In this document: positions 1 to 64,000 of the stretch, piece by piece
How positions within the stretch are numbered: position 1 is the stretch's first letter
Layout: each line of letters begins with the position of its first letter
Source of the DNA: Alloalcanivorax mobilis
Lineage (GTDB): Bacteria > Pseudomonadota > Gammaproteobacteria > Pseudomonadales > Alcanivoracaceae
Direction: 5' to 3'
Length of the DNA stretch: 64,000 nt
NCBI RefSeq assembly: GCF_002864685.1
Contig: NZ_NMQZ01000012.1
Location: 1-64,000, forward strand
Program-made: the position numbers and the translations under genes
Notes under the pieces: model-generated
The model's database searches: none
Seen by the model: the letters and a program-made list of their open reading frames with translations, nothing else
Told to the model about the DNA's origin: nothing

Positions 1-645
1 TTTGCTGATGTGCGCCTGGGGATAACCGGATTCCGCTTGCCACTGGTTGAACGCCGCCTGGGCGGCGCGCTGGTCGCGCTGGCTGGCCAATCCCTTGTCG
101 ATCACCCGGTGGGCGCGCAGCACCGCGGCCACGTCGTCGGTGGGGTACCAGGTGTCACGGCCGACCATGCGCAGAAACGCAGCGCCGGAATTGCCACCCA
201 TCTGTTTACCGCGCTTCTTGAGAAGTTGCCACATGCCAACCGTGTCTTCGCTCGGCCAGCCCGCCAGCCAGTTGCCGACACTGCCGTATTCGCGCCGCAG
301 ATCCAGGATCAACTGGGCGTTGTGTCGGATCGCTTTCATCTTGCCCCAGTGGCGGATCAACTTTTCGTTCTGCATGCGCTCTTCGAGCATGGCGTCCGGC
401 ATCAACACCAGCTTTTCCGGATCAAAGCCGAAAAAGGCCTGCTCGAACGCCGGCCAGCGGGCGTCCACCAGCGAGTGGGTGAGCCCGGCACGAAACACCC
501 GGCGCGTCATCGCCGAAAAATAGAACGCATCGTCCGGCTTACGCAACTGCGCGGCGCTTTTCACCGCCGGAAGCTGGGCCTGAACCGGCTTCAGCCCACC
601 CTTGCGATTGACCGCCAGGGTCATTAATTCCTTGAACTCAATCAT
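1..645 (-). CDS. DNA-3-methyladenine glycosylase I family protein (3' end outside window)
   Basis: Reading the minus strand from 645 gives an open frame of 215 codons that runs off the left edge of the window. The N-terminus (MIEFKELMTLAVNRKGG), then RKPDDAFYFSAMTRRVFRAG and a later KMKAIRHNAQLILDLRREYG segment follow the helix-hairpin-helix adenine glycosylase family (Tag, Pfam Adenine_glyco), which excises 3-methyladenine from alkylated DNA for base-excision repair. The ATG is preceded by GAGGTAACG, a good ribosome binding site. Family assignment rests on remembered residue pattern, not on a search; the catalytic region is only partly inside the window. It is transcribed divergently from alaA. 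Confidence 0.72.
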   Translation of the reverse strand, partial: MIEFKELMTLAVNRKGGLKPVQAQLPAVKSAAQLRKPDDAFYFSAMTRRVFRAGLTHSLVDARWPAFEQAFFGFDPEKLVLMPDAMLEERMQNEKLIRHWGKMKAIRHNAQLILDLRREYGSVGNWLAGWPSEDTVGMWQLLKKRGKQMGGNSGAAFLRMVGRDTWYPTDDVAAVLRAHRVIDKGLASQRDQRAAQAAFNQWQAESGYPQAHISK

Positions 646-813
646 CGTTACCTCGGTGATCTCCGACACTGCCCGGAGCCGGACGGCGCGCCACCCCGCT
701 CCCTTCGTATACAGTGTTTTCGACCCATTGTAGAATTCACCGCTTCAGGCGCGTGTCGGGCATCGCCGGGCGGCGTAGCGCAACGCACCTTCGGATCAGG
801 GCGAGCAGCATTC

Positions 814-2043
814 ATGAGCGGGCATCAAACCACGATCAACAAATCCGACAAACTCAAAGGGGTTTGCTACGACATCCGCGGGCCGGTACTGCGCGAGGCG
901 CACCGGCTCGAGGACGAAGGCCACCGGGTGATCAAACTGAACATCGGCAACCCGGCGCCGTTCGGCTTCGAAGCACCCGAAGAGCTGCTTCAGGATGTGA
1001 TCCATAACCTGCCCGATTCCACTGGCTACTGCCACTCCAAGGGCCTGTTCCCGGCCCGCAAGGCGATCATGCAGTACACCCAGACCAAGGGCATCGAGAA
1101 TGTCACCGTCGATGACATCATTATCGGCAATGGCGTCTCCGAGCTGATCGTCATGGCGATGCAGGCGCTGCTGAATTACGGCGACGAAGTGCTGCTGCCA
1201 GCACCGGATTATCCCCTGTGGACCGCCGCCGTGCGACTCTCCGGCGGCAACCCGGTGCATTATCTCTGCGATGAACAACAGGACTGGCAGCCGGCGCTCG
1301 ATGACCTGCGCGCCAAGATCACCGACCGTACCCGCGCTCTGGTGATCATCAACCCCAACAACCCCACCGGCGCCAACTACGACAAGGCGCTGCTGCAGGA
1401 AATGCTGGAAATCGCCCGCCAGCACGACCTGATCGTGTTCGCCGACGAAATCTACGACAAGATTCTCTACGACGGCGAAGAGCACCATTCGATCGCCTCG
1501 ATGGCCGACGACCTGCTGTTCATTACCTTTAACGGCCTGTCCAAGAACTACCGGGCGGCCGGTTTTCGTGCCGGCTGGATGGTGATTTCCGGCGCCAAGT
1601 ACCGTGCCGAGAATTACATCGAAGGGCTCGACATGCTGGCCAGCATGCGGCTGTGCGCCAACGTGCCCAGCCAGCACGCGATCCAGACCGCCCTCGGTGG
1701 TTATCAAAGCATCAGCGATCTGGTGCTGCCCACCGGGCGCCTGGGCCGCCAGCGCGACAAAGCCTGGGAGATGCTCAGTGCGATCCCCGGCGTCAGTTGC
1801 GTGAAACCCAAATCCGCGCTCTACCTGTTTCCGCGCCTGGACCCGAAAGTGTTTCCGTTCCAGGACGACGAAGCCTTCGCCCTGGATCTGCTGCGCCAGG
1901 AAAAAGTGCTGATCGTTCAGGGCACCGCCTTCAACTGGCCCCACCCGGACCATTTCCGGGTAGTGTTTCTGCCGCGCCTGGACGACCTGGAAGATTCCAT
2001 CGGGCGCATCGCCAACTACCTGGATAGGGTTCGGAAAAAGTAG
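814..2043 (+). CDS. alaA: Glutamate-pyruvate aminotransferase AlaA (PLP-dependent)
   Basis: The 409-residue product is a class I/II aminotransferase of the AlaA/YfbQ type, which makes alanine from pyruvate with glutamate as donor in the cytoplasm. Visible family features are YDIRGPVLREAHRLEDEGH at the N-terminus, the NPNNPTGANY loop around residue 188, VFADEIYDKILYDG, and the PLP lysine in the motif GLSKNYRAAGFRAGW (Lys244). Length is as expected (E. coli about 405). The start has only a weak upstream purine run (GCGAGCAG). The gene is followed directly by the inverted heptad repeat at 2041-2315, whose first unit begins at the stop codon. Confidence 0.92.
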   Translation: MSGHQTTINKSDKLKGVCYDIRGPVLREAHRLEDEGHRVIKLNIGNPAPFGFEAPEELLQDVIHNLPDSTGYCHSKGLFPARKAIMQYTQTKGIENVTVDDIIIGNGVSELIVMAMQALLNYGDEVLLPAPDYPLWTAAVRLSGGNPVHYLCDEQQDWQPALDDLRAKITDRTRALVIINPNNPTGANYDKALLQEMLEIARQHDLIVFADEIYDKILYDGEEHHSIASMADDLLFITFNGLSKNYRAAGFRAGWMVISGAKYRAENYIEGLDMLASMRLCANVPSQHAIQTALGGYQSISDLVLPTGRLGRQRDKAWEMLSAIPGVSCVKPKSALYLFPRLDPKVFPFQDDEAFALDLLRQEKVLIVQGTAFNWPHPDHFRVVFLPRLDDLEDSIGRIANYLDRVRKK

Positions 2044-2315
2044 CTGCAAGCCAGGGCATCGTGGCGGAGGGGCCGTGCCGGTCAAGAGCCCGTTGAAAGT
2101 TAAAGGTTAAAAGTTAAAAGGTCCTGGCCGAAACGCCTTCCCACGGCCTACGGCCGTGGAAGATCAACGCGGGTTCTCCCTCAAGCGCGGGTACGGCCTT
2201 GCCGTCTTGTGGCCCCCGCCCGCGTTTTCACTTTTCACTTTTAACTTTCAACTAGCGCCTTGCCCACGGCACGGCGCTTCTTCCAGCACAGTCAGCTTGA
2301 AGCTTGAAGCTCTAC
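2041..2315. repeat. Nested heptad inverted-repeat element A (uninterrupted copy)
   Basis: This fills the whole space between the convergent alaA and methyltransferase genes. An outer pair of arms is of GCTGCAA/GCTTGAA type at 2043-2052 and about 2298-2312. Inside it four plus-strand units GTTGAAA, GTTAAAG, GTTAAAA, GTTAAAA (2092-2119) face four inverted units TTTTCAC, TTTTCAC, TTTTAAC, TTTCAAC (2225-2252). The core contains a short perfect palindrome (CCACGGCC, 3-nt loop, GGCCGTGG). Almost the whole element recurs in the same orientation at 57570-61236, where an insertion sequence splits it. Such a structure could act as a bidirectional terminator, but that is inference. Confidence 0.9.
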
Positions 2316-3251
2316 TCAATCCTGATCGAGGTGCTCCGGCCGCCGGTAGCGATAGGCGAGCACTTTCAGCGCCGGTTCGCCGGCCTCGGCAAAACCGGGG
2401 GCGCCGGGCAGCACCGCCTCCAGCTCGGCGCCGGGCAGATGCTCGGCGACCTGCCGTTGCAGCCATTGGCGATCCAGCCAGGGCGCGTTCAGGCACACCA
2501 GCAGCGATGCCCGCGGGGCCAGCAGTTTGCTGAGCCGGCGCAACACCGTGGGGTAGTCTTTCTCGACCATGAAGCTGCCTTTCTGGGCGCTTGGCGGGTC
2601 CACCACGATCGTTTCATAGCGCCCCAGGCTGTGCAGTTTCTTCCAGCTGCGAAAGATGTTGTGCGGCAGGTAATGCACGGCGGCGTCGGCGAAGCCGTTT
2701 TCGCACTGGCTCTCGCGGCCCAGGGCCAGCGCCGGCGCGGACAGATCGATGTTGACCACCCGGCGGGCACCGCCGGCCAACGCCGCCACCGAGAAGGCGC
2801 AGGTAAAACTGAACAGGTTAAGCACGTTGGCGTCGGCGGCACGGTGCCGCAGCCACTGCCGGCCGGGCGCCATATCGGCGAAAAAGCCCAGGTTCTGGCC
2901 GCGCTCAAAATCAAGGCGATAACGCAACCCGTCCTCTTCCACCCAATGCGACCGCGGCGCCTGCCCCACCGCCCATTCGTTGTGCACCGGCCGCCGCTGC
3001 CGGTGCTGCAACAGCAGCGCATCGCATGCCAGTGCCGGCAGGGCGTCGGTCAGGCGCTGTCGCAACGCGGCCAGCACATCCGGCGGGTAATCGTCGAACA
3101 AGGTGGCCACCAGCACCGGCGGATATCGGTCAATACTCAGCCCTTCCCAGCCGGGCACGGTTTTGCCACGGCCGTGAAAAAGGCGGATTCTGGCGTCCTC
3201 GGGCGGAACCAGAGCGGCGTCCAACAGGTCTATTTTCAGGGGCAGGGTCAT
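2316..3251 (-). CDS. Class I SAM-dependent rRNA methyltransferase (RlmI-like catalytic domain)
   Basis: The 311-residue protein matches the catalytic part of the RlmI/RlmK (Methyltrans_SAM) family. It has a substrate-entry segment LDFERGQNLGFFADMAPGR, the SAM-binding stretch VLNLFSFTCAFSVAALAGGA, an acidic strand end NIDLSAPAL, and the catalytic-loop motif VVDPPSAQKGSFMVEKDYP. It lacks the N-terminal PUA domain of RlmI, so the exact RNA target cannot be named. The gene is convergent with alaA, and its stop lies within a few bases of the heptad repeat arm. Confidence 0.85.
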   Translation of the reverse strand: MTLPLKIDLLDAALVPPEDARIRLFHGRGKTVPGWEGLSIDRYPPVLVATLFDDYPPDVLAALRQRLTDALPALACDALLLQHRQRRPVHNEWAVGQAPRSHWVEEDGLRYRLDFERGQNLGFFADMAPGRQWLRHRAADANVLNLFSFTCAFSVAALAGGARRVVNIDLSAPALALGRESQCENGFADAAVHYLPHNIFRSWKKLHSLGRYETIVVDPPSAQKGSFMVEKDYPTVLRRLSKLLAPRASLLVCLNAPWLDRQWLQRQVAEHLPGAELEAVLPGAPGFAEAGEPALKVLAYRYRRPEHLDQD

Positions 3252-3342
3252 AGCGATTCAGGCAGCATGAAAAACCGGCGAAGTATCCCGGGCCATGCGC
3301 TTGAACGCAACCGGGCGCTGCCCCATTTAAGAACCTCCGAAC

Positions 3343-3464
3343 AACGCTTACGACTTTTTTAAAAAACGTTCACGACTGTTTTGTTGAAGAACGTTCATGA
3401 CTGTCTCATTAAAGAGCGTTCAGGACTGTCTCATTAAAGAACGTTCATGACTGTTCCGTTAAAG
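3343..3464 (+). repeat. Five tandem 25-bp repeats upstream of htpX
   Basis: Four units of 25 bp start at 3365, 3390, 3415 and 3440, with a fifth, 22-bp degenerate unit at 3343. The consensus reads AACGTTCATGACTGT followed by CTCATTAAAG. The array ends 4 bp before the GGAG ribosome binding site of htpX, so it lies in the htpX leader or promoter. Regular spacing and position suggest either a multi-site operator or a slippage-generated array. There is no spacer sequence between units, so it is not a CRISPR. Confidence 0.9.
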
Positions 3465-3481
3465 ACTGGAGAAAACACCCC

Positions 3482-4378
3482 ATGATGCGCATCGCGCTTT
3501 TTTTGCTCACCAACCTGGCCGTGATCGTGGTCGCCAGCATCACCCTCAGCCTGCTGGGCGTGAACTCCTATCTGGCGCAAAGCGGCACCGGCCTGGATCT
3601 TGGCAACCTGCTGATCTTCAGCGCCGTGTTCGGTTTCGCCGGTTCCTTTGTTTCGCTGTTGCTGTCCAAACCCATGGCGAAATGGTCCACCCGCACCCAG
3701 GTGATCAAACAGCCCGGCAACGACGCCGAGCGCTGGCTGATCAACACCGTGCAGGAGCTGGCCGACAAGGCCGGCATCAAGATGCCCGAAGTGGGTGTGT
3801 TCCCGGCCCAGCAATCCAACGCCTTCGCCACCGGCTGGAACAAGAACAATGCCCTGGTAGCGGTCTCCCAGGGCTTGCTGCAACGCTTCCGCCCGGAAGA
3901 AGCGCGCGCCGTGCTGGCCCATGAAATCGGCCACGTGGCCAACGGCGACATGGTCACCCTGAGCCTGATCCAGGGGGTAGTGAACACCTTCGTGATCTTC
4001 GCCGCCCGCGTGGTTGGCTCGGTAGTGGACAGCTTCCTGCGCCGCGACGGCCAGGGCGGCCTGGGGTTTGGCTATTACATCGTCGTGTTCGTCGCCGAGA
4101 TCATTTTCGGCATCGCCGCCAGCACCATCGTCATGTGGTTCTCGCGTCGCCGCGAATACCGCGCCGACGTGGCCGGCGCGCAACTGGCCGACCGCCGCGC
4201 CATGATCGGCGCCCTGCAACGGCTCAAGGCCGAGCAGGAAGTGCCCAATCAAATGCCCGATTCGCTGGTGGCCTTCGGCATCAACGGCGGCGTCCGCCAC
4301 GGCCTCGCCGCCCTGTTCCGCTCCCACCCGCCTTTGGATGATCGCATCCAGGCACTCAGCGAGCAGCGGTACGGGTAA
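3482..4378 (+). CDS. htpX: Membrane-bound zinc metalloprotease HtpX
   Basis: The 298-residue M48B protease starts [17 protein letters not shown], essentially the family N-terminus. Two transmembrane segments lie near residues 5-25 and 43-63, the zinc motif HEIGH is at residues 147-151, and two further hydrophobic segments lie near 160-180 and 195-220, followed by the EYRAD motif carrying the third zinc ligand. HtpX degrades misfolded inner-membrane proteins together with FtsH and is usually a membrane-stress gene. GGAG sits 10 nt upstream of the ATG. The 25-bp tandem array just upstream is unusual and could be regulatory. Confidence 0.95.
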
Positions 4379-4383
4379 CGAGG

Positions 4384-4460
4384 GCTGCAAGCTACAAGCT
4401 GCAAGCTACAAAACCACGGGGGCTGATGGTTAGCTTGAAGCTTGTGGCTTGAGGCTTGTA
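4384..4460. repeat. Heptad inverted-repeat hairpin B
   Basis: Left arm is GCTGCAA, GCTACAA, GCTGCAA, GCTACAA (4384-4411); right arm is GCTTGAA, GCTTGTG, GCTTGAG, GCTTGTA (4433-4460). The arms are in perfect 7-bp register and face each other across a 21-nt loop. The left arm starts 6 nt after the htpX stop. It lies between the convergent htpX and ATP-NAD kinase-like genes. Confidence 0.9.
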
Positions 4461-4510
4461 CGACAATGCAGGAGCGTGCCGGCAGCGCCTTTCCCTGTTC
4501 CGCCTGAGTC

Positions 4511-5653
4511 TTATTCCCCCGCATCCGTGCCAACCCGATACAGCAAGGTGTCTTGGTAGCCGCTGGTGATCGGCCAGAGGCCGCACAATTGCTGGTCGAG
4601 GGTGGCGTCGCCGGTGTCCACCAGCAGGGGGCGGCCGTCCAGGGTGGCGAGTTTGGTGCGGCTGGCGAGAATCCGGATGTTGTGTTTGCCGAGGCGGCGG
4701 ATCACCGCCGGGCTGAGCTGCTGGTTGCCGCGCCCGAACAGGTGGCCCTGGCCCCCGATCACGGTAATCAGGGCCTGGGCGGGGGCGTCGCCAATCACCT
4801 CGAGAATACGTTCGGCGCCCACGTCACTGGCCACTACTTCGCCGTTTTGCACGATGTCCACGCCGAGCAGCGTATTGGCCAGGCCAAGCTGCTCCATGAC
4901 CACCGCCACGGTGGAGCCGGAGCCGACCAGGTAGAAGGTGTCCGGTTCCAGATTGTCGATCACCCAGGCGGCGATCTCGGTGATGACCAGGTCTTCCACT
5001 TCACGGCCGCCGCATTTCACCTGCTGCAGGTAACGCCCCTCGGCGGGCACGTTCAATTCGCCGTAATGGCGGGCCTGCACCCGACCCTCACGGAACGCCT
5101 GTTCATCAATGTCGCGAACCTCCGCGTGGTGCAGGGCCACCAGAGCGCCGCGCAGCAGGTCGTCCAACAGCGCGCCGGCCGCCTCCGGGTTGATCGCATA
5201 GACCGCCGAGTGCATCTTGCAGCCAGCGGGCACGCCCAGCACCGGCACCGCCAGGCCCACCGCATCGACCAGATCACGGGCGGTGCCGTCACCGCCGGCG
5301 AACAGCAACAGTTGCGCCCCGGCGGCGACCATCGCCGTGGCCGCCTCACGGCTGTCGGCGGCTTCACTGCCCGCCGGCGAATGCCCCAGCACCTCGGCGT
5401 CGAGGCCGGCGTCGCGGCAACTCTGTTCGCCCATGGCGCCGCCCCAGGTGAGCCAGCGCACCGGCGGGCGTTGCGGGCCCAGCGCCGCCAGTGCCCGCGT
5501 CATGCGCGCCACCGCCATGGGCGTGGCGCCCCGGCGCAACGCTTCGTCGCGGGTGGCCGCACCGTCGGAGCCTTTCAGGCCCACCGCGCCACCGATGCCG
5601 GCGAACGGGTTGACCAGAACCGCCACCGTCAACATTTCGCTTTGCTTTGTCAT
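4511..5653 (-). CDS. ATP-NAD kinase family protein
   Basis: About 380 residues from the ATG at 5653; a second candidate ATG is at 5635, while an upstream frame extension begins with TTG and looks spurious. MLTVAVLVNPFAGIGGAVGLKGSDG and LLLFAGGDGTARDLVDAVG carry the glycine-rich GGDGT motif of the NAD kinase/diacylglycerol kinase fold, and PVLGVPAGCKMHSAVYAINP follows. This architecture (about 370 residues) is the ATP-NAD kinase-like family of unknown physiological substrate rather than the shorter NadK. Role as a NAD or lipid kinase is inferred from the fold only. Confidence 0.8.
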   Translation of the reverse strand: MTKQSEMLTVAVLVNPFAGIGGAVGLKGSDGAATRDEALRRGATPMAVARMTRALAALGPQRPPVRWLTWGGAMGEQSCRDAGLDAEVLGHSPAGSEAADSREAATAMVAAGAQLLLFAGGDGTARDLVDAVGLAVPVLGVPAGCKMHSAVYAINPEAAGALLDDLLRGALVALHHAEVRDIDEQAFREGRVQARHYGELNVPAEGRYLQQVKCGGREVEDLVITEIAAWVIDNLEPDTFYLVGSGSTVAVVMEQLGLANTLLGVDIVQNGEVVASDVGAERILEVIGDAPAQALITVIGGQGHLFGRGNQQLSPAVIRRLGKHNIRILASRTKLATLDGRPLLVDTGDATLDQQLCGLWPITSGYQDTLLYRVGTDAGE

Positions 5654-5723
5654 AAAACGATCACACCCAATGCAAACAATGGTGGCGTTCAATGCTCATA
5701 TCGCCATACAGGGAGATACCGCC

Positions 5724-5924
5724 ATGAGCTCCGTTCACGCTTTTCGCACTCCGGCTGCCAGTCTGCGCCATGCCGCCTTGATCGACGAACACGGTCAGGA
5801 AATTCCGATCACCGAATCGATGATCCTTCAGGCCTGCGAGACCCTGGAGCGGCATTGGCATTATCCGCCGCCGGCTCGCCGTGAGGCGTCGCCGGCGCTG
5901 CGAACGGTTCGAATAGCCGTGTAA
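5724..5924 (+). CDS. PA1571-type small protein
   Basis: A 66-residue gene starting at an ATG preceded by GGGAG at 8-nt spacing. The core [19 protein letters not shown] followed by ACETLERHW fits my memory of the small Pseudomonas PA1571 family, whose function is unknown. The clear ribosome binding site and a conserved-looking central motif argue that it is real. Its last 116 bases overlap the 3' end of pdxB on the opposite strand, which is unusual. It is divergent from the ATP-NAD kinase-like gene. Confidence 0.75.
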
Positions 5925-7050
5925 CCAACGTCTGGAAAGGCGCCGCCACCGCCCCCCGGTGGCACCAGTGGTGCAGCTCGTGCCGGTTCGGGTAGTGCTT
6001 GCGCAGCGCATCAAAGGCGGCACCGGGATCAGCCGCGCCCAGGCTTTCGCGCAGGCGCCCGTCGTCGTCTTCAAGACGGTAGGCGTGGCGCAACAGAGCC
6101 AGCAAAGCGGCTTCATTGTCGACGCCGTGCTCAAGCACAGGCCGCGCCGCCGGTTGCGCCGCCGGCTCGGCGGGCTCGCCGCGCCATTGGCGGTAGGCGT
6201 CGTACAACATGCGGGTGCCCAGCCACTTACCTTCCACGCTGTAACCGGCCACGTGCGGCGAGCCCCGCCACACCTGCTCCAGCAAGCCGGCGTCCAGGCG
6301 GGGCTCACCCTCCCAGACGTCCAGTATCGTCAGCGGGCCCTGGCCGCCGCGCAGGCGCTCCAGCAGCGCCGCGTTGTCGATGACCGCGCCCCGGCAGGTG
6401 CTGATCAGCGTCTGCGCCGCGCTCAGCCGGGCCAGACGCGGCGCATCCAGCAGGTGCCGCGTGGCGTCATCGCCGTCACCGGTGAGCGGCACATGCAGGC
6501 TGATCAGATCCGCCTCCAGAACCTGCTCCAGGGAAGCCAGCGGCACTGGCGTGGAGACACCGGCACGGGCCAGCGGCGGATCACTGGCGATCACCTGCAC
6601 CCCCAGTTCACGCAACCAGAGCGCCACGCGGGCGCCCACATTGCCCAGCCCGGCCAGCCCCACGCGGCTGTTTCGCAACTCACGCCCCTGCCGCTGGCAG
6701 GCCAGCAACAGCGCTTGCAGCACGTATTCCGCCACCCCGCGGGCGTTGCACCCCGGAGCATGGGCGAAGGCGATGCCCAGATCGGCCAGCGCGGCACGAT
6801 CCACATGGTCGGTGCCAATGGTGGCCGAACCCACGAACCGCACCGCGCTGCCCTCGACAAGCTCGCGGGTCACCGGCGTCACCGAGCGCACCAGCAGCAG
6901 TTCGGCGCCGTCCAACTGAGCGCGGGTGAGCGTGCGCCCGTCCACCCGGTGTACCTCGGCGAAGCGCTCGAAGGGCTCCAGGCCGGGCATGTTTTCATCG
7001 GCGATGATTTTTATGAAGTGATTCCGGAGCATAGAGTGATTCCAGGGCAT
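5809..7050 (-). CDS. pdxB: 4-phosphoerythronate dehydrogenase PdxB
   Basis: A D-2-hydroxyacid dehydrogenase family enzyme that oxidises 4-phosphoerythronate in pyridoxal 5'-phosphate synthesis. [18 protein letters not shown] and [18 protein letters not shown] are PdxB hallmarks, with the NAD-binding [20 protein letters not shown], the [17 protein letters not shown] segment, and the [10 protein letters not shown] and TPHxAGYSxEGK-like motifs. The start is ambiguous: ATG at 7050 or 7032 both lie inside an 18-bp tandem repeat, and the usual start methionine before KIIADENMP is an isoleucine here. The final 30-odd residues are low-complexity and overlap the opposite small gene. Confidence 0.9.
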
Positions 7051-7065
7051 GGAGTAATCCCAGGG
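7012..7065 (-). repeat. Three 18-bp tandem repeats spanning the pdxB start
   Basis: Three near-identical 18-bp units (plus-strand positions 7012-7029, 7030-7047, 7048-7065) of consensus CATRGAGTGATTCCAGGG cover the first codons of pdxB. Because 18 is a multiple of three, each unit supplies an in-frame codon block and two supply an ATG with a similar upstream GGA. Gain or loss of a unit would add or remove a start codon without a frameshift. Confidence 0.85.
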
Positions 7066-7330
7066 CGTGAGAAGACGCCCTGATGGTCCCGCAAGCGCCG
7101 GTTGAAAGTCTAACGGGAAAGGCAGGCAACCGCATCGTCAGGGCAACGACCACCAGAACAGGAAGTGGCCCCATGATACAGCCTGTGGCCACCTTGCGTG
7201 CCGCTGGAACATTACCGGGTCGCCGACAGAGGGAATTTTAGGGTTCATAGCGTTTTGGCGGGAATCCGTTTCTGACTAGAGGTTTTGCGGTCGGCTTTTT
7301 GGGGTGGGGTTGGGCTCTCCATCGGGGGTC

Positions 7331-7439
7331 GGGCAACCGGGGCGGGCTGGCCAGGACACGCAAAAAGACGCATCCGTGCAGGCTCGAGTCCGGCCGTCCA
7401 TGGCCGGACACGGTCCTGGCCAGCCCGACCCGGTTGCCC
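7331..7439. repeat. Structured hairpin element, copy 1
   Basis: Arms 7331-7357 and 7413-7439 are complementary at 26 of 27 positions. Inside is a second stem GTCCGGCC/GGCCGGAC (7388-7395 and 7402-7409) closing a GTCCAT loop, and a small GCA/TGC stem near 7370-7379. The same architecture, inverted and diverged, occurs at 7531-7646. No convincing coding frame covers it. It lies in the 672-bp gap between pdxB and the AraC regulator; the rest of that gap (7066-7330, 7440-7530 and 7647-7722) shows nothing I can assign. Confidence 0.85.
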
Positions 7440-7530
7440 GCCTTGGGTAGCAGGACCCGCCCGGGGTGTCACCGTGGGCTCGCTGAAGTCGGGTCCGTCC
7501 AGGACGGCGAGCAACGTCTCGAGTGGCACC

Positions 7531-7646
7531 GAATCGAGGTCAAGGTGGGCCCGCCCGGGACCGTGTTTGGCCATGGACGGCCAAACCCGAGCGCACAGGG
7601 ACGTGCTCGTAGCGTGTCCCGGGCGGGCCCGCCTTGTCCTCGATTC
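7531..7646. repeat. Structured hairpin element, copy 2 (inverted)
   Basis: Arms 7531-7561 and 7616-7646 pair at 29 of 31 positions. The inner stem is GTTTGGCC/GGCCAAAC (7565-7572 and 7579-7586) around loop ATGGAC, the reverse complement of the loop in copy 1. Read on the minus strand it aligns along its length with copy 1, including the GGACACGC and ACACGGTCC boundaries. Where copy 1 has CC:GG in the inner stem, copy 2 has TT:AA, so pairing is kept while sequence changes. Confidence 0.85.
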
Positions 7647-7722
7647 ACCCTCAGCACACCGCCACCGCCCAGCGAGCCCGATAAATCAGCACGCGTTCCC
7701 GTCAATCCGCGATGAACCAATT

Positions 7723-8742
7723 TTAAGCGTGCAAACGGCGTCGGTATTCGCCGGGGGCGCAGCCCTTCCAGCGTTTGAACGCGTGGTAGAAGTTGGCGAT
7801 GTCCGAAAAACCCAGGTGCGCGGCCAGCGTCTGCATATCACAACCACTCTCGCACAGTTGTCCGCAGGCGTACTCCATGCGCACCTGATCACGCAGTTGC
7901 GCGAACTGCACGCCCTCGTCGCGCAGCCGCCGCTGCAGGGTGCGCGACGTCATGTTCAGGTGGGCGGCGGTGCGCTCCACCGACAGCGCCCCCAGGCCGA
8001 GGCTGTCGCGCAGCTGGTTCAGCACTTGCCCGGTGATGCCGCCAGCGCGGTGCAACGAGCCCAGCAGCTGGTCGGCACTGTGTTCCAGACGCAGGCGGTA
8101 TTTGGGGAACGCGCCCGGCAGCGCCACGCTCAGCAGCGCGGACGGGAATTCGATGGCGTTCTCGCGCGCCTCGAACAGCAAATCGCATTGAAAGAACCGG
8201 CGGTATTCGGCCTGCTCGGCCGGCGGCGGAGCCGGATGCCGAAGGGCAACCCGGCGTACCTCCATCACACCACCCAGCAAAGAGCGTCCGATCGCCACCA
8301 TGGTGGCGGTCACCAACTCGTTGTGGGCGCGATTGCGGGTGAACGACAACCCCTGCGCCTCCGCCACCGACAAGCGGCAATAGCCAGCCACCGTGTGCAA
8401 CCGGAATTCCAGATAGGGCACCAGCAGGTCTTTATACCGGAACAGCAGCGACAGCGCCTGCTCGAAGGTGGCCGAGGTGGCCATCAGGTTACCGAGCAGA
8501 TCCAGATTGGTGTAATGGTTGTCCTGGCCCACGTGCAGCCCGAACAGCGGATCGGTGGTCTGATGGAAGGCGGTGTTCAGCAGGGTATCCACCTGAACCA
8601 GGGTAATGTAACGATCGGCGCGGCCGACGGTTTCCACATCGATACCGGCGTGCTCAAACAGCGACTGAACGTCCAGCCGGCTGCGTAAGGCGATTTCCAG
8701 CAGACCCGGCAGAATCGATGCGGGCAACAGTTTACCGACCAT
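7723..8742 (-). CDS. AraC family transcriptional regulator
   Basis: 339 residues from the ATG at 8742, which has AAGGGA 9 nt upstream; a longer frame to 8883 looks spurious. The N-terminal two-thirds (LLPASILPGLLEIALRSRLD onward) resembles the arabinose-binding-type domain of OruR/ArgR-like AraC regulators, and the C-terminus carries the two helix-turn-helix units (RTAAHLNMTSRTLQRRLRDE and LAAHLGFSDIANFYHAFKRW). It is transcribed divergently from the SRPBCC and RND transporter genes, so it may control them; that is inference from position. Confidence 0.88.
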   Translation of the reverse strand: MVGKLLPASILPGLLEIALRSRLDVQSLFEHAGIDVETVGRADRYITLVQVDTLLNTAFHQTTDPLFGLHVGQDNHYTNLDLLGNLMATSATFEQALSLLFRYKDLLVPYLEFRLHTVAGYCRLSVAEAQGLSFTRNRAHNELVTATMVAIGRSLLGGVMEVRRVALRHPAPPPAEQAEYRRFFQCDLLFEARENAIEFPSALLSVALPGAFPKYRLRLEHSADQLLGSLHRAGGITGQVLNQLRDSLGLGALSVERTAAHLNMTSRTLQRRLRDEGVQFAQLRDQVRMEYACGQLCESGCDMQTLAAHLGFSDIANFYHAFKRWKGCAPGEYRRRLHA

Positions 8743-8939
8743 GGGTTGTCCCTTTTTGTTTTCGACGCTATGCAGTGTGACCACGGCGGTCAAGTGAATG
8801 GATGTAAATGGCCCGATCCGCCGGGTGCGGGAGTGGTAGCTGAGCGGCTCTGCGGGTAACCTTGGGTGCCAGTCAAAGGCCACCAGTGGCCGGGACCAAA
8901 CGCATTCGCGGCGGGCGCCGCGGGCATCACGAGGAACGT

Positions 8940-9371
8940 ATGCTCACACGCTATTTCATTGATGAAGTGACCGAAACGCGGGCCTCACGCCGGCAGGCCT
9001 TTAACCTGTTCAGTCAGGTTTCCGATTGGTCCGACTGGTGCTCGGTGGTGCGTTACGCACGCCTGTTCGGTGGCCGCTGGCGCCCCGGCGCGCGGCTGTT
9101 GTTCGTGGCTGATCTGCCCGGCTTGCCCCCCGCCCCGGTGGTGGTGACCGTGCTGGAATACCGCGAACACGAATGCATTGCCTGGGGCATCGATCTGCCG
9201 ATGGCGAGACTGGTGCACCGCTTCACCTTTATCGATGACGGCCAGGGCGAATGCCGTGTGCACCAGCAAGAGTGGTCGGAGGGCGCGCTCACCCTTTTGA
9301 CCCTGCCCCTGGGCCGTGTCCTGCACCGCTTTGATCAGCGCTTCGCCGCTGAATTCGCGGCGCTGTTTTAA
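8940..9371 (+). CDS. SRPBCC family protein
   Basis: A 143-residue protein starting MLTRYFIDEVTETRASRRQA, with GAGGAACGT just before the ATG; the open frame extends upstream but without a better start. The ligand-binding START/polyketide-cyclase-like helix-grip fold is suggested by the QAFNLFSQVSDWSDW opening, the PGARLLFVADLPGLPPAPVVVTVLEYR strands and the final LGRVLHRFDQRFAAEFAALF helix. No enzymatic role can be assigned. It is 54 nt upstream of the RND transporter and probably co-transcribed. Confidence 0.7.
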   Translation: MLTRYFIDEVTETRASRRQAFNLFSQVSDWSDWCSVVRYARLFGGRWRPGARLLFVADLPGLPPAPVVVTVLEYREHECIAWGIDLPMARLVHRFTFIDDGQGECRVHQQEWSEGALTLLTLPLGRVLHRFDQRFAAEFAALF

Positions 9372-9425
9372 GCGCTGCTCCGCCTTTTGCACCGCTAATC
9401 GCCACTCCGGCCGGAACCCTTGCCC

Positions 9426-12065
9426 ATGACCGCCAAACTGTTTCGCCTCTATGAACGACTGGTTCTCAATCACCCGGCAGTGTGGCTGGTGCTGCTGGCG
9501 TTGCTGTGCGCCGGCGCCGCCTGGGAAGCCCGCGATTTCAAGCTGGATGCCTCGGCGGAATCGCTGACACTGGAAAATGATCAGGCCCTGGAATACTACC
9601 GCACCATCGCCAAGCAATATGGCGGCAGCGATTTCCTGGTGATCACCTACACGCCCAAACAGGCGCCGCTGTTTCAGCGTGACACCCTGCAACGTGTTCG
9701 CGATCTGCAGCAACGGCTCAAGGGCGTGGACCGGGTCGCCTCGGTGTACAGCCTGTTGGATGTGCCGCTGCTGTTCAGCCCCAAGGTCGAATTCACCGAT
9801 CTCGCCGACGGCTATCGCACTCTGCTTGATGGCAACGTGGACCTGAATCTGGCGAAGCGCGAATTCACCGAGGAAAACCCGCTCTATCAGGACCTTCTGG
9901 TCAGCGACGATGGCAACACCACCGCCATGCTGGTGAGCTTCGAACGAGACCAGCGCTACCACGATTTATTGAACCGGCGAAACGCCCTGCGTGACCAGCA
10001 ACGCGCCGACCAGCTCGACGACCAGGGCGAGCGCGAACTGCAACGTGTCAGCCAGCAATTCAGCGATTACAACAGCGCCACCCAGGCCCGCACCGCCGAA
10101 GAGATCAAAACCATTCGCGGCATCATGGACGGTTACCGTGACCACGCGCAGTTGTTCCTGGGCGGCGTGCCGATGATCGCCTCGGACATGGTCGGTTTTA
10201 TCCGCTCCGATCTGGAAATCTTCGGTGGCGGTGTGTTCCTGTTCCTGATGCTGGCGCTGTTTTTGATTTTCCGCCGCGTGCGCTGGGTGGTGGCGCCGTT
10301 GGCCTGTTGCGCGGTCACCGCACTGGTGGTGACCGGCTGGCTGGGGCTGATGGATTGGAAAGTCACCGTGATCAGCAGCAACTATCTGGCTCTGCTGCTG
10401 GTGATTACCATGTCCACCACGCTGCATCTGATCGTGCGCTATCAGGAACTGCTGGAAGAAAGCCCCGACGCCACCCAGAAAACCCTGCTGCGCGACACCA
10501 GCGCGCACATGATGCGTCCGATCGTCTACATGATGCTGACCACCATGGTCGGCTTCTCCTCGCTGGTGGTCAGTGACATCCGTCCGGTGATTGATTTCGG
10601 CTGGATGATGACCCTGGGCCTGGGCGTGGCACTGCTGGTGTGCTTTCTGCTGTTTCCGGCCCTGCTGATGCGGCTGACTCCGGAGGCGCCCCGCCAGGGC
10701 CGCGATCTGACCCGCGCGGTGACCCTGGGCCTGGCGACCTTCACCGGCCGTTACCGCCGCGCCCTGCTGGTGGCCGCCGTGGCACTGGTGATCGCCGCGG
10801 TGTGGGGGGTGAGCCGGCTGAGCGTGGAAAACCGCTTTATCGACTATTTCCAGGACAGCACCGAGATCCACCAGGGCATGTTGCAGATCGACCGCAAGCT
10901 GGGCGGCACCACGCCATTGGACATCATCATCGACGCGCCAGCCGCGCCGGCGCCCGGCCCGGCCAGCGCAGCGCGCGCGGCCGGCGCGGACAAGGCCACA
11001 TCCGACGACGGCTTCGCGGCGGTCGAGGACGATCCGTTCGGCGGCGGCGAGGACTTCGGCGGCCAGGTGGACGCGGACCCGTTCGCCAGTGACGGCGGCG
11101 ACGATCCGTTCGCCGCGGGCGGCGGCCAGGACCCGTTCGCCGACAACGGCAACGACGCCAGCGCCGGCCCGGATTTGCAAAGCGCTTACTGGTACACGCC
11201 GCAACGCCTGGACCGGATCATTGCCATCGAGCGCTACCTGCAGTCGCTGCCGGAAACCGGCAAGGTGCTCTCCATCGCCACCACCTACGAGGTGGCCAAG
11301 AAGATCAACGACGGCCCGCTGAGTTATGTGCAGCTGATGTTGCTGGCCAGTTTTATTCCCGAGGACCTTCGCAGCCAGCTGGTGAGCCCTTATCTCTCCG
11401 ACGACGGCCGGCAGATCCGCATCAGCGTGCGGGTGATCGATTCGCAGCCCAATCTGAATCGCAATGATCTGCTGAAAAAGATCGAACACGATCTCACCAC
11501 ACAGTTTGATCTGGCGCCGGAGCAGGTCCATCTGACCGGCGCCATGGTGCTCTATAACAACATGCTACAAAGCCTGTTCGACTCGCAGATCAAAACCCTG
11601 GGCTACGTGTTCCTGGCGATTCTGGTGATGCTGCTGATTCTGTTCCGCTCGGTGCCGATCGCCTTGATCAGCCTGGTGCCCAGCCTGATCAGCGCCGCCA
11701 CCGTGCTCGGGCTGATGGGCTGGATCGGCCTGCCCCTGGACCTGATGACCATCACCATTACCGCGATCACCATCGGCATTGCCGTGGACGACACCATCCA
11801 CTACGTGCACCGCTTCCACGAGGAGCTGCCCAGAGACAACGACTACCTGGCCACCATGCGCCGTTGCCACGGCTCCATCGGCAAAGCCATGTACTACACC
11901 TCGGTGGTAATCATAGTCGGTTTCTCGATACTGGCGTTCTCCAATTTCAACCCCACCGTTTACTTCGGCCTGCTGATTGGTCTGGCGATGCTGGTGGCTT
12001 TGTTCAGCAATCTGACTCTGTTGCCGGCGTTGTTGATTACGGTGAAGCCGAAGTTGAGGAGTTGA
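9426..12065 (+). CDS. RND superfamily (MMPL-type) transporter with acidic DPF-rich periplasmic insert
   Basis: 879 residues. The pattern is one N-terminal membrane span (about 15-35), a first periplasmic domain, a block of spans around 258-405, a span at about 440-460, a second periplasmic domain and a final block of spans at about 715-870. LTLENDQALEYYRTIAKQYGGSDFLVI and GIAVDDTIHYVHRFHEEL are typical of single-chain RND exporters of the HpnN/MMPL group that move lipidic substrates. Residues about 507-585 of the second periplasmic domain are a low-complexity Ala/Gly/Asp insert with four DPF motifs. Substrate is unknown. The TGA stop lies in the first unit of heptad repeat C. Confidence 0.85.
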   Translation: MTAKLFRLYERLVLNHPAVWLVLLALLCAGAAWEARDFKLDASAESLTLENDQALEYYRTIAKQYGGSDFLVITYTPKQAPLFQRDTLQRVRDLQQRLKGVDRVASVYSLLDVPLLFSPKVEFTDLADGYRTLLDGNVDLNLAKREFTEENPLYQDLLVSDDGNTTAMLVSFERDQRYHDLLNRRNALRDQQRADQLDDQGERELQRVSQQFSDYNSATQARTAEEIKTIRGIMDGYRDHAQLFLGGVPMIASDMVGFIRSDLEIFGGGVFLFLMLALFLIFRRVRWVVAPLACCAVTALVVTGWLGLMDWKVTVISSNYLALLLVITMSTTLHLIVRYQELLEESPDATQKTLLRDTSAHMMRPIVYMMLTTMVGFSSLVVSDIRPVIDFGWMMTLGLGVALLVCFLLFPALLMRLTPEAPRQGRDLTRAVTLGLATFTGRYRRALLVAAVALVIAAVWGVSRLSVENRFIDYFQDSTEIHQGMLQIDRKLGGTTPLDIIIDAPAAPAPGPASAARAAGADKATSDDGFAAVEDDPFGGGEDFGGQVDADPFASDGGDDPFAAGGGQDPFADNGNDASAGPDLQSAYWYTPQRLDRIIAIERYLQSLPETGKVLSIATTYEVAKKINDGPLSYVQLMLLASFIPEDLRSQLVSPYLSDDGRQIRISVRVIDSQPNLNRNDLLKKIEHDLTTQFDLAPEQVHLTGAMVLYNNMLQSLFDSQIKTLGYVFLAILVMLLILFRSVPIALISLVPSLISAATVLGLMGWIGLPLDLMTITITAITIGIAVDDTIHYVHRFHEELPRDNDYLATMRRCHGSIGKAMYYTSVVIIVGFSILAFSNFNPTVYFGLLIGLAMLVALFSNLTLLPALLITVKPKLRS

Positions 12066-12232
12066 AGATGGGGAGTTGAAGAAGGGAGTTAAAAGTTAAA
12101 AGTTAAAAGTTAAAACGCGGGTCGGGCTGGTGCCAGCGGATGTCATCGTGCCCGCGTTGGGGCGCGGGCACGATGCTACCCATCCACACAAGCCCCGGAT
12201 CGCGTTTTAACTTTTAACTTTTAACTTTCAAC
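12061..12232. repeat. Heptad inverted-repeat hairpin C (GTTAAAA type)
   Basis: Left arm: GTTGAAG, ATGGGGA, GTTGAAG, a 6-nt break, then four perfect GTTAAAA units (12088-12115). Right arm: three TTTTAAC and one TTTCAAC unit (12205-12232). The core holds a perfect 13-bp inverted repeat (12144-12156 and 12163-12175). Both converging genes end inside the arms: the RND TGA is in the first GTTGAAG and the fieF TGA is in the last GTTGAAA. This is the most compact example of the family in the window and a plausible bidirectional terminator. Confidence 0.92.
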
Positions 12233-13154
12233 GCCCCCTTTTGACCGCCACATGGGGCCGTTCGGCGACCGGGTCGTGGTGAATGATGACGTCAGCGCTG
12301 GGATAATATTCGTTGATGCGTTTGCGAATGCTCTCGCCGAGGTCGTGGGCGACGCGCAGGGGCAGCGTTTCGTCCATGTCCACGTGCAGCTGAATAAATT
12401 GGGTGCGGCCTGATTGGCGGGTGCGCAGGTCGTGAAACCCCAGCGCCTGTTCGTGCTCGGCCACCACCGTGCTGATCACATCGCGCACCTCGCCGGGCAG
12501 CTCCCGGTCGAGCAGCAACTGGCTGGCCTGCCAGCCGATTTTCCAGGCGGAACGCAGAATCAGGGCGGCGATCACCAGGCCGGCCACGCCATCCAGTTGT
12601 TCGAAACCAAAACCCGAGGCCAGCAACACCACGATGATGCTCAGGTTCATCGCCAGGTCCGAGGCGTAGTGCAGTGCGTCGGCCTCGATGGCGGTGGAAC
12701 CGGTGCGCTTCACCACGTGGCGTTGCCACAGCAACAGCAACACCGTCATGACGATGGAGAACACCATCACCGCCACACCCACGGACGTCGCTTCGATGGG
12801 CCGGGGGTGGATCAGCTTGTCCACCGCCTCGCGCACCAGAAACAACGCCGAACCGGCGATCAGCAGCGCCTGCCCCAGGCCGGCCAGGGCCTCGGCCTTG
12901 CCGTGGCCAAAGCGATGCTCGGCGTCCGCCGGCACCAGCGAATAGCGAATCGCGGCGAAGTTCACCAGCGACGCCAGCGAGTCCATGATCGAATCGATCA
13001 GCGAGGCAAGCAGGCTGACCGAGCCGGTCAGCAGCCAGGCCACGGTTTTCACCGCGATCAGCAACAGCGCCACCAGCACCGAGGCAATCGCCGCCAGGTT
13101 GAGCAGGCGGCGGGCCTGGGCCTCGCTAACGTGAACAGGTTGGGTGCGGTTCAT
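12228..13154 (-). CDS. fieF: Cation diffusion facilitator FieF (iron/zinc efflux)
   Basis: 308 residues of the CDF family: several membrane spans, the metal-site motifs SLIDSIMDSLASLVNF (DxxxD) and DALHYASDLAMN (HxxxD), and a C-terminal cytoplasmic domain ending VIIHHDPV. FieF exports Fe2+ or Zn2+ by proton antiport. It occupies the position where rpoS normally follows nlpD in related genomes. The start ATG has no strong ribosome binding site, but the sequence begins as expected for the family. Confidence 0.9.
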   Translation of the reverse strand: MNRTQPVHVSEAQARRLLNLAAIASVLVALLLIAVKTVAWLLTGSVSLLASLIDSIMDSLASLVNFAAIRYSLVPADAEHRFGHGKAEALAGLGQALLIAGSALFLVREAVDKLIHPRPIEATSVGVAVMVFSIVMTVLLLLWQRHVVKRTGSTAIEADALHYASDLAMNLSIIVVLLASGFGFEQLDGVAGLVIAALILRSAWKIGWQASQLLLDRELPGEVRDVISTVVAEHEQALGFHDLRTRQSGRTQFIQLHVDMDETLPLRVAHDLGESIRKRINEYYPSADVIIHHDPVAERPHVAVKRGR

Positions 13155-13161
13155 GGTCGGT

Positions 13162-13926
13162 TCACCGGCTCGGCAAGACGGTCAGCGGGTCAATCGGCTG
13201 GCCATCCTTGCGGATTTCAAAATGCAGTTGGGTGCGGAAGGTGCCGCTGGCGCCCATGGTGGCGATGCGCTCGCCGGCTTTTACGCTTTGCCCTTCCTTG
13301 ACCAGCATTTCGTCGTTGTGCGCGTAGGCGCTCAACCAGCGTTCATTGTGCTTGATGATCAGAAGATTGCCATAGCCGGTCAGGCCGCTGCCCTTGTACA
13401 CCACACGCCCGGCGGCGGCGGCCAGCACCGGCTCGCCGTGATGCCCGGCGATGGCCACGCCACGGCGCCCGCCGGAACTGCTGGAAAAGCGCTCCACCAG
13501 TTTGCCGTTAGCGGGCCACTGCCAGTTCACCGGGCCGGCCTGGGCCGGGCTGCTGGGTTTGGGTGGCGCCGGCGCCTGCACTGGCGTGCTGGTGGCCCCG
13601 GACGCCGAGGGCCGGCTCGGGCTGGCCGCCGGCGCTGGCGTGGTCGGCGTGGCCGGCTTGGAGGGGCCACCGGCGAACACAATGGTCTGGCCAGGATAGA
13701 TGGTATAGGGCGCGGGGATGTGGTTGGCCCGGGCCAGGGCCCGGTAATCCCAGCCGTAACGCCAGGCGATGGAATAGAGCGTCTCTCCGCGCTGCACCTG
13801 ATGGCTGCCCGAGCGCACCGGGGCGGCGCGGCTCTCCTTTCCATAGAGATCCACCACCGGTGGCGGGTTGCCCACGGCGCACCCGCAAAAGGTCAGGAGA
13901 ATCAATGTGCAGAGCAGAACTCGCAA
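13162..13926 (-). CDS. nlpD: Murein hydrolase activator NlpD (LysM and M23 domains)
   Basis: 254 residues. A short signal with the cysteine in LTFCGCAVGN suggests a lipoprotein, though the lipobox is imperfect. A LysM domain spans about residues 42-88 (VQRGETLYSIAWRYGWDYRA), then a Pro/Ala/Thr linker, then an M23 domain at about 150-254 with GYGNLLIIKHNERWLSAYAH and LHFEIRKDGQPIDP. As in E. coli NlpD, the catalytic zinc ligands are incomplete, fitting an activator of AmiC rather than an enzyme. It follows pcm and DUF368 and lacks the usual rpoS neighbour. Confidence 0.9.
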   Translation of the reverse strand: MRVLLCTLILLTFCGCAVGNPPPVVDLYGKESRAAPVRSGSHQVQRGETLYSIAWRYGWDYRALARANHIPAPYTIYPGQTIVFAGGPSKPATPTTPAPAASPSRPSASGATSTPVQAPAPPKPSSPAQAGPVNWQWPANGKLVERFSSSSGGRRGVAIAGHHGEPVLAAAAGRVVYKGSGLTGYGNLLIIKHNERWLSAYAHNDEMLVKEGQSVKAGERIATMGASGTFRTQLHFEIRKDGQPIDPLTVLPSR

Positions 13927-13930
13927 TAGC

Positions 13931-14854
13931 TTACTCGTCTGTTTTGCTGGCCTCGTTATGCCGGGGCGCCACGATCGACAGTAGCCAGACCGCCGCCAAA
14001 CCCACCACCACCATGACCAGCGCCAGCAGCAAATGGCTCTCGCCCTGTACCGCCGCCGCGTAGGTCGAGGGCGACACCCAGCGCTCGCTGAGCGAATCCG
14101 GCAGTGGCAACCGCCAGGGCCAGAGTTTCACCAGAGACCCGGCCATAAAACCGCCGAGCACCGCCATTACCGTATCGTGATAACGATGAAGCATCCATTT
14201 CAATAACCGCACGAACGCCAGCAAACCACAGCCGCAACCGGCCACGAACGCCGCCAGCAAAGGCCAGTCGCCCTGCTCCACCGCCGCCAGCACGGCCGGA
14301 TAGAGCCCCAGCAGCAACAAAATGAAACTGCCGGAAATGCCCGGCAGAATCATCGCGCAGATGGCGATGGCGCCGCCGCAAAAAAAGATCAGCGGCGACA
14401 CCCCGATGGCGGCCAGCCCCGGTGCCATGCCCAGCAACGCGGCGGCGCCCGCGCCCAGCACGAAGCCGATGGCCTGGGCCGGGCCACGCCGGCCAAGCGG
14501 TTGCAGCACCAATACGATGCTCGCCAGGATCAAACCACAGAAAAACGACCACACCGGCACCGGGTGCGTTTCCAGCAACCAGGTCAGCAGACGCGCCAAC
14601 AAGGCAATGCTAGTGAAAATGCCGGCGAACAGGGTCAAAAGGAAGGTAAAATTGCCGGCCCGCCAGGCCGCGGCAAAGCCCTGCCGGCGCCAGACGCCGA
14701 GCAGGCCCGGGCCGATGCCGCCGAGCGTGTCGATCAGCTCTTCGTAGAGCCCGGTGATCAATGCCACCGTGCCGCCGGACACACCGGGCACCACGTCGGC
14801 CGCTCCCATGGCCATGCCCCTCAGATACACCGAGGGACGAATTCCGTTGCTCAT
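13931..14854 (-). CDS. DUF368 (PopT-type) polyprenyl-phosphate transporter family protein
   Basis: 307 residues with about eight to ten hydrophobic spans. The N-terminal MGAADVVPGVSGGTVALITG and the internal MILPGISGSFILLLLGLY are the paired signature motifs of DUF368. This family has been reported to translocate undecaprenyl phosphate back across the membrane for cell-wall and O-antigen synthesis. It overlaps pcm by 4 nt and is inserted between pcm and nlpD, where related genomes have none. Assignment to the family is firm; transport role is by family knowledge. Confidence 0.87.
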   Translation of the reverse strand: MSNGIRPSVYLRGMAMGAADVVPGVSGGTVALITGLYEELIDTLGGIGPGLLGVWRRQGFAAAWRAGNFTFLLTLFAGIFTSIALLARLLTWLLETHPVPVWSFFCGLILASIVLVLQPLGRRGPAQAIGFVLGAGAAALLGMAPGLAAIGVSPLIFFCGGAIAICAMILPGISGSFILLLLGLYPAVLAAVEQGDWPLLAAFVAGCGCGLLAFVRLLKWMLHRYHDTVMAVLGGFMAGSLVKLWPWRLPLPDSLSERWVSPSTYAAAVQGESHLLLALVMVVVGLAAVWLLSIVAPRHNEASKTDE

Positions 14855-15507
14855 TGAATGCCTCGCTGGAACGGCACGAAACGCACCGCGTCCAGTTGTC
14901 GGGTGGTGAACTCATCGCCGCGCCGGTCCACCACGGTCAGTTTTTGCAGCCGGTCGCCCACCGGCATCACCAACCGGCCGCCATCGGCGAGCTGAGCGAG
15001 CAGTTCGGCGGGGATGTCCGGGCGCGCGCAGGCCGCCAGAATGCCATTGAACGGCGCCTCGGAGTTCCAGCCCAGGCCGCCATCGGCGTGTTTGAGCCGC
15101 ACCTTGGCCAACCCCAGTTCGACCAGCCGGCGGCGCGCCTGTTCCTGCAGCGGGCGAATCCGTTCCACCGAGTAGACCGAACCGCACAGCGCCGCCAGTA
15201 CCGCGCTCTGGTAACCACAGCCGGTGCCGATCTCCAGCACTTTGGCGGGCGTGCCCGGCTCGATCAGCAGTTCGGTCATGCGCGCCACCACCCAGGGCTG
15301 GGAGATGGTCTGCCCATAGCCGATCGGCAGCGCGGTATCGTCGTAGGCCTGGTGGGCGAGCGCCTCGTCGATGAAAAAATGCCGCGGCGTGGTGCGGATC
15401 ACCTCCAGCACCCGCTCATTGCTGACACCCGCCTCCCGGAGCCGGTTGATCAAGCGCTCGCGGGTGCGAGCCGATGTCATGCCAATACCGCGCAACTGAG
15501 TATCCAT
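14851..15507 (-). CDS. pcm: Protein-L-isoaspartate O-methyltransferase
   Basis: 218 residues; repairs isoaspartyl damage in proteins using SAM. TTPRHFFIDEALAHQAYDDT, LPIGYGQTISQPWVVARM and VLEIGTGCGYQSAVLAAL are canonical. The start at 15507 gives MDTQLRGIGMTSART; a second candidate at 15480 (MTSARTRERL) matches Pseudomonas homologues. Its usual upstream neighbour surE is absent: only 67 bp separate it from truD. Confidence 0.94.
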   Translation of the reverse strand: MDTQLRGIGMTSARTRERLINRLREAGVSNERVLEVIRTTPRHFFIDEALAHQAYDDTALPIGYGQTISQPWVVARMTELLIEPGTPAKVLEIGTGCGYQSAVLAALCGSVYSVERIRPLQEQARRRLVELGLAKVRLKHADGGLGWNSEAPFNGILAACARPDIPAELLAQLADGGRLVMPVGDRLQKLTVVDRRGDEFTTRQLDAVRFVPFQRGIQ

Positions 15508-15574
15508 AATGTTATCTGTTCGCGGCCCGCCCCCCGTGGGCGAGCCGTCGACATCCCCGATCGTAAACCCGTTA

Positions 15575-16594
15575 TTATGACCCGCGCTGGGTAATCAACT
15601 CGGCCAGCACGGTGGTGGCGAACGCCCCGGTGGGCAATCCCAGGGTCAGTGTCAGGTCCTCGCCCCGCCATTGCCATTGCAACCCGCTCACCGGCAACCG
15701 GGTGGCGCGCCGGGCGCCCTCCACGCCTTGCCCGGCGAGCGCCTCGACCACCCCGGGCCAGGCCGCCAGCACCTCGTTCTCAAGGCGCGAACAAGCCAAG
15801 GATGATGCCATGCCGGCGGCACCGGGCAAAGGCCCGGTGGGGTGCACCTCTCCGGCCACCACCCGTGCCCCGGCGTGCTCGTCGTCATGGGCCGGAAACA
15901 ACCCTCGGCTGCCCTCGGGCTGTAGCAGATCACCGTCAAGCAGCCGGTTCCAGACACCCTGGCGCACTCGCTCGGCAACCACCGCGTTAAACAGCCCGGA
16001 ACGCACCGCCGACAACCAGAACCCGCGCAGGGTGCGCTTGCGTGGTGCCTCGCCGCCGGCCAGCCAGGCCAGACCGCGCTGCCAGTTGGCGCCGTCCCGG
16101 CCGAAGCGCTGCTCGCCGAAGTAATTGGGCACGCCGTCCAGGGCGATGCGTTGCAAGGTGTGTTCCAGAACGTCGCGGTCGCCGTCCACGGCGCGCAGCC
16201 GCAATTCGAAATGGTTGCCCCGGTGCGTGCCCCGGTTGAGTTTGCGGCGGTGGCGGCGGGCATTGAGCAGACGCAGCCCCGCCGGCCAGTCGAACGATGG
16301 ATCGTCCTTGCCGGGCAGATGCAGGCTGAACCACTGGCGGGTGATGGCGCGGCGATCCTTGAGCCCGCTGTAACCCACCGACAGGCGGTGAATGGCGGCG
16401 CTTTTCGCCAGCCACAGCGCCACGTCCTCGGTGTTCCAGTTGGTCTTTTCAATCTCCAGCCAGAGGTGTTCGCCCTCGCCTTCGGGCACCACGTTCATGA
16501 TTTCCACCACGCGGAAATCCTCTGGCTCGGCACGCAGCACGGCACTGGCGGCGGGCCCGCCGTGGGCAGCCGGACACCGCGGCAGATCACTCAT
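15575..16594 (-). CDS. truD: tRNA pseudouridine(13) synthase TruD
   Basis: 339 residues; isomerises U13 in tRNA-Glu. [20 protein letters not shown] carries the TruD catalytic aspartate, with EDFRVVEI at the N-terminus, [28 protein letters not shown] and [10 protein letters not shown] further on. The start overlaps the end of ispF by 8 nt, placing it in the ftsB-ispD-ispF-truD operon. Confidence 0.94.
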
Positions 16595-17066
16595 TATCGA
16601 GCAACGCCACCGCCTGCACGGCGATGCCTTCGCCGCGTCCGGTGAATCCCAGCCGTTCCGTGGTGGTCGCCTTAACCGATACCTGGCCGCTGTCGACCTC
16701 CAGCAAGGCGGCGATACGCTCGCGCATGGCGGCCACGTGCGGGGCGATCTTCGGCGCCTGGCAGATGAGGGTGAGATCGACGTTCCCCACCCGCCAACCG
16801 GCGGCGTGGATGTCCGCCATGATGGTGCTCAACAGCGCCGCTGAGTCGGCGCCTTTCCAGCGCGGGTCGTGGTCGGGAAAATAATGGCCAATGTCGCCCA
16901 TCGCCAGGGCGCCCAGCAGGGCATCGCTGAGCGCGTGCAACGCGACGTCACCGTCGGAGTGAGCTTTGAGCCCCTGGCTGTGCTCGATGCGCACGCCACC
17001 GAGCATCACGTGGTCGCCCTCGGTAAAGGCATGCACGTCGAACCCCTGCCCTATGCGAATCGCCAT
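16587..17066 (-). CDS. ispF: 2-C-methyl-D-erythritol 2,4-cyclodiphosphate synthase
   Basis: 159 residues, standard length. Catalyses ring closure in the non-mevalonate isoprenoid pathway. [10 protein letters not shown] (DxH metal site), [19 protein letters not shown] and [18 protein letters not shown] are the family signatures. It overlaps ispD by 16 nt upstream and truD by 8 nt downstream, so the three are translationally coupled. Confidence 0.96.
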
Positions 17067-17773
17067 GCCAGCCCCTCTTGCCGTTGTGCTTCCAGATAGA
17101 ATCGCGCCAGCGCCAGATCCTCGGGCAGCGTGACCTTGATGTTGTCGGCGCGGGCAGGCACCAGCCGTGGCCGCCAGCCGGCCGCTTCCATGGCCGAGGC
17201 TTCATCGGTGATGCCGGCGTGGGCGCCGGTCAGGGCGTCATGCAGGGCGGCGGCGGGAAACAACTGCGGCGTCAGGGCGCGCCAGATCAGAGCCCGATCC
17301 AGGGTCGCCTCGATCAGTGCGCCGGGGCCGGCCTGTTTCACCGTGTCGCTCACCGGCAGGGCCAGAATCGCGCCCTGGGCATCGTCCTGCCCGGCGCAAC
17401 TGTCCAGCAGGGCCTGCATGTCCGACAGCCGCAGCAGTGGGCGCGCCATGTCGTGCACCAGCACCCAGGCGTCCGGGTCCCGCGCCAGCACCTCCGCCAG
17501 ACCGGCGCGCACCGAGTGCGCCCGGGTGTCGCCACCGTGCACGGTGGTGACACGCGGCTGCCGGGCGACGCTCAACTCCGGCCACCAGGGGTCGGCCTCG
17601 GCCACCGCCACCACCACCTGGCGGATCGGCGCGAACGCCAACAGCCGGCTCAGGGTATGCTCCGCCAGGGTGCGCCCGGCCAGGGTCAGATACTGTTTCG
17701 GCAGGCCGGCGCCCATGCGCGCGCCCACGCCGGCGGCGGGCACCACCGCATGGATCGCCACGTCACGGCGCAT
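17051..17773 (-). CDS. ispD: 2-C-methyl-D-erythritol 4-phosphate cytidylyltransferase
   Basis: 240 residues from the ATG at 17773, which overlaps the end of ftsB by 11 nt; the frame is open further upstream but only as antisense-free overlap with fts[21 protein letters not shown] is the nucleotide-binding loop, with [11 protein letters not shown] and [12 protein letters not shown] downstream. Adds CMP to methylerythritol phosphate. Confidence 0.95.
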
Positions 17774-18080
17774 GGTCGGGTTTTTCCTGCTCGGGTTCGA
17801 GAATCTGGAAGAACACTTCACCGTCGCGGATCATGCCCAGATCCTTGCGGGCGATTTCCTCCACCGCCTCGCTGCCCTCTTTAAGATCGCGCACATCGGC
17901 GGCCAGCAAGCGGTTGCGCTCGGCCAGTTTGGCGTTCTGTTGATCGAGCGATTCCACTTCGTTCTCCAGCGCCGCCACATGGCGCAGGCTGCCCTCACCG
18001 AACCACAGACGAATCTGCAAGCCGAGCAGCGACAGGGCGAGCACGGCGATCACCACCTGGCGGGCCGGGGACAGCTTCAT
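17763..18080 (-). CDS. ftsB: Cell division protein FtsB
   Basis: 105 residues: an N-terminal membrane span (VVIAVLALSLLGLQIRLWFG) followed by a coiled coil (residues about 33-62, LENEVESLDQQNAKLAERNR) and the conserved ARKDLGMIRDGEVFFQI. Part of the FtsQBL divisome complex. It lies downstream of eno and overlaps ispD, the standard order. Confidence 0.94.
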   Translation of the reverse strand: MKLSPARQVVIAVLALSLLGLQIRLWFGEGSLRHVAALENEVESLDQQNAKLAERNRLLAADVRDLKEGSEAVEEIARKDLGMIRDGEVFFQILEPEQEKPDHAP

Positions 18081-18179
18081 GGGCGGCGCTCCGGGCGGAG
18101 TCCGGTCAACGGACCCGCCCCGGTGGCGCCGATGGCGGGCTCTGCCTGGGTGCCAGTGCGACCGGCCAGCATCGTCAAA

Positions 18180-19484
<1,305 letters not shown>

Positions 19485-19495
19485 CTAAATGGGAA

Positions 19496-19533
19496 CCTGA
19501 ATAGCCTGGCCAGGCTATAACCGGGTATTCAGG
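19496..19533. promoter_or_regulatory. Palindrome in the kdsA-eno spacer
   Basis: A perfect 18-bp palindrome ATAGCCTGGCCAGGCTAT (19501-19518) is nested in an outer CCTGAATA/TATTCAGG pair (19496-19503 and 19526-19533). It sits 24 nt upstream of the eno start. It could be an operator or an mRNA hairpin that sets eno expression relative to kdsA. No T-run follows, so it is not an obvious terminator. Confidence 0.55.
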
Positions 19534-19542
19534 CTCTTTGAC

Positions 19543-22302
<2,760 letters not shown>

Positions 22303-22307
22303 TTAAC

Positions 22308-22495
22308 GGACGCTGGACGCTGGACGCTGGACGCTGGACGCCTGACGCTAGACGCCGGACGCTAAACCCGAGGCTTAGAGGTCAGGTGTGTTTCCTGTGG
22401 GCGTGCCGAGAGTCCGCAGGAAACACACCGATCATCCCAGTAAAGGGTTAAGCGTCTGGCGTCTGGCGTCCGGCGTCCGGCGTCCGGCGTCAAAC
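22308..22495. repeat. Heptad inverted-repeat hairpin D (GGACGCT type)
   Basis: Left arm has eight units in perfect 7-bp register (GGACGCT four times, then GGACGCC, TGACGCT, AGACGCC, GGACGCT; 22308-22363). Right arm has six inverted units from AGCGTCT to GGCGTCA (22451-22492). The last right-arm unit contains the tilS TGA stop. The core has a perfect 13-bp inverted repeat (22385-22397 and 22417-22429). Confidence 0.92.
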
Positions 22496-23836
22496 ATCCG
22501 CCCCCTGTGAGGAAGCCGCGCCCCGCCAGCACAGGTGCCACAGCCGCAGAGAGCGTTGGCGCCAGCCGTCCGCCACGCCCACGCCGGGCACGCTGACCAG
22601 CTCGCCGTCCTGGTAAATCAGCGGCCACTGGCGTCGCCGCCAGGGCGGCACGCCGGCGGCGCGCCACAGTTCCGACACCCGTTGATGGCAGCCCTGGCGC
22701 AGCAGACGCTCGCCCCCGCACGCCGGGGCCAGCCGCAACGGGGCGCTGTCGGCGGCCAGCCATACCGGCACTCGGTCGTTTTCCGGCGTGACGCCGTCGC
22801 ACAGCCGCCAGGGCCCCAGATCCAGGCCACCCTGGCTTGGGTGCCAGTGCCATTCGCCAGTCAGCGCGACGCATTGCGCGCCGCTGAGCAGATGCAGAGC
22901 GCCAGCGAAGCGGCGCAGTTGCCAATCGCCCCACTCCACCCGCGCGGCGCGGTCGGCGGCGGCGTCAAGCAGGGCTTCGATCTGGTTAAGCTGCGCTTCG
23001 CTGGTCACCGCCCCGGCGCCCGCCAGCCAGTGGCGCAGCACGTTGCCGCGCCGGGCCGGCGACAGCGCCTTCAGGGGGGCGAGTGGCAAGTGCCGCGCCG
23101 CGCCGCCCAACGCCGCCAGATCCTCGGTGGCGCGTTCGGCCAGCAACGCGGCCGCCTCGGCCTGGTGGCCGGCGGCGCGCGCCAGGGTGGCCACGGCCCC
23201 GGGCCATTGCTGTTGCAGGCGCGGCAGAATGTCGTTGCGCAAATGGTTACGGCGCAGATCGTTGTGGCGGTTGCTGGGGTCCTCGATCCAGTCCCAGCCG
23301 TACTGTTCGGCAAGCCCGTGCAAGGTGGCGCGTGGCACCGTCAGCAATGGTCGCCACAACGGCGTGCCATGCCAGCGGCCGTGCTCGCCGATGGCCGCCA
23401 GGCCGCCGACCCCGGCGCCGCGCAACAGCCTCAGCAGCAGCGTCTCGGCCTGGTCGTTGAGATGATGGGCGGTGATCAGGGTGGCGCCGCCGGCGTGCCG
23501 ACACAGCGCCTGATAACGAGCGGTGCGTGCGTTCGCTTCCAGGCCGCCGTTGCCGCTCACGGTGACGTTCGCGACCCGGCAGGTCAGGCCCAGCCCGGCG
23601 GCGTGGCGCACACAGTGCGCCGCCCAGGCGGCGCTGTCCGCCTGCAGACCGTGGTCCACATGCAGCACGCCCAGGCGTTCGCCCAGGCCGGCTTCAACCA
23701 GCAAATGCAACAGTACGGTGGAATCGAGGCCGCCGCTGAACGCCAGCCACAGCGGCCCCGGGGGAGCGCGCCGGGCGAGACCGGCGGCCAGCGTTGCCAG
23801 GTTATTCGTCGGCGGGGTCGGCGGTGAAGTTGCCAT
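22490..23836 (-). CDS. tilS: tRNA(Ile)-lysidine synthase
   Basis: 448 residues. N-terminal PP-loop ATPase with the motif [29 protein letters not shown] and [21 protein letters not shown], then TilS middle and C-terminal substrate-binding domains. Adds lysine to C34 of tRNA-Ile(CAU), an essential modification. Its start overlaps the end of accA by 35 nt, the usual accA-tilS coupling. Confidence 0.94.
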
Positions 23837-24773
23837 AGCTCATCAGCCGCTCATAGCGACGCTGCACCAGATCCGGAATCGGCAGCGTGTCCAGTTCGGC
23901 CAGTTGCGCGGCCAGGCTGCGGCGCACCGCCTCGGCGGCCTGATCGTAGTCGCGGTGGGCGCCGCCCAGCGGCTCCTTGATCACCTCGTCGACAATGCCG
24001 AGCTCGTGCAGGCGGCCGGCGGTCAGGCCCATGGCCTCGGCGGCTTCCGGGGCTTTGTCGGCGCTGCGCCAGAGAATCGAGGCGCAGCCCTCCGGGCTGA
24101 TCACCGAATAGGTGGAGAACTCCAGCATTTGCAAATGATCGCATATGCCAATCGCCAGTGCGCCGCCGGAGCCGCCCTCGCCGATCACGGTGGCGATCAC
24201 CGGCACCTTGAGTTGGGACATCACGCGCAGATTGCGGGCAATCGCTTCGGACTGACCGCGCTCTTCGGCATCGATGCCCGGGAATGCCCCCGGGGTGTCG
24301 ATAAAGGTGAAGATCGGCATCTTGAAACGCTCCGCCATCTCCATCAGACGCAGCGCCTTGCGGTAGCCTTCCGGCTTGGGCATGCCAAAATTGCGGCGCA
24401 CCTTCTCTTTGACCTCACGACCCTTCTGATGGCCGATCAACATCACCGGGCGATCCTCCAGCCGGGTAATGCCACCGACAATCGCCGGATCGTCGGCGAA
24501 GGCGCGATCACCGTGCAGCTCATCGAACTCACCGAACACACGGCGAATATAGTCCAGAGTATAAGGACGCTTGGGGTGGCGGGAGAGCTGGGAAATCTGC
24601 CAGGAACTCAGATTGCTGAATATATTCTCGGTGAGGGTAATGCTTTTCTCTTGCAGCTTGGCCACTTCCTCGGAAATATTGACCTCGCTACCGGTCCCCA
24701 CGAGACGCAGTTCCTCGATTTTCGCTTCCAGTTCCGCGATGGGTTGTTCAAATTCGAGGAAATTCGGATTCAT
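23802..24773 (-). CDS. accA: Acetyl-CoA carboxylase carboxyltransferase subunit alpha
   Basis: 323 residues, starting [60 protein letters not shown] and [14 protein letters not shown] are the family blocks. Forms the carboxyltransferase with AccD and commits carbon to fatty-acid synthesis. It follows dnaE on the same strand with a 274-bp spacer containing heptad hairpin E. Confidence 0.96.
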
Positions 24774-24871
24774 GTGCTACCCCTTTCTACAGTGCCGACA
24801 AGTGTAGCCGCAAGCCACCAACAGCGTCGAGCCACGGGTATTGATCTAAGGTTGCAAGTTGTTACGGGGAA

Positions 24872-25031
24872 GCCCGCTCCGCGGGCGATACAAGATGCAG
24901 GATTCAGGATACAGCGCGGAAACCGCTTTGGAATAATTCCCACCGTTGCGGTTTCGCGCTCAAAGGGCAGCGCGGGCATAGCACTTACGGCGGCACCGCC
25001 ATTGTTCGCGCTGAATCCTGTATCCTGTATC
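24872..25031. repeat. Heptad inverted-repeat hairpin E (GATACAG type)
   Basis: Left arm GATACAA, GATGCAG, GATTCAG, GATACAG (24887-24914); right arm CTGAATC, CTGTATC, CTGTATC (25011-25031). A GCGCGGAAACCGC/GCGGTTTCGCGC pair continues the pairing inside. A separate short hairpin GCCCGC/GCGGGC precedes the left arm (24872-24886). It lies between the dnaE 3' end and accA. Confidence 0.88.
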
Positions 25032-25047
25032 GCGGCCAAAGGCCGCC

Positions 25048-28000
25048 TTAATACTCCACAACAACCGCTTTATCCCCAAACCGCCCGCGCAGGTCGTCGA
25101 CCAGCGATTCGTCGGGGATCACTTTCCAGTCGTCGCCGAGCGCCATCAGGGCGTCGGCTTCCTGGTGGGCCAGTTCCAGGGTTACCGGGGTGCCGCCGCC
25201 TTTGTAGGGGGTCAGGGTGCGGTTGAGGATGTCCGCCAGTTGTTCGTTGACCGGCACTTTCACGCGCAGGCGGCGGGCGAAGGCTTCGCGGGCCTGGCGC
25301 ATGTCCATGACTTCGTCGGCCACCAGGTTGAAACCGCCGGAGTAATCGTCCACGCGCACGCCGCCGCGAATGATCAGCAGGGTGTCTTTCTGTACCCGCT
25401 CGCCGTATTGGGCGAAGGTCTTGCCGAACACCGACACTTCGATGCGCCCGGTTTTGTCGTCCAGGGTGATGAACGCCATGCGCTCGCCGCTGCGCTTGCT
25501 GCGGGTGATGCGCAGCGCCACCACCAGCCCGGCGACGATCGCCACCTCGCCCTTGCCGGTGGGCTGCACGGTATTGAGGCGGCTGCTGACGAACTGCCGC
25601 ACTTCGGTTTCGAACTGGTCGATGGGGTGGCCGGTGAGAAACAGGCCGAGGGTGTCGCGCTCGCCGTTGAGGCGCAGTTCGTCGTTCCATTCCCGGGCCG
25701 GTTTCCAGGCCACCACGGTGGCCGGCGCGTCGTCGCCGGGGCTGCCGAACAGGTCCATCATGCCCGCTTCCTGGTTGCGGGCATCCTGTTCGGCGGCGGC
25801 GATGGCGTCCGGCAGCGTGGCCATCAGCACGGCGCGGTCGCTGAAGTGCCCGTTGGGGCCGAGTTTGTCCAGGGCGCCGGCGCGCACCAGCGCTTCCAGG
25901 GAACGCTTGTTGGTTTTCTTCAGATCGATGCGGCGGCAAAAATCGAACAGATCCTCGAAGGCTTTCTCGGCGCCGCTATTACCACGGGCGTTAACGATGG
26001 CTTCAATCGGCCCTTCGCCCAGGCCCTTGATGGCACCCAGGCCGTAGATGATGTCGCCGTCCGGGTTGACGGTGAACCGGTAGCCGCAGGAGTTCACGTC
26101 CGGGGGCAGCACCTTGAGGCCCATGGTTTTGCTTTCATCGATAAAGGTCACGACCTTATCGGTGTTCTGCATATCCGCGGAGATCACCGCGGCCATGAAC
26201 TCCGCCGGATAGTGCGCTTTCAGCCAGGCGGTCTGATAGGCCACCAGGGCGTAGGCGGCGGAGTGGGATTTGTTGAAGCCGTAGCCGGCGAACTTTTCCA
26301 CCAGGTCGAAGATCTTCATCGCCAGGTCCGGGTCCACGCCCTTGCCCTTGGCACCGTCTTCGAAAATGGCGCGCTGCTTGGCCATTTCCTCGGGCTTCTT
26401 CTTGCCCATTGCCCGGCGCAGCATGTCCGCGCCGCCGAGCGTATAGCCGGCCAGTTCCTGGGCGATCTGCATCACCTGTTCCTGATACAGGATCACGCCG
26501 TAGGTGGGCTTGAGAATCGGTTTGAGCCAATCGTGCTGGTATTGCGGGTCCGGGTAGGAAACCGGTTCGCGGCCGTGTTTGCGGTTGATGAAGTTGTCCA
26601 CCATGCCCGATTCCAGCGGGCCCGGGCGGTACAGCGCCACCAGCGCGATGATGTCCTCGAACACGTCTGGCTTGAGCTTCTTGATCAGCTCTTTCATGCC
26701 CTGGCTTTCGAGCTGGAACACGGCGGTGGTGTCGCCTTTTTTGAGAAGGTCGAAGCTGGGCGCATCGTCGAGCGGAATCCGCTCGATTTCCAGGTCGTCC
26801 TCGCCTTCACGGGCGCGCTTCACATTGGCGGCTTTCACCGCCCAGTCGATGATGGTCAGCGTTTTCAGGCCGAGAAAGTCAAACTTCACCAGGCCGGCGG
26901 CTTCCACATCGTCCTTGTCGTACTGGGTGACCAGGTTGTTGCCTTCCTCGTCACAGTGCAGCGGCGCGAAATCGGTGAGCTTACCCGGCGCGATCACCAC
27001 GCCGCCGGCGTGCTTGCCCACGTTGCGGGTCAGGCCTTCCAGCTTGAAGGCCATCTCCATGATCTCGTTGGCGGATTCCTTATCGGAGTTGACGTCGTCT
27101 TCCAGGAAATCACGCAGCGTTTCTTCCTGCTCCAGCGCCTTGCTGAGCGTCATGCCGGGAATGCCGGGGATCATTTTTGAAAGCCGATCCGCCAGGCCGT
27201 AGGGCTTGCCCTGCACCCGCGCCACGTCGCGCACCACCGCCTTGGCCGCCATGGTGCCGAAGGTGATGATCTGGCTGACCGCGTCGCGGCCGTATTTGTC
27301 GGCCACGTAATTGATCACCCGGTCGCGCTTTTCCATGCAGAAATCGACGTCGAAGTCAGGCATCGACACCCGCTCCGGGTTGAGGAAGCGTTCGAACAGC
27401 AGGTCGTATTCGATCGGGTCCAAATCGGTGATGTTGAGCGCGTAGGCGACCAGCGAGCCGGCGCCGGAGCCACGCCCGGGGCCCACCGGCACCTCGTGCT
27501 GCTTACCCCACTGGATAAAGTCGGCGACGATCAGGAAGTAACCGGGGAAGCCCATCTGATTGATGATATTCAGCTCGAAGGTGAGCCGCTCTTCATACTC
27601 GCGGCGCTTCTCCGCGCTGGCCGGATCGTTGTCGTCCAGGATCACCGCCAGGCGTGCTTCCAGCCCCTCCCGGGACACCTTGTCGAAATACTGCTCGATG
27701 GTCAGGCCATCGGGAATCGGGAAGTCGGGCAGGAAGTTTTTGCCCAGGCGCATGTCCAGGGTGCAGCGGCGCGCGATCTCGACGCTGTTTTCCAGGGCCT
27801 CGGGCAGGTCGGAAAACAACTCCGCCATTTCCTCGGCGGACTTCAGATACTGCTGCTCGGAATATTTGCGCGGCCGGCGCGGGTCTTCCAGGGTGTTGCC
27901 ATCGTGGATGCAGACCCGCGCCTCGTGGGCTTCGAAATCCTCCCGGGCAAGGAAGCGCACGTCGTTGGTGGCCACCACCGGAATGCCCATCTGCCCGGCC

Positions 28001-28563
28001 AGGGCCACCGTGGCGTGCAGGCAGTCTTCATCGCCGGGGCGCTCGGTGCGCTGCACTTCCAGATAAAAGCGATCGCCGAAATGGCGCTGATAATCCAACG
28101 CCCGGTCCCGGGCCTGGTCGGTTTTGCCGTTAACCAGCAGGTGGCCGACATCGCCGGCGCGCGCACCGGACAGCAGGATCAGCCCCTCATTGAGCTCCAT
28201 CAGCCATTCGCGTTTCACCAGCGCCCGGTCACGATGCTGGTTGGTCTGCCAGGCGCGGCTGATCAACAGGGTAAGATTGTGATAGCCCTTATTGTTCTGC
28301 ACCAGGCAACTGACATAGTAGGGGGCGTCTTCCGGGTCGTCCGCCTGCACCCACAAATCCGCGCCCACGATCGGCTTGATGCCGGCGTTCATGGCCGCCG
28401 AATAGAATTTAATCAAGGCGAACAGATTGTTCTCGTCGGTGACCGCCACCGCCGGCATGTTGCTGGCCACGCAGGTCTTGACCAGTTCCTTGACGCGCAC
28501 CACCCCGTCCACCAGTGAATAGTCGGTGTGCAGACGCAGATGGACAAAACGGGGATCACTCAA
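25048..28563 (-). CDS. dnaE: DNA polymerase III subunit alpha
   Basis: 1171 residues, close to E. coli (1160). PHP domain at the N-terminus ([15 protein letters not shown]), the palm with catalytic aspartates in [18 protein letters not shown] (Asp405 and Asp407), helix-hairpin-helix and OB-fold regions ([26 protein letters not shown]) and a C-terminal tau-binding part. Replicative polymerase. Overlaps rnhB by 4 nt. Confidence 0.97.
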
Positions 28564-29234
28564 GACGACACTCCGGTTGAGGATGGCAAGATGGCGCCGT
28601 CAAGCAGCATCGCCACGGGCGAAAAAGAACGGCGATGCTCGGCCAGCGGGCCGTGTTGCTTGAGCGCTTGCAGGTGATCGCGGGTGGAATAGCCTTTGTG
28701 GCGGTCGAAACCGTAGGCCGGGTAGCGCTGATGCAGCGCCACCATTTCCGCGTCGCGAGCCACTTTGGCGAGAATCGAGGCGGCGGAAATCGCTGGAATA
28801 CGGCTGTCACCCTTGACCACCGGTTCCGAGGGGCAGCAAAAACGCGGGCCACGATTGCCGTCCACCAGCACCGCGTCCACCGGCAGGCTGTGCACCAGCG
28901 CATCGACCGCGCGCACCATCGCCAGATGGGCGGCGTGGTAAATATTGAGACGATCGATTTCTTCCGGTTCGGCACGGCCCAGGGCCCAACCCAGGGCGTG
29001 CTCGCGAATCAGTTCGGCGAGCGTATTGCGGCGCGTTTCGCTGAGCGTCTTCGAATCCGCCAGGCCGTCGATGGGCCGCTCGGGGTCAAGCACCACGGCG
29101 GCGGTCACCACCGCGCCCACCAGAGGGCCGCGCCCGACTTCATCGACCCCCGCCACCCGCATACCGCGCCGCCAGACAAAGGCGCTGGGCATAAAGGGCT
29201 CGATATGCGGGTATTCGGCGAACGGGTGGGTCAT
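28560..29234 (-). CDS. rnhB: Ribonuclease HII
   Basis: 224 residues. [23 protein letters not shown] carries the DEG-type acidic metal site (here DEVGRG), with [12 protein letters not shown] and the later VDGNRG and [13 protein letters not shown] motifs. Removes ribonucleotides from DNA. Overlaps lpxB and dnaE by 4 nt each, so it is translationally coupled in the lpx-dnaE operon. Confidence 0.95.
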
Positions 29235-30385
29235 GGGCGCTCCAGCAATTCCGCCAGCGCGGACGCCGCCTTTTCGCTGGCGCCACCGCGCAGTTGTTGG
29301 TGCACGCGGGTGAAGTCCTGTTTCAGAGCCGCCACCCGCTGGGGACTATCCAACCATGCCCGCACCGCGTCCGCCAGGGCCGCGCCGCTCATTTTCTCTT
29401 GCATCAATTCCGGCACCAGGGCTTTGCGGCACAGCAGGTTGGGCAGCGAGATATGCTCGCTCTTGACCATTCGCGAGACAATCGCGTAGGTCACCGCCCC
29501 CACCCGGTAAGCCACCACCATTGGCTTTTTCAGCAGCAAACCTTCCAAAGTGGCGGTGCCCGAGGCCATCAAGATCACGTCGGCGGCGGCCATCACGGTT
29601 CTGCCCTGGCCGTCCACCACCGTCACCGGCAGCGACGGCATCGCCGCCAGCAGGGTGTCGATCTGCTGGCGGCGGGCCGCGTTGGCGGCGGGAATCACGA
29701 AGCGGATCAACGGCCGCTCGGCGAACAACCGGGACATGGCGGCCAGAAACTCGGGCATCAATTGCACTACCTCGCCACCACGGCTGCCGGGCAGCACCGC
29801 CACCAACGGTCCGCCCTGCTCCTCCAGCGCCAGCTCGCGGCGAGCGGCGATGGTGTCCACGCTCATCTCGATCATGTCCGCCAGCGGGTGGCCAACAAAC
29901 GCCACCGGCACGCCGTGCTCTTCATAAAAACGCGCTTCGAAGGGAAACAGGGTGAGCATCAGGTCCACATCACGACGAATGCCCTTCACCCTGCCCTGGC
30001 GCCAGGCCCACACCGATGGGCTCACATAATGGGCGGTGCGGATGCCGGCGGCGTGCATGCGCCGGGCCACGCCCAGGGTGAAATCCGGTGAGTCGATGGT
30101 GATCACCAGCGCCGGGCGCCGCGCCAGCAGATGTTTGACCAGGCGATGACGCAGGCGAAACAGTTCCGGCAAATGGGCGAGCACCTCGGTGATGCCCATC
30201 ACCGACAGCTTTTCCATCGGGAACAGCGAATCCAGACCGGCGGCGATCATCTGCTCGCCGCCGACGCCGATAAAGCGGGCCTCGGGATAGCGCCGGCGCA
30301 GGGCCTCGATCAGACCCGCGCCGAGGGTATCGCCGGAGGTCTCGCCGGCGATCAGGGCAATCAGGGGAGCGTGGCCGGCTGCCAT
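29231..30385 (-). CDS. lpxB: Lipid-A-disaccharide synthase
   Basis: 384 residues from ATG 30385, which begins 1 nt after the lpxA stop region; an upstream frame extension into lpxA is not needed. [57 protein letters not shown] and [20 protein letters not shown] are canonical. Condenses UDP-diacylglucosamine with lipid X at the inner membrane. Confidence 0.95.
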
Positions 30386-30386
30386 G

Positions 30387-31157
30387 TCAGCGCGTGATGC
30401 CCCGCTGGGAGCCGCGCAGCGAGTCAACGAACAAACGCATCGGTTCATTGCCCTCGACCTGCGGCGTCAGTTCGGCCAGGGCCTGCTCCAGGGTCAGGCC
30501 CTGGCGGTACACGATTTTGTAGGCACGGCGCAAAGCGGCGATCAGGTCCGCGTCCCAGCCGCGCCGGCGCATGCCCTCGAAGTTCATGCTGCGCGCGGCG
30601 GCCGGGTTGCCACCCACCATGACGAAAGCCGGCACGTCCTTGAGCACCAGCGAGCAGCCCGCGGTCATGGCGTAGGAGCCGATGTGGCAGAACTGGTGGA
30701 TGCCGGTCATGCCACCCAGGATGACGCCGTCGCCAATGTGCACATGGCCGGCGATGCCGGTGGTGTTGGCGAAAATATTGTCGTTGCCAATCATGCAATC
30801 GTGGGCCACGTGCACCGTCGCCATCAGCAGGTTGTTGTTGCCAATGCGGGTCAGGCCCTGGTCCTGGACCGTGCCCCGGTGGATCGTCACATGCTCGCGG
30901 ATCACGTTGTTGTCGCCGATCTCAAGCCGGGTCGGCTCGCCACGGTATTTTTTGTCCTGGCACTCCTCGCCCACCGAAGTGAACTGGAAAATGCGGTTGT
31001 TGGCACCGATCGTGGTGGGCCCCTGGATCACCGCGTGGGGGCCGATCACGGTACCGGCGCCAATCGTCACGTGCGGGCCGACAATGCTGTAGGCGCCCAC
31101 CTGGACGTCCTCGGCCAGTTCCGCTTTGGGGTCGATGATGGCTGTCGGGTGAATCAT
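30387..31157 (-). CDS. lpxA: UDP-N-acetylglucosamine acyltransferase
   Basis: 256 residues of left-handed beta-helix hexapeptide repeats (e.g. VGAYSIVGPHVTIGAGTVIG) with the catalytic His region VHVAHDCMIGNDN, then the C-terminal helical domain. First step of lipid A synthesis. Follows fabZ with a 146-bp spacer in which no further feature was seen. Confidence 0.96.
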   Translation of the reverse strand: MIHPTAIIDPKAELAEDVQVGAYSIVGPHVTIGAGTVIGPHAVIQGPTTIGANNRIFQFTSVGEECQDKKYRGEPTRLEIGDNNVIREHVTIHRGTVQDQGLTRIGNNNLLMATVHVAHDCMIGNDNIFANTTGIAGHVHIGDGVILGGMTGIHQFCHIGSYAMTAGCSLVLKDVPAFVMVGGNPAAARSMNFEGMRRRGWDADLIAALRRAYKIVYRQGLTLEQALAELTPQVEGNEPMRLFVDSLRGSQRGITR

Positions 31158-31303
31158 GATTATCGGGTTCCGCCCTGGCGTTGGAAGGGAGACAGGAGAA
31201 GCGTCGATTTGCCGCTCCAGGGCCGCGGCGCGGCTCCGGAGTGTCAGCGCTTCTTGACGATCTGGCTAGCGAGTATACCCACGCCGCCGCCCGGCGGCGA
31301 TGC

Positions 31304-31741
31304 TCAGACGCGCTGTTCGGCCACCAGGATATCGGCGGCGGCCACCAACTGGCCATCCACCTCGGCGCGGCACATAAACTTGGCGAGATTGCGGCGATGC
31401 ATCAGCCATTCGGCGTGCAGCATCAAGCGGTCACCGGGCACCACCTGGCGCTTGAAACGGGCTTTATCGGTGCCCACCAACAGGTAAATAAAGCCATCGG
31501 CGGGCCGCTTGTTCTCGGTGACAAACCCGAGAATTCCGGCGGCCTGCGCCATCGCCTCGATGATCAGGACGCCGGGCATGATCGGCTCCTGGGGAAAATG
31601 GCCATTAAAAAACGGTTCATTGATGGTGACGTTTTTATAGGCTTCGATGCGTTTGCCGGGCTCCACCGAGACCACGCGGTCCACCAGCAAAAACGGATAA
31701 CGGTGAGGCAGGTATTCCCTCACCTGTTGAATGTCCATCAT
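31304..31741 (-). CDS. fabZ: 3-hydroxyacyl-[ACP] dehydratase FabZ
   Basis: 145 residues from ATG 31741, preceded by GGAAAAAG; the frame upstream is open but starts far from any ribosome binding site. Hot-dog fold with [15 protein letters not shown] (catalytic His) and [23 protein letters not shown]. Dehydrates hydroxyacyl-ACP in fatty-acid elongation and supplies acyl chains for the flanking Lpx enzymes. Confidence 0.95.
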
Positions 31742-31794
31742 GATCTTTTTCCAAAAGGCAAAAGGCCGCCCGGGCAGTGCCAGGGCGACCATAG

Positions 31795-32808
31795 CTAGCC
31801 GGCGTCGCGCTCGAGTCGGCGAACCCGGCGGTGAAGTTCATCCAGATGCCGGAAACGGGCCACATTCCGGCGGTAACGCTCCTGCTTGTCCACCGGCAGC
31901 GCGGAACCATAGGTGCCGGGCTCGGTGATCGACCGGGAGACCAGGGACATGCCGAGGATCTGCACTTTGTCGCAGATCTCCAGGTGGCCGGAGATGCCGA
32001 CGGCGCCGCCGATCATGCAGAAACTGCCGATGCGGCTGCTGCCGGCGATGCCGACTTTTCCCGCCACCGCGGTGTGATCGCCGATCCGCACGTTGTGCGC
32101 GACCTGGATCTGATTATCCAGAATCACGCCGTTGCCGATCACGGTGTCCTCGATGGCGCCACGGTCCACGGTGGTGCCGGCGCCGATCTCAACGTCGGCG
32201 CCGATGACCACACCGCCGACCTGCGCGACCTTGGTCCAGCCGGCACCGTTGAACGCATAGCCGAAGCCATCCGCCCCCAGTACGCAGTTGGCGTGTATGA
32301 TAGAGCGCGGCCCGATGGTTACACCATGATAAATTGTAACATTGGGCCAGATGCGCACCGCCTCACCAATGCGACTGCGCGCGCCGATCACCGTATTGGC
32401 GCCGATGATCGCGCCCTCGCCAATCTCCACCTGCGCTTCGATCACCGCGTTGGGGCCAATCGCGGCACTGGCCGGCACCCGCGCGGACGGGTCCACGCAG
32501 GCACTGGGGTGCACCCCGGCGGCGGGCGCCGGCGCGGTGTCGAACAAATGGCTGGCGTGGGCGAAGGCCAGGTACGGGTCCTTCACCACCAGCGCCGCCA
32601 CCGGGCAATGCTCAAGCTGGTCTTCACCGATCAGCACCGCGCCCGCCCGGGTCTGTTCCAGATAAACCCGGTAACGCGGGTTGGCCAGAAAAGTGAGCTG
32701 GTCTTCGCCGGCGGCACCGATGGTGCCGATACCACGGATTTCGATGGCGCCGTCTCCGTGCAGCTCGGCACCGAGTTTCGCCGCCAGGGCTTCAAGAGTG
32801 ACGGTCAT
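31795..32808 (-). CDS. lpxD: UDP-3-O-(3-hydroxymyristoyl)glucosamine N-acyltransferase
   Basis: 337 residues: N-terminal uridine-binding domain ([20 protein letters not shown]), then hexapeptide beta-helix repeats with the catalytic His region [19 protein letters not shown]. Third step of lipid A synthesis. Lies 3 nt after skp and 53 nt before fabZ. Confidence 0.96.
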
Positions 32809-32811
32809 CGG

Positions 32812-33306
32812 TTACTTCATCTTGTTGAGTTGGTCGGTGACCGCGTCGGTAATGTCCAGGTCCGGCTTGGTGAACACCACCGCCTGGGCGTTGATCACCA
32901 TGTCCAGGCCCTCGCGGTTGGCGATGTTCTGCACCGCCTGCTTGAGCTTGGGCTCCATCACCTGAAGGATTTCCTGCTGGCCCTTGGCCAGTTTGCGCTG
33001 CGCCGACTGACGCAGATTCTGCAGCTCGATCATTTTCTGCTGCCCCTGGGTCTGAAGGTTCTGACGATCGTCCTCGCTCATCGTCATGCCCTCTTTCTCA
33101 AGGCGCTCACGGATGCGTTTCACATCGGCGCCGAGCTGGTCCAGGCGGCTCTGCTCATCCTTCAGCGACGACTCCAGCTTGCCATAACGGCTTTGGAAAT
33201 CGTCCGCCTCCTGCAGCGCGCCGATCGCATCGACCACGCCGATTTTGCCGGCGGCGTGGGCCAGCAGAGGCAGCATCAGAACAGCGGCAAACAATACTTT
33301 CTTCAT
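32812..33306 (-). CDS. skp: Periplasmic chaperone Skp/OmpH
   Basis: 164 residues: signal peptide MKKVLFAAVLMLPLLAHAAG with a cleavage site at AHA, then IGVVDAIGALQEADDFQ and a long charged coiled coil (residues about 35-120), closing with AVVFTKPDLDITDAVTDQLN. Escorts outer-membrane proteins to BamA, encoded just upstream. Confidence 0.93.
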   Translation of the reverse strand: MKKVLFAAVLMLPLLAHAAGKIGVVDAIGALQEADDFQSRYGKLESSLKDEQSRLDQLGADVKRIRERLEKEGMTMSEDDRQNLQTQGQQKMIELQNLRQSAQRKLAKGQQEILQVMEPKLKQAVQNIANREGLDMVINAQAVVFTKPDLDITDAVTDQLNKMK

Positions 33307-33349
33307 AAACACACTCCCTGGGCGTTAAGCCCTTATTACCCGATCGTTA

Positions 33350-35722
33350 TCAGAATGTCTGGCCCAGTGAGAACTGGAATACCTCGGTGTCATCGCCGGG
33401 CTGGTTGTTGAACGCTTTCGCCAGGTTAAAGCTGAGCGGACCAATGGCGGTCAGCCAGCTCAAGCCGATCCCCACGGAGGTGCGCAGTTCGTTGACGTCG
33501 AAGTCGGCGCCGATGTCGGTGCGCTCGGTCTCCCAGACGTTACCCGCGTCGGCGAACAGGAACGTGCGCACGCTGCGCGATTCCGGCGCGAACGGCGTCG
33601 GGAAAATCAACTCCAGCGTCGCCTCGGTCAGGAAGTTACCGCCAATCGGATCCGGGTCCGGGTCGGTGCTGCCCTGGTTCACGTACACCAGTGCCGGCGA
33701 GCGCGGCCCCAAAGATCGGGATTCATAGCCACGCACCGAGCCGATGCCACCGGAGTAGTAGTTCTCGAAGAACGGCAGGATCTCGCCGTCGCCATAACCG
33801 TCGCCGAAGCCCACGTTCCCTTTGGCGCGCAGGGTCCAGCGATTAGTAATCGGGAAGTAGCGTTCGGCGTCCAGGTTGACCTTATAGAACAGGTAGTCGG
33901 AACCGGGCACCGCCACTTCCATATTGGCGCTGGCGGACCAGCCACGGTCCGGCAGCACACCCCGGTTCAGGGTGCTGGTGCGGATACCGAGGTTCATTTT
34001 CCATTCGTTGAACTTGCTGCCTTCCTGCTGCACGAAATCGTCGATCGACTGGGCAATGTAGTCGCCCGGCTCCACCGAGGTGCGCTCGAAGGTGCCGCCG
34101 AAGTTGAGGCGCGTGTATTCGGAGATCGGGTAACCGAAGGTCACCGAGCCACCGGAGCGGTCCGCCGCGTAGGAGGAAATGCGCGCTTCGTCGAAATCGA
34201 TCTTCGAATAGAACAGGCTGAAGCCCCGGCTCACGCCATCCAGCGTGTAGTAGGGGTTGTAGTGGGAGAAACTGTAGTAATCACGGATATCACTGCGGCT
34301 CACCGAGAATGACACCCGGTTACCGGTGCCCCGGAAATTGTTCTGGCTGACGTTGGCGCCGAAAATCACACCGGACGCGTCGGAATAACCGACGTTGGCG
34401 CCAATCGACCCGGACGGCTGCTCCTCCACGGTATAATCCACGTCCACCAGATCATCGCTGCCGGGCACCTTGTCGGTGTCGGCTTGCACGTTGCTGAAGA
34501 AACCGAGACGCTGCATGCGCTCACGGGAAAGATCGATCAGCGAAGTGTTGGCGGGGGCGTTCTCGAACTGTCGCAGTTCCCGGCGAATCACTTCGTCGGA
34601 GGTCTTGGCGTTGCCTTTGAAGCCGATACGGCGCACATAGACACGGCGACCGGGGTCGACAAAGAAGGTCACGTCCACGGTGTGATCGGCGTTGCCGGTG
34701 TCCTGCTCCACGCCCTGCACTTCCGCGAACGTATAGCCTTCGTTGCCAAGACGACGCTTGATCAGATCGCTGGTGTAAGTCACCAGCTGCTGGCTGAACA
34801 CCTGCCCTTTCTGCATCACCACCAGCGGCCGCAGTTCTTTTTCGCCGACCACCAGATCGCCGGTCAGCTTAACGTCATTGACGGTGTACTGCTCACCCTC
34901 GGCGATGTTGATGGTGATCTGAACCCGCTCGCGATCCGGGGTCACCGAGACCTGAGTGGATTCGTTGGAAAAGTTGATGTAGCCGCGATCCAGGTAATAG
35001 GAGCGTAGCCGCTCCAGATCGCCGCCCAGCTTCTGCCGGGAATACTTGTCGTCACCCTTGATGAACGACCAGAAATGGCTCGACTGCAACTCGAACTGAT
35101 CGAGCAACTCTTCATCGCTGAACAGGGTATTGCCGACGATATTGATGTCGCTGATGCGCGCCGACTTGCCTTCATAAATGTTGATCTTCAGGCCCACCCG
35201 GTTACGCGGCAACGGCGTCACATCGGTGCTGATGTCGGCGCCATAGCGGCCCTGGGCGATGTATTGCCGCTCCAGCTCGCCGGAGATCGCCTCCAGGGTG
35301 GAGCGCTGGAACACCTCGCCTTCGGTCAGGCCGGCCTCGGTGAGGCCTTTGCGCAGGTCCTCTTCCTGGATCGACTTGTTGCCGGTGATCTCGATGCGCG
35401 CGACGCTGGGCCGCTCGGCGACCACCACCACCAGGTCATCGCCGTCGCGGCCCAGTTGCACGTCCTCGTAGTTGCCGGTGGCGAACAGACGTTTCACCGC
35501 CTGCTCGACCTGCGTCTGGCCGATGGTGTCGCCAGCCTGAATCGGCAAAGCGGCGTAAACACGCTCCACCGGTATCCGCTGCAGACCTTCAACGCGAATA
35601 TCGCGCACCTTGAACGGCAACGGGCTGCTACTGTCCGCCGCCGTTGCCTGGGTGAGCGTGGATACCAGAACACAAACCAGCAAAATGGCCCCGCCGAAGA
35701 GGGCCTTGGATCCAAAATTCAT
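33350..35722 (-). CDS. bamA: Outer membrane protein assembly factor BamA
   Basis: 790 residues from ATG 35722, overlapping the rseP stop as ATGA; a much longer open frame upstream runs antisense-like through rseP and is not coding. Signal peptide (GGAILLVCVLVSTLTQATAA), five POTRA domains from VRDIRVEGLQRIPVERVY, and a beta-barrel ending FSLGQTF, with the terminal aromatic expected of an outer-membrane protein. Central insertase of the BAM complex. Confidence 0.96.
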   Translation of the reverse strand: MNFGSKALFGGAILLVCVLVSTLTQATAADSSSPLPFKVRDIRVEGLQRIPVERVYAALPIQAGDTIGQTQVEQAVKRLFATGNYEDVQLGRDGDDLVVVVAERPSVARIEITGNKSIQEEDLRKGLTEAGLTEGEVFQRSTLEAISGELERQYIAQGRYGADISTDVTPLPRNRVGLKINIYEGKSARISDINIVGNTLFSDEELLDQFELQSSHFWSFIKGDDKYSRQKLGGDLERLRSYYLDRGYINFSNESTQVSVTPDRERVQITINIAEGEQYTVNDVKLTGDLVVGEKELRPLVVMQKGQVFSQQLVTYTSDLIKRRLGNEGYTFAEVQGVEQDTGNADHTVDVTFFVDPGRRVYVRRIGFKGNAKTSDEVIRRELRQFENAPANTSLIDLSRERMQRLGFFSNVQADTDKVPGSDDLVDVDYTVEEQPSGSIGANVGYSDASGVIFGANVSQNNFRGTGNRVSFSVSRSDIRDYYSFSHYNPYYTLDGVSRGFSLFYSKIDFDEARISSYAADRSGGSVTFGYPISEYTRLNFGGTFERTSVEPGDYIAQSIDDFVQQEGSKFNEWKMNLGIRTSTLNRGVLPDRGWSASANMEVAVPGSDYLFYKVNLDAERYFPITNRWTLRAKGNVGFGDGYGDGEILPFFENYYSGGIGSVRGYESRSLGPRSPALVYVNQGSTDPDPDPIGGNFLTEATLELIFPTPFAPESRSVRTFLFADAGNVWETERTDIGADFDVNELRTSVGIGLSWLTAIGPLSFNLAKAFNNQPGDDTEVFQFSLGQTF

Positions 35723-37038
35723 GAAAACTGTCGCACCAGATCGTTGTAGATGGCCAACAACATGAAACTCACCACCAGCGTCAGCCCCAGGCCCTGGGCG
35801 GTCATAAGGAACCGCTCGGGCAGGCTGCGCCCGCGAATCATTTCGATGATGCCGAAGAGAATCCAACCGCCGTCCAGCATCGGCACGGGCAGCAGATTGA
35901 TAACACCCAGAGTGATACTCAGGTAAGCCAGCAGCATCAAAAAGCTGGCCAACCCCACCGAGGCGCTCTGCCCCGCCACCTGGGCGATGGTAACCGGACC
36001 GCCGAGGCTGTCCAGGGGCAAATGCCCGGTAAACAGTTTCGCCAGGCTGGAGCCAATCAGATTGACCTGCTGGGCGAAACGCTCGCCGGCGGCGCCCACG
36101 GCGCCGATCGGGTTGTAAGTATGTTCCACCAGGCCGCCGGGCAACACACCCAATTGGCCCAGAGTCTGGCCCTGGTAGTCCACCGCTTGCGGGTAAAGGG
36201 TCAGCGCCACGGTGCGTCCGTCGCGCAGCACCGTGGCCGGCAGTTCCTTGCCCGGACTGTTCTGTAACAGCGCGCGCCATTGGCCCCAGCCGGCCACCGG
36301 TTCGCCATTGGTGGTGATGACCTGATCGCCGGCGCGCAGTCCGGAGCGCACCGCCCCGCTGTTTTCGGCCACGTCGCCGATGATCACCGCCTGATTCAGC
36401 CCGAGTACTTCCAGGGGAGATTGCTCCGGGTCCTGGGACCAGGCGTCGATGGGCAGCCGCCGTTGGGCGCGCTCACCGTTGGCCTGGCGCACCGTCACCG
36501 ACAACGGTTCGCGCTCGCCCAGATGCAACACCATTTCGTTGAACACATCCTGCCAGCCACGCACCGCCTCGCCATTGACGCTCAGCCACTGGTCACCGGG
36601 CTGGAATTGCGCCTGCCGCGCCGGCGAATCCTGAGCGGCGGCGCCCATCACCGGCAGGCTGTCGCGCTCGCCCACCGCCATCATCAGCACCCAGTAGATC
36701 AGGAACGCGAGAATAAAGTTGAACAGCGGCCCGGCGGCGTAGGTGATGACCCGCTGCCAGGCGGGTTTGGCGCTGAACTCGCCGGTCCAGTCGGCGTCTT
36801 CCGGCAAATCGCTGTCGCGGCGGTCCAACGGTTTAACGAAGCCACCCAGGGGGATCGCGCTGATCACCCAATCGGTGCCTTTTTTGTCGGTCAACCGGGC
36901 CAGGCGCGGGCCAAAGCCCACGGAGAAGGTCAGCACGCGCACGCCGAAGGCGCGCATGGCCAGAAAGTGCCCCCATTCGTGGAAGGCAACAATGACAACA
37001 ATGGTGACGACGAACGCCAGCACCGTCAGCATGCCCAC
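35719..37038 (-). CDS. rseP: Site-2 intramembrane zinc metalloprotease RseP
   Basis: 439 residues. HEWGH zinc motif at residues 20-24 in the first span, two PDZ domains in the middle (periplasmic), and the second active-site motif in [15 protein letters not shown]. Cleaves anti-sigma-E RseA. The start overlaps the dxr stop by 13 nt; a second ATG two codons in is possible. Confidence 0.96.
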
Positions 37039-38198
37039 TCCTTGATCAGCGCACGGGCGACATCCCGCGCTTTGTCATCCTGTTCCATCACCGCGTCCAC
37101 ATCCGAGCAGGGAATCACCGGCAGGCGTTGCAGGCTCTCCGCCACCACCTCACCGATCCGGTTGAACGACAACTGTCCGGCCAGGAAGGCGGCCACCGCT
37201 TCTTCATTGGCGGCGTTGAGCACGGCGGTGGCGGTGCCGCCGGTCTCCATGGCCTGACGGGCCAGCCCCAGGCAGGGAAATGCCTGCGCATCCGGCTGGC
37301 GGAAATCCAGCCCGGCGAGCTGGCCGAAGTCCAGCGGCGCGGCCCCGGATTCGATCCGCTCCGGCCACGACAGGGCGCAGGCGATCGGCGTGCGCATGTC
37401 CGGGGTGCCCATCTGCGCCAACACCGAACCGTCCAGATACTCGACCATGGAGTGGACCACACTTTGCGGGTGCACCACCACATCGATGCGCGAGGGCGCC
37501 ACTGCGAACAACCAGCACGCTTCGATAAACTCCAGACCTTTGTTCATCAGGGTGGCGGAATCCACCGAAATCTTCGGGCCCATGTCCCAGTTCGGGTGGC
37601 GCACCGCCTGCTCGGCGGTCACGGCGGCGAGCTGCTCACGGCTCCAGCCCAGAAACGGGCCACCGGAGGCGGTCAGCAACAGGCGCCTGACCCCGGGGCC
37701 CACGCCCTCGCGGGGCAGGCACTGAAAAATCGCGTTGTGCTCGGAATCCACCGGCAACAACGTGGCGCCGTGGCGCTTCACCGCGTCCATGAACAACGCA
37801 CCGGTCACCACCAGGGCTTCCTTGTTGGCAAGCAGGATTTTTTTGCCCGCCCGCACCGCCGCCAGGGTCGGCCGCACGCCCGCGGCGCCCACGATGCCGG
37901 CGACCACGGTGTCCACCTCATCCAGCGCCGCCAGGGCGCACACACCCGCGTGCCCGGCCAGCACCTCGGTGTCTGACCCGGCCTCCCGAAGATGGTTCCG
38001 GAGCGCCTCGGCGGCGCGTTCATCCGCCAGGGCGGCGTAGCGGGGCCGCCATTTCAGGCAGTGCACCGCCAGCTCTTTCCAACGGTGCCCGGCGGTCAGC
38101 GCCACCACCTGGTAACGTTGCGGATGCAACGCCAACACATCCAGGGTCTGGCAACCGACGCTGCCGGTGGCGCCGAGTATGGTGATCGCCTCGCTCAT
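37026..38198 (-). CDS. dxr: 1-deoxy-D-xylulose 5-phosphate reductoisomerase
   Basis: 390 residues from ATG 38198. NADPH motif [44 protein letters not shown] and [17 protein letters not shown] are canonical. First committed step of the non-mevalonate isoprenoid pathway, feeding UppS. The longer open frame to 38429 overlaps cdsA and is rejected. Overlaps the cdsA stop by 4 nt. Confidence 0.96.
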
Positions 38199-39019
38199 AG
38201 TGAGCCCCCGGGCAGCGCGAACCAGTTGAGGCCGAGCAGCGCCACCGGCAGCGCCGCGGTGACGCTGTCGATGCGGTCCAGCATGCCGCCGTGGCCGGGC
38301 AATACCGTGCCGCTGTCCTTGATGCCGCGCTCGCGCTTGACCATGCTCTCGAACAGATCGCCCAATACCGACGCCAGCACCGTCAGCAGCGCCACCACCA
38401 TCAAGGGCGGCAGAGTCGCCTCCAGCCAACCGCTGGCATAAACCCCGGCCACCACCAGCAACGCCAGCACGGCGCCGCCGATCAGGCCTTCCACGGTCTT
38501 GCCCGGGCTCACCGACGGCGCCAGTTTATGACGCCCGAACGCACGCCCCGCGAAATAGGCGCCGGTGTCCGCCGCCCACACCCACACCAGCACGAACAGC
38601 AGCGCCCAGGGTCCGGCCAGACCCAGCGCGCCCTGATCCTGGATCGTCACCACCGCCATCCAGGCCGGCACCAGCAACAACCAGCCCACCACCACCAGCA
38701 GCGGCGGGCGGAACCACAGGCCGGCGTTACGCGGATAGCCAAGCACCGCCACCAACGCCAACAGCCACCACAGCGGCAGCGCATTGAGCAGCCAGGCCGG
38801 TTGCCACAGCTCGGCCATCACCATCAACAGCGCCAGGCTAACGCACCAGAGCGCCCGCAACGGCACGCTGATGTCGCGCATCATTGCCGACCATTCCCAG
38901 CCGCCCACCAGAAAGAACACGCCGGCGACCAGGGCAAAAGGTTCCCGGGACAGGCCGAATACCGCCCCCAATACGACGGGCAGCAGTACCAGAGCGGTAA
39001 TCACCCGCAACTTCAGCAT
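38195..39019 (-). CDS. cdsA: Phosphatidate cytidylyltransferase
   Basis: 274 residues with about eight membrane spans and the CdsA signature near the C-terminus ([18 protein letters not shown], then [20 protein letters not shown] and [14 protein letters not shown]). Makes CDP-diacylglycerol from phosphatidate and CTP; upstream substrate comes from PlsB, also in this window. Overlaps uppS by 7 nt. Confidence 0.95.
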
Positions 39020-39789
39020 TCTTGTTCTCCATGTAGGCGATCAACCTGATCGCCGGAACGGCCGAAGCGGCGCTGCCGCCCGGCGTAATCCCGCAACGCC
39101 GCATCCAGTGCGTCGGCGTCGAAATCCGGCCACAGCAGCGGTGTGAAATACAGCTCGCTGTAGGCCGCCTGCCAGAGCAGGAAATTGCTCAGGCGCTGCT
39201 CGCCGCCGGTGCGGATCAGCAGGTCCAAGGGTGGCAGATCGGCAAGGCACAGGTGTTGGCCGAGGGTGTGGGCATCGATGGCCTCCAGGGCCATTTCTCC
39301 ATCGCGGACTTGCCGGGCCAGCGCGGCGGCGGCCTGGGCCAGGTCCCACTGGCCGCCATAGTTCACCGCGATGGCCACCGTCATGCGCTGGTTGTCGGCG
39401 GTCAGCCGCTCGGCTTCGGCCATGCCGGTGCGCAGCTCTTCAGCGAAGGCACTGCGATCACCCAGGAAGCGCAGGCGGACGGCGTTGTCGTGCAGCTCGT
39501 CGACCCGCTCGGAGAGCGCCCGCACGAACAGCGCCATCAGATGGTTGACCTCATCCTCCGGGCGACGCCAGTTCTCGGAACTGAAGGCGAACAGTGTCAC
39601 CGCCTCGACACCGCGCCGGCCGGCCTGCCGGATCACCGTCTGCACGGCGCGCTCGCCGGCGCGGTGACCGTCGGCGCCGGGCAGCCCCTGGCGCCGCGCC
39701 CAACGGTTGTTGCCATCCATGATAATAGCGATGTGGCGGGGCACTGAGCCCTGATGAGAGTCGATGTCCGGCGCTGAGGATTTATCCAT
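39013..39789 (-). CDS. uppS: Undecaprenyl diphosphate synthase
   Basis: 258 residues from ATG 39789 (MDKSSAPDID). HIAIIMDGNNRWARRQGLPG with the catalytic Asp, TLFAFSSENWRRPEDEV and LLIRTGGEQRLSNFLLWQAAYSE are diagnostic. Builds the C55 carrier lipid used in peptidoglycan synthesis. A frame extension to 39900 lacks family similarity. Confidence 0.95.
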   Translation of the reverse strand: MDKSSAPDIDSHQGSVPRHIAIIMDGNNRWARRQGLPGADGHRAGERAVQTVIRQAGRRGVEAVTLFAFSSENWRRPEDEVNHLMALFVRALSERVDELHDNAVRLRFLGDRSAFAEELRTGMAEAERLTADNQRMTVAIAVNYGGQWDLAQAAAALARQVRDGEMALEAIDAHTLGQHLCLADLPPLDLLIRTGGEQRLSNFLLWQAAYSELYFTPLLWPDFDADALDAALRDYAGRQRRFGRSGDQVDRLHGEQEC

Positions 39790-39915
39790 AAATAGAAACG
39801 GGCTGCCTGACCGGATCGCCTGTTCGCGCAGCGATCCAACCGGGCACCCCGACACCACAGGTTGCAGTGACTTTTGAAGACGGTGGCGGTTACGGCACAC
39901 GGCCGCAACGGCGGC

Positions 39916-40473
39916 TTATACCGTCATCAGTTCCTCTTCCTTGGTCTTCAGCATCTTGTCCACCTCCGCCACCATGCGGTCGGTCAGTTGCTGAATCTGC
40001 TCCTCGCCGTGGCGGGCCTCGTCTTCGGAAATCTCCTTTTCCTTGAGCAGATCCTTGAAATCACCGTTGGCGTCACGGCGGATATTGCGGATCGCCACCT
40101 TGGCGTGCTCGGCTTCGCTGCGCACCACCTTAACCAGATCGCGGCGCGTCTCTTCGGTGAGCGGCGGCAATGGCAGGCGGATCACGGTGCCGGCGGTGGA
40201 CGGGTTGAGGCCCAGGTCGGAGGTCATGATGGCCCGCTCCACGTCCTGGATCAGGCTCTTGTCGAACGGCGACACCACCAGGGTGCGGCCCTCTTCCACG
40301 GAGATATTGGCGACCTGACTCAACGGCGTGTCCGAGCCGTAGTAGGAGATCGTGATGGTGTCCAGCAGGCTCGGATGGGCCCGTCCGGTACGCACCTTCT
40401 TGAGCGCCGTCTCCAGGGATTCCAGACTCTTTTTCATGCGCTCTTGCGCGTCTTTCTTGATGTCCTCGATCAC
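39916..40473 (-). CDS. frr: Ribosome recycling factor
   Basis: 185 residues, the universal length, beginning [19 protein letters not shown] and including [11 protein letters not shown] and [21 protein letters not shown]. Disassembles post-termination ribosomes with EF-G. The start overlaps the pyrH stop by 4 nt. Confidence 0.97.
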
Positions 40474-41225
40474 CGTATTTCCTCGTCTTCTTTAGCCGCT
40501 TCCACCAGGGTGCCTTCGTTGCCGCCCAGCATCAGGCTGAGCAAGGCGCCCTGCTTATTCATGTTGAACACCCGCAACGGCATGTCATGGTCCCGACACA
40601 GGCAAATCGCGGTCAGATCCATCACCCCCAGCTTGCGGTCGAGCACCTCGTCGTAGGTGAGGCGATCGTACTTTTGCGCCTGGGGGTTGGTCACGGGATC
40701 GTCATTATAGACCCCATCGACCTTGGTGGCCTTAAGCACCACGTCGGCGCTGATCTCGATGCCACGCAGGCAAGCCGCGGAGTCGGTGGTAAAGAACGGA
40801 TTACCGGTACCGGCGCAAAAAATCACCACCTCGCCGTTCTTCAGATAGCGGGTGGCATGGCGGTGGTCATAATGCTCCACGATGCCACTCATGGGAATCG
40901 CCGACATCAACCGGGTACGGATATTGGAGCGCTCCAGGGCATCGCGCAGCGCCAGGGCGTTCATCACCGTGGCCAGCATGCCCATATGATCGCCGGCCAC
41001 CCGGTCCAGGCCGGCGCTTTGCAGGGCCGCGCCACGGAACAGATTGCCACCACCGATCACCAGCCCCACCTGCACGCCAATGCCCACCAGTTGGCCGATT
41101 TCCAGCGCCATGGTGTCGAGCACTCGCGGGTCGATGCCAAACCCTTCGTCGCCCGCCAGCGCCTCGCCGCTGAGTTTCAGAAGGATACGATTGTAGCGCG
41201 GTGAGCGCTCCTTGCTCTTGGCCAT
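40470..41225 (-). CDS. pyrH: UMP kinase
   Basis: 251 residues from ATG 41225, with GGAG 10 nt upstream; an ATG seven codons earlier is less well placed. [36 protein letters not shown] and [20 protein letters not shown] are family blocks. Phosphorylates UMP and leads the frr-uppS-cdsA run. Confidence 0.96.
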
Positions 41226-41498
41226 GTCTTGTTCTCCGCCACTCATGGAATAGCCGCCCTCGGATCGATTAACTGGGTGTTGGAAAAGCCGCTTGGGGCT
41301 CTCTCAAGCCGCCTCTGCGGCACAGCTCCGCACAGGCGGTCATGCGAATCAGGACCGTACCGGATCGGCGGTCCCGATGGCCGCCGTGGCGATGCTCGCC
41401 AACGGCGTCAGGGCGCAAACCTTCAAGCACACTACCCGCCCGGAAGCAGGATGCAAGGCCCGGCGGTGCCCGACCCGCCCGACCGGTGACGAAAGTCG
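41226..41498. other. Non-coding spacer between tsf terminator and pyrH
   Basis: The 350-bp tsf-pyrH gap holds the tsf terminator (41499-41533) and about 270 bp with no convincing gene. Open frames here are short and lack ribosome binding sites. A pyrH promoter is expected but no clear -35/-10 pair was found. Two GGCGGCTTGAG and GCGGCTTTTCC-like GC-rich short inverted segments near 41285-41335 are the only pattern noted. Confidence 0.5.
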
Positions 41499-41533
41499 AA
41501 AAAAACGCCTTGCTGGGCTGGCCAGCAAGGCGT
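41499..41533 (-). terminator. Rho-independent terminator of rpsB-tsf
   Basis: On the minus strand the stem ACGCCTTGCTGG/CCAGCAAGGCGT (12 bp, 5-nt loop) is followed by seven T residues. It begins about 40 nt after the tsf stop and separates rpsB-tsf from the pyrH operon. Confidence 0.92.
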
Positions 41534-41575
41534 CTTGGGACGCTCTCTACAGAGACAACCGGCGGCGAAGGAAAT

Positions 41576-42457
41576 TCAGCCCTTCTTCGCCTGAGCCATC
41601 ACCTCGGCGGCGAAATCGACCTCTTCTTTCTCGATCCCTTCGCCCACCACCAGACGCTCGAACGCCACCACTTCGGCGCCGGCATCTTTCACCAGGCCAC
41701 CCACGGTCACGTTGGGGTCCTTAACGAACGGCTGATCGTTGAGGCTGACTTCTTTCAGATACTTGTTGATCCGACCGCCCAGCATCTTCTCGACGATTTC
41801 CGCGGGCTTGCCTTCCATGTCCGGCTGGGCGCGGATGATCTCGCGCTCTTTATCCAGCACTTCCTGGGGCACCTGGTCGGATTTCACCACCATCGGGGCC
41901 ACCGCGGCCACGTGCATGGAAACGTCCTTGCCCAGCTCGGCGTCGCCGCCGTTCATGGCCACCAGAACGCCGATTTTGCCGCCGTGCACGTAGCTGCCCA
42001 CGACGCCACCATCAACGCTCAGACGCACCGCGCGGCGCACCTGGATATTCTCACCGATTTTCTGCACCAGGGCCTGGCGGGCCTCTTCCACGGTGCCGCC
42101 TTCGATGCTCAGCTCGGCGATCTTGGCGGGATCGGTTTCGTCGGCGTCCAGGGCGGCCTGGGCCACCTTGCTGGAGAAGCCGAGGAAGTTGTCGTCACGG
42201 GCGACAAAGTCGGTTTCGGAGTTGATCTCCACCATCACCGCGCGGGAATTGTCGGCGGTGGTGGCGATCACTACGGCGCCTTCGGCGGCGGTACGGCCTG
42301 CTTTCTTGGCAGCCTTCGCCTGGCCGGACTTGCGCAGATCGTCAATGGCTTTCTCGATGTCGGCACCCGCTTCCACCAATGCCTTTTTGCATTCCATCAT
42401 GCCCAGACCGGTGCGCTCACGGAGCTCTTTCACCATTGCAGCAGTTACAGCAGCCAT
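41576..42457 (-). CDS. tsf: Elongation factor Ts
   Basis: 293 residues. [20 protein letters not shown] and [20 protein letters not shown] open the protein; the [10 protein letters not shown] motif sits near residue 80. Exchanges GDP on EF-Tu. Forms the usual rpsB-tsf pair, with a strong terminator downstream. Confidence 0.97.
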
Positions 42458-42526
42458 GCTTACCTCGTTGAATCTTTAATTCGGGTAGTGCGATGCGCGG
42501 GGCGGGCCAGGCCCGCCCCGGCGTGA

Positions 42527-43282
<756 letters not shown>

Positions 43283-43517
43283 TGTCTATACTCCACGTTG
43301 GGTTAGGCCTCCATACCCCCGCATGACCCAACCAGCCTGTCCGCCCCTTTATAGAAGGAAGGCAAAACAGCCGGCACCCAGAGCCATGTGTCGGGGTATG
43401 TGTGATTTAGTGACCCGGCCATCGCGGCTCCGTTATGGTTCCGCTGATGCCAGGTTCCACCTCGCGCCGCCGAGCAGGTACAATGCTGAACCGCCGACGA
43501 GCGACAAAGGCGCGCGC

Positions 43518-43546
43518 TTTATACCATAAGCGCCTTCCCCGGGCAA
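43518..43546 (-). promoter_or_regulatory. Sigma-70 promoter of rpsB-tsf
   Basis: On the minus strand TTGCCC (43546-43541) and TATAAA (43523-43518) are separated by exactly 17 bp. Transcription would start near 43510, giving a leader of about 225 nt before rpsB. The remainder of the 347-bp rpsB-map gap shows no gene; no equally clear promoter for map was seen. Confidence 0.75.
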
Positions 43547-43629
43547 CGTGAAAGCGGTATACAGGTTACCGGCCCGGGCCCGCCTTTGCAGCCCAAACCC
43601 TTGAATACGCTGGAGTTTCTCTCATCAAC

Positions 43630-44406
43630 ATGAACGTGACCACGAAAACCCCGGAAGACATCGCCAAAATGCGCGAAGCGGGCCGCCTCGCCGCCGAAGT
43701 GCTGGAAATGATCGGCGAACACGTCCAGCCCGGGGTCAGCACCGAGGAGCTCGACCGCCTCTGCCACGACCACATCGTCAACCAGCAGCACGCGATCCCC
43801 GCCTGTCTCGGCTACCGGGGCTTCCCGAAATCGATCTGCACCTCGGTGAACCACGTTATTTGTCACGGCATCCCCAACGACAAAAAACTGCTTAAGAAAG
43901 GCGACATCGTCAACATCGATGTCACCGTGATCAAGGACGGCTGGCACGGCGACACCAGCAAGATGTATTTCGTGGGCGAGCCCTCGGTGCTGGCGCGCCG
44001 TCTGGTGGAGACCACCCGGGAGTGCATGCTGGAGGGCATCCGCATGGTCAAGCCCGGCGTGCGCCTGGGCGACATCGGCCACCGCATTCAGAAGCTGGCG
44101 GAATCCGAGCGTTTCTCGGTGGTGCGCGAGTATTGCGGCCATGGCATTGGCCAGGTGTTTCACGAGGAGCCGCAGGTGCTGCATTACGGCAAGCCGGGCA
44201 CCGGCATGGAACTGCGCGAGGGCATGGTGTTCACCATCGAGCCGATGATCAACGCCGGCAAGGCCACCACCAAACTGCTGCCCGACGGCTGGACAGTAGT
44301 GACCAAGGATCGCAAGCTCTCCGCCCAGTGGGAGCACACTCTGGCGGTCACCGCCGACGGCTATGAAGTGCTGACCGCCCGCCAGGAAGAAAGCGACCTC
44401 TACTGA
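43630..44406 (+). CDS. map: Type I methionine aminopeptidase
   Basis: 258 residues. Metal ligands appear in VNIDVTVIKDGWHGDTSKMY (two Asp), CGHGIGQVFHEEP (His), FTIEPM (Glu) and QWEHTLAVT (Glu). Removes initiator methionine. Divergent from rpsB, the classical arrangement. The nearest GGAG is 16 nt upstream of the ATG, so initiation signals are modest. Confidence 0.96.
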   Translation: MNVTTKTPEDIAKMREAGRLAAEVLEMIGEHVQPGVSTEELDRLCHDHIVNQQHAIPACLGYRGFPKSICTSVNHVICHGIPNDKKLLKKGDIVNIDVTVIKDGWHGDTSKMYFVGEPSVLARRLVETTRECMLEGIRMVKPGVRLGDIGHRIQKLAESERFSVVREYCGHGIGQVFHEEPQVLHYGKPGTGMELREGMVFTIEPMINAGKATTKLLPDGWTVVTKDRKLSAQWEHTLAVTADGYEVLTARQEESDLY

Positions 44407-44468
44407 CTTTAGCAGCCGGCGCCGGCCTCATCGCCGGCGCCCTCCTGTTCCCAACCGGTGCCCGCGCC

Positions 44469-47165
44469 ATGAATCTGACCCCTCCCCTGACCCAGACCGA
44501 GCTGCTGGACGCGCTGCGCGCCAGCGAGCAGCCCGGCATGGCGGCCCGCCGCTTTCTCGAAGAGGGCCAGGCACGCCTGGACGCCGCCTTCGAAGACGCG
44601 CCGATCTCGGATCTGGTCACCGGCCGCGCTGACCTGGTGGATCGGGTGCTGATCGCCGCCTGGTCGTTGTTCGGGCTGGATCAGTTCGACCAGAGCGCCC
44701 TGGTGGCGGTGGGCGGTTATGGCCGTGGCGAGCTGCACCCACATTCCGACGTCGATCTGATGGTGCTGTTCCGGGACACCCCGGCGCAGCCGGCCTGCGC
44801 CGCCCTGGAGGGGTTCGTCGCCTTTCTCTGGGACATCGGCCTGGAAATCGGCCACAGCGTTCGCACCCTGCAAGAGTGCGTGAGCCTGGCCAGCCAGGAC
44901 ATCACCGTGGCCACCAACATCATGGAAGCACGCACTCTGGCCGGCGATGACCGGGTGCGCGCCGATCTGGAGGGGCTCACCGGCCCGGCCAATATGTGGC
45001 CCAACGACCGCTTTTTCGCCGCCAAGTGGGAAGAGCAGATGGGCCGCCACCGCAAGTTCAACGACACCGAATACAACCTGGAACCGGACATCAAGAACGC
45101 CCCCGGCGGGCTGCGCGACGTGCAGATGATCGCCTGGGTGGCGAAGCGGCATTTTGGCGCCGACAGTCTGGAGGCCCTGGTGCGCGCCGGGTTTCTCACC
45201 GAGCGGGAATACGGCGCGGTGCGCCGCTGCCTGGACTACCTGTGGCGGGTGCGCTGGCAACTGCACAACCTGACCGGCCGCAACGAAAACCGCCTGCTGT
45301 TCGACCACCAGCGCCAGCTCGCCGAACGGCTCGGCCACAAGGACTCCAACGCCAACCTGGCGGTGGAGTTGTTCATGAAGGAGTTTTACCGCGTTGCGCT
45401 GGCGCTGTCGGTGCTCAACGAGATGCTGTTGCAGCTGTTCGACGAGGTCATCCTGCGCGCCGACGAGCCCGAACAGGTGCGCCCGCTCAACCGCCGTTTC
45501 CAGGTCCGCAACGACTACCTGCAAATGAGCGCCCCGGACGTGTTCCAAAAGCACCCCTCGGCGCTGCTGGAAGTGTTTGTATTAATGGCGCAAAACCCGG
45601 ATCTGAAGGGCATCCGCGCCGCCACCGTGCGCGCCTTGATCCAGTCGCGGCGTCTGATTGGCAAGGAATTCCGCGACGATCCGGCCAACACCGCCCTGTT
45701 CATGCAACTGCTGCGCAGCCCGCACGCCCTGTTCACCCAGCTGCGGCGCATGAAACGCTACGGCATTCTTGGCAAATACCTGCCCGAGTTTGGCCGCATC
45801 ATCGGCATGATGCAGTACGACCTGTTTCATATTTACACGGTCGACGCGCACACCCTGCTGGTAGTCAAGAACATGCGCCGGCTGCGCTACGAAGATCAGC
45901 GTGAAGCGTTCCCGGTGGCCTGCGAGGTGTTCTACCGTTTGCCCAAACCGGAGCTGCTGTACGTAACCGGCCTTTACCATGACATCGCCAAGGGCCGTGG
46001 CGGCGACCATTCCGAGCTCGGCGCCGACGACGCCATTGCCTTTTGTCAGCGCCATGGCCTGACCAGCTGGGACGGCAAACTGGTGGCCTGGCTGGTGCGC
46101 AACCACCTGACCATGAGCGTGACCGCCCAGCGCAAGGACATCTCCGACCCGGACGTGGTGCACGAATTCGCGCGCACGGTGGGCGACTTGGTGCACCTGG
46201 ATTATCTCTATGTGCTGACCGTGGCCGACATCAACGCCACCAACCCGGCGCTGTGGAACTCCTGGCGCGCCTCACTGCTGCGCCAGCTGTATCTGGAAAC
46301 CAAACGGGCCCTGCGCCGCGGGCTCAGCAATCCCCAGGACAAACAGGACTGGATCGACGAGACCCGTGACGAAGCGCTGAAACTGCTCACCGACCGCGAC
46401 TACGACGCGCCCGCCATCGAAGCGCTGTGGGCCAACATCGGCGACGAATACTTTCTGCGCGAAACGCCCTGGGACATCGCCTGGCACACCGAGGCCCTGC
46501 TGGAGCGCCGCGACAACCGCGATCCTCTGGTGTTGATCCGTGAATCGGAAACCAACCAGGGCAATCAGCAGGAAGGCGGCTCGCAGATCTTTATCTACAC
46601 ACCGGACACGCGCAACCTGTTCGCCGCCACCGTCAACGCCATCGACGCCCTGGGGCTGACCATCGTCGACGCGCGCATTATCACCAGCGCCGACGGCTTC
46701 AGCCTGGACACCTACATCGTGCTGGACGAAAACAGCACCCCCATCGGCGACGACTGGCCGCGCGTTGAACACATTCGCAAAACCCTCACCGAAACGCTCA
46801 AGCAGCCGGAAAATTTCGGCGCCAGCGTCAGCCGACGCATGCCGCGCCGGCATAAGCATTTCGATGTGCCCACCCAGGTGGTGATCAGCAACGACATCGT
46901 CAATGACCGCACCGTGGTGGACATTCAGACCCTGGACCGCCCCGGCCTGCTGGCGCACATCGGGCGCATTTTCGTGCGCTTCGAACTGCTGGTGCAGAAC
47001 GCCCGCATCGCCACCCTCGGCGAACGGGTCGAGGACGTTTTCTTCATCACCGACCTGGACGGCAACCCGGTCTCCGACCCGGACCTCTGCCAGGACCTGC
47101 AAAACACCCTGAAACAGGAACTGGACGAGCGCAGCAAAAACGACTCGCTGTCCGTGACGATTTGA
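44469..47165 (+). CDS. glnD: Bifunctional PII uridylyltransferase/uridylyl-removing enzyme
   Basis: 898 residues: nucleotidyltransferase domain with GGYGRGELHPHSDVD (residues 82-96), a GlnE-like linker, an HD hydrolase domain (VTGLYHDIAKGRGGDHSELG) and two C-terminal ACT domains (NLFAATVNAIDALGLTIVDA and LDRPGLLAHIGRIFVRFEL). Senses glutamine and controls PII. Follows map as in Pseudomonas. Confidence 0.96.
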   Translation: MNLTPPLTQTELLDALRASEQPGMAARRFLEEGQARLDAAFEDAPISDLVTGRADLVDRVLIAAWSLFGLDQFDQSALVAVGGYGRGELHPHSDVDLMVLFRDTPAQPACAALEGFVAFLWDIGLEIGHSVRTLQECVSLASQDITVATNIMEARTLAGDDRVRADLEGLTGPANMWPNDRFFAAKWEEQMGRHRKFNDTEYNLEPDIKNAPGGLRDVQMIAWVAKRHFGADSLEALVRAGFLTEREYGAVRRCLDYLWRVRWQLHNLTGRNENRLLFDHQRQLAERLGHKDSNANLAVELFMKEFYRVALALSVLNEMLLQLFDEVILRADEPEQVRPLNRRFQVRNDYLQMSAPDVFQKHPSALLEVFVLMAQNPDLKGIRAATVRALIQSRRLIGKEFRDDPANTALFMQLLRSPHALFTQLRRMKRYGILGKYLPEFGRIIGMMQYDLFHIYTVDAHTLLVVKNMRRLRYEDQREAFPVACEVFYRLPKPELLYVTGLYHDIAKGRGGDHSELGADDAIAFCQRHGLTSWDGKLVAWLVRNHLTMSVTAQRKDISDPDVVHEFARTVGDLVHLDYLYVLTVADINATNPALWNSWRASLLRQLYLETKRALRRGLSNPQDKQDWIDETRDEALKLLTDRDYDAPAIEALWANIGDEYFLRETPWDIAWHTEALLERRDNRDPLVLIRESETNQGNQQEGGSQIFIYTPDTRNLFAATVNAIDALGLTIVDARIITSADGFSLDTYIVLDENSTPIGDDWPRVEHIRKTLTETLKQPENFGASVSRRMPRRHKHFDVPTQVVISNDIVNDRTVVDIQTLDRPGLLAHIGRIFVRFELLVQNARIATLGERVEDVFFITDLDGNPVSDPDLCQDLQNTLKQELDERSKNDSLSVTI

Positions 47166-47204
47166 TTTTGCGTCCGACGTCCGGCGTCGGACGTCAGACG
47201 ACTT
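47166..47204. repeat. Short heptad repeat F between glnD and dapC
   Basis: Units GCGTCCG, ACGTCCG, GCGTCGG, ACGTCAG (47170-47197) run in 7-bp register and are partly self-complementary (CGTCCGACG against CGTCGGACG). It begins 4 nt after the glnD TGA and is a reduced member of the GACGCC-type family. Confidence 0.75.
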
Positions 47205-47222
47205 GAATCTTTAAGGAAACCC

Positions 47223-48407
47223 ATGAATCCCGATCTGCAACGGTTGCACCCCTACCCGTTTGAGAAACTTGGCGTGTTGTTTTCCGGCTTGCCGGTCTGC
47301 GACAAACCGCCGGTGGCGTTGTCGATTGGCGAGCCGCAACATCCATCGCCGGAATTCGTGCAGCAGGCGTTGCGCGACAGCACCGCCCTGCTGAGCCGCT
47401 ATCCGGGCACCGCCGGCCTGCCGGAATTGCGTGAGGCCATCGCCGCCTGGTTGCAGCGCCGCTTCAAGCTGCGCAGCATCAGCGCCGAGGACCAGATTCT
47501 GCCGGTCAACGGCACCCGCGAAGCGCTGTTCGCCTTTACCCAGGCGGTGCTGGATCGCAGCCAGGCGCCGCTGGTGCTGATGCCCAATCCGTTCTACCAG
47601 ATCTACGAAGGCGCCGCCCTGCTCGCCGGCGGCCAGCCGGTTTATCTGCCGTGCACTGAAGCCAGCGGCCTGCAACCGGATTTCGACGCCGTCGACGAGC
47701 ACACCTGGCGGCGCACCCAGCTGCTGTTTATCTGCAGCCCCGGCAACCCCACCGGCGCCACCCTCAGCCAGGCGCAGATGAAGGCCCTGATTCAGCTCGC
47801 CGACAAGTACGACTTCGTGATCGCCTCCGACGAGTGCTATTCGGAAATTTACCGGGACAAGCCCCCCGCCGGCTTGTTGCAGGCCTGCGCCGAGATGGGC
47901 CGCCACGATTACCGCCGTTGCGTGGTGTTTCACTCGCTCTCCAAGCGCTCCAATTTGCCCGGTTTGCGTTCCGGCTTCGTGGCCGGGGATGCCGCCCTGC
48001 TGGAGCCGTTCCTGCGCTACCGCACCTACCACGGTTGTGCCATGCCGGTGCACCATCAACTGGCCAGCATCAAAGCCTGGGAAGACGAAACCCACGTGCA
48101 GACCAACCGCCGTCTTTACGCGGAAAAATTCGACGCCGTGCTGGACATTCTCGGTGCGCCACTTAAGGTATCCGCCCCGGACGCGGGCTTTTATTTGTGG
48201 CCGAAGACGCCCATCGACGATGAAACCTTCGCCCGCCGTTTGAAAGCGGAAGAGAACGTCACCGTGCTGCCTGGCCGCTACCTGTCACGCACCGTGGATG
48301 GCCGCAACCCGGGCACGAACCGGGTGCGCATGGCGCTGGTGGCGGAACTGGACCAGTGCGTGGAAGGCGCCAGACGCATCCGCGCCCTGATCGAACGGCT
48401 TGGGTGA
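47223..48407 (+). CDS. dapC: Succinyldiaminopimelate aminotransferase
   Basis: 394 residues, class I PLP aminotransferase. NPDLQRLHPYPFEKLGVLFSG, LPVNGTREALFAFTQAVLD, CSPGNPTGATLSQAQMKALI, and FHSLSKRSNLPGLRSGF containing the PLP lysine. Position between glnD and dapD supports DapC of the lysine/diaminopimelate pathway over other aminotransferases. A good AAGGAAACCC ribosome binding site precedes it. Confidence 0.92.
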   Translation: MNPDLQRLHPYPFEKLGVLFSGLPVCDKPPVALSIGEPQHPSPEFVQQALRDSTALLSRYPGTAGLPELREAIAAWLQRRFKLRSISAEDQILPVNGTREALFAFTQAVLDRSQAPLVLMPNPFYQIYEGAALLAGGQPVYLPCTEASGLQPDFDAVDEHTWRRTQLLFICSPGNPTGATLSQAQMKALIQLADKYDFVIASDECYSEIYRDKPPAGLLQACAEMGRHDYRRCVVFHSLSKRSNLPGLRSGFVAGDAALLEPFLRYRTYHGCAMPVHHQLASIKAWEDETHVQTNRRLYAEKFDAVLDILGAPLKVSAPDAGFYLWPKTPIDDETFARRLKAEENVTVLPGRYLSRTVDGRNPGTNRVRMALVAELDQCVEGARRIRALIERLG

Positions 48408-48498
48408 AGACGCTGGACGCCGGACGCTTGACGCCAGACGCTTAAACCCAAGTTGTCCGAGCGGTGTTTTTAGCGTCCGGCGTCAAGCGTCCAGCGCT
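48408..48498. repeat. Heptad inverted-repeat hairpin G
   Basis: Left arm AGACGCT, GGACGCC, GGACGCT, TGACGCC, AGACGCT (48408-48442), beginning on the base after the dapC TGA. Right arm AGCGTCC, GGCGTCA, AGCGTCC, AGCGCT (48472-48498), ending directly at the AACAAAAGGAAACCC leader of the next gene. The element makes up essentially the whole spacer. Confidence 0.92.
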
Positions 48499-48514
48499 AA
48501 CAAAAGGAAACCCG

Positions 48515-48859
48515 ATGACGACAACGATCTACGGCATCAAGAATTGCGATACCATGAAAAAAGCCATGACGTGGCTGGATGCCCAGGGCGTGGATTACCG
48601 TTTTCACGACTACAAGAAAGAAGGCGTCCCCGAGGCGCGCCTGCGCGAGTGGCTGGCCACCCTGGGCTGGGAGACCGTGATCAACCGTCGCGGCACCACC
48701 TGGCGTAAACTGGACGCCACGCTGCGCGACAACATGGACCGCGAGCAGGCGCTTGCCGTGGCGATGGACAATCCGTCCATCATTAAACGACCGATTCTGG
48801 AAACCGGCACCGCCCTGCGCGCCGGTTTCAACGAGCAAGACTGGAAGCAATTGATTTAA
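48515..48859 (+). CDS. ArsC/Spx-family reductase (YffB-like)
   Basis: 114 residues from ATG 48515 with AAAGGAAACCC upstream. Thioredoxin-like ArsC fold with YGIKNCDTMKKAMTWLDAQG; it keeps one N-terminal cysteine (Cys9 by this start) and lacks the CxxC pair. NPSIIKRPILETG is the family C-terminal motif. Related YffB is encoded beside dapE in E. coli; actual substrate is unknown, and arsenate reduction should not be assumed. Confidence 0.88.
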   Translation: MTTTIYGIKNCDTMKKAMTWLDAQGVDYRFHDYKKEGVPEARLREWLATLGWETVINRRGTTWRKLDATLRDNMDREQALAVAMDNPSIIKRPILETGTALRAGFNEQDWKQLI

Positions 48860-48950
48860 GCGCTGGACGCCGGACGCCAGACGCCGGACGCTTAAAGCAA
48901 ACCCCTCCGGGTTTTAGCGTCAGGCGTCCAGCGTCAGGCGTCCGGCGCCC
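48860..48950. repeat. Heptad inverted-repeat hairpin H
   Basis: Left arm GGACGCC, GGACGCC, AGACGCC, GGACGCT (48865-48892), contiguous with the TAA stop of the preceding gene. Right arm AGCGTCA, GGCGTCC, AGCGTCA, GGCGTCC (48916-48943), running into CAACAGGAGGCAAC, the dapD ribosome binding site. The loop is itself an AAACCC/GGGTTT hairpin followed by T residues, so it resembles a terminator. Confidence 0.92.
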
Positions 48951-48964
48951 CAACAGGAGGCAAC

Positions 48965-51216
<2,252 letters not shown>

Positions 51217-51243
51217 GTCCGCGCCACAACCCGGCCCGGCGCT

Positions 51244-51441
51244 CTATTTCACCGCCGGCCGGGTCCCCAGCACCACCAGATAAATCACCCCCACCAACGG
51301 CACCACCGAAGTGGCCAGGCCCGCCAGCGTCGGCAACAGTGGCTTCATTCGCTTGCGCCTGGCGATCACATAGCTCAGCGCGGTGCACACCACCATCCAC
51401 ACCGCCATCACACCCACCAACAGACTCATATGCTCCGCCAT
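51244..51441 (-). CDS. Small two-span membrane protein of unknown function
   Basis: 65 residues from ATG 51441, with GGAGGAG 7 nt upstream. Two hydrophobic spans (about residues 5-24 and 38-58) are separated by the basic loop ARRKRMKP. I do not recognise a family. It is convergent with dapE (27-bp gap) and divergent from the aldehyde dehydrogenase. Confidence 0.65.
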   Translation of the reverse strand: MAEHMSLLVGVMAVWMVVCTALSYVIARRKRMKPLLPTLAGLATSVVPLVGVIYLVVLGTRPAVK

Positions 51442-51615
51442 CGCGGTCTCCTCCCGATCACTGCCCCGATTCAACTGCGGCGAGCTTAGCCGGCCCTCAC
51501 CCCCAGCGCAAAGCGACGCTGGCATCGGCGCCGGCCTGTCAGGCCTTGTCGCCATACCGCCACCGCCAACGGTATGCTCTATTAACCCTCTCCAGATTCG
51601 CCACCGGACACTGCC

Positions 51616-53217
51616 ATGACCGACGTTACCTCATCCGCCTCGAACAGCGTGATCGACATCAACCCGGCCACCGGCACGGCGGTCGCCGAACTCAACGAAA
51701 CCGATCTGGCCAGCGTGCCCGAGCGCCTGGCGCGCGCTCGCCAGGCCCAGCGCCGATGGGCGGCGAAAAGCTTCAAGGAGCGCGCCTCGCACATCGATCT
51801 GATGCGCCGTTACCTGGTCGACCGCGCCGAGGACCTGGCGCGCACCGTCAGCGAAAGCAACGGCAAAACCCGCATCGACGCCCTCGCCACTGAGGTGCTG
51901 CCCTGCGCCCTGGCCTGCCAATGGTACGCCGGCAACGCCGAAAAAGTGCTCAGGCCGGCGATGCGCCGCCCCGGCAGCCTGCTGTTCGCCAACAAACGCA
52001 CCCAGGTCAGTCATCTGCCGCTGGGCGTGGTGGGCATCATCAGCCCCTGGAACTACCCGCTGTCGATTCCGTTCGGCGAGATTGTCATGGCGCTGATGGC
52101 CGGCAACGCGGTGCAACTGAAAGTGGCCGCCGCCACCCCGGCGGTGGGCCGCGCCATCGAACACATCGTCAGTGCCGGCGAACTGCCCGAGGGTCTGTTC
52201 CAGCACTTGGTCGGCTCCGGCTCCAAAGTGGCCGGCGCCTGGTTCGAGCACGGCATCGACAAACTGTTTTTCACCGGCAGCGTCAACGCCGGCAAAACAC
52301 TGATGGCCCAGGCCGCGCACACCCTGACCCCGGTGTCTTTGGAACTGGGCGGCAACGATCCGATGATCGTGCTCGCCGACGCCGACCTGGAACGGGCCAG
52401 CAACGGCGCCGCCTGGGCCGGCTACCAGAACGCCGGCCAGAGCTGCGGCGGGGTCGAGCGCATCTATGTGGAAGCGCCGGTCTACGACGACTTTGTCGAA
52501 CGGCTGGCGAAAAAGACCCGCGCTCTGCGCCACGGCCCCGGACACGCGGATCAGGTCAACGTCGACATCGGCAGCCTCACCACCGAGGGCCAGTTACGCA
52601 CCGTCCAGCAGCATCTGGAGGACGCCCTCGCCAAAGGCGCGCGCATCGAAGCGCAATCGCAACCGGTTGGCGACGTGGAAAAAGGCCTGTTCTTCCCCGC
52701 CACTCTGCTGACCGGGCTCCGGGATGACATGCTCACGGTTTGCGAAGAGACCTTCGGCCCCCTTCTGGCGGTGGAAAAAGTCGACAACGCCGAACAGGCA
52801 CTGGAGAAAGCCAACCGCTCCAACCTGGCGCTGACCTCCTCGGTCTGGACCGGCGACAACAAAAGGGGCCGCGCCCTCGCCGCCCGCCTGGAAACCGGCG
52901 TCACCACCATTAATGATCACCTCTACACCCACGGCCTCTCCGAAGCGCCCTGGGGCGGCTGGAAAGAATCCGGCATCGGCCGCACCCACGGCCCGGAAGG
53001 CCTGCTGGAAATGACCCACCCCAAGGTGATCAACTGGGACCTGCTGCCCGCCAAACGCAACCTCTGGTGGTACCCCGCCGACCGCGCCACCTACAAAGGC
53101 CTGCTCAACGCCCTGCGCTTCGCCTTCCCAAAAAACGCCGGCCAATGGCTGGGCGCCAGCCTCAAATTGACGCCGTTCTTGATCAGAAAGATGTTCAGCC
53201 GATGGAAGGTGGATTGA
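51616..53217 (+). CDS. Aldehyde dehydrogenase family protein
   Basis: 533 residues. NAD(P)-dependent aldehyde dehydrogenase with PWNYPLSIPFGE, FTGSVNAGKTLM, general base Glu243 in VSLELGGNDPMIV and nucleophile Cys277 in NAGQSCGGVER. A C-terminal extension of about 40 residues (NLWWYPADRATYKGLLNALR onward) is longer than in standard 480-490-residue enzymes and contains amphipathic helices that might touch a membrane. Substrate not assignable; fatty aldehyde oxidation is a guess from the organism type. Confidence 0.85.
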   Translation: MTDVTSSASNSVIDINPATGTAVAELNETDLASVPERLARARQAQRRWAAKSFKERASHIDLMRRYLVDRAEDLARTVSESNGKTRIDALATEVLPCALACQWYAGNAEKVLRPAMRRPGSLLFANKRTQVSHLPLGVVGIISPWNYPLSIPFGEIVMALMAGNAVQLKVAAATPAVGRAIEHIVSAGELPEGLFQHLVGSGSKVAGAWFEHGIDKLFFTGSVNAGKTLMAQAAHTLTPVSLELGGNDPMIVLADADLERASNGAAWAGYQNAGQSCGGVERIYVEAPVYDDFVERLAKKTRALRHGPGHADQVNVDIGSLTTEGQLRTVQQHLEDALAKGARIEAQSQPVGDVEKGLFFPATLLTGLRDDMLTVCEETFGPLLAVEKVDNAEQALEKANRSNLALTSSVWTGDNKRGRALAARLETGVTTINDHLYTHGLSEAPWGGWKESGIGRTHGPEGLLEMTHPKVINWDLLPAKRNLWWYPADRATYKGLLNALRFAFPKNAGQWLGASLKLTPFLIRKMFSRWKVD

Positions 53218-53699
53218 AGGGGGAGACGCAACACGCTGTCACGCCGCACACTGGCACGCCAAACCCGACGCCGCCGGCCACGCCGATGGATTCGCAATCC
53301 CTTTTTTGGTTCGCGGAATAGCGGGAATTGACTCATGCTGGTCCACTGCTCTTCGCCGCTGACGCCCTGTTGGGCGTTGTACTTGATTCGTGGCGTTGCC
53401 ACTCACCCTTCGGGCCGCCGCAAGCGGCGGGTCTTGCTTGTTTTAAGTCAGATTCGCACCCCTTAGCAACGAAGCCGCTGTGGGAGCGGTCCTTGACCGC
53501 GAACCGGCGCAGCCGAACGGCGCCACAGCTCCCGCCAGACTTTATTGGCCGGCCGAAATCAAGAAGGACACCCCGTTGTGCCCCCCTTCGGCTGCCCGTC
53601 CTGTCTATGAAGGGAGACGGGAACTTGATGGCCGGGTCGGCGACCAGACGAGCCCGCGGCCGGTAACGCTGCCCTCCCTACAAGGCCGCGCCCACAGGG
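53218..53699. other. Non-coding spacer with a REP-like element
   Basis: No supported gene. Near 53475-53503 is CTGTGGGAGCGGTCCTTGAC followed by CGCGAA, which resembles Pseudomonas-type REP sequences, with a GCCACAGCTCCC partner at about 53521-53532. A short CCGCCGC/GCGGCGG hairpin lies near 53413-53431. Open frames of 100-110 codons here have a composition typical of frames forced by repeats. Together with hairpin J it fills the 614-bp gap between the aldehyde dehydrogenase and DMT genes. Confidence 0.6.
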
Positions 53700-53700
53700 C

Positions 53701-53832
53701 CTGCAAGCCTCAGGCTATGCGCTTCAAACCCCAAGCCACGGGCGGGCTACGTAGCGCCTCTTGCAGCTTGTGGCATGAAGCTTGCGGCCCTCTCCATGAC
53801 CCACGCTGAACCAGCATCCTGAATCCTGTTTT
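53701..53832. repeat. Degenerate heptad inverted repeats J
   Basis: Left arm CTGCAAG, CCTCAGG, CTATGCG, CTTCAAA, CCCCAAG (53701-53735) faces CTTGCAG, CTTGTGG, CATGAAG, CTTGCGG (53760-53787). A further half-array in 7-bp register, CTGAATC-like, runs from about 53805 to the DMT gene stop at 53832. This looks like an older, eroded member of the family. Confidence 0.7.
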
Positions 53833-54710
53833 CAAACCACCGGCCGCCGTTCGCCGACCACCACCAGCAAACCGCTGACCACGATCAGGGCGATGCCGGC
53901 CCAGGTCCAGGCGTCGGGAAAATCGCCGAAGACGAACCAGCCGACCGCGACGGCGGCGGCCATTTCCATGTAACTGACCGGCGAGAGCACCGGCGCGGAG
54001 GCGTATTCAAAAGCGCAGATAATCAGAAAGTGGGCGAGCGCGCCCACCGCGCCCATCGCCAGCATCAGGGCCCAGCCCGACGCGCTGGGCAGGCTCCACA
54101 CGAACGGTACCGCCAGGCTTAACACCGCCAGGCCGAACACCGAGGTATAGAACAGCGTCACCGACGCCCGGCCACTGCCGGACAGGCGCCGGGTGGTGAG
54201 TTGGTAGAGGCCGTAGGACACGCCGGCGGCCAGGCCCAGTAGCGAGGCCCAGTGAAACTCGCCCCAACCGGGGCGGATCACCACCAGGGTGCCGGCGAAG
54301 CCCACCGCCACCGCCAGCCAGCGCCGCGCGCCGGCGGCTTCGTTCAACAACCAGGGCGCCAGAGCGGTGCTCACCAGCGGACCAATGAACGCCAGCGCCA
54401 GGGCGTTGGCCAGGGGCAGAAACGAAATCGCGGCGAAATAACACAGCGTGGTGGAGAGCAGAAAGGCGCCACGCAGCATCTGCATGCGCGGATGCTGCGG
54501 CCTCAGCTCGGCCAGGGGCAGGCGCCACAGCAACAGGGCGCCGAGCAGCAGAAAGTGAAATAAATAGCGGGCCCAGGTCACCTGAATCACGTGGTAACTG
54601 TCGCTGAGGTGTTTGGCGAGCCCATCCATCACCGGCAGGATGCTCACCCCCAGGGCCATCAACAGTACGCCGATCAGCGGGCGTGCCGCCGGAGCGGCCA
54701 CGGCGGTCAT
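53832..54710 (-). CDS. DMT-superfamily (EamA) permease
   Basis: 292 residues from ATG 54710; a longer frame upstream to 54986 has Cys/Arg-rich composition and no family similarity. About ten membrane spans in two EamA repeats (LMALGVSILPVMDGLAKHLS, WARYLFHFLLLGALLLW; then LLGLAAGVSYGLYQLTTRRL, APVLSPVSYMEMAAAVAVGW). Likely a small-molecule exporter; substrate unknown. The TGA lies beside the heptad half-array J. Confidence 0.85.
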   Translation of the reverse strand: MTAVAAPAARPLIGVLLMALGVSILPVMDGLAKHLSDSYHVIQVTWARYLFHFLLLGALLLWRLPLAELRPQHPRMQMLRGAFLLSTTLCYFAAISFLPLANALALAFIGPLVSTALAPWLLNEAAGARRWLAVAVGFAGTLVVIRPGWGEFHWASLLGLAAGVSYGLYQLTTRRLSGSGRASVTLFYTSVFGLAVLSLAVPFVWSLPSASGWALMLAMGAVGALAHFLIICAFEYASAPVLSPVSYMEMAAAVAVGWFVFGDFPDAWTWAGIALIVVSGLLVVVGERRPVV

Positions 54711-55031
54711 GATCGCCGGCCAGCGGTGCGCCAGCGACAGGTAAAGTGGCCAACCAGAAGCGTCCAAGACAAAGCGAATTCCCCACAAAGAAAGGATCAA
54801 GGCGGCGGATGCGGTACCGCCGCGCCCGCCCACGGCAACGGAGTAACATATCGCCGTGGCGGCACTGTTGAAACCTTTGCCTGCGACCCTGATGGTTGCG
54901 CGGGTGCGACAGCACGCACCGGCCCTGCGGGCAGCGGTTGCAATCCGGTAACATCTTGCAATATCCGACGATGTCGGTGCCGCCACCCCTCGGGTAGAAT
55001 TCCCTCACCTTTGATTACCCGTTTGGCTCTT
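54711..55031. other. DMT-plsB divergent spacer
   Basis: A 321-bp gap with no gene. A weak plsB promoter is possible: TTGCAA (54938-54943) with an AATATC hexamer 16 bp downstream. Another TAGAAT hexamer lies near 54995. Neither is strong. No repeat arms or terminator seen. Confidence 0.35.
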
Positions 55032-57569
55032 ATGACGCCCTGGTTAGGACTGGATCGCCTCTTTTTTCTGCTTATTCGCGCTTTTATGCGGCTGTGCACC
55101 CGTATCCGGGCGCTGCCCGAGGACCCGGCGGAACTGCAACTGGACCCCAACAAACCGGTGGTCTATGTGGTGCGGGACCGCTCGGTGGCGGACGCGGCGG
55201 TGGCCGATCAGGCCGCCCGCCGGCTCGGGCTGAGTGCCCCGAAGGCGTCGCTGACCCTGGGTAAGCAGCATTTGTCGCGCAGCTACTTTCATCTTTACAA
55301 GCGCGCTCGCACGGTCAGCCGTGAGCGTCTGGCGGTGACACCGGCGCGGCTGCAACGGTTGGTCGCCGGGCTCAAGAACAACCCCGAGCTGGACGTGCAG
55401 TTGGTGCCGGTGTCGGTGTTCTGGGGCCGCCAGCCAGAAAAGGAAAATTCCCTGTGGCGGATCATTTTTTCCGACAACTGGGCACCGCCGGGTTTCATTA
55501 AGAAATTTTTTATCATCATCACCCAGGGTCGCGAACTCTACGTGCAGTTCAGCTCGCCCCTGTCGCTGCGCGCGCTGGTCGACCAGGGGCGCACCGACGA
55601 CCAGATCGTGCGCAAGACCTCGCGCATTCTGCGCGTGCATTTCCGCCGCCAGCAGGAAGCCGCCATCGGCCCGGATTTGTCCCACCGACGCACGCTCTCC
55701 AACGCCATCATGGAAGCGCCGCCGGTGCGCGAGGCGATTCGCGAGGCGGCCGCCACCCACAACGAAAGCGAAGCGAAAACCCTGGAGCGCGCGCGCGGCT
55801 ACGCCATGGAAATTTCGGCGGACTATTCACACACCGTGATTCGCGCCCTGGCGCTGTTTCTGAACTGGCTGTGGAACCGCCTGTACGACGGCATCCGTCT
55901 TTACAACCTGGACCACCTTACCCATCTGGCGCGCGACCATGAGATCATCTATGTGCCCTGCCATCGCAGTCACATCGATTACCTGCTGCTCAGCTACGTG
56001 GTCTACCGCAACGGTCTGGTGCCGCCGCACATCGCCGCCGGCATCAACCTCAACCTGCCGGTGGTGGGCACCATCCTGCGCCGTGGCGGCGCCTTCTTCA
56101 TGCGCCGCAGCTTCCGCGACAACCCGCTCTATTCGGCGGTGTTCTATGAGTATCTGCACAGCATCACCACGCGCGGTTTTTCGATTGAGTACTTCGTCGA
56201 GGGTGGCCGCAGCCGCAGTGGCCGCATGCTGCAGCCGCGTACCGGCATGCTGGCGATGACGGTACGCAGCTTCCTGCGTGACGCGCGCAAACCGATTGCC
56301 TTCGTGCCGGTCTATGTGGGTTACGAAAAAGTGATCGAGGCGGGCTCGTACATTGGCGAGTTGCACGGCGGTAAGAAAAAGAAAGAGTCGGTGTTTGGCT
56401 TGCTCAAATCCCTCAAGGTGCTGCGCAGCCATTTCGGCCAGGTGCATGTGAATTTCGGCGAGCCGATCCGGCTGGTGGACTTTCTCGACGATCACCGCGA
56501 GGGCTGGCGCAACGAGGAGCTGGCCCCCCACGACAGCCCGACCTGGTTCAAGCAGACCGTCAATGCCCTGGGCGAGGAAGTGGTGACCCGCATCAACGCC
56601 GCCGCGGTGGCCAACCCGGTCAATCTGATCAGCCTGGCGTTGCTGGCCACGCCCAAACACACCATGGATCTGCAGCAACTTCGCCAACAGTTGCAGCTCT
56701 ATATCAATCTGCTTGAGCAGGCGCCGTACAGTGACACCGCGCGCCTGGCGGAAACCGACCCGGACACCATTATCGAGTATGGCCTGGAGCATGAATTCCT
56801 GATTCGCGTGCCGCATTCGCTGGGCGACGTGGTCACCACCGATCCGAAAACCGCCCTGCAGATGGCCTACGTGCGCAACAACAGCCTGCACCTGTTCGTG
56901 CTGCCCGGGCTGATCTGCTCGCTGTTTCTCAACGCCCGCTCGATTCGTCTGCCCATGCTGCAAAGCATGGTCGCCCTGCTCTACCCGTTTTTCCGCAACG
57001 AATATCTTCTGCACTGGCGCCAGGACGACGACCTGCCCGACGCGGTGGAGCGCATTGTCTCGGTGCTGGAGAGCAACGGCCTGATCAGCCGCGAAGGCGA
57101 CTGCCTGCACGGCGCCGCCATTCACAGTTACGCCTCCGATCTGCTCGCCCACCTTGGCCAGACGGTGATGCCCTCCCTGGAGCGTTACTACCTGACCATC
57201 CGCCTGCTGGTGCAATACGGCAGCGGCCGGCTGACCACCGACCAGCTCGGCGAGCTGGCGCACCACACCGCGCAACGGCTCTCTCTGCTTTATGAATTCA
57301 ACTCACCGGAATTTTTCGACAAGGTGGTGTTGCGCAACTTTATCGGCCAACTGGTGGAAGCCGGCCTGGTGGATCTCGACCCGCAACAACAGCTCACCTT
57401 CGGCGACACCCTGCGCACCCTGGACGACGAAGCCCGCCGCATCCTCAGCCCCGACATCAGCCAGGCGATTCAGCGCATCACCCGCGTCCCGGAACTCGAC
57501 ACCGCCCTCGCCGCCACTGACCATCAACAAGCCGGCAACCCGGCCAAAGGCACCGAAGCGGGGAAGTAA
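55032..57569 (+). CDS. plsB: Glycerol-3-phosphate 1-O-acyltransferase PlsB
   Basis: 845 residues from ATG 55032 (E. coli 807). Acyltransferase motifs are visible: VPCHRSHIDYLLLSYVVYRN (HX4D), FFMRRSFRDNPLYS, and YFVEGGRSRSGRMLQPRTGM, then FVPVYVGYEKVIE. Makes lysophosphatidate at the inner membrane, the entry to phospholipid synthesis upstream of CdsA. No clear ribosome binding site. Its TAA runs straight into heptad units CAAGCTG. Confidence 0.95.
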   Translation: MTPWLGLDRLFFLLIRAFMRLCTRIRALPEDPAELQLDPNKPVVYVVRDRSVADAAVADQAARRLGLSAPKASLTLGKQHLSRSYFHLYKRARTVSRERLAVTPARLQRLVAGLKNNPELDVQLVPVSVFWGRQPEKENSLWRIIFSDNWAPPGFIKKFFIIITQGRELYVQFSSPLSLRALVDQGRTDDQIVRKTSRILRVHFRRQQEAAIGPDLSHRRTLSNAIMEAPPVREAIREAAATHNESEAKTLERARGYAMEISADYSHTVIRALALFLNWLWNRLYDGIRLYNLDHLTHLARDHEIIYVPCHRSHIDYLLLSYVVYRNGLVPPHIAAGINLNLPVVGTILRRGGAFFMRRSFRDNPLYSAVFYEYLHSITTRGFSIEYFVEGGRSRSGRMLQPRTGMLAMTVRSFLRDARKPIAFVPVYVGYEKVIEAGSYIGELHGGKKKKESVFGLLKSLKVLRSHFGQVHVNFGEPIRLVDFLDDHREGWRNEELAPHDSPTWFKQTVNALGEEVVTRINAAAVANPVNLISLALLATPKHTMDLQQLRQQLQLYINLLEQAPYSDTARLAETDPDTIIEYGLEHEFLIRVPHSLGDVVTTDPKTALQMAYVRNNSLHLFVLPGLICSLFLNARSIRLPMLQSMVALLYPFFRNEYLLHWRQDDDLPDAVERIVSVLESNGLISREGDCLHGAAIHSYASDLLAHLGQTVMPSLERYYLTIRLLVQYGSGRLTTDQLGELAHHTAQRLSLLYEFNSPEFFDKVVLRNFIGQLVEAGLVDLDPQQQLTFGDTLRTLDDEARRILSPDISQAIQRITRVPELDTALAATDHQQAGNPAKGTEAGK

Positions 57570-57654
57570 CAAGCTGCAAGCTGCAAGCTGCAAGCCAGCG
57601 CATTGTGGCGGAGGGGCCGTGCCGGTCAAGAGCCCGTTAAAAGTTAAAAGTTAA
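57570..57654. repeat. Heptad element K, left part (split by the insertion sequence)
   Basis: CAAGCTG three times then CAAGCCA (57570-57597) directly after the plsB stop, then a segment matching 2053-2099 of element A, then GTTAAAA-type units that end at the insertion boundary. Joining 57654 to 61035 restores a sequence very like element A at 2041-2315. Confidence 0.9.
57647..57654. repeat. 8-bp target site duplication, left copy
   Basis: AAAGTTAA immediately outside the left inverted repeat; the identical octamer is at 61027-61034. ISL3-family elements typically make 8-bp duplications. Confidence 0.93.
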
Positions 57655-57741
57655 GGGTAAGCGGATTAAATGGTTGATCTTACCTTTGCATGAGAGTGAG
57701 ACAGACCGGCATCTCATCGGATTATCTGGTTGATGCTTCAC

Positions 57742-58149
57742 CTACTGCTGGTGCATGTTTCCTTCGCTAATTCCAGCAAGAACCCCACACGCCTCAACTT
57801 CCCGGTCATCGTTGCAACTCGCTCTCAGTGAAACGAGTTGTTTCTCAAGCGCTTGCAGAGCGGTTATCTGCGACCGCACATGAGAGATGTGATCATCGAG
57901 CAAGGCGTTGACGGCGGTACAAGGCTGATGAGGGTCGTCCTGATAGCTCTGTAGTTCGTGAATCTCAGCCAGTGACAGGCCCAGGATTCTGCAGCGACGG
58001 ATGAAGGCCAGCCCCTCACCATGCTTCTCGGTATAGACACGGTAACCGTTGTCCTGCCGATCAGGCGGCGGCAACAAGCCCTGCTGTTCATAGAAGCGGA
58101 TCGTCTGTGTTTCGACCCCTACCAACTGCGCCAACTGACCAATGCGCAT
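57742..58149 (-). CDS. MerR-family metal-responsive regulator (PbrR/CadR-like)
   Basis: 135 residues from ATG 58149 (MRIGQLAQLVGVETQTIRFY). N-terminal winged helix (EQQGLLPPPDRQDNGYRVY), dimerisation helix, and metal-binding cysteines in RRCRILGLS, HQPCTAVN and the C-terminal SCNDDREVEACGV. Residue pattern suggests Pb, Cd or Zn response. Divergent from the CDF gene, with a MerR-type promoter between them. Confidence 0.88.
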   Translation of the reverse strand: MRIGQLAQLVGVETQTIRFYEQQGLLPPPDRQDNGYRVYTEKHGEGLAFIRRCRILGLSLAEIHELQSYQDDPHQPCTAVNALLDDHISHVRSQITALQALEKQLVSLRASCNDDREVEACGVLAGISEGNMHQQ

Positions 58150-58180
58150 CAGCCTCCTCCCCAACGGATTCTTTACTCTA

Positions 58181-58211
58181 TTGACCTTATAGTAGCTTTA
58201 TAGTTTTAAAT
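58181..58211 (+). promoter_or_regulatory. MerR-type promoter/operator for the transporter-lspA genes
   Basis: TTGACC (58181-58186) and TTAAAT (58206-58211) are 19 bp apart, the over-long spacing typical of MerR-activated promoters. The spacer holds an imperfect dyad, TTATAGTAGCTTTATAG. It lies between the divergent merR-type and CDF genes. Confidence 0.7.
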
Positions 58212-58244
58212 GGTACCACAACATTGTTCAAGTGGAGTCGTATC

Positions 58245-59141
58245 ATGAGCAAATCCTGTGGTGGCGCCTGTGGCGGTGATGCAACGTCCGCAGCGGATAC
58301 CGATATACAGGCCTCCTCCGAGGCGCCAGGGAGATGGGTCAGTGTTTATGCCGTGCCGAAGATGGACTGTCCATCAGAAGAACGAATGATTCGCCTAGCC
58401 CTGAACGGCTTTGAGGAGATTCGGGCGCTGTCCTTCGACTTGTCGAACCGCCGGCTGAAGGTCGTGCATGACGGCGAGGTCGAGCCCGTCACCTCGAAAC
58501 TGAAGACCTTGGGGCTAGGCGCCTCGCTTCAGGAAACCGTCGCTGCAAATCCGGAGACCATCAAGGCCGCCGAGTTTTCGGCAGCTTCTGCTAAGCAAGA
58601 ATCCGGGACCCTGCGCTGGTTGCTCGGCATCAATGCACTTCTGTTCGTGGTGGAAATGACTGCCGGTCTGATCGCCCAGTCCACCGGCCTGATTGGAGAA
58701 TCCCTGGACAATTTTGCCGATGCGGCGGTGTACGGGCTTGCCCTTTATGCGGTTGGACATAGCGTGAAAATGCAGGTACGTGCCGCGCATCTTGCTGGTG
58801 TACTGCAACTGATCTTGGCTGTGGGCGTGCTCGTAGAGGTGGTGAGACGCTTTGTATTCGGTAGTGAGCCTGAATCGCTGGTGATGATGGCTATCGCATT
58901 CGTCGCATTGATTGCCAATACCAGTTGTCTGCTGCTCATATCCAAACATCGGGAAGGCGGGGCGCACATGAAGGCAAGCTGGATATTCTCGGCCAACGAC
59001 GTGGTGATCAACCTGGGGGTCATCACCGCCGGCGCCCTGGTCGCGTGGACCGGTTCCAATTATCCGGATCTGATTATCGGCACCATCGCGGGGGGCATTG
59101 TACTTAACGGTGCCAGACGCATTTTGGCGTTGAAGGGTTAA
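58245..59141 (+). CDS. CDF-family heavy-metal transporter with N-terminal HMA-like domain
   Basis: 298 residues from ATG 58245, with GTGGAG upstream. Cys-rich start (KSCGGACGGDA), an HMA-like region VYAVPKMDCPSEERMIRLAL keeping one cysteine where the classical motif has two, then a CDF membrane domain with SLDNFADAAVYGLALYAVG and SANDVVINLGVITAGAL. Probable exporter of the metal sensed by the adjacent regulator. Cargo of the insertion element; 3 nt before lspA. Confidence 0.87.
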   Translation: MSKSCGGACGGDATSAADTDIQASSEAPGRWVSVYAVPKMDCPSEERMIRLALNGFEEIRALSFDLSNRRLKVVHDGEVEPVTSKLKTLGLGASLQETVAANPETIKAAEFSAASAKQESGTLRWLLGINALLFVVEMTAGLIAQSTGLIGESLDNFADAAVYGLALYAVGHSVKMQVRAAHLAGVLQLILAVGVLVEVVRRFVFGSEPESLVMMAIAFVALIANTSCLLLISKHREGGAHMKASWIFSANDVVINLGVITAGALVAWTGSNYPDLIIGTIAGGIVLNGARRILALKG

Positions 59142-59144
59142 ATA

Positions 59145-59657
59145 ATGCTCATTATTGGCAAAAAGCTCTCGCCGTATGCCCTATTGTCCATATCGGGCCT
59201 GCTGGCAGCGTCTGATCAGGCTGTAAAGTGGCTGGTGCAGCAATCAATGGCCTATGGCGAGTATGTTTCGGTGACCCCGTTCTTTAACTGGGTGCACCTA
59301 TGGAACACCGGTGCCGCATTCAGTCTTTTTGCGAATGGTGGAGGCTGGCAGCGCTACTTTTTTATCGGAATCGCGGTAGTGGTCTCGATTTTTCTGATCA
59401 AGCTGATCCTTGAAAATCGTCATAAAGGAGAAGCCATCGCTTACAGTCTTATCCTCGGTGGCGCCATGGGCAACCTGATTGACCGGGTCTTTCGCGGCTA
59501 TGTTGTGGATTCCTTTGATTTCTATTGGCGAGACTGGCATTGGCCGGCCTTCAACCTGGCTGATATTGCAATTGTCCTCGGTGCCTTACTTTTCGTTTCC
59601 AGCAGCTTGTTGGGTAAAAAAGCAAACACCAATGCCGAGCCGGATGGATCTGACTGA
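59145..59657 (+). CDS. lspA: Lipoprotein signal peptidase (signal peptidase II), element-borne
   Basis: 170 residues, four membrane spans. Catalytic aspartates lie in GGAMGNLIDRVFRGYVVDSF and FNLADIAIVLGALL; WNTGAAFSLF is conserved. Cleaves prolipoprotein signal peptides and is the target of globomycin. The host should carry its own lspA elsewhere, so this copy is likely redundant. It follows the CDF gene by 3 nt and precedes the transposase by 21 nt. Confidence 0.94.
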   Translation: MLIIGKKLSPYALLSISGLLAASDQAVKWLVQQSMAYGEYVSVTPFFNWVHLWNTGAAFSLFANGGGWQRYFFIGIAVVVSIFLIKLILENRHKGEAIAYSLILGGAMGNLIDRVFRGYVVDSFDFYWRDWHWPAFNLADIAIVLGALLFVSSSLLGKKANTNAEPDGSD

Positions 59658-59678
59658 CACCTACGCCTATACAACACC

Positions 59679-60968
59679 ATGACCGAACTTCCCGACAACA
59701 TCCTTCACCTGCCGCAATACCAAGTACTGGGCTGCAAATCAACCGACGACGAAATGCACTTCCAGGTGGACGTGCCCGATCCCATCGCCTGCGAGGAATG
59801 CGGCGTGCAGGGTGAGTTCGTACGGTTCGGCAAGCGTGACGTTCCCTATCGTGATCTGCCCATCCACGGCAAGCGGGTCACTCTCTGGGTGGTCCGCCGC
59901 CGATACACCTGCCGGGCCTGCAAGACAACATTCAGGCCCCAGCTACCGGAGATGGTGGACGGATTCCGTATGACACTGCGGCTGCATGAGTACGTGGAGA
60001 AGGAATCCTTCAACCACCCCTACACCTTTGTGGCGGCACAGACCGGCCTGGACGAGAAGACGGTGCGCGACATCTTCAACGCCCGCGCCGAGTTCCTGGG
60101 GCGCTGGCACCGCTTCGAGACGCCCCGCATCCTGGGCATTGACGAGCTATACCTGAACAAGCGCTACCGCTGCATTCTGACCAACATTGAGGAGCGAACC
60201 CTGCTCGACCTGCTGGCCACCCGCCGCCAGGACGTGGTGACCAACTACCTGATGAAGCTGAAAGACCGGCAGAAGGTCGAGATCGTCAGCATGGACATGT
60301 GGAACCCCTACCGGGCAGCGGTCAAGGCTGTGCTGCCCCAGGCCCGTATCGTGGTCGATAAGTTCCATGTGGTGCGCATGGCCAACGATGCCCTAGAGAG
60401 AGTGCGCAAGGGCCTCAGAAAGGAGCTGAAACCGTCCCAGAGCCGGACTCTCAAGGGAGACCGGAAAATCCTGCTGAAACGCGCTCACGAAGTCTCAGAC
60501 CGGGAGCGCCTCATCATGGAGACCTGGACAGGCGCGTTCCCGCAACTGCTGGCCGCCTACGAGCACAAGGAGCGCTTCTACGGCATCTGGGACGCCACCA
60601 CACGGCTCCAGGCAGAAGCCGCCCTGGACGAGTGGATAGCCACCATCCCGAAGGGCCAAAAGGAAGTCTGGAGCGATCTGGTCAGGGCAGTGGGAAACTG
60701 GCGCGAAGAGACCATGACCTACTTCGAGACGGACATGCCCGTCACCAACGCTTACACGGAGTCCATCAACCGACTGGCCAAGGACAAGAACCGTGAAGGG
60801 CGCGGTTACTCCTTCGAGGTGATGCGGGCACGAATGCTCTACACCACGAAGCACAAGAAGAAGGCACCGACTGCGAAGGTCTCTCCTTTCTACAAGAAAA
60901 CCATCGGTTACGGACTGCCGGACTTCGCAGAGGAACTCAACTACGGAGTCGATCTATCAACCATCTGA
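59679..60968 (+). CDS. tnpA: ISL3-family transposase
   Basis: 429 residues. N-terminal zinc ribbon (CEECGVQGEF and YTCRACKTTF), helix-turn-helix region VAAQTGLDEKTVRDIFNARA, and a DDE catalytic domain with ILGIDELYLNKRYRCILTNI, DKFHVVRMANDALERVR and TNAYTESINRLAKDKNREGR. Full length and uninterrupted. Its stop lies about 58 bp from the right end of the element. Confidence 0.96.
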   Translation: MTELPDNILHLPQYQVLGCKSTDDEMHFQVDVPDPIACEECGVQGEFVRFGKRDVPYRDLPIHGKRVTLWVVRRRYTCRACKTTFRPQLPEMVDGFRMTLRLHEYVEKESFNHPYTFVAAQTGLDEKTVRDIFNARAEFLGRWHRFETPRILGIDELYLNKRYRCILTNIEERTLLDLLATRRQDVVTNYLMKLKDRQKVEIVSMDMWNPYRAAVKAVLPQARIVVDKFHVVRMANDALERVRKGLRKELKPSQSRTLKGDRKILLKRAHEVSDRERLIMETWTGAFPQLLAAYEHKERFYGIWDATTRLQAEAALDEWIATIPKGQKEVWSDLVRAVGNWREETMTYFETDMPVTNAYTESINRLAKDKNREGRGYSFEVMRARMLYTTKHKKKAPTAKVSPFYKKTIGYGLPDFAEELNYGVDLSTI

Positions 60969-61026
60969 GGGTGGTATCAGATTGATGGGGTGAAGGTGCC
61001 CCATCAACCATTAAATCCGTATACCC

Positions 61027-61034
61027 AAAGTTAA
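61027..61034. repeat. 8-bp target site duplication, right copy
   Basis: AAAGTTAA directly after the right inverted repeat, identical to 57647-57654. Confidence 0.93.
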
Positions 61035-61236
61035 AAGGTCGTAGCCGAAACGCCTTCCCACGGCCTACGGCCGTGGAAGATCAGCGCGGGTTTGAACTCC
61101 CTGAAGCGCGGGCACGGCCCTGCCGTCTTGTGGGCCCCGCCCGCGTTTTAACTTTTCACTTTTAACTTTCAACCAGCGCCTTGCCCACGGCACGGCGCTT
61201 CTTCCAGCACAGTCAGCTTGAAGCTTGCAGCTTCTA
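61027..61236. repeat. Heptad element K, right part
   Basis: Continues the repeat split at 57654. It matches 2113-2310 of element A closely, including GGCCTACGGCCGTGGAAGAT and the TTTTAAC/TTTTCAC/TTTTAAC/TTTCAAC arm near 61146-61173. It ends with CAGCTTG, AAGCTTG, CAGCTTC (61214-61234), whose last base is in the rsmJ TAG. Confidence 0.9.
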
Positions 61237-61971
61237 GCCCCCCGGCAAATACACATCAAACCGCACCGTCTTGCCATCCAATGAATGGTGCGGGGCGGTG
61301 CCGCCGAGCGGGGGCGCGCGGCGGGGGCGTTTGACGATCACCTTGTCGCAGGGTTGGCGGCGGGCCAGCGCAAGCAGCGCCCGTTCTTCGTCCAGGTCCG
61401 GGTAGCGGCACAGCGTCTGCAGCCATTGCAGATCTTTTTTCACCGCCGCGCTTTTATCCCGGGCCGGGAACATCGGGTCCAGATAGAGCGCGTGCCAGGG
61501 GCCGGCGGGCAGTGGGTCGCTGAGCGCCTCGCCCACCGGCATCAGCGTCAGCCGCTGCGCCAATGGCGTGTCGGCGGCGCGGGCCAGGCCGTCGGCCAGC
61601 AAGGCGTGCAGCACCGGCTGGCGTTCGATCAGGGTCACGGCAAAGCCGGCGGCCGCCATCAGCGCCGCGTCGCGGCCCAGCCCGGCGGTCAGGTCCAATA
61701 CTCGGGGTGACGTGTGTTTGGGCTTGCCGAGGGCTTTGATCAGCCGCTCGTGCCGCACCCGATCCGCCGCCAGGCGATAACCCTGCCGGCCGCCAGTAAA
61801 GTCCACGCACAGCGGCGCCGCCTTGTCGCCGGGTGCCCAGATCGATAACCCCCGCTCCACCACGCCCAGCACCAGCGCCAAGCCCCGTTCGCCGGCGCCG
61901 GCCTCGTCCGCCACCGGGATGCCAACCGCTAGCGGCGGTGCCCCCGGTAACAGGCCGATCAGATCAGCCAC
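61234..61971 (-). CDS. rsmJ: 16S rRNA (guanine(1516)-N(2))-methyltransferase
   Basis: 245 residues. VLDLTAGLGRDAALMAAAGF (SAM site), LIERQPVLHALLADGL and YLDPMFPARDKSAAVKKDL are RsmJ hallmarks. Methylates G1516 of 16S rRNA. Its TAG stop touches heptad repeat K; its start overlaps the uppP 3' end by 13 nt. Confidence 0.93.
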   Translation of the reverse strand: MADLIGLLPGAPPLAVGIPVADEAGAGERGLALVLGVVERGLSIWAPGDKAAPLCVDFTGGRQGYRLAADRVRHERLIKALGKPKHTSPRVLDLTAGLGRDAALMAAAGFAVTLIERQPVLHALLADGLARAADTPLAQRLTLMPVGEALSDPLPAGPWHALYLDPMFPARDKSAAVKKDLQWLQTLCRYPDLDEERALLALARRQPCDKVIVKRPRRAPPLGGTAPHHSLDGKTVRFDVYLPGG

Positions 61972-62756
61972 AGAAACAGCGCGCCGCCCAGTATCAGGCG
62001 ATAAACCATGAACGGGAACATGCCGAGCCGCTCAAGCAGCTTGAGAAAAAACACAATGGTCACATAAGCGGTGGCGGCGCTGACCACCACGCCCAGGGCC
62101 ATGTAGCCCCAATGCACCGGGGTGCTGCTTTCAACCAGATCCACGATCTTCAACAGGCCGGCGCCGAGAATCACCGGCACCGACAGCAGAAACGAGAAGT
62201 GCGCCGCCTGCTCGCGGCGAAAGCCCAGGGCCAGCGCGGCGGTCATGGTGATGCCGCTGCGCGAGGTCCCGGGAATCAACGCCACCGCCTGGGCCAGACC
62301 GATCAGCAGCGCGCTGCGCACGCCCATGCTGTCCATACCACGGGTGCGCTTGCCGGCGCGGTCCGCCAGCCACAGCAACACGCCGAACACCACCGTGGTG
62401 GTGGCGATCACCCAGGCGGACCGCAGTTGATGCTCGATCAGGTCCTTGGCCAGAAAGCCGCCCAGCACCGCCGGCAGGGTCGCCAGCACCACCAGCAAAC
62501 CCAGCTTCAGATCCGGGTTCATACGCCGCTCCACCAGGCCGCGCCCGGCGCCGGTGGTCATTGCCCATAAATCGCGACGGTAATACACCACCACCGCCAG
62601 CAAGGTGCCCAGATGCACCGCCACGTCGAACGCCAGGCCCTGGTCGGGCCAGCCAAGAATTTGCGAGGGAAGAATCAGGTGCGCGGAGCTGGAGATCGGC
62701 AGGAATTCGGTAAAACCCTGAACCAGAGCCAGGATAAAAGCCTGCATGGCATCCAT
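61959..62756 (-). CDS. uppP: Undecaprenyl-diphosphatase UppP (BacA)
   Basis: 265 residues, about eight spans. ALVQGFTEFLPISSSAHLIL and LIPGTSRSGITMTAALALGF are the two catalytic motifs. Recycles undecaprenyl diphosphate at the outer face of the inner membrane. Overlaps rsmJ downstream. Confidence 0.96.
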   Translation of the reverse strand: MDAMQAFILALVQGFTEFLPISSSAHLILPSQILGWPDQGLAFDVAVHLGTLLAVVVYYRRDLWAMTTGAGRGLVERRMNPDLKLGLLVVLATLPAVLGGFLAKDLIEHQLRSAWVIATTTVVFGVLLWLADRAGKRTRGMDSMGVRSALLIGLAQAVALIPGTSRSGITMTAALALGFRREQAAHFSFLLSVPVILGAGLLKIVDLVESSTPVHWGYMALGVVVSAATAYVTIVFFLKLLERLGMFPFMVYRLILGGALFLWLI

Positions 62757-62828
62757 TGAAGTGTCCTTATCGGGGCCGGGTATGGCGCGGGTGCGGGCGC
62801 GCGCTCATCGGTGAACGCGGCCCATCAA

Positions 62829-63269
62829 TCATTGTTCCGTTGCAGTGACCTGATAACCGGCGAGAAATTCCGCGGGCATGCGTTTGGGCTTGCCGGAATC
62901 CAACGCCACGCACACCCACTTGGTGCGCCCGCGCAACAAAGTGACGCCATCGGATTCACGAATAATCTGATAACGCCGGGTCAGGGTGAGGCGCTGATCG
63001 TTCTCCACGATCCAGGTGCCGATCAGCAGTTTCTCGCCTTCAAACGCCGGCGCCAGATAATCCACTTCGGTGTGGCGCGCCACCATGCCACGGTTAAGGC
63101 GTTGATACACATCCCAGCCCAGCCCCAGCACCTGGGTGTGCTGCCAGGCGATTTTTTCCATGAAACGCAGGTACTCGGTATTGTTGACGTGGCCCATCAC
63201 GTCGATCGACTCCGCCGCCACCACCACTTCAAGCTGGTGCACGCCGGGCAGGTCCCACTCGATCATCAA
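62829..63269 (-). CDS. Hot-dog fold acyl-CoA thioesterase
   Basis: 146 residues of the 4HBT family: ESIDVMGHVNNTEYLRFMEK (catalytic region with Asp), then GMVARHTEVDYLAPAFEGE and RRYQIIRESDGVTLLRGRTKW. Resembles YbgC/FadM-type thioesterases; substrate unknown. The start may be either of two adjacent ATGs. It follows tsaB with heptad hairpin L between. Confidence 0.86.
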   Translation of the reverse strand: MMIEWDLPGVHQLEVVVAAESIDVMGHVNNTEYLRFMEKIAWQHTQVLGLGWDVYQRLNRGMVARHTEVDYLAPAFEGEKLLIGTWIVENDQRLTLTRRYQIIRESDGVTLLRGRTKWVCVALDSGKPKRMPAEFLAGYQVTATEQ

Positions 63270-63284
63270 GACTCTCCTTCAAGA

Positions 63285-63365
63285 GGAACAGGTTGCAGGG
63301 AACAACAAACCACGCATCCGAAAAACCCGGCGTGTCACGGCGCCCTGTTCCTTGCAACCTGTTCC
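63285..63365. repeat. Heptad inverted-repeat hairpin L (GGAACAG type)
   Basis: Left arm GGAACAG, GTTGCAG, GGAACAA (63285-63305); right arm CTGTTCC, TTGCAAC, CTGTTCC (63345-63365), in 7-bp register. It fills the spacer between the tsaB stop and the thioesterase start. Confidence 0.9.
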
Positions 63366-63373
63366 GTGGTTGT

Positions 63374-64000
63374 CTATACCACTTTATCCCGCAAATACAC
63401 CGGCTGTGCCTGCTCGGCGGGCACCGTCAGCCCCCGGGCCACCAGGGGCGCGGCGAGCCGCGCCACGGCGCCGGCGCGTGGTGTCACGCCGATGTCCACC
63501 GCCGCCACCCGTATGCGCGCGCGGATCGCCTCTTCGTAGGCCACGCCGGAGCCGGCCAGCAGCCAGTCGTCGCCACCCGGTTCCGGCACCTTCTCGGGAT
63601 CAAACAGGCCGTCTTCCAGCACCACCCGGGCTTCGTCGCCCTGGCAGTGATACGCGCCCAGATACAATTCGCCCATGCGCGCATCGAACGCGGCGATCAC
63701 ACGCGGGTGGCCGGGGTGCGCATCGAACGCCGCCAGGGCACAGGCGGCCAGCGTCGATATCGGCGCCACCGGCAAATCACAGGCAAACGCCAGCCCCTGT
63801 ATCACCGAGGTGGCCACGCGCACACCGGTGAAGGCACCGGGGCCGCGGCCAAAGGCCAGCGCGTCCAGATCGGCAAGGCGCACGCCGGCTTCCGCCAGCA
63901 CCGCGTCCACCAGCGGCAACACCCGTTCGGTTTGACGGCGGGCGCCGGGCTCGAAGCGCTCCAGAACCCGGCCATCCTGCCATAGCGCCACTGAGCAAGC
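63374..64000 (-). CDS. tsaB: tRNA threonylcarbamoyladenosine biosynthesis protein TsaB (5' end outside window)
   Basis: 209 codons are visible, and the frame continues to the right edge: the last codons read ACSVALWQDG, which follows the DTSTE segment of the true N-terminus. FGRGPGAFTGVRVATSVIQG is the TsaB signature. Partner of TsaD and TsaE in t6A37 modification. A GTG at 63991 is internal and not the start. Confidence 0.94.
   Translation of the reverse strand, partial: ACSVALWQDGRVLERFEPGARRQTERVLPLVDAVLAEAGVRLADLDALAFGRGPGAFTGVRVATSVIQGLAFACDLPVAPISTLAACALAAFDAHPGHPRVIAAFDARMGELYLGAYHCQGDEARVVLEDGLFDPEKVPEPGGDDWLLAGSGVAYEEAIRARIRVAAVDIGVTPRAGAVARLAAPLVARGLTVPAEQAQPVYLRDKVV

Follow-up and report, generated by a model that had tools for sequence, protein, structure and literature searches.

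In several intergenic spacers of the window, that is, the whole stretch of 64,000 nucleotides of Alloalcanivorax mobilis, tandem heptads face the same heptads in inverted orientation. How do hairpins that share a layout and differ in sequence come to occupy these spacers? The initial annotation listed twelve sites and proposed that the heptads are generated or copied, by slippage with template switching or by a dedicated polymerase, rather than spread as one mobile sequence. The twelve coordinates were inspected, and period-7 identity was scored with arm limits chosen by eye. It was 0.68-0.82 in both arms at 10 of the 12 sites; random 30-mers of the window, a sample that contains heptad sites too, had a mean of 0.26 and a 99.9% quantile of 0.78. 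Clear heptad arms were confirmed at these ten sites and were not found at 53701 and 63285. The features are as follows (window coordinates, no strand assigned).

2041 to 2311: composite element copy 1, GC-rich core, 93-94% identical to the 57570/61027 copy.
4383 to 4460: CAAGC-type heptad hairpin with an 18-base loop, convergent genes on either side.
12084 to 12234: GTTRAA heptad hairpin enclosing a second, GC-rich hairpin, convergent genes on either side.
22305 to 22495: GACGC heptad hairpin, core ends AAACCC..GGGTT, inner palindrome GTGTGTTTCCTG (core z -8.6).
24887 to 25035: GGATNC heptad hairpin at the 3' end of dnaE.
47170 to 47200: single self-complementary GACGTC-type heptad array upstream of dapC.
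48407 to 48496: GACGC heptad hairpin with a 37-base loop, beginning at the dapC stop codon.
48860 to 48951: GACGC heptad hairpin in the spacer between an ArsC-family gene and dapD.
49999 to 50081: CAAGC heptad hairpin in the dapD/dapE spacer.
53701 to 53830: possible decayed CAAGC-type hairpin, weak (period-7 identity 0.38-0.39).
57564 to 57654: composite element copy 2, left half (CAAGC arm 57564-57598, GTTRAA arm 57636-57654).
57655 to 61026: ISL3-family element (DDE_Tnp_ISL3), inserted into a heptad arm.
61027 to 61238: composite element copy 2, right half (GTTRAA arm 61145-61174, CAAGC arm 61213-61238).
63277 to 63372: GGAACAG/GTTGCAG hairpin (period-7 identity 0.36-0.46).

At 53701, 18 of 31 positions are complementary and period 7 is unclear; site 63285 forms a reasonable hairpin, with 19 of 28 positions complementary, but its period 7 is weak and not real. 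Site 47170 is one self-complementary array, with no two facing arrays, and sites 57570 and 61027 are a single element interrupted by a 3.4-kb ISL3-type transposon. The minus-strand ORF beside 12084 to 12234 has its stop codon inside the outermost heptad.

Base-level scanning covered 832,535 bp (about 20%) of the host genome, which comprises 4.1 Mb in 92 contigs. The 183 period-7 arrays found there paired 51 times in inverted and once in direct orientation, and a strict match rule gave 39 inverted and 0 direct pairs. In the same sequence, inverted pairs numbered 0-2 at periods 8-11 and 1 at period 5; at period 6 there were 17, along with 10 direct pairs (4 and 5 under the strict rule). Ten first-order Markov resamples contained 39-56 period-7 arrays, with no inverted pair in nine of them and 1 in the other. 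Within the window, period 7 yielded 11 segments and period 14, its harmonic, 7, compared with 0-1 for periods 2-6, 8-13, and 15. These results demonstrate that inverted period-7 arms are commoner than chance. The initial annotation's claim of one layout with several different unit sequences was also borne out, by six heptad families with a common hairpin design. The host also contains unpaired arrays (17 GC-type, 8 GTTRAA, 11 AGTKTTC, and 3 GGATNC).

The inverted arrangement is not general, and heptad expansions among relatives of the host are patchy. In 65 loci of other gammaproteobacteria (1.26 Mb), 2 inverted period-7 pairs were found, both of them true heptad hairpins in Pseudomonas-labelled records. 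A further 40 stretches (623 kb) gave 1 inverted pair, taken to be an ordinary GC palindrome; the 6 arrays found there at period 7 under the strict rule were not inverted.

The heptad unit is under constraint: GC-rich families vary at two of its positions and hardly at all at the other five. Neighbouring GACGC arrays were convergent in 20 of 20 pairs, and the four GC types together gave 29 LR, 1 RR, and 0 RL orientations. Loop medians were 17 for CAAGC hairpins and 27.5 for GTKTTCA hairpins. The free dinucleotide of the GACGC family was CG, TG, CA, or TA in 158 of 183 units; CpG deamination was rejected as its source, as other bases vary in the CACGC and AT-rich families. Adjacent units carried the same free dinucleotide in 0.56 of 138 cases, compared with 0.445 in within-array shuffles, 0 of 1000 of which were as high. 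Since adjacent units are alike within an arm, as slippage predicts, the proposed slippage (or local conversion) within arms is supported.

Template switching, in which replication uses one arm as the template for the other and both are renewed jointly, would account for the identical 5-mer type in both arms of 28 of 29 inverted pairs of the four GC types. However, within a GACGC element the free positions of the two arms agreed at 0.174, compared with 0.225 after permutation (p 0.94, n = 20), arm lengths were uncorrelated (Spearman 0.09, n = 51), and one mixed element combines a GACGC left arm with a CACGC right arm. The arms are thus independent in both length and free positions, so that this part of the original proposal is unsupported and appears improbable. 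A telomerase-like or DGR-like reverse transcriptase writing heptads off an RNA template would explain why degeneracy is limited to set positions, as in templated but sloppy repeats. RVT_1 matches occurred in 7 of the 16 genomes searched, but none was found in the host genome (99.97% complete) or in G002 and G012, all of which carry heptads. Such an enzyme is highly improbable, and for the dedicated polymerase of the initial annotation this search of the host genome gave no candidate of the reverse-transcriptase type.

At least one composite element is dispersed in copies. In copy 1, the inner GTTRAA arms lie at 2091-2123 and 2222-2254, and the CAAGC-type outer arms are short (right, about 2294-2311; left, just about 1.5 units). 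In copy 2, the ISL3-family insertion carries signal peptidase II, cation efflux, and MerR genes and is flanked by the 8-bp direct repeat AAAGTTAA at 57647-57654 and 61027-61034. A 22-base marker of the composite was found at seven places in the host genome. Alignment of the seven copies showed that the marker module and inner arms are conserved and the cores differ; the copies have in common the arms and about 45 bases outside the inner arm. Like a MITE, the composite has terminal inverted repeats, lacks an ORF, and is present in multiple copies at dispersed sites. As in foldback elements, the terminal inverted repeats are built from short tandem repeats, unit number varies between ends and copies, as the uncorrelated arm lengths and the seven composite copies indicate, and the middle is variable. 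The view that the hairpins are not the spread of one mobile sequence therefore holds in that there are several families, and fails for the dispersed composite.

We suggest, at about an even chance of being correct, that the spacers hold several families of short noncoding palindromic mobile repeats, REP/MITE-like and of miniature-foldback build. Each element would consist of inverted tandem-heptad arms enclosing a variable middle that often forms a hairpin itself. GACGC elements were probably also copied. Their cores have similar ends, AAACCC/GGGTTT-like, and folded with a mean z of -3.0, 12 of 19 falling below -2 (2 of the 21 cores, shorter than 40 bases, were left out) compared with 1 of 40 random segments. 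For GTTRAA cores the folding advantage over shuffles was small (mean z -1.0; 2 of 7 below -2, 1 short core of the 8 dropped), and the eight cores when aligned had little common sequence except CGCG-like ends. Unit number may be changed by replication slippage. A putative trans-acting factor might recognise the constrained unit and move or protect the elements, by analogy with the arms of Galileo, for which the available portion of PMC4079207 reports extra binding sites.

Several points weaken the mobile-repeat reading. Mobility alone leaves the common period of 7 in several families unexplained. Copying is established for one composite and is only probable for GACGC, and the loops of CAAGC and GTKTTCA hairpins are short. 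Target-site duplications were not visible by eye at filled and empty congener junctions, where divergence blurs the ends. No candidate transposase linked to the hairpins was found; Y1_Tnp was present at 1-5 per genome in 16 of 16 genomes searched (3 in the host), and the counts, compared without a formal test, had no evident relation to heptad load. The many unpaired arrays and the weak folding of GTTRAA cores also argue against it.

The hairpins may instead have been born locally: a stem at a gene end (a terminator, REPIN, or other palindrome) would have its basal unit amplified on either side by slippage, stems with 7-base steps would survive best, and transposition would be unnecessary. The likeness of neighbouring units within arms and the uncorrelated arm lengths are consistent with this. 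In G033, a terminator-like stem AAAAAGGCCCG..CGGGCCTTTTT is bordered on one side by 14 GACGC units and on the other by just one GCGTC, and in G007 the stem AAAGCCCGC..GCGGGCTTT is flanked by GACGC arms. Mrazek's proposal that heptads are suited to polymerase slippage, as relayed in parts of PMC4692102 and PMC4679880, points the same way. However, the composite copies have their arms and the bases beyond the inner arm in common, a small set of 5-mers recurs at many sites, and slippage alone would not constrain five of seven positions. We therefore regard local birth as possible but rather unlikely.

The hairpins lie at gene 3' ends. On mechanical ORF calls, 22 of the 51 were in convergent spacers, 23 in tandem, 2 in divergent, and 4 within called ORFs, and in convergent spacers the hairpin occupies a median of 89%. 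They are dispersed and extragenic, like REP/REPIN sequences, and REPIN-like sequences occur beside or within them as separate items. Under the mobile-repeat reading, selection would tolerate elements chiefly between stop codons and ribosome-binding sites, and upon transcription the arms may form a long RNA stem at the 3' end. In predicted RNA, the arms paired over a median of 0.82 of the shorter arm (at least 0.6 in 47 of 51), compared with 0.30 when the right arm was flipped.

This placement, the stop-to-stop filling, and the strong predicted pairing would also suit selected RNA devices, namely bidirectional terminators or 3'-end stabilisers whose layout is kept by transcript-end selection while the sequence is free if a hairpin forms. 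Terminator-like signals were found in 27 of 51 hairpins, compared with 18.5 +/- 3.0 in length-matched random segments, and T-rich tracts followed 10 of 102 arm ends, compared with 2.35% of random positions. However, the presence of a hairpin did not clearly raise the share of convergent spacers with terminator-like signals (12 of 20 with a hairpin, 20 of 45 in its absence). A terminator scan was at shuffle level in positions 1-20000 (18 sites; shuffles 17.0, sd 4.5) and gave a modest excess in 44001-64000 (27 sites; shuffles 18.9, sd 4.6). Free positions agree no better within than between elements, and many equivalent spacers in congeners are without any hairpin. Selection as RNA devices is thus unlikely to be the main explanation. 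Rfam at the gathering score gave no match at the hairpins in the window, the one hit being t44 RNA at 43302-43422.

We compared equal junctions among congeners using junction ends from tblastn, some cells of the junction table being blank, and custom-made repeat patterns with a minimum of two units, which overlook sites 47170 and 63285. Congeners, sisters among them, had a different hairpin family or occupancy at the same junction. The junction matching 22305 to 22495 has a GACGC element with a similar core in G012. At the dnaE 3' junction, CACGC hairpins were found in G012, G006, and G008, a REPIN-like pair in G002, and a short spacer in G011. The ArsC-family/dapD spacer of G012 has a CACGC hairpin. 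The dapD/dapE spacer contained the CAAGC type in G001, CACGC in G003 and G012, GTTRAA in G002, and no heptad hairpin in G011, G006, and G008. Upstream of dapC, the junction was just 18-20 bp in 7 of 7 compared congeners. Different hairpins in equal spacers of relatives point to mobile repeats of a common form rather than to chance.

These data also bear on whether the arrays are bound by a DNA-structuring or DNA-uptake protein with a role in chromosome organisation or transformation. Nearly fixed 5-mers spaced 7 bases apart would suit such a protein. Known uptake sequences are similar to inverted pairs at gene ends, and the hairpins may be likened to them. However, heptad type varies between sister species at the same site, and four-unit GTKTTCA arrays were found in just 1 of 57 genomes searched; we consider this role quite improbable.

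More tentatively, and with a chance well below even, the mobile repeats may belong to a bacterial miniature foldback class defined by a code, in which about five heptad positions are read by a putative dedicated factor, about two are free, and lineage-specific words are swapped as cassettes in each intergenic slot, Xanthomonas GGGANTN being another word. Cassette-like swapping in an equal slot would then produce different families in sister species. If so, scattered heptad notes from cyanobacteria, Beggiatoaceae, and Xanthomonas would merge into one architectural class, and inverted arms built from a constrained unit would draw the attention now given to G-quadruplexes and plain slippage. Position-specific constraint would make the recognition factor searchable, and sister species with different families at a shared stop codon would be a natural experiment on the effect of 3'-end hairpins on expression.

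REP/REPIN sequences, as described in parts of PMC3733652, are likewise dispersed extragenic palindromes with lineage-specific expansions, whereas the arms here are tandem heptads. In the CAAGC, CACGC, GTTRAA, AGTKTTC, and GGATNC units, the nearly fixed positions contain neither of the REP/REPIN tags GTAG and CGTC; GTAG is readable across unit borders in CAAGCTA and CACGCTA variants, and CGTC on one strand of GACGC. Eukaryotic foldback transposons, in the sections available of PMC4079207, resemble the host hairpins in having inverted ends with variable-number tandem repeats, a variable middle, and no coding capacity. The host hairpins are far smaller, bacterial, and made of 7-base units, with no target duplication or transposase found, whereas the foldback example Tetris has a target-site duplication of 8-10 bp. 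In literature lying mostly outside subscription journals, we found no paper on bacterial foldback elements or on a genome with several families of inverted heptads.

The TAACTGA heptads of Beggiatoaceae, Cyanobacteria, and Bacteroidetes, according to portions of PMC4679880, are also mostly intergenic and occur in gammaproteobacteria too. Those arrays are direct and mostly just 5' of start codons, with one inverted case in the main genome, whereas the host arrays are inverted and at 3' ends. There is also a likeness to the Xanthomonas GGGAATC arrays, which according to the accessible part of PMC4692102 form 70 convergent pairs in one species and 75 in another; the inverted layout, which the initial annotation took to be undescribed in gammaproteobacteria, was therefore already in print. 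As portrayed there, these are heptads, commonly four per array, intergenic, near stop codons, scarce between divergent genes, and present as inverted pairs, and their unit GGGANTN has five conserved and two variable positions, like the GC-rich host units. That account concerns one G-rich heptad studied as a G-quadruplex, whereas the host has at least six heptads in one genome, nested cores, and different heptads per spacer in sister species. Quadruplex arrays of that type need a G-tract in the unit, and the consensus of the six phased heptad classes here contains no G run longer than 2. Inverted heptad arrays are known for one heptad, in Xanthomonas; several families per genome is the difference here.

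The host genome is a 4.1-Mb draft in 92 contigs (99.97% complete), in which the window is positions 1-64000 of contig 4; the DapD protein of the window was 87-88% identical to those of Alloalcanivorax species, on which basis we assign the host to this gammaproteobacterial genus or its vicinity. Within the window, period 7 and its harmonic 14 were the sole outstanding periods. Base-level analysis covered 832,535 bp (the window and stretches of contigs 1, 2, 4, 5, 6 and 7), and five further short stretches of the genome were also read at this level. The 832,535 bp held 183 period-7 arrays forming 51 inverted pairs and 1 direct pair. Inverted pairs numbered 0-2 at control periods 8-11 and 1 at period 5; at period 6, inverted and direct pairs were 17 and 10 under a loose match rule and 4 and 5 under a strict one. 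Ten first-order Markov resamples contained 39-56 arrays each, with no inverted pair in nine and one in the other. These results demonstrate that the inverted period-7 hairpins reported in spacers by the initial annotation are real, and clear period 7 was found at ten of its twelve sites, the exceptions being 53701 and 63285. By extrapolation from this sample, the genome would carry about 250 hairpins. The 51 pairs belonged to the families GACGC (22), GTTRAA (12), CAAGC (7), GTKTTCA (6), CACGC (2) and GGATNCA (2).

We then placed the 51 hairpins relative to gene ends taken from mechanical ORF calls. Tandem spacers (42.7 kb in the sample) held 23, convergent spacers (16.8 kb) 22 and divergent spacers (19.9 kb) 2, and four lay inside called ORFs. 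In tandem spacers the arm started at a median of 2 bases past the stop codon. Convergent hairpins filled a median 89% of the spacer, with median gaps to the genes of 4.5 and 7.5 bases, and some stop codons sat inside a heptad. Two other features were observed in the window:

3359-3465: 4.3 tandem copies of a 25-base unit
43302-43422, minus strand: t44 RNA (RF00127), scoring 62.5 bits (gathering score 44)

In predicted folds of whole hairpins, a median 0.82 of the shorter arm was paired to its partner (at least 0.6 in 47 of 51); with the right arm flipped, the median fell to 0.30. In 16 of 20 GACGC pairs, the distance between the inner arm edges was 79-94 bases. The 21 GACGC cores had AAACCC and GGGTTT-like ends and frequently an inner palindrome of the type GTGTTTCCTG..CAGGAAACAC or GCGGCTGCG..CGTAGCCGC. 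Folding of 19 of these cores (two shorter than 40 bases were dropped) gave a mean z of -3.0, with 12 below -2; random segments gave -0.23, with 1 of 40 below -2. For GTTRAA, seven of the eight cores were folded and gave a mean z of -1.0, with 2 below -2. The hairpins may act in transcription termination.

Array orientation was strongly biased. GACGC arrays with three or more units were convergent in all 20 neighbouring pairs (5 unpaired), and the four GC-rich types pooled gave 29 convergent, 1 same-strand and no diverging neighbours (17 unpaired). When the minimum was set at two units, GTTRAA gave 9 convergent, 2 same-strand and 8 unpaired, AGTKTTC 5 convergent and 11 unpaired, and GGATNC 1 convergent and 3 unpaired. 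Thus, the inverted layout is a strong rule, to which single arrays are numerous exceptions. Units were phased without requiring the exact motif, using arrays whose units matched the class motif at 4.8 or more of 7 positions on average (free positions included), and interior units were scored. Constraint was specific to position:

Interior heptad units by class
GACGC: GACGC, then Y, then mostly D; 163 units, fixed positions 94-100%
CAAGC: CAAGC, then mostly Y, mostly D; 35 units
CACGC: CACGC, then mostly W, mostly R; 23 units, fixed positions 91-100%
GTTRAA: AGTTAAA, A/G at positions 1 and 5; 58 units
AGTKTTC: AGTTTTC, T/G at position 4; 59 units
GGATNC: AGGATTC, T/A at position 6; 10 units only

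Sparing of the same positions across independent arrays would not be expected under free mutation and slippage.

Slippage plus template switching had been proposed as the source of the arms. The dinucleotide at the two free positions was equal in adjacent units in 0.56 of 138 cases, against 0.445 in within-array shuffles (0 of 1000 as high) and 0.228 after shuffling across arrays, a pattern expected from within-arm slippage or local conversion. When left and right arms of the same element were compared, agreement was 0.174 against 0.225 permuted (p 0.94, n=20), and left and right arm lengths were uncorrelated (rho 0.15, n=20; rho 0.09, n=51). The 5-mer type was the same in both arms of 28 of 29 pairs, the sole exception having GACGC on the left and CACGC on the right. 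The two arms therefore have a common origin and a common constraint and vary separately. Within-arm slippage thus fits the data, whereas template switching between arms is disfavoured.

The composite element, which has outer CAAGC arms, inner GTTRAA arms and a GC-rich core, occurs in the window at 2041 and 57570/61027, and these copies aligned at 94% identity across 69 bases and at 93% across 210. A 22-base marker between outer and inner arms matched seven genomic places at up to 3 mismatches (exactly at four), and its reversed control gave 1 match. The marker module and inner arms were common to all seven aligned copies. One version of the core was found in both window copies and locus L307, with part of it in L306, and a different, more variable version in L308-L310. 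Outside the right inner arm, likeness persisted only among the window copies and L307. Arms were thus kept while middles and outer parts differed. One feature interrupts a heptad arm:

57655-61026: transposon of the ISL3 family carrying genes for signal peptidase II, cation efflux and MerR, flanked by an 8-bp direct repeat (AAAGTTAA); its gene set is reminiscent of ISPpu12

We compared 43 syntenic junctions in eight genomes, scoring heptad, REPIN-like and unclassified period-7 repeats; at 13 junctions, one or more of the genomes carried such a repeat. The family at one spacer differed among congeners (G numbers):

dapD-dapE spacer: CAAGC in the host and G001; CACGC in G003 and G012; GTTRAA in G002; no spacer in G011; none in G006 and G008
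Junction 24773-25048: GGATNC in the host; CACGC in G012, G006 and G008; REPIN-like pair in G002; short spacer in G011
Junction 53217-53832: sisters G006 and G008 differ, AGTKAAY-like against AGTTGAC with a REPIN-like insert (in the order listed)

The sisters G001 and G003 were 98.1% identical over 26 concatenated proteins and 96.8% over a 19.5-kb match spanning the dapD-dapE site, and their spacers were 57% alike in the central block, whose left boundary of change coincided with the dapD stop codon. No target duplication was visible at the junctions compared. These changes may reflect replacement, nested insertion with loss of older arms, or recombination with other strains. At the second junction, the G002 pair (L210-L212) surrounded an imperfect tandem array of ~30-base units (CGCATGACCCCGGGCCAC...). 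Elsewhere in syntenic stretches (L213-L218), REPIN-like pairs (GATCGCGACTGAAGTCGCTCCTAC) of G001 were missing from G003 at the same place.

Families were unevenly distributed among 57 genomes, the host included. Overlapping four-unit GACGC matches numbered 486 in the host, 430 in G008, 100 in G033 (another genus) and 88 in G012, and the remaining 53 genomes had at most 9 apiece. With the reversed control pattern, the host had 1 match and G017 (same family) had 21; the latter may represent a CGCAG-type heptad expansion. GTTRAAR matches numbered 105 in the host (control 10), 50 in G002 (control 8), 39 in G003 and 24 in G001 (control 1), and none of the remaining 53 exceeded 10; in the class as a whole, matches occurred in 3 of 143 genomes, the host among them. 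GTKTTCA gave 87 in the host and 0 in the other 56.

Mobile foldback-like repeats of REP/MITE type, with heptad arms driven by slippage, fit these data best, a reading to which we give about an even chance. Its main rival is local growth of pre-existing stems into heptad hairpins, which is favoured by G033 and G007, where heptad arrays adjoin the base of terminator-like stems; new arms could arise in this way. In G033 (L134, 1501-1598), a strong terminator-like stem was flanked by 14 GACGC units and, on its opposite side, by a single GCGTC, possibly an early stage of a heptad hairpin. Writing of the heptads by a reverse transcriptase is unlikely.

Inverted arrays have been published for one G-rich heptad in Xanthomonas (PMC4692102), and heptads in direct orientation have been reported from Beggiatoaceae and other groups (PMC4679880). 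Our literature search did not turn up any description of a single genome with several inverted heptad families that are not G-rich, of a constraint pattern common to several such families, or of different heptad families in one spacer of sister species. The composite copies resemble eukaryotic foldback elements, in which the arms are likewise retained and the middle and outer regions vary. The Xanthomonas unit GGGANTN is reported to be conserved at positions 1-4 and 6 (PMC4692102), and the units described here likewise have set positions conserved. That paper also describes placement preferences relative to genes similar to those of the present hairpins.
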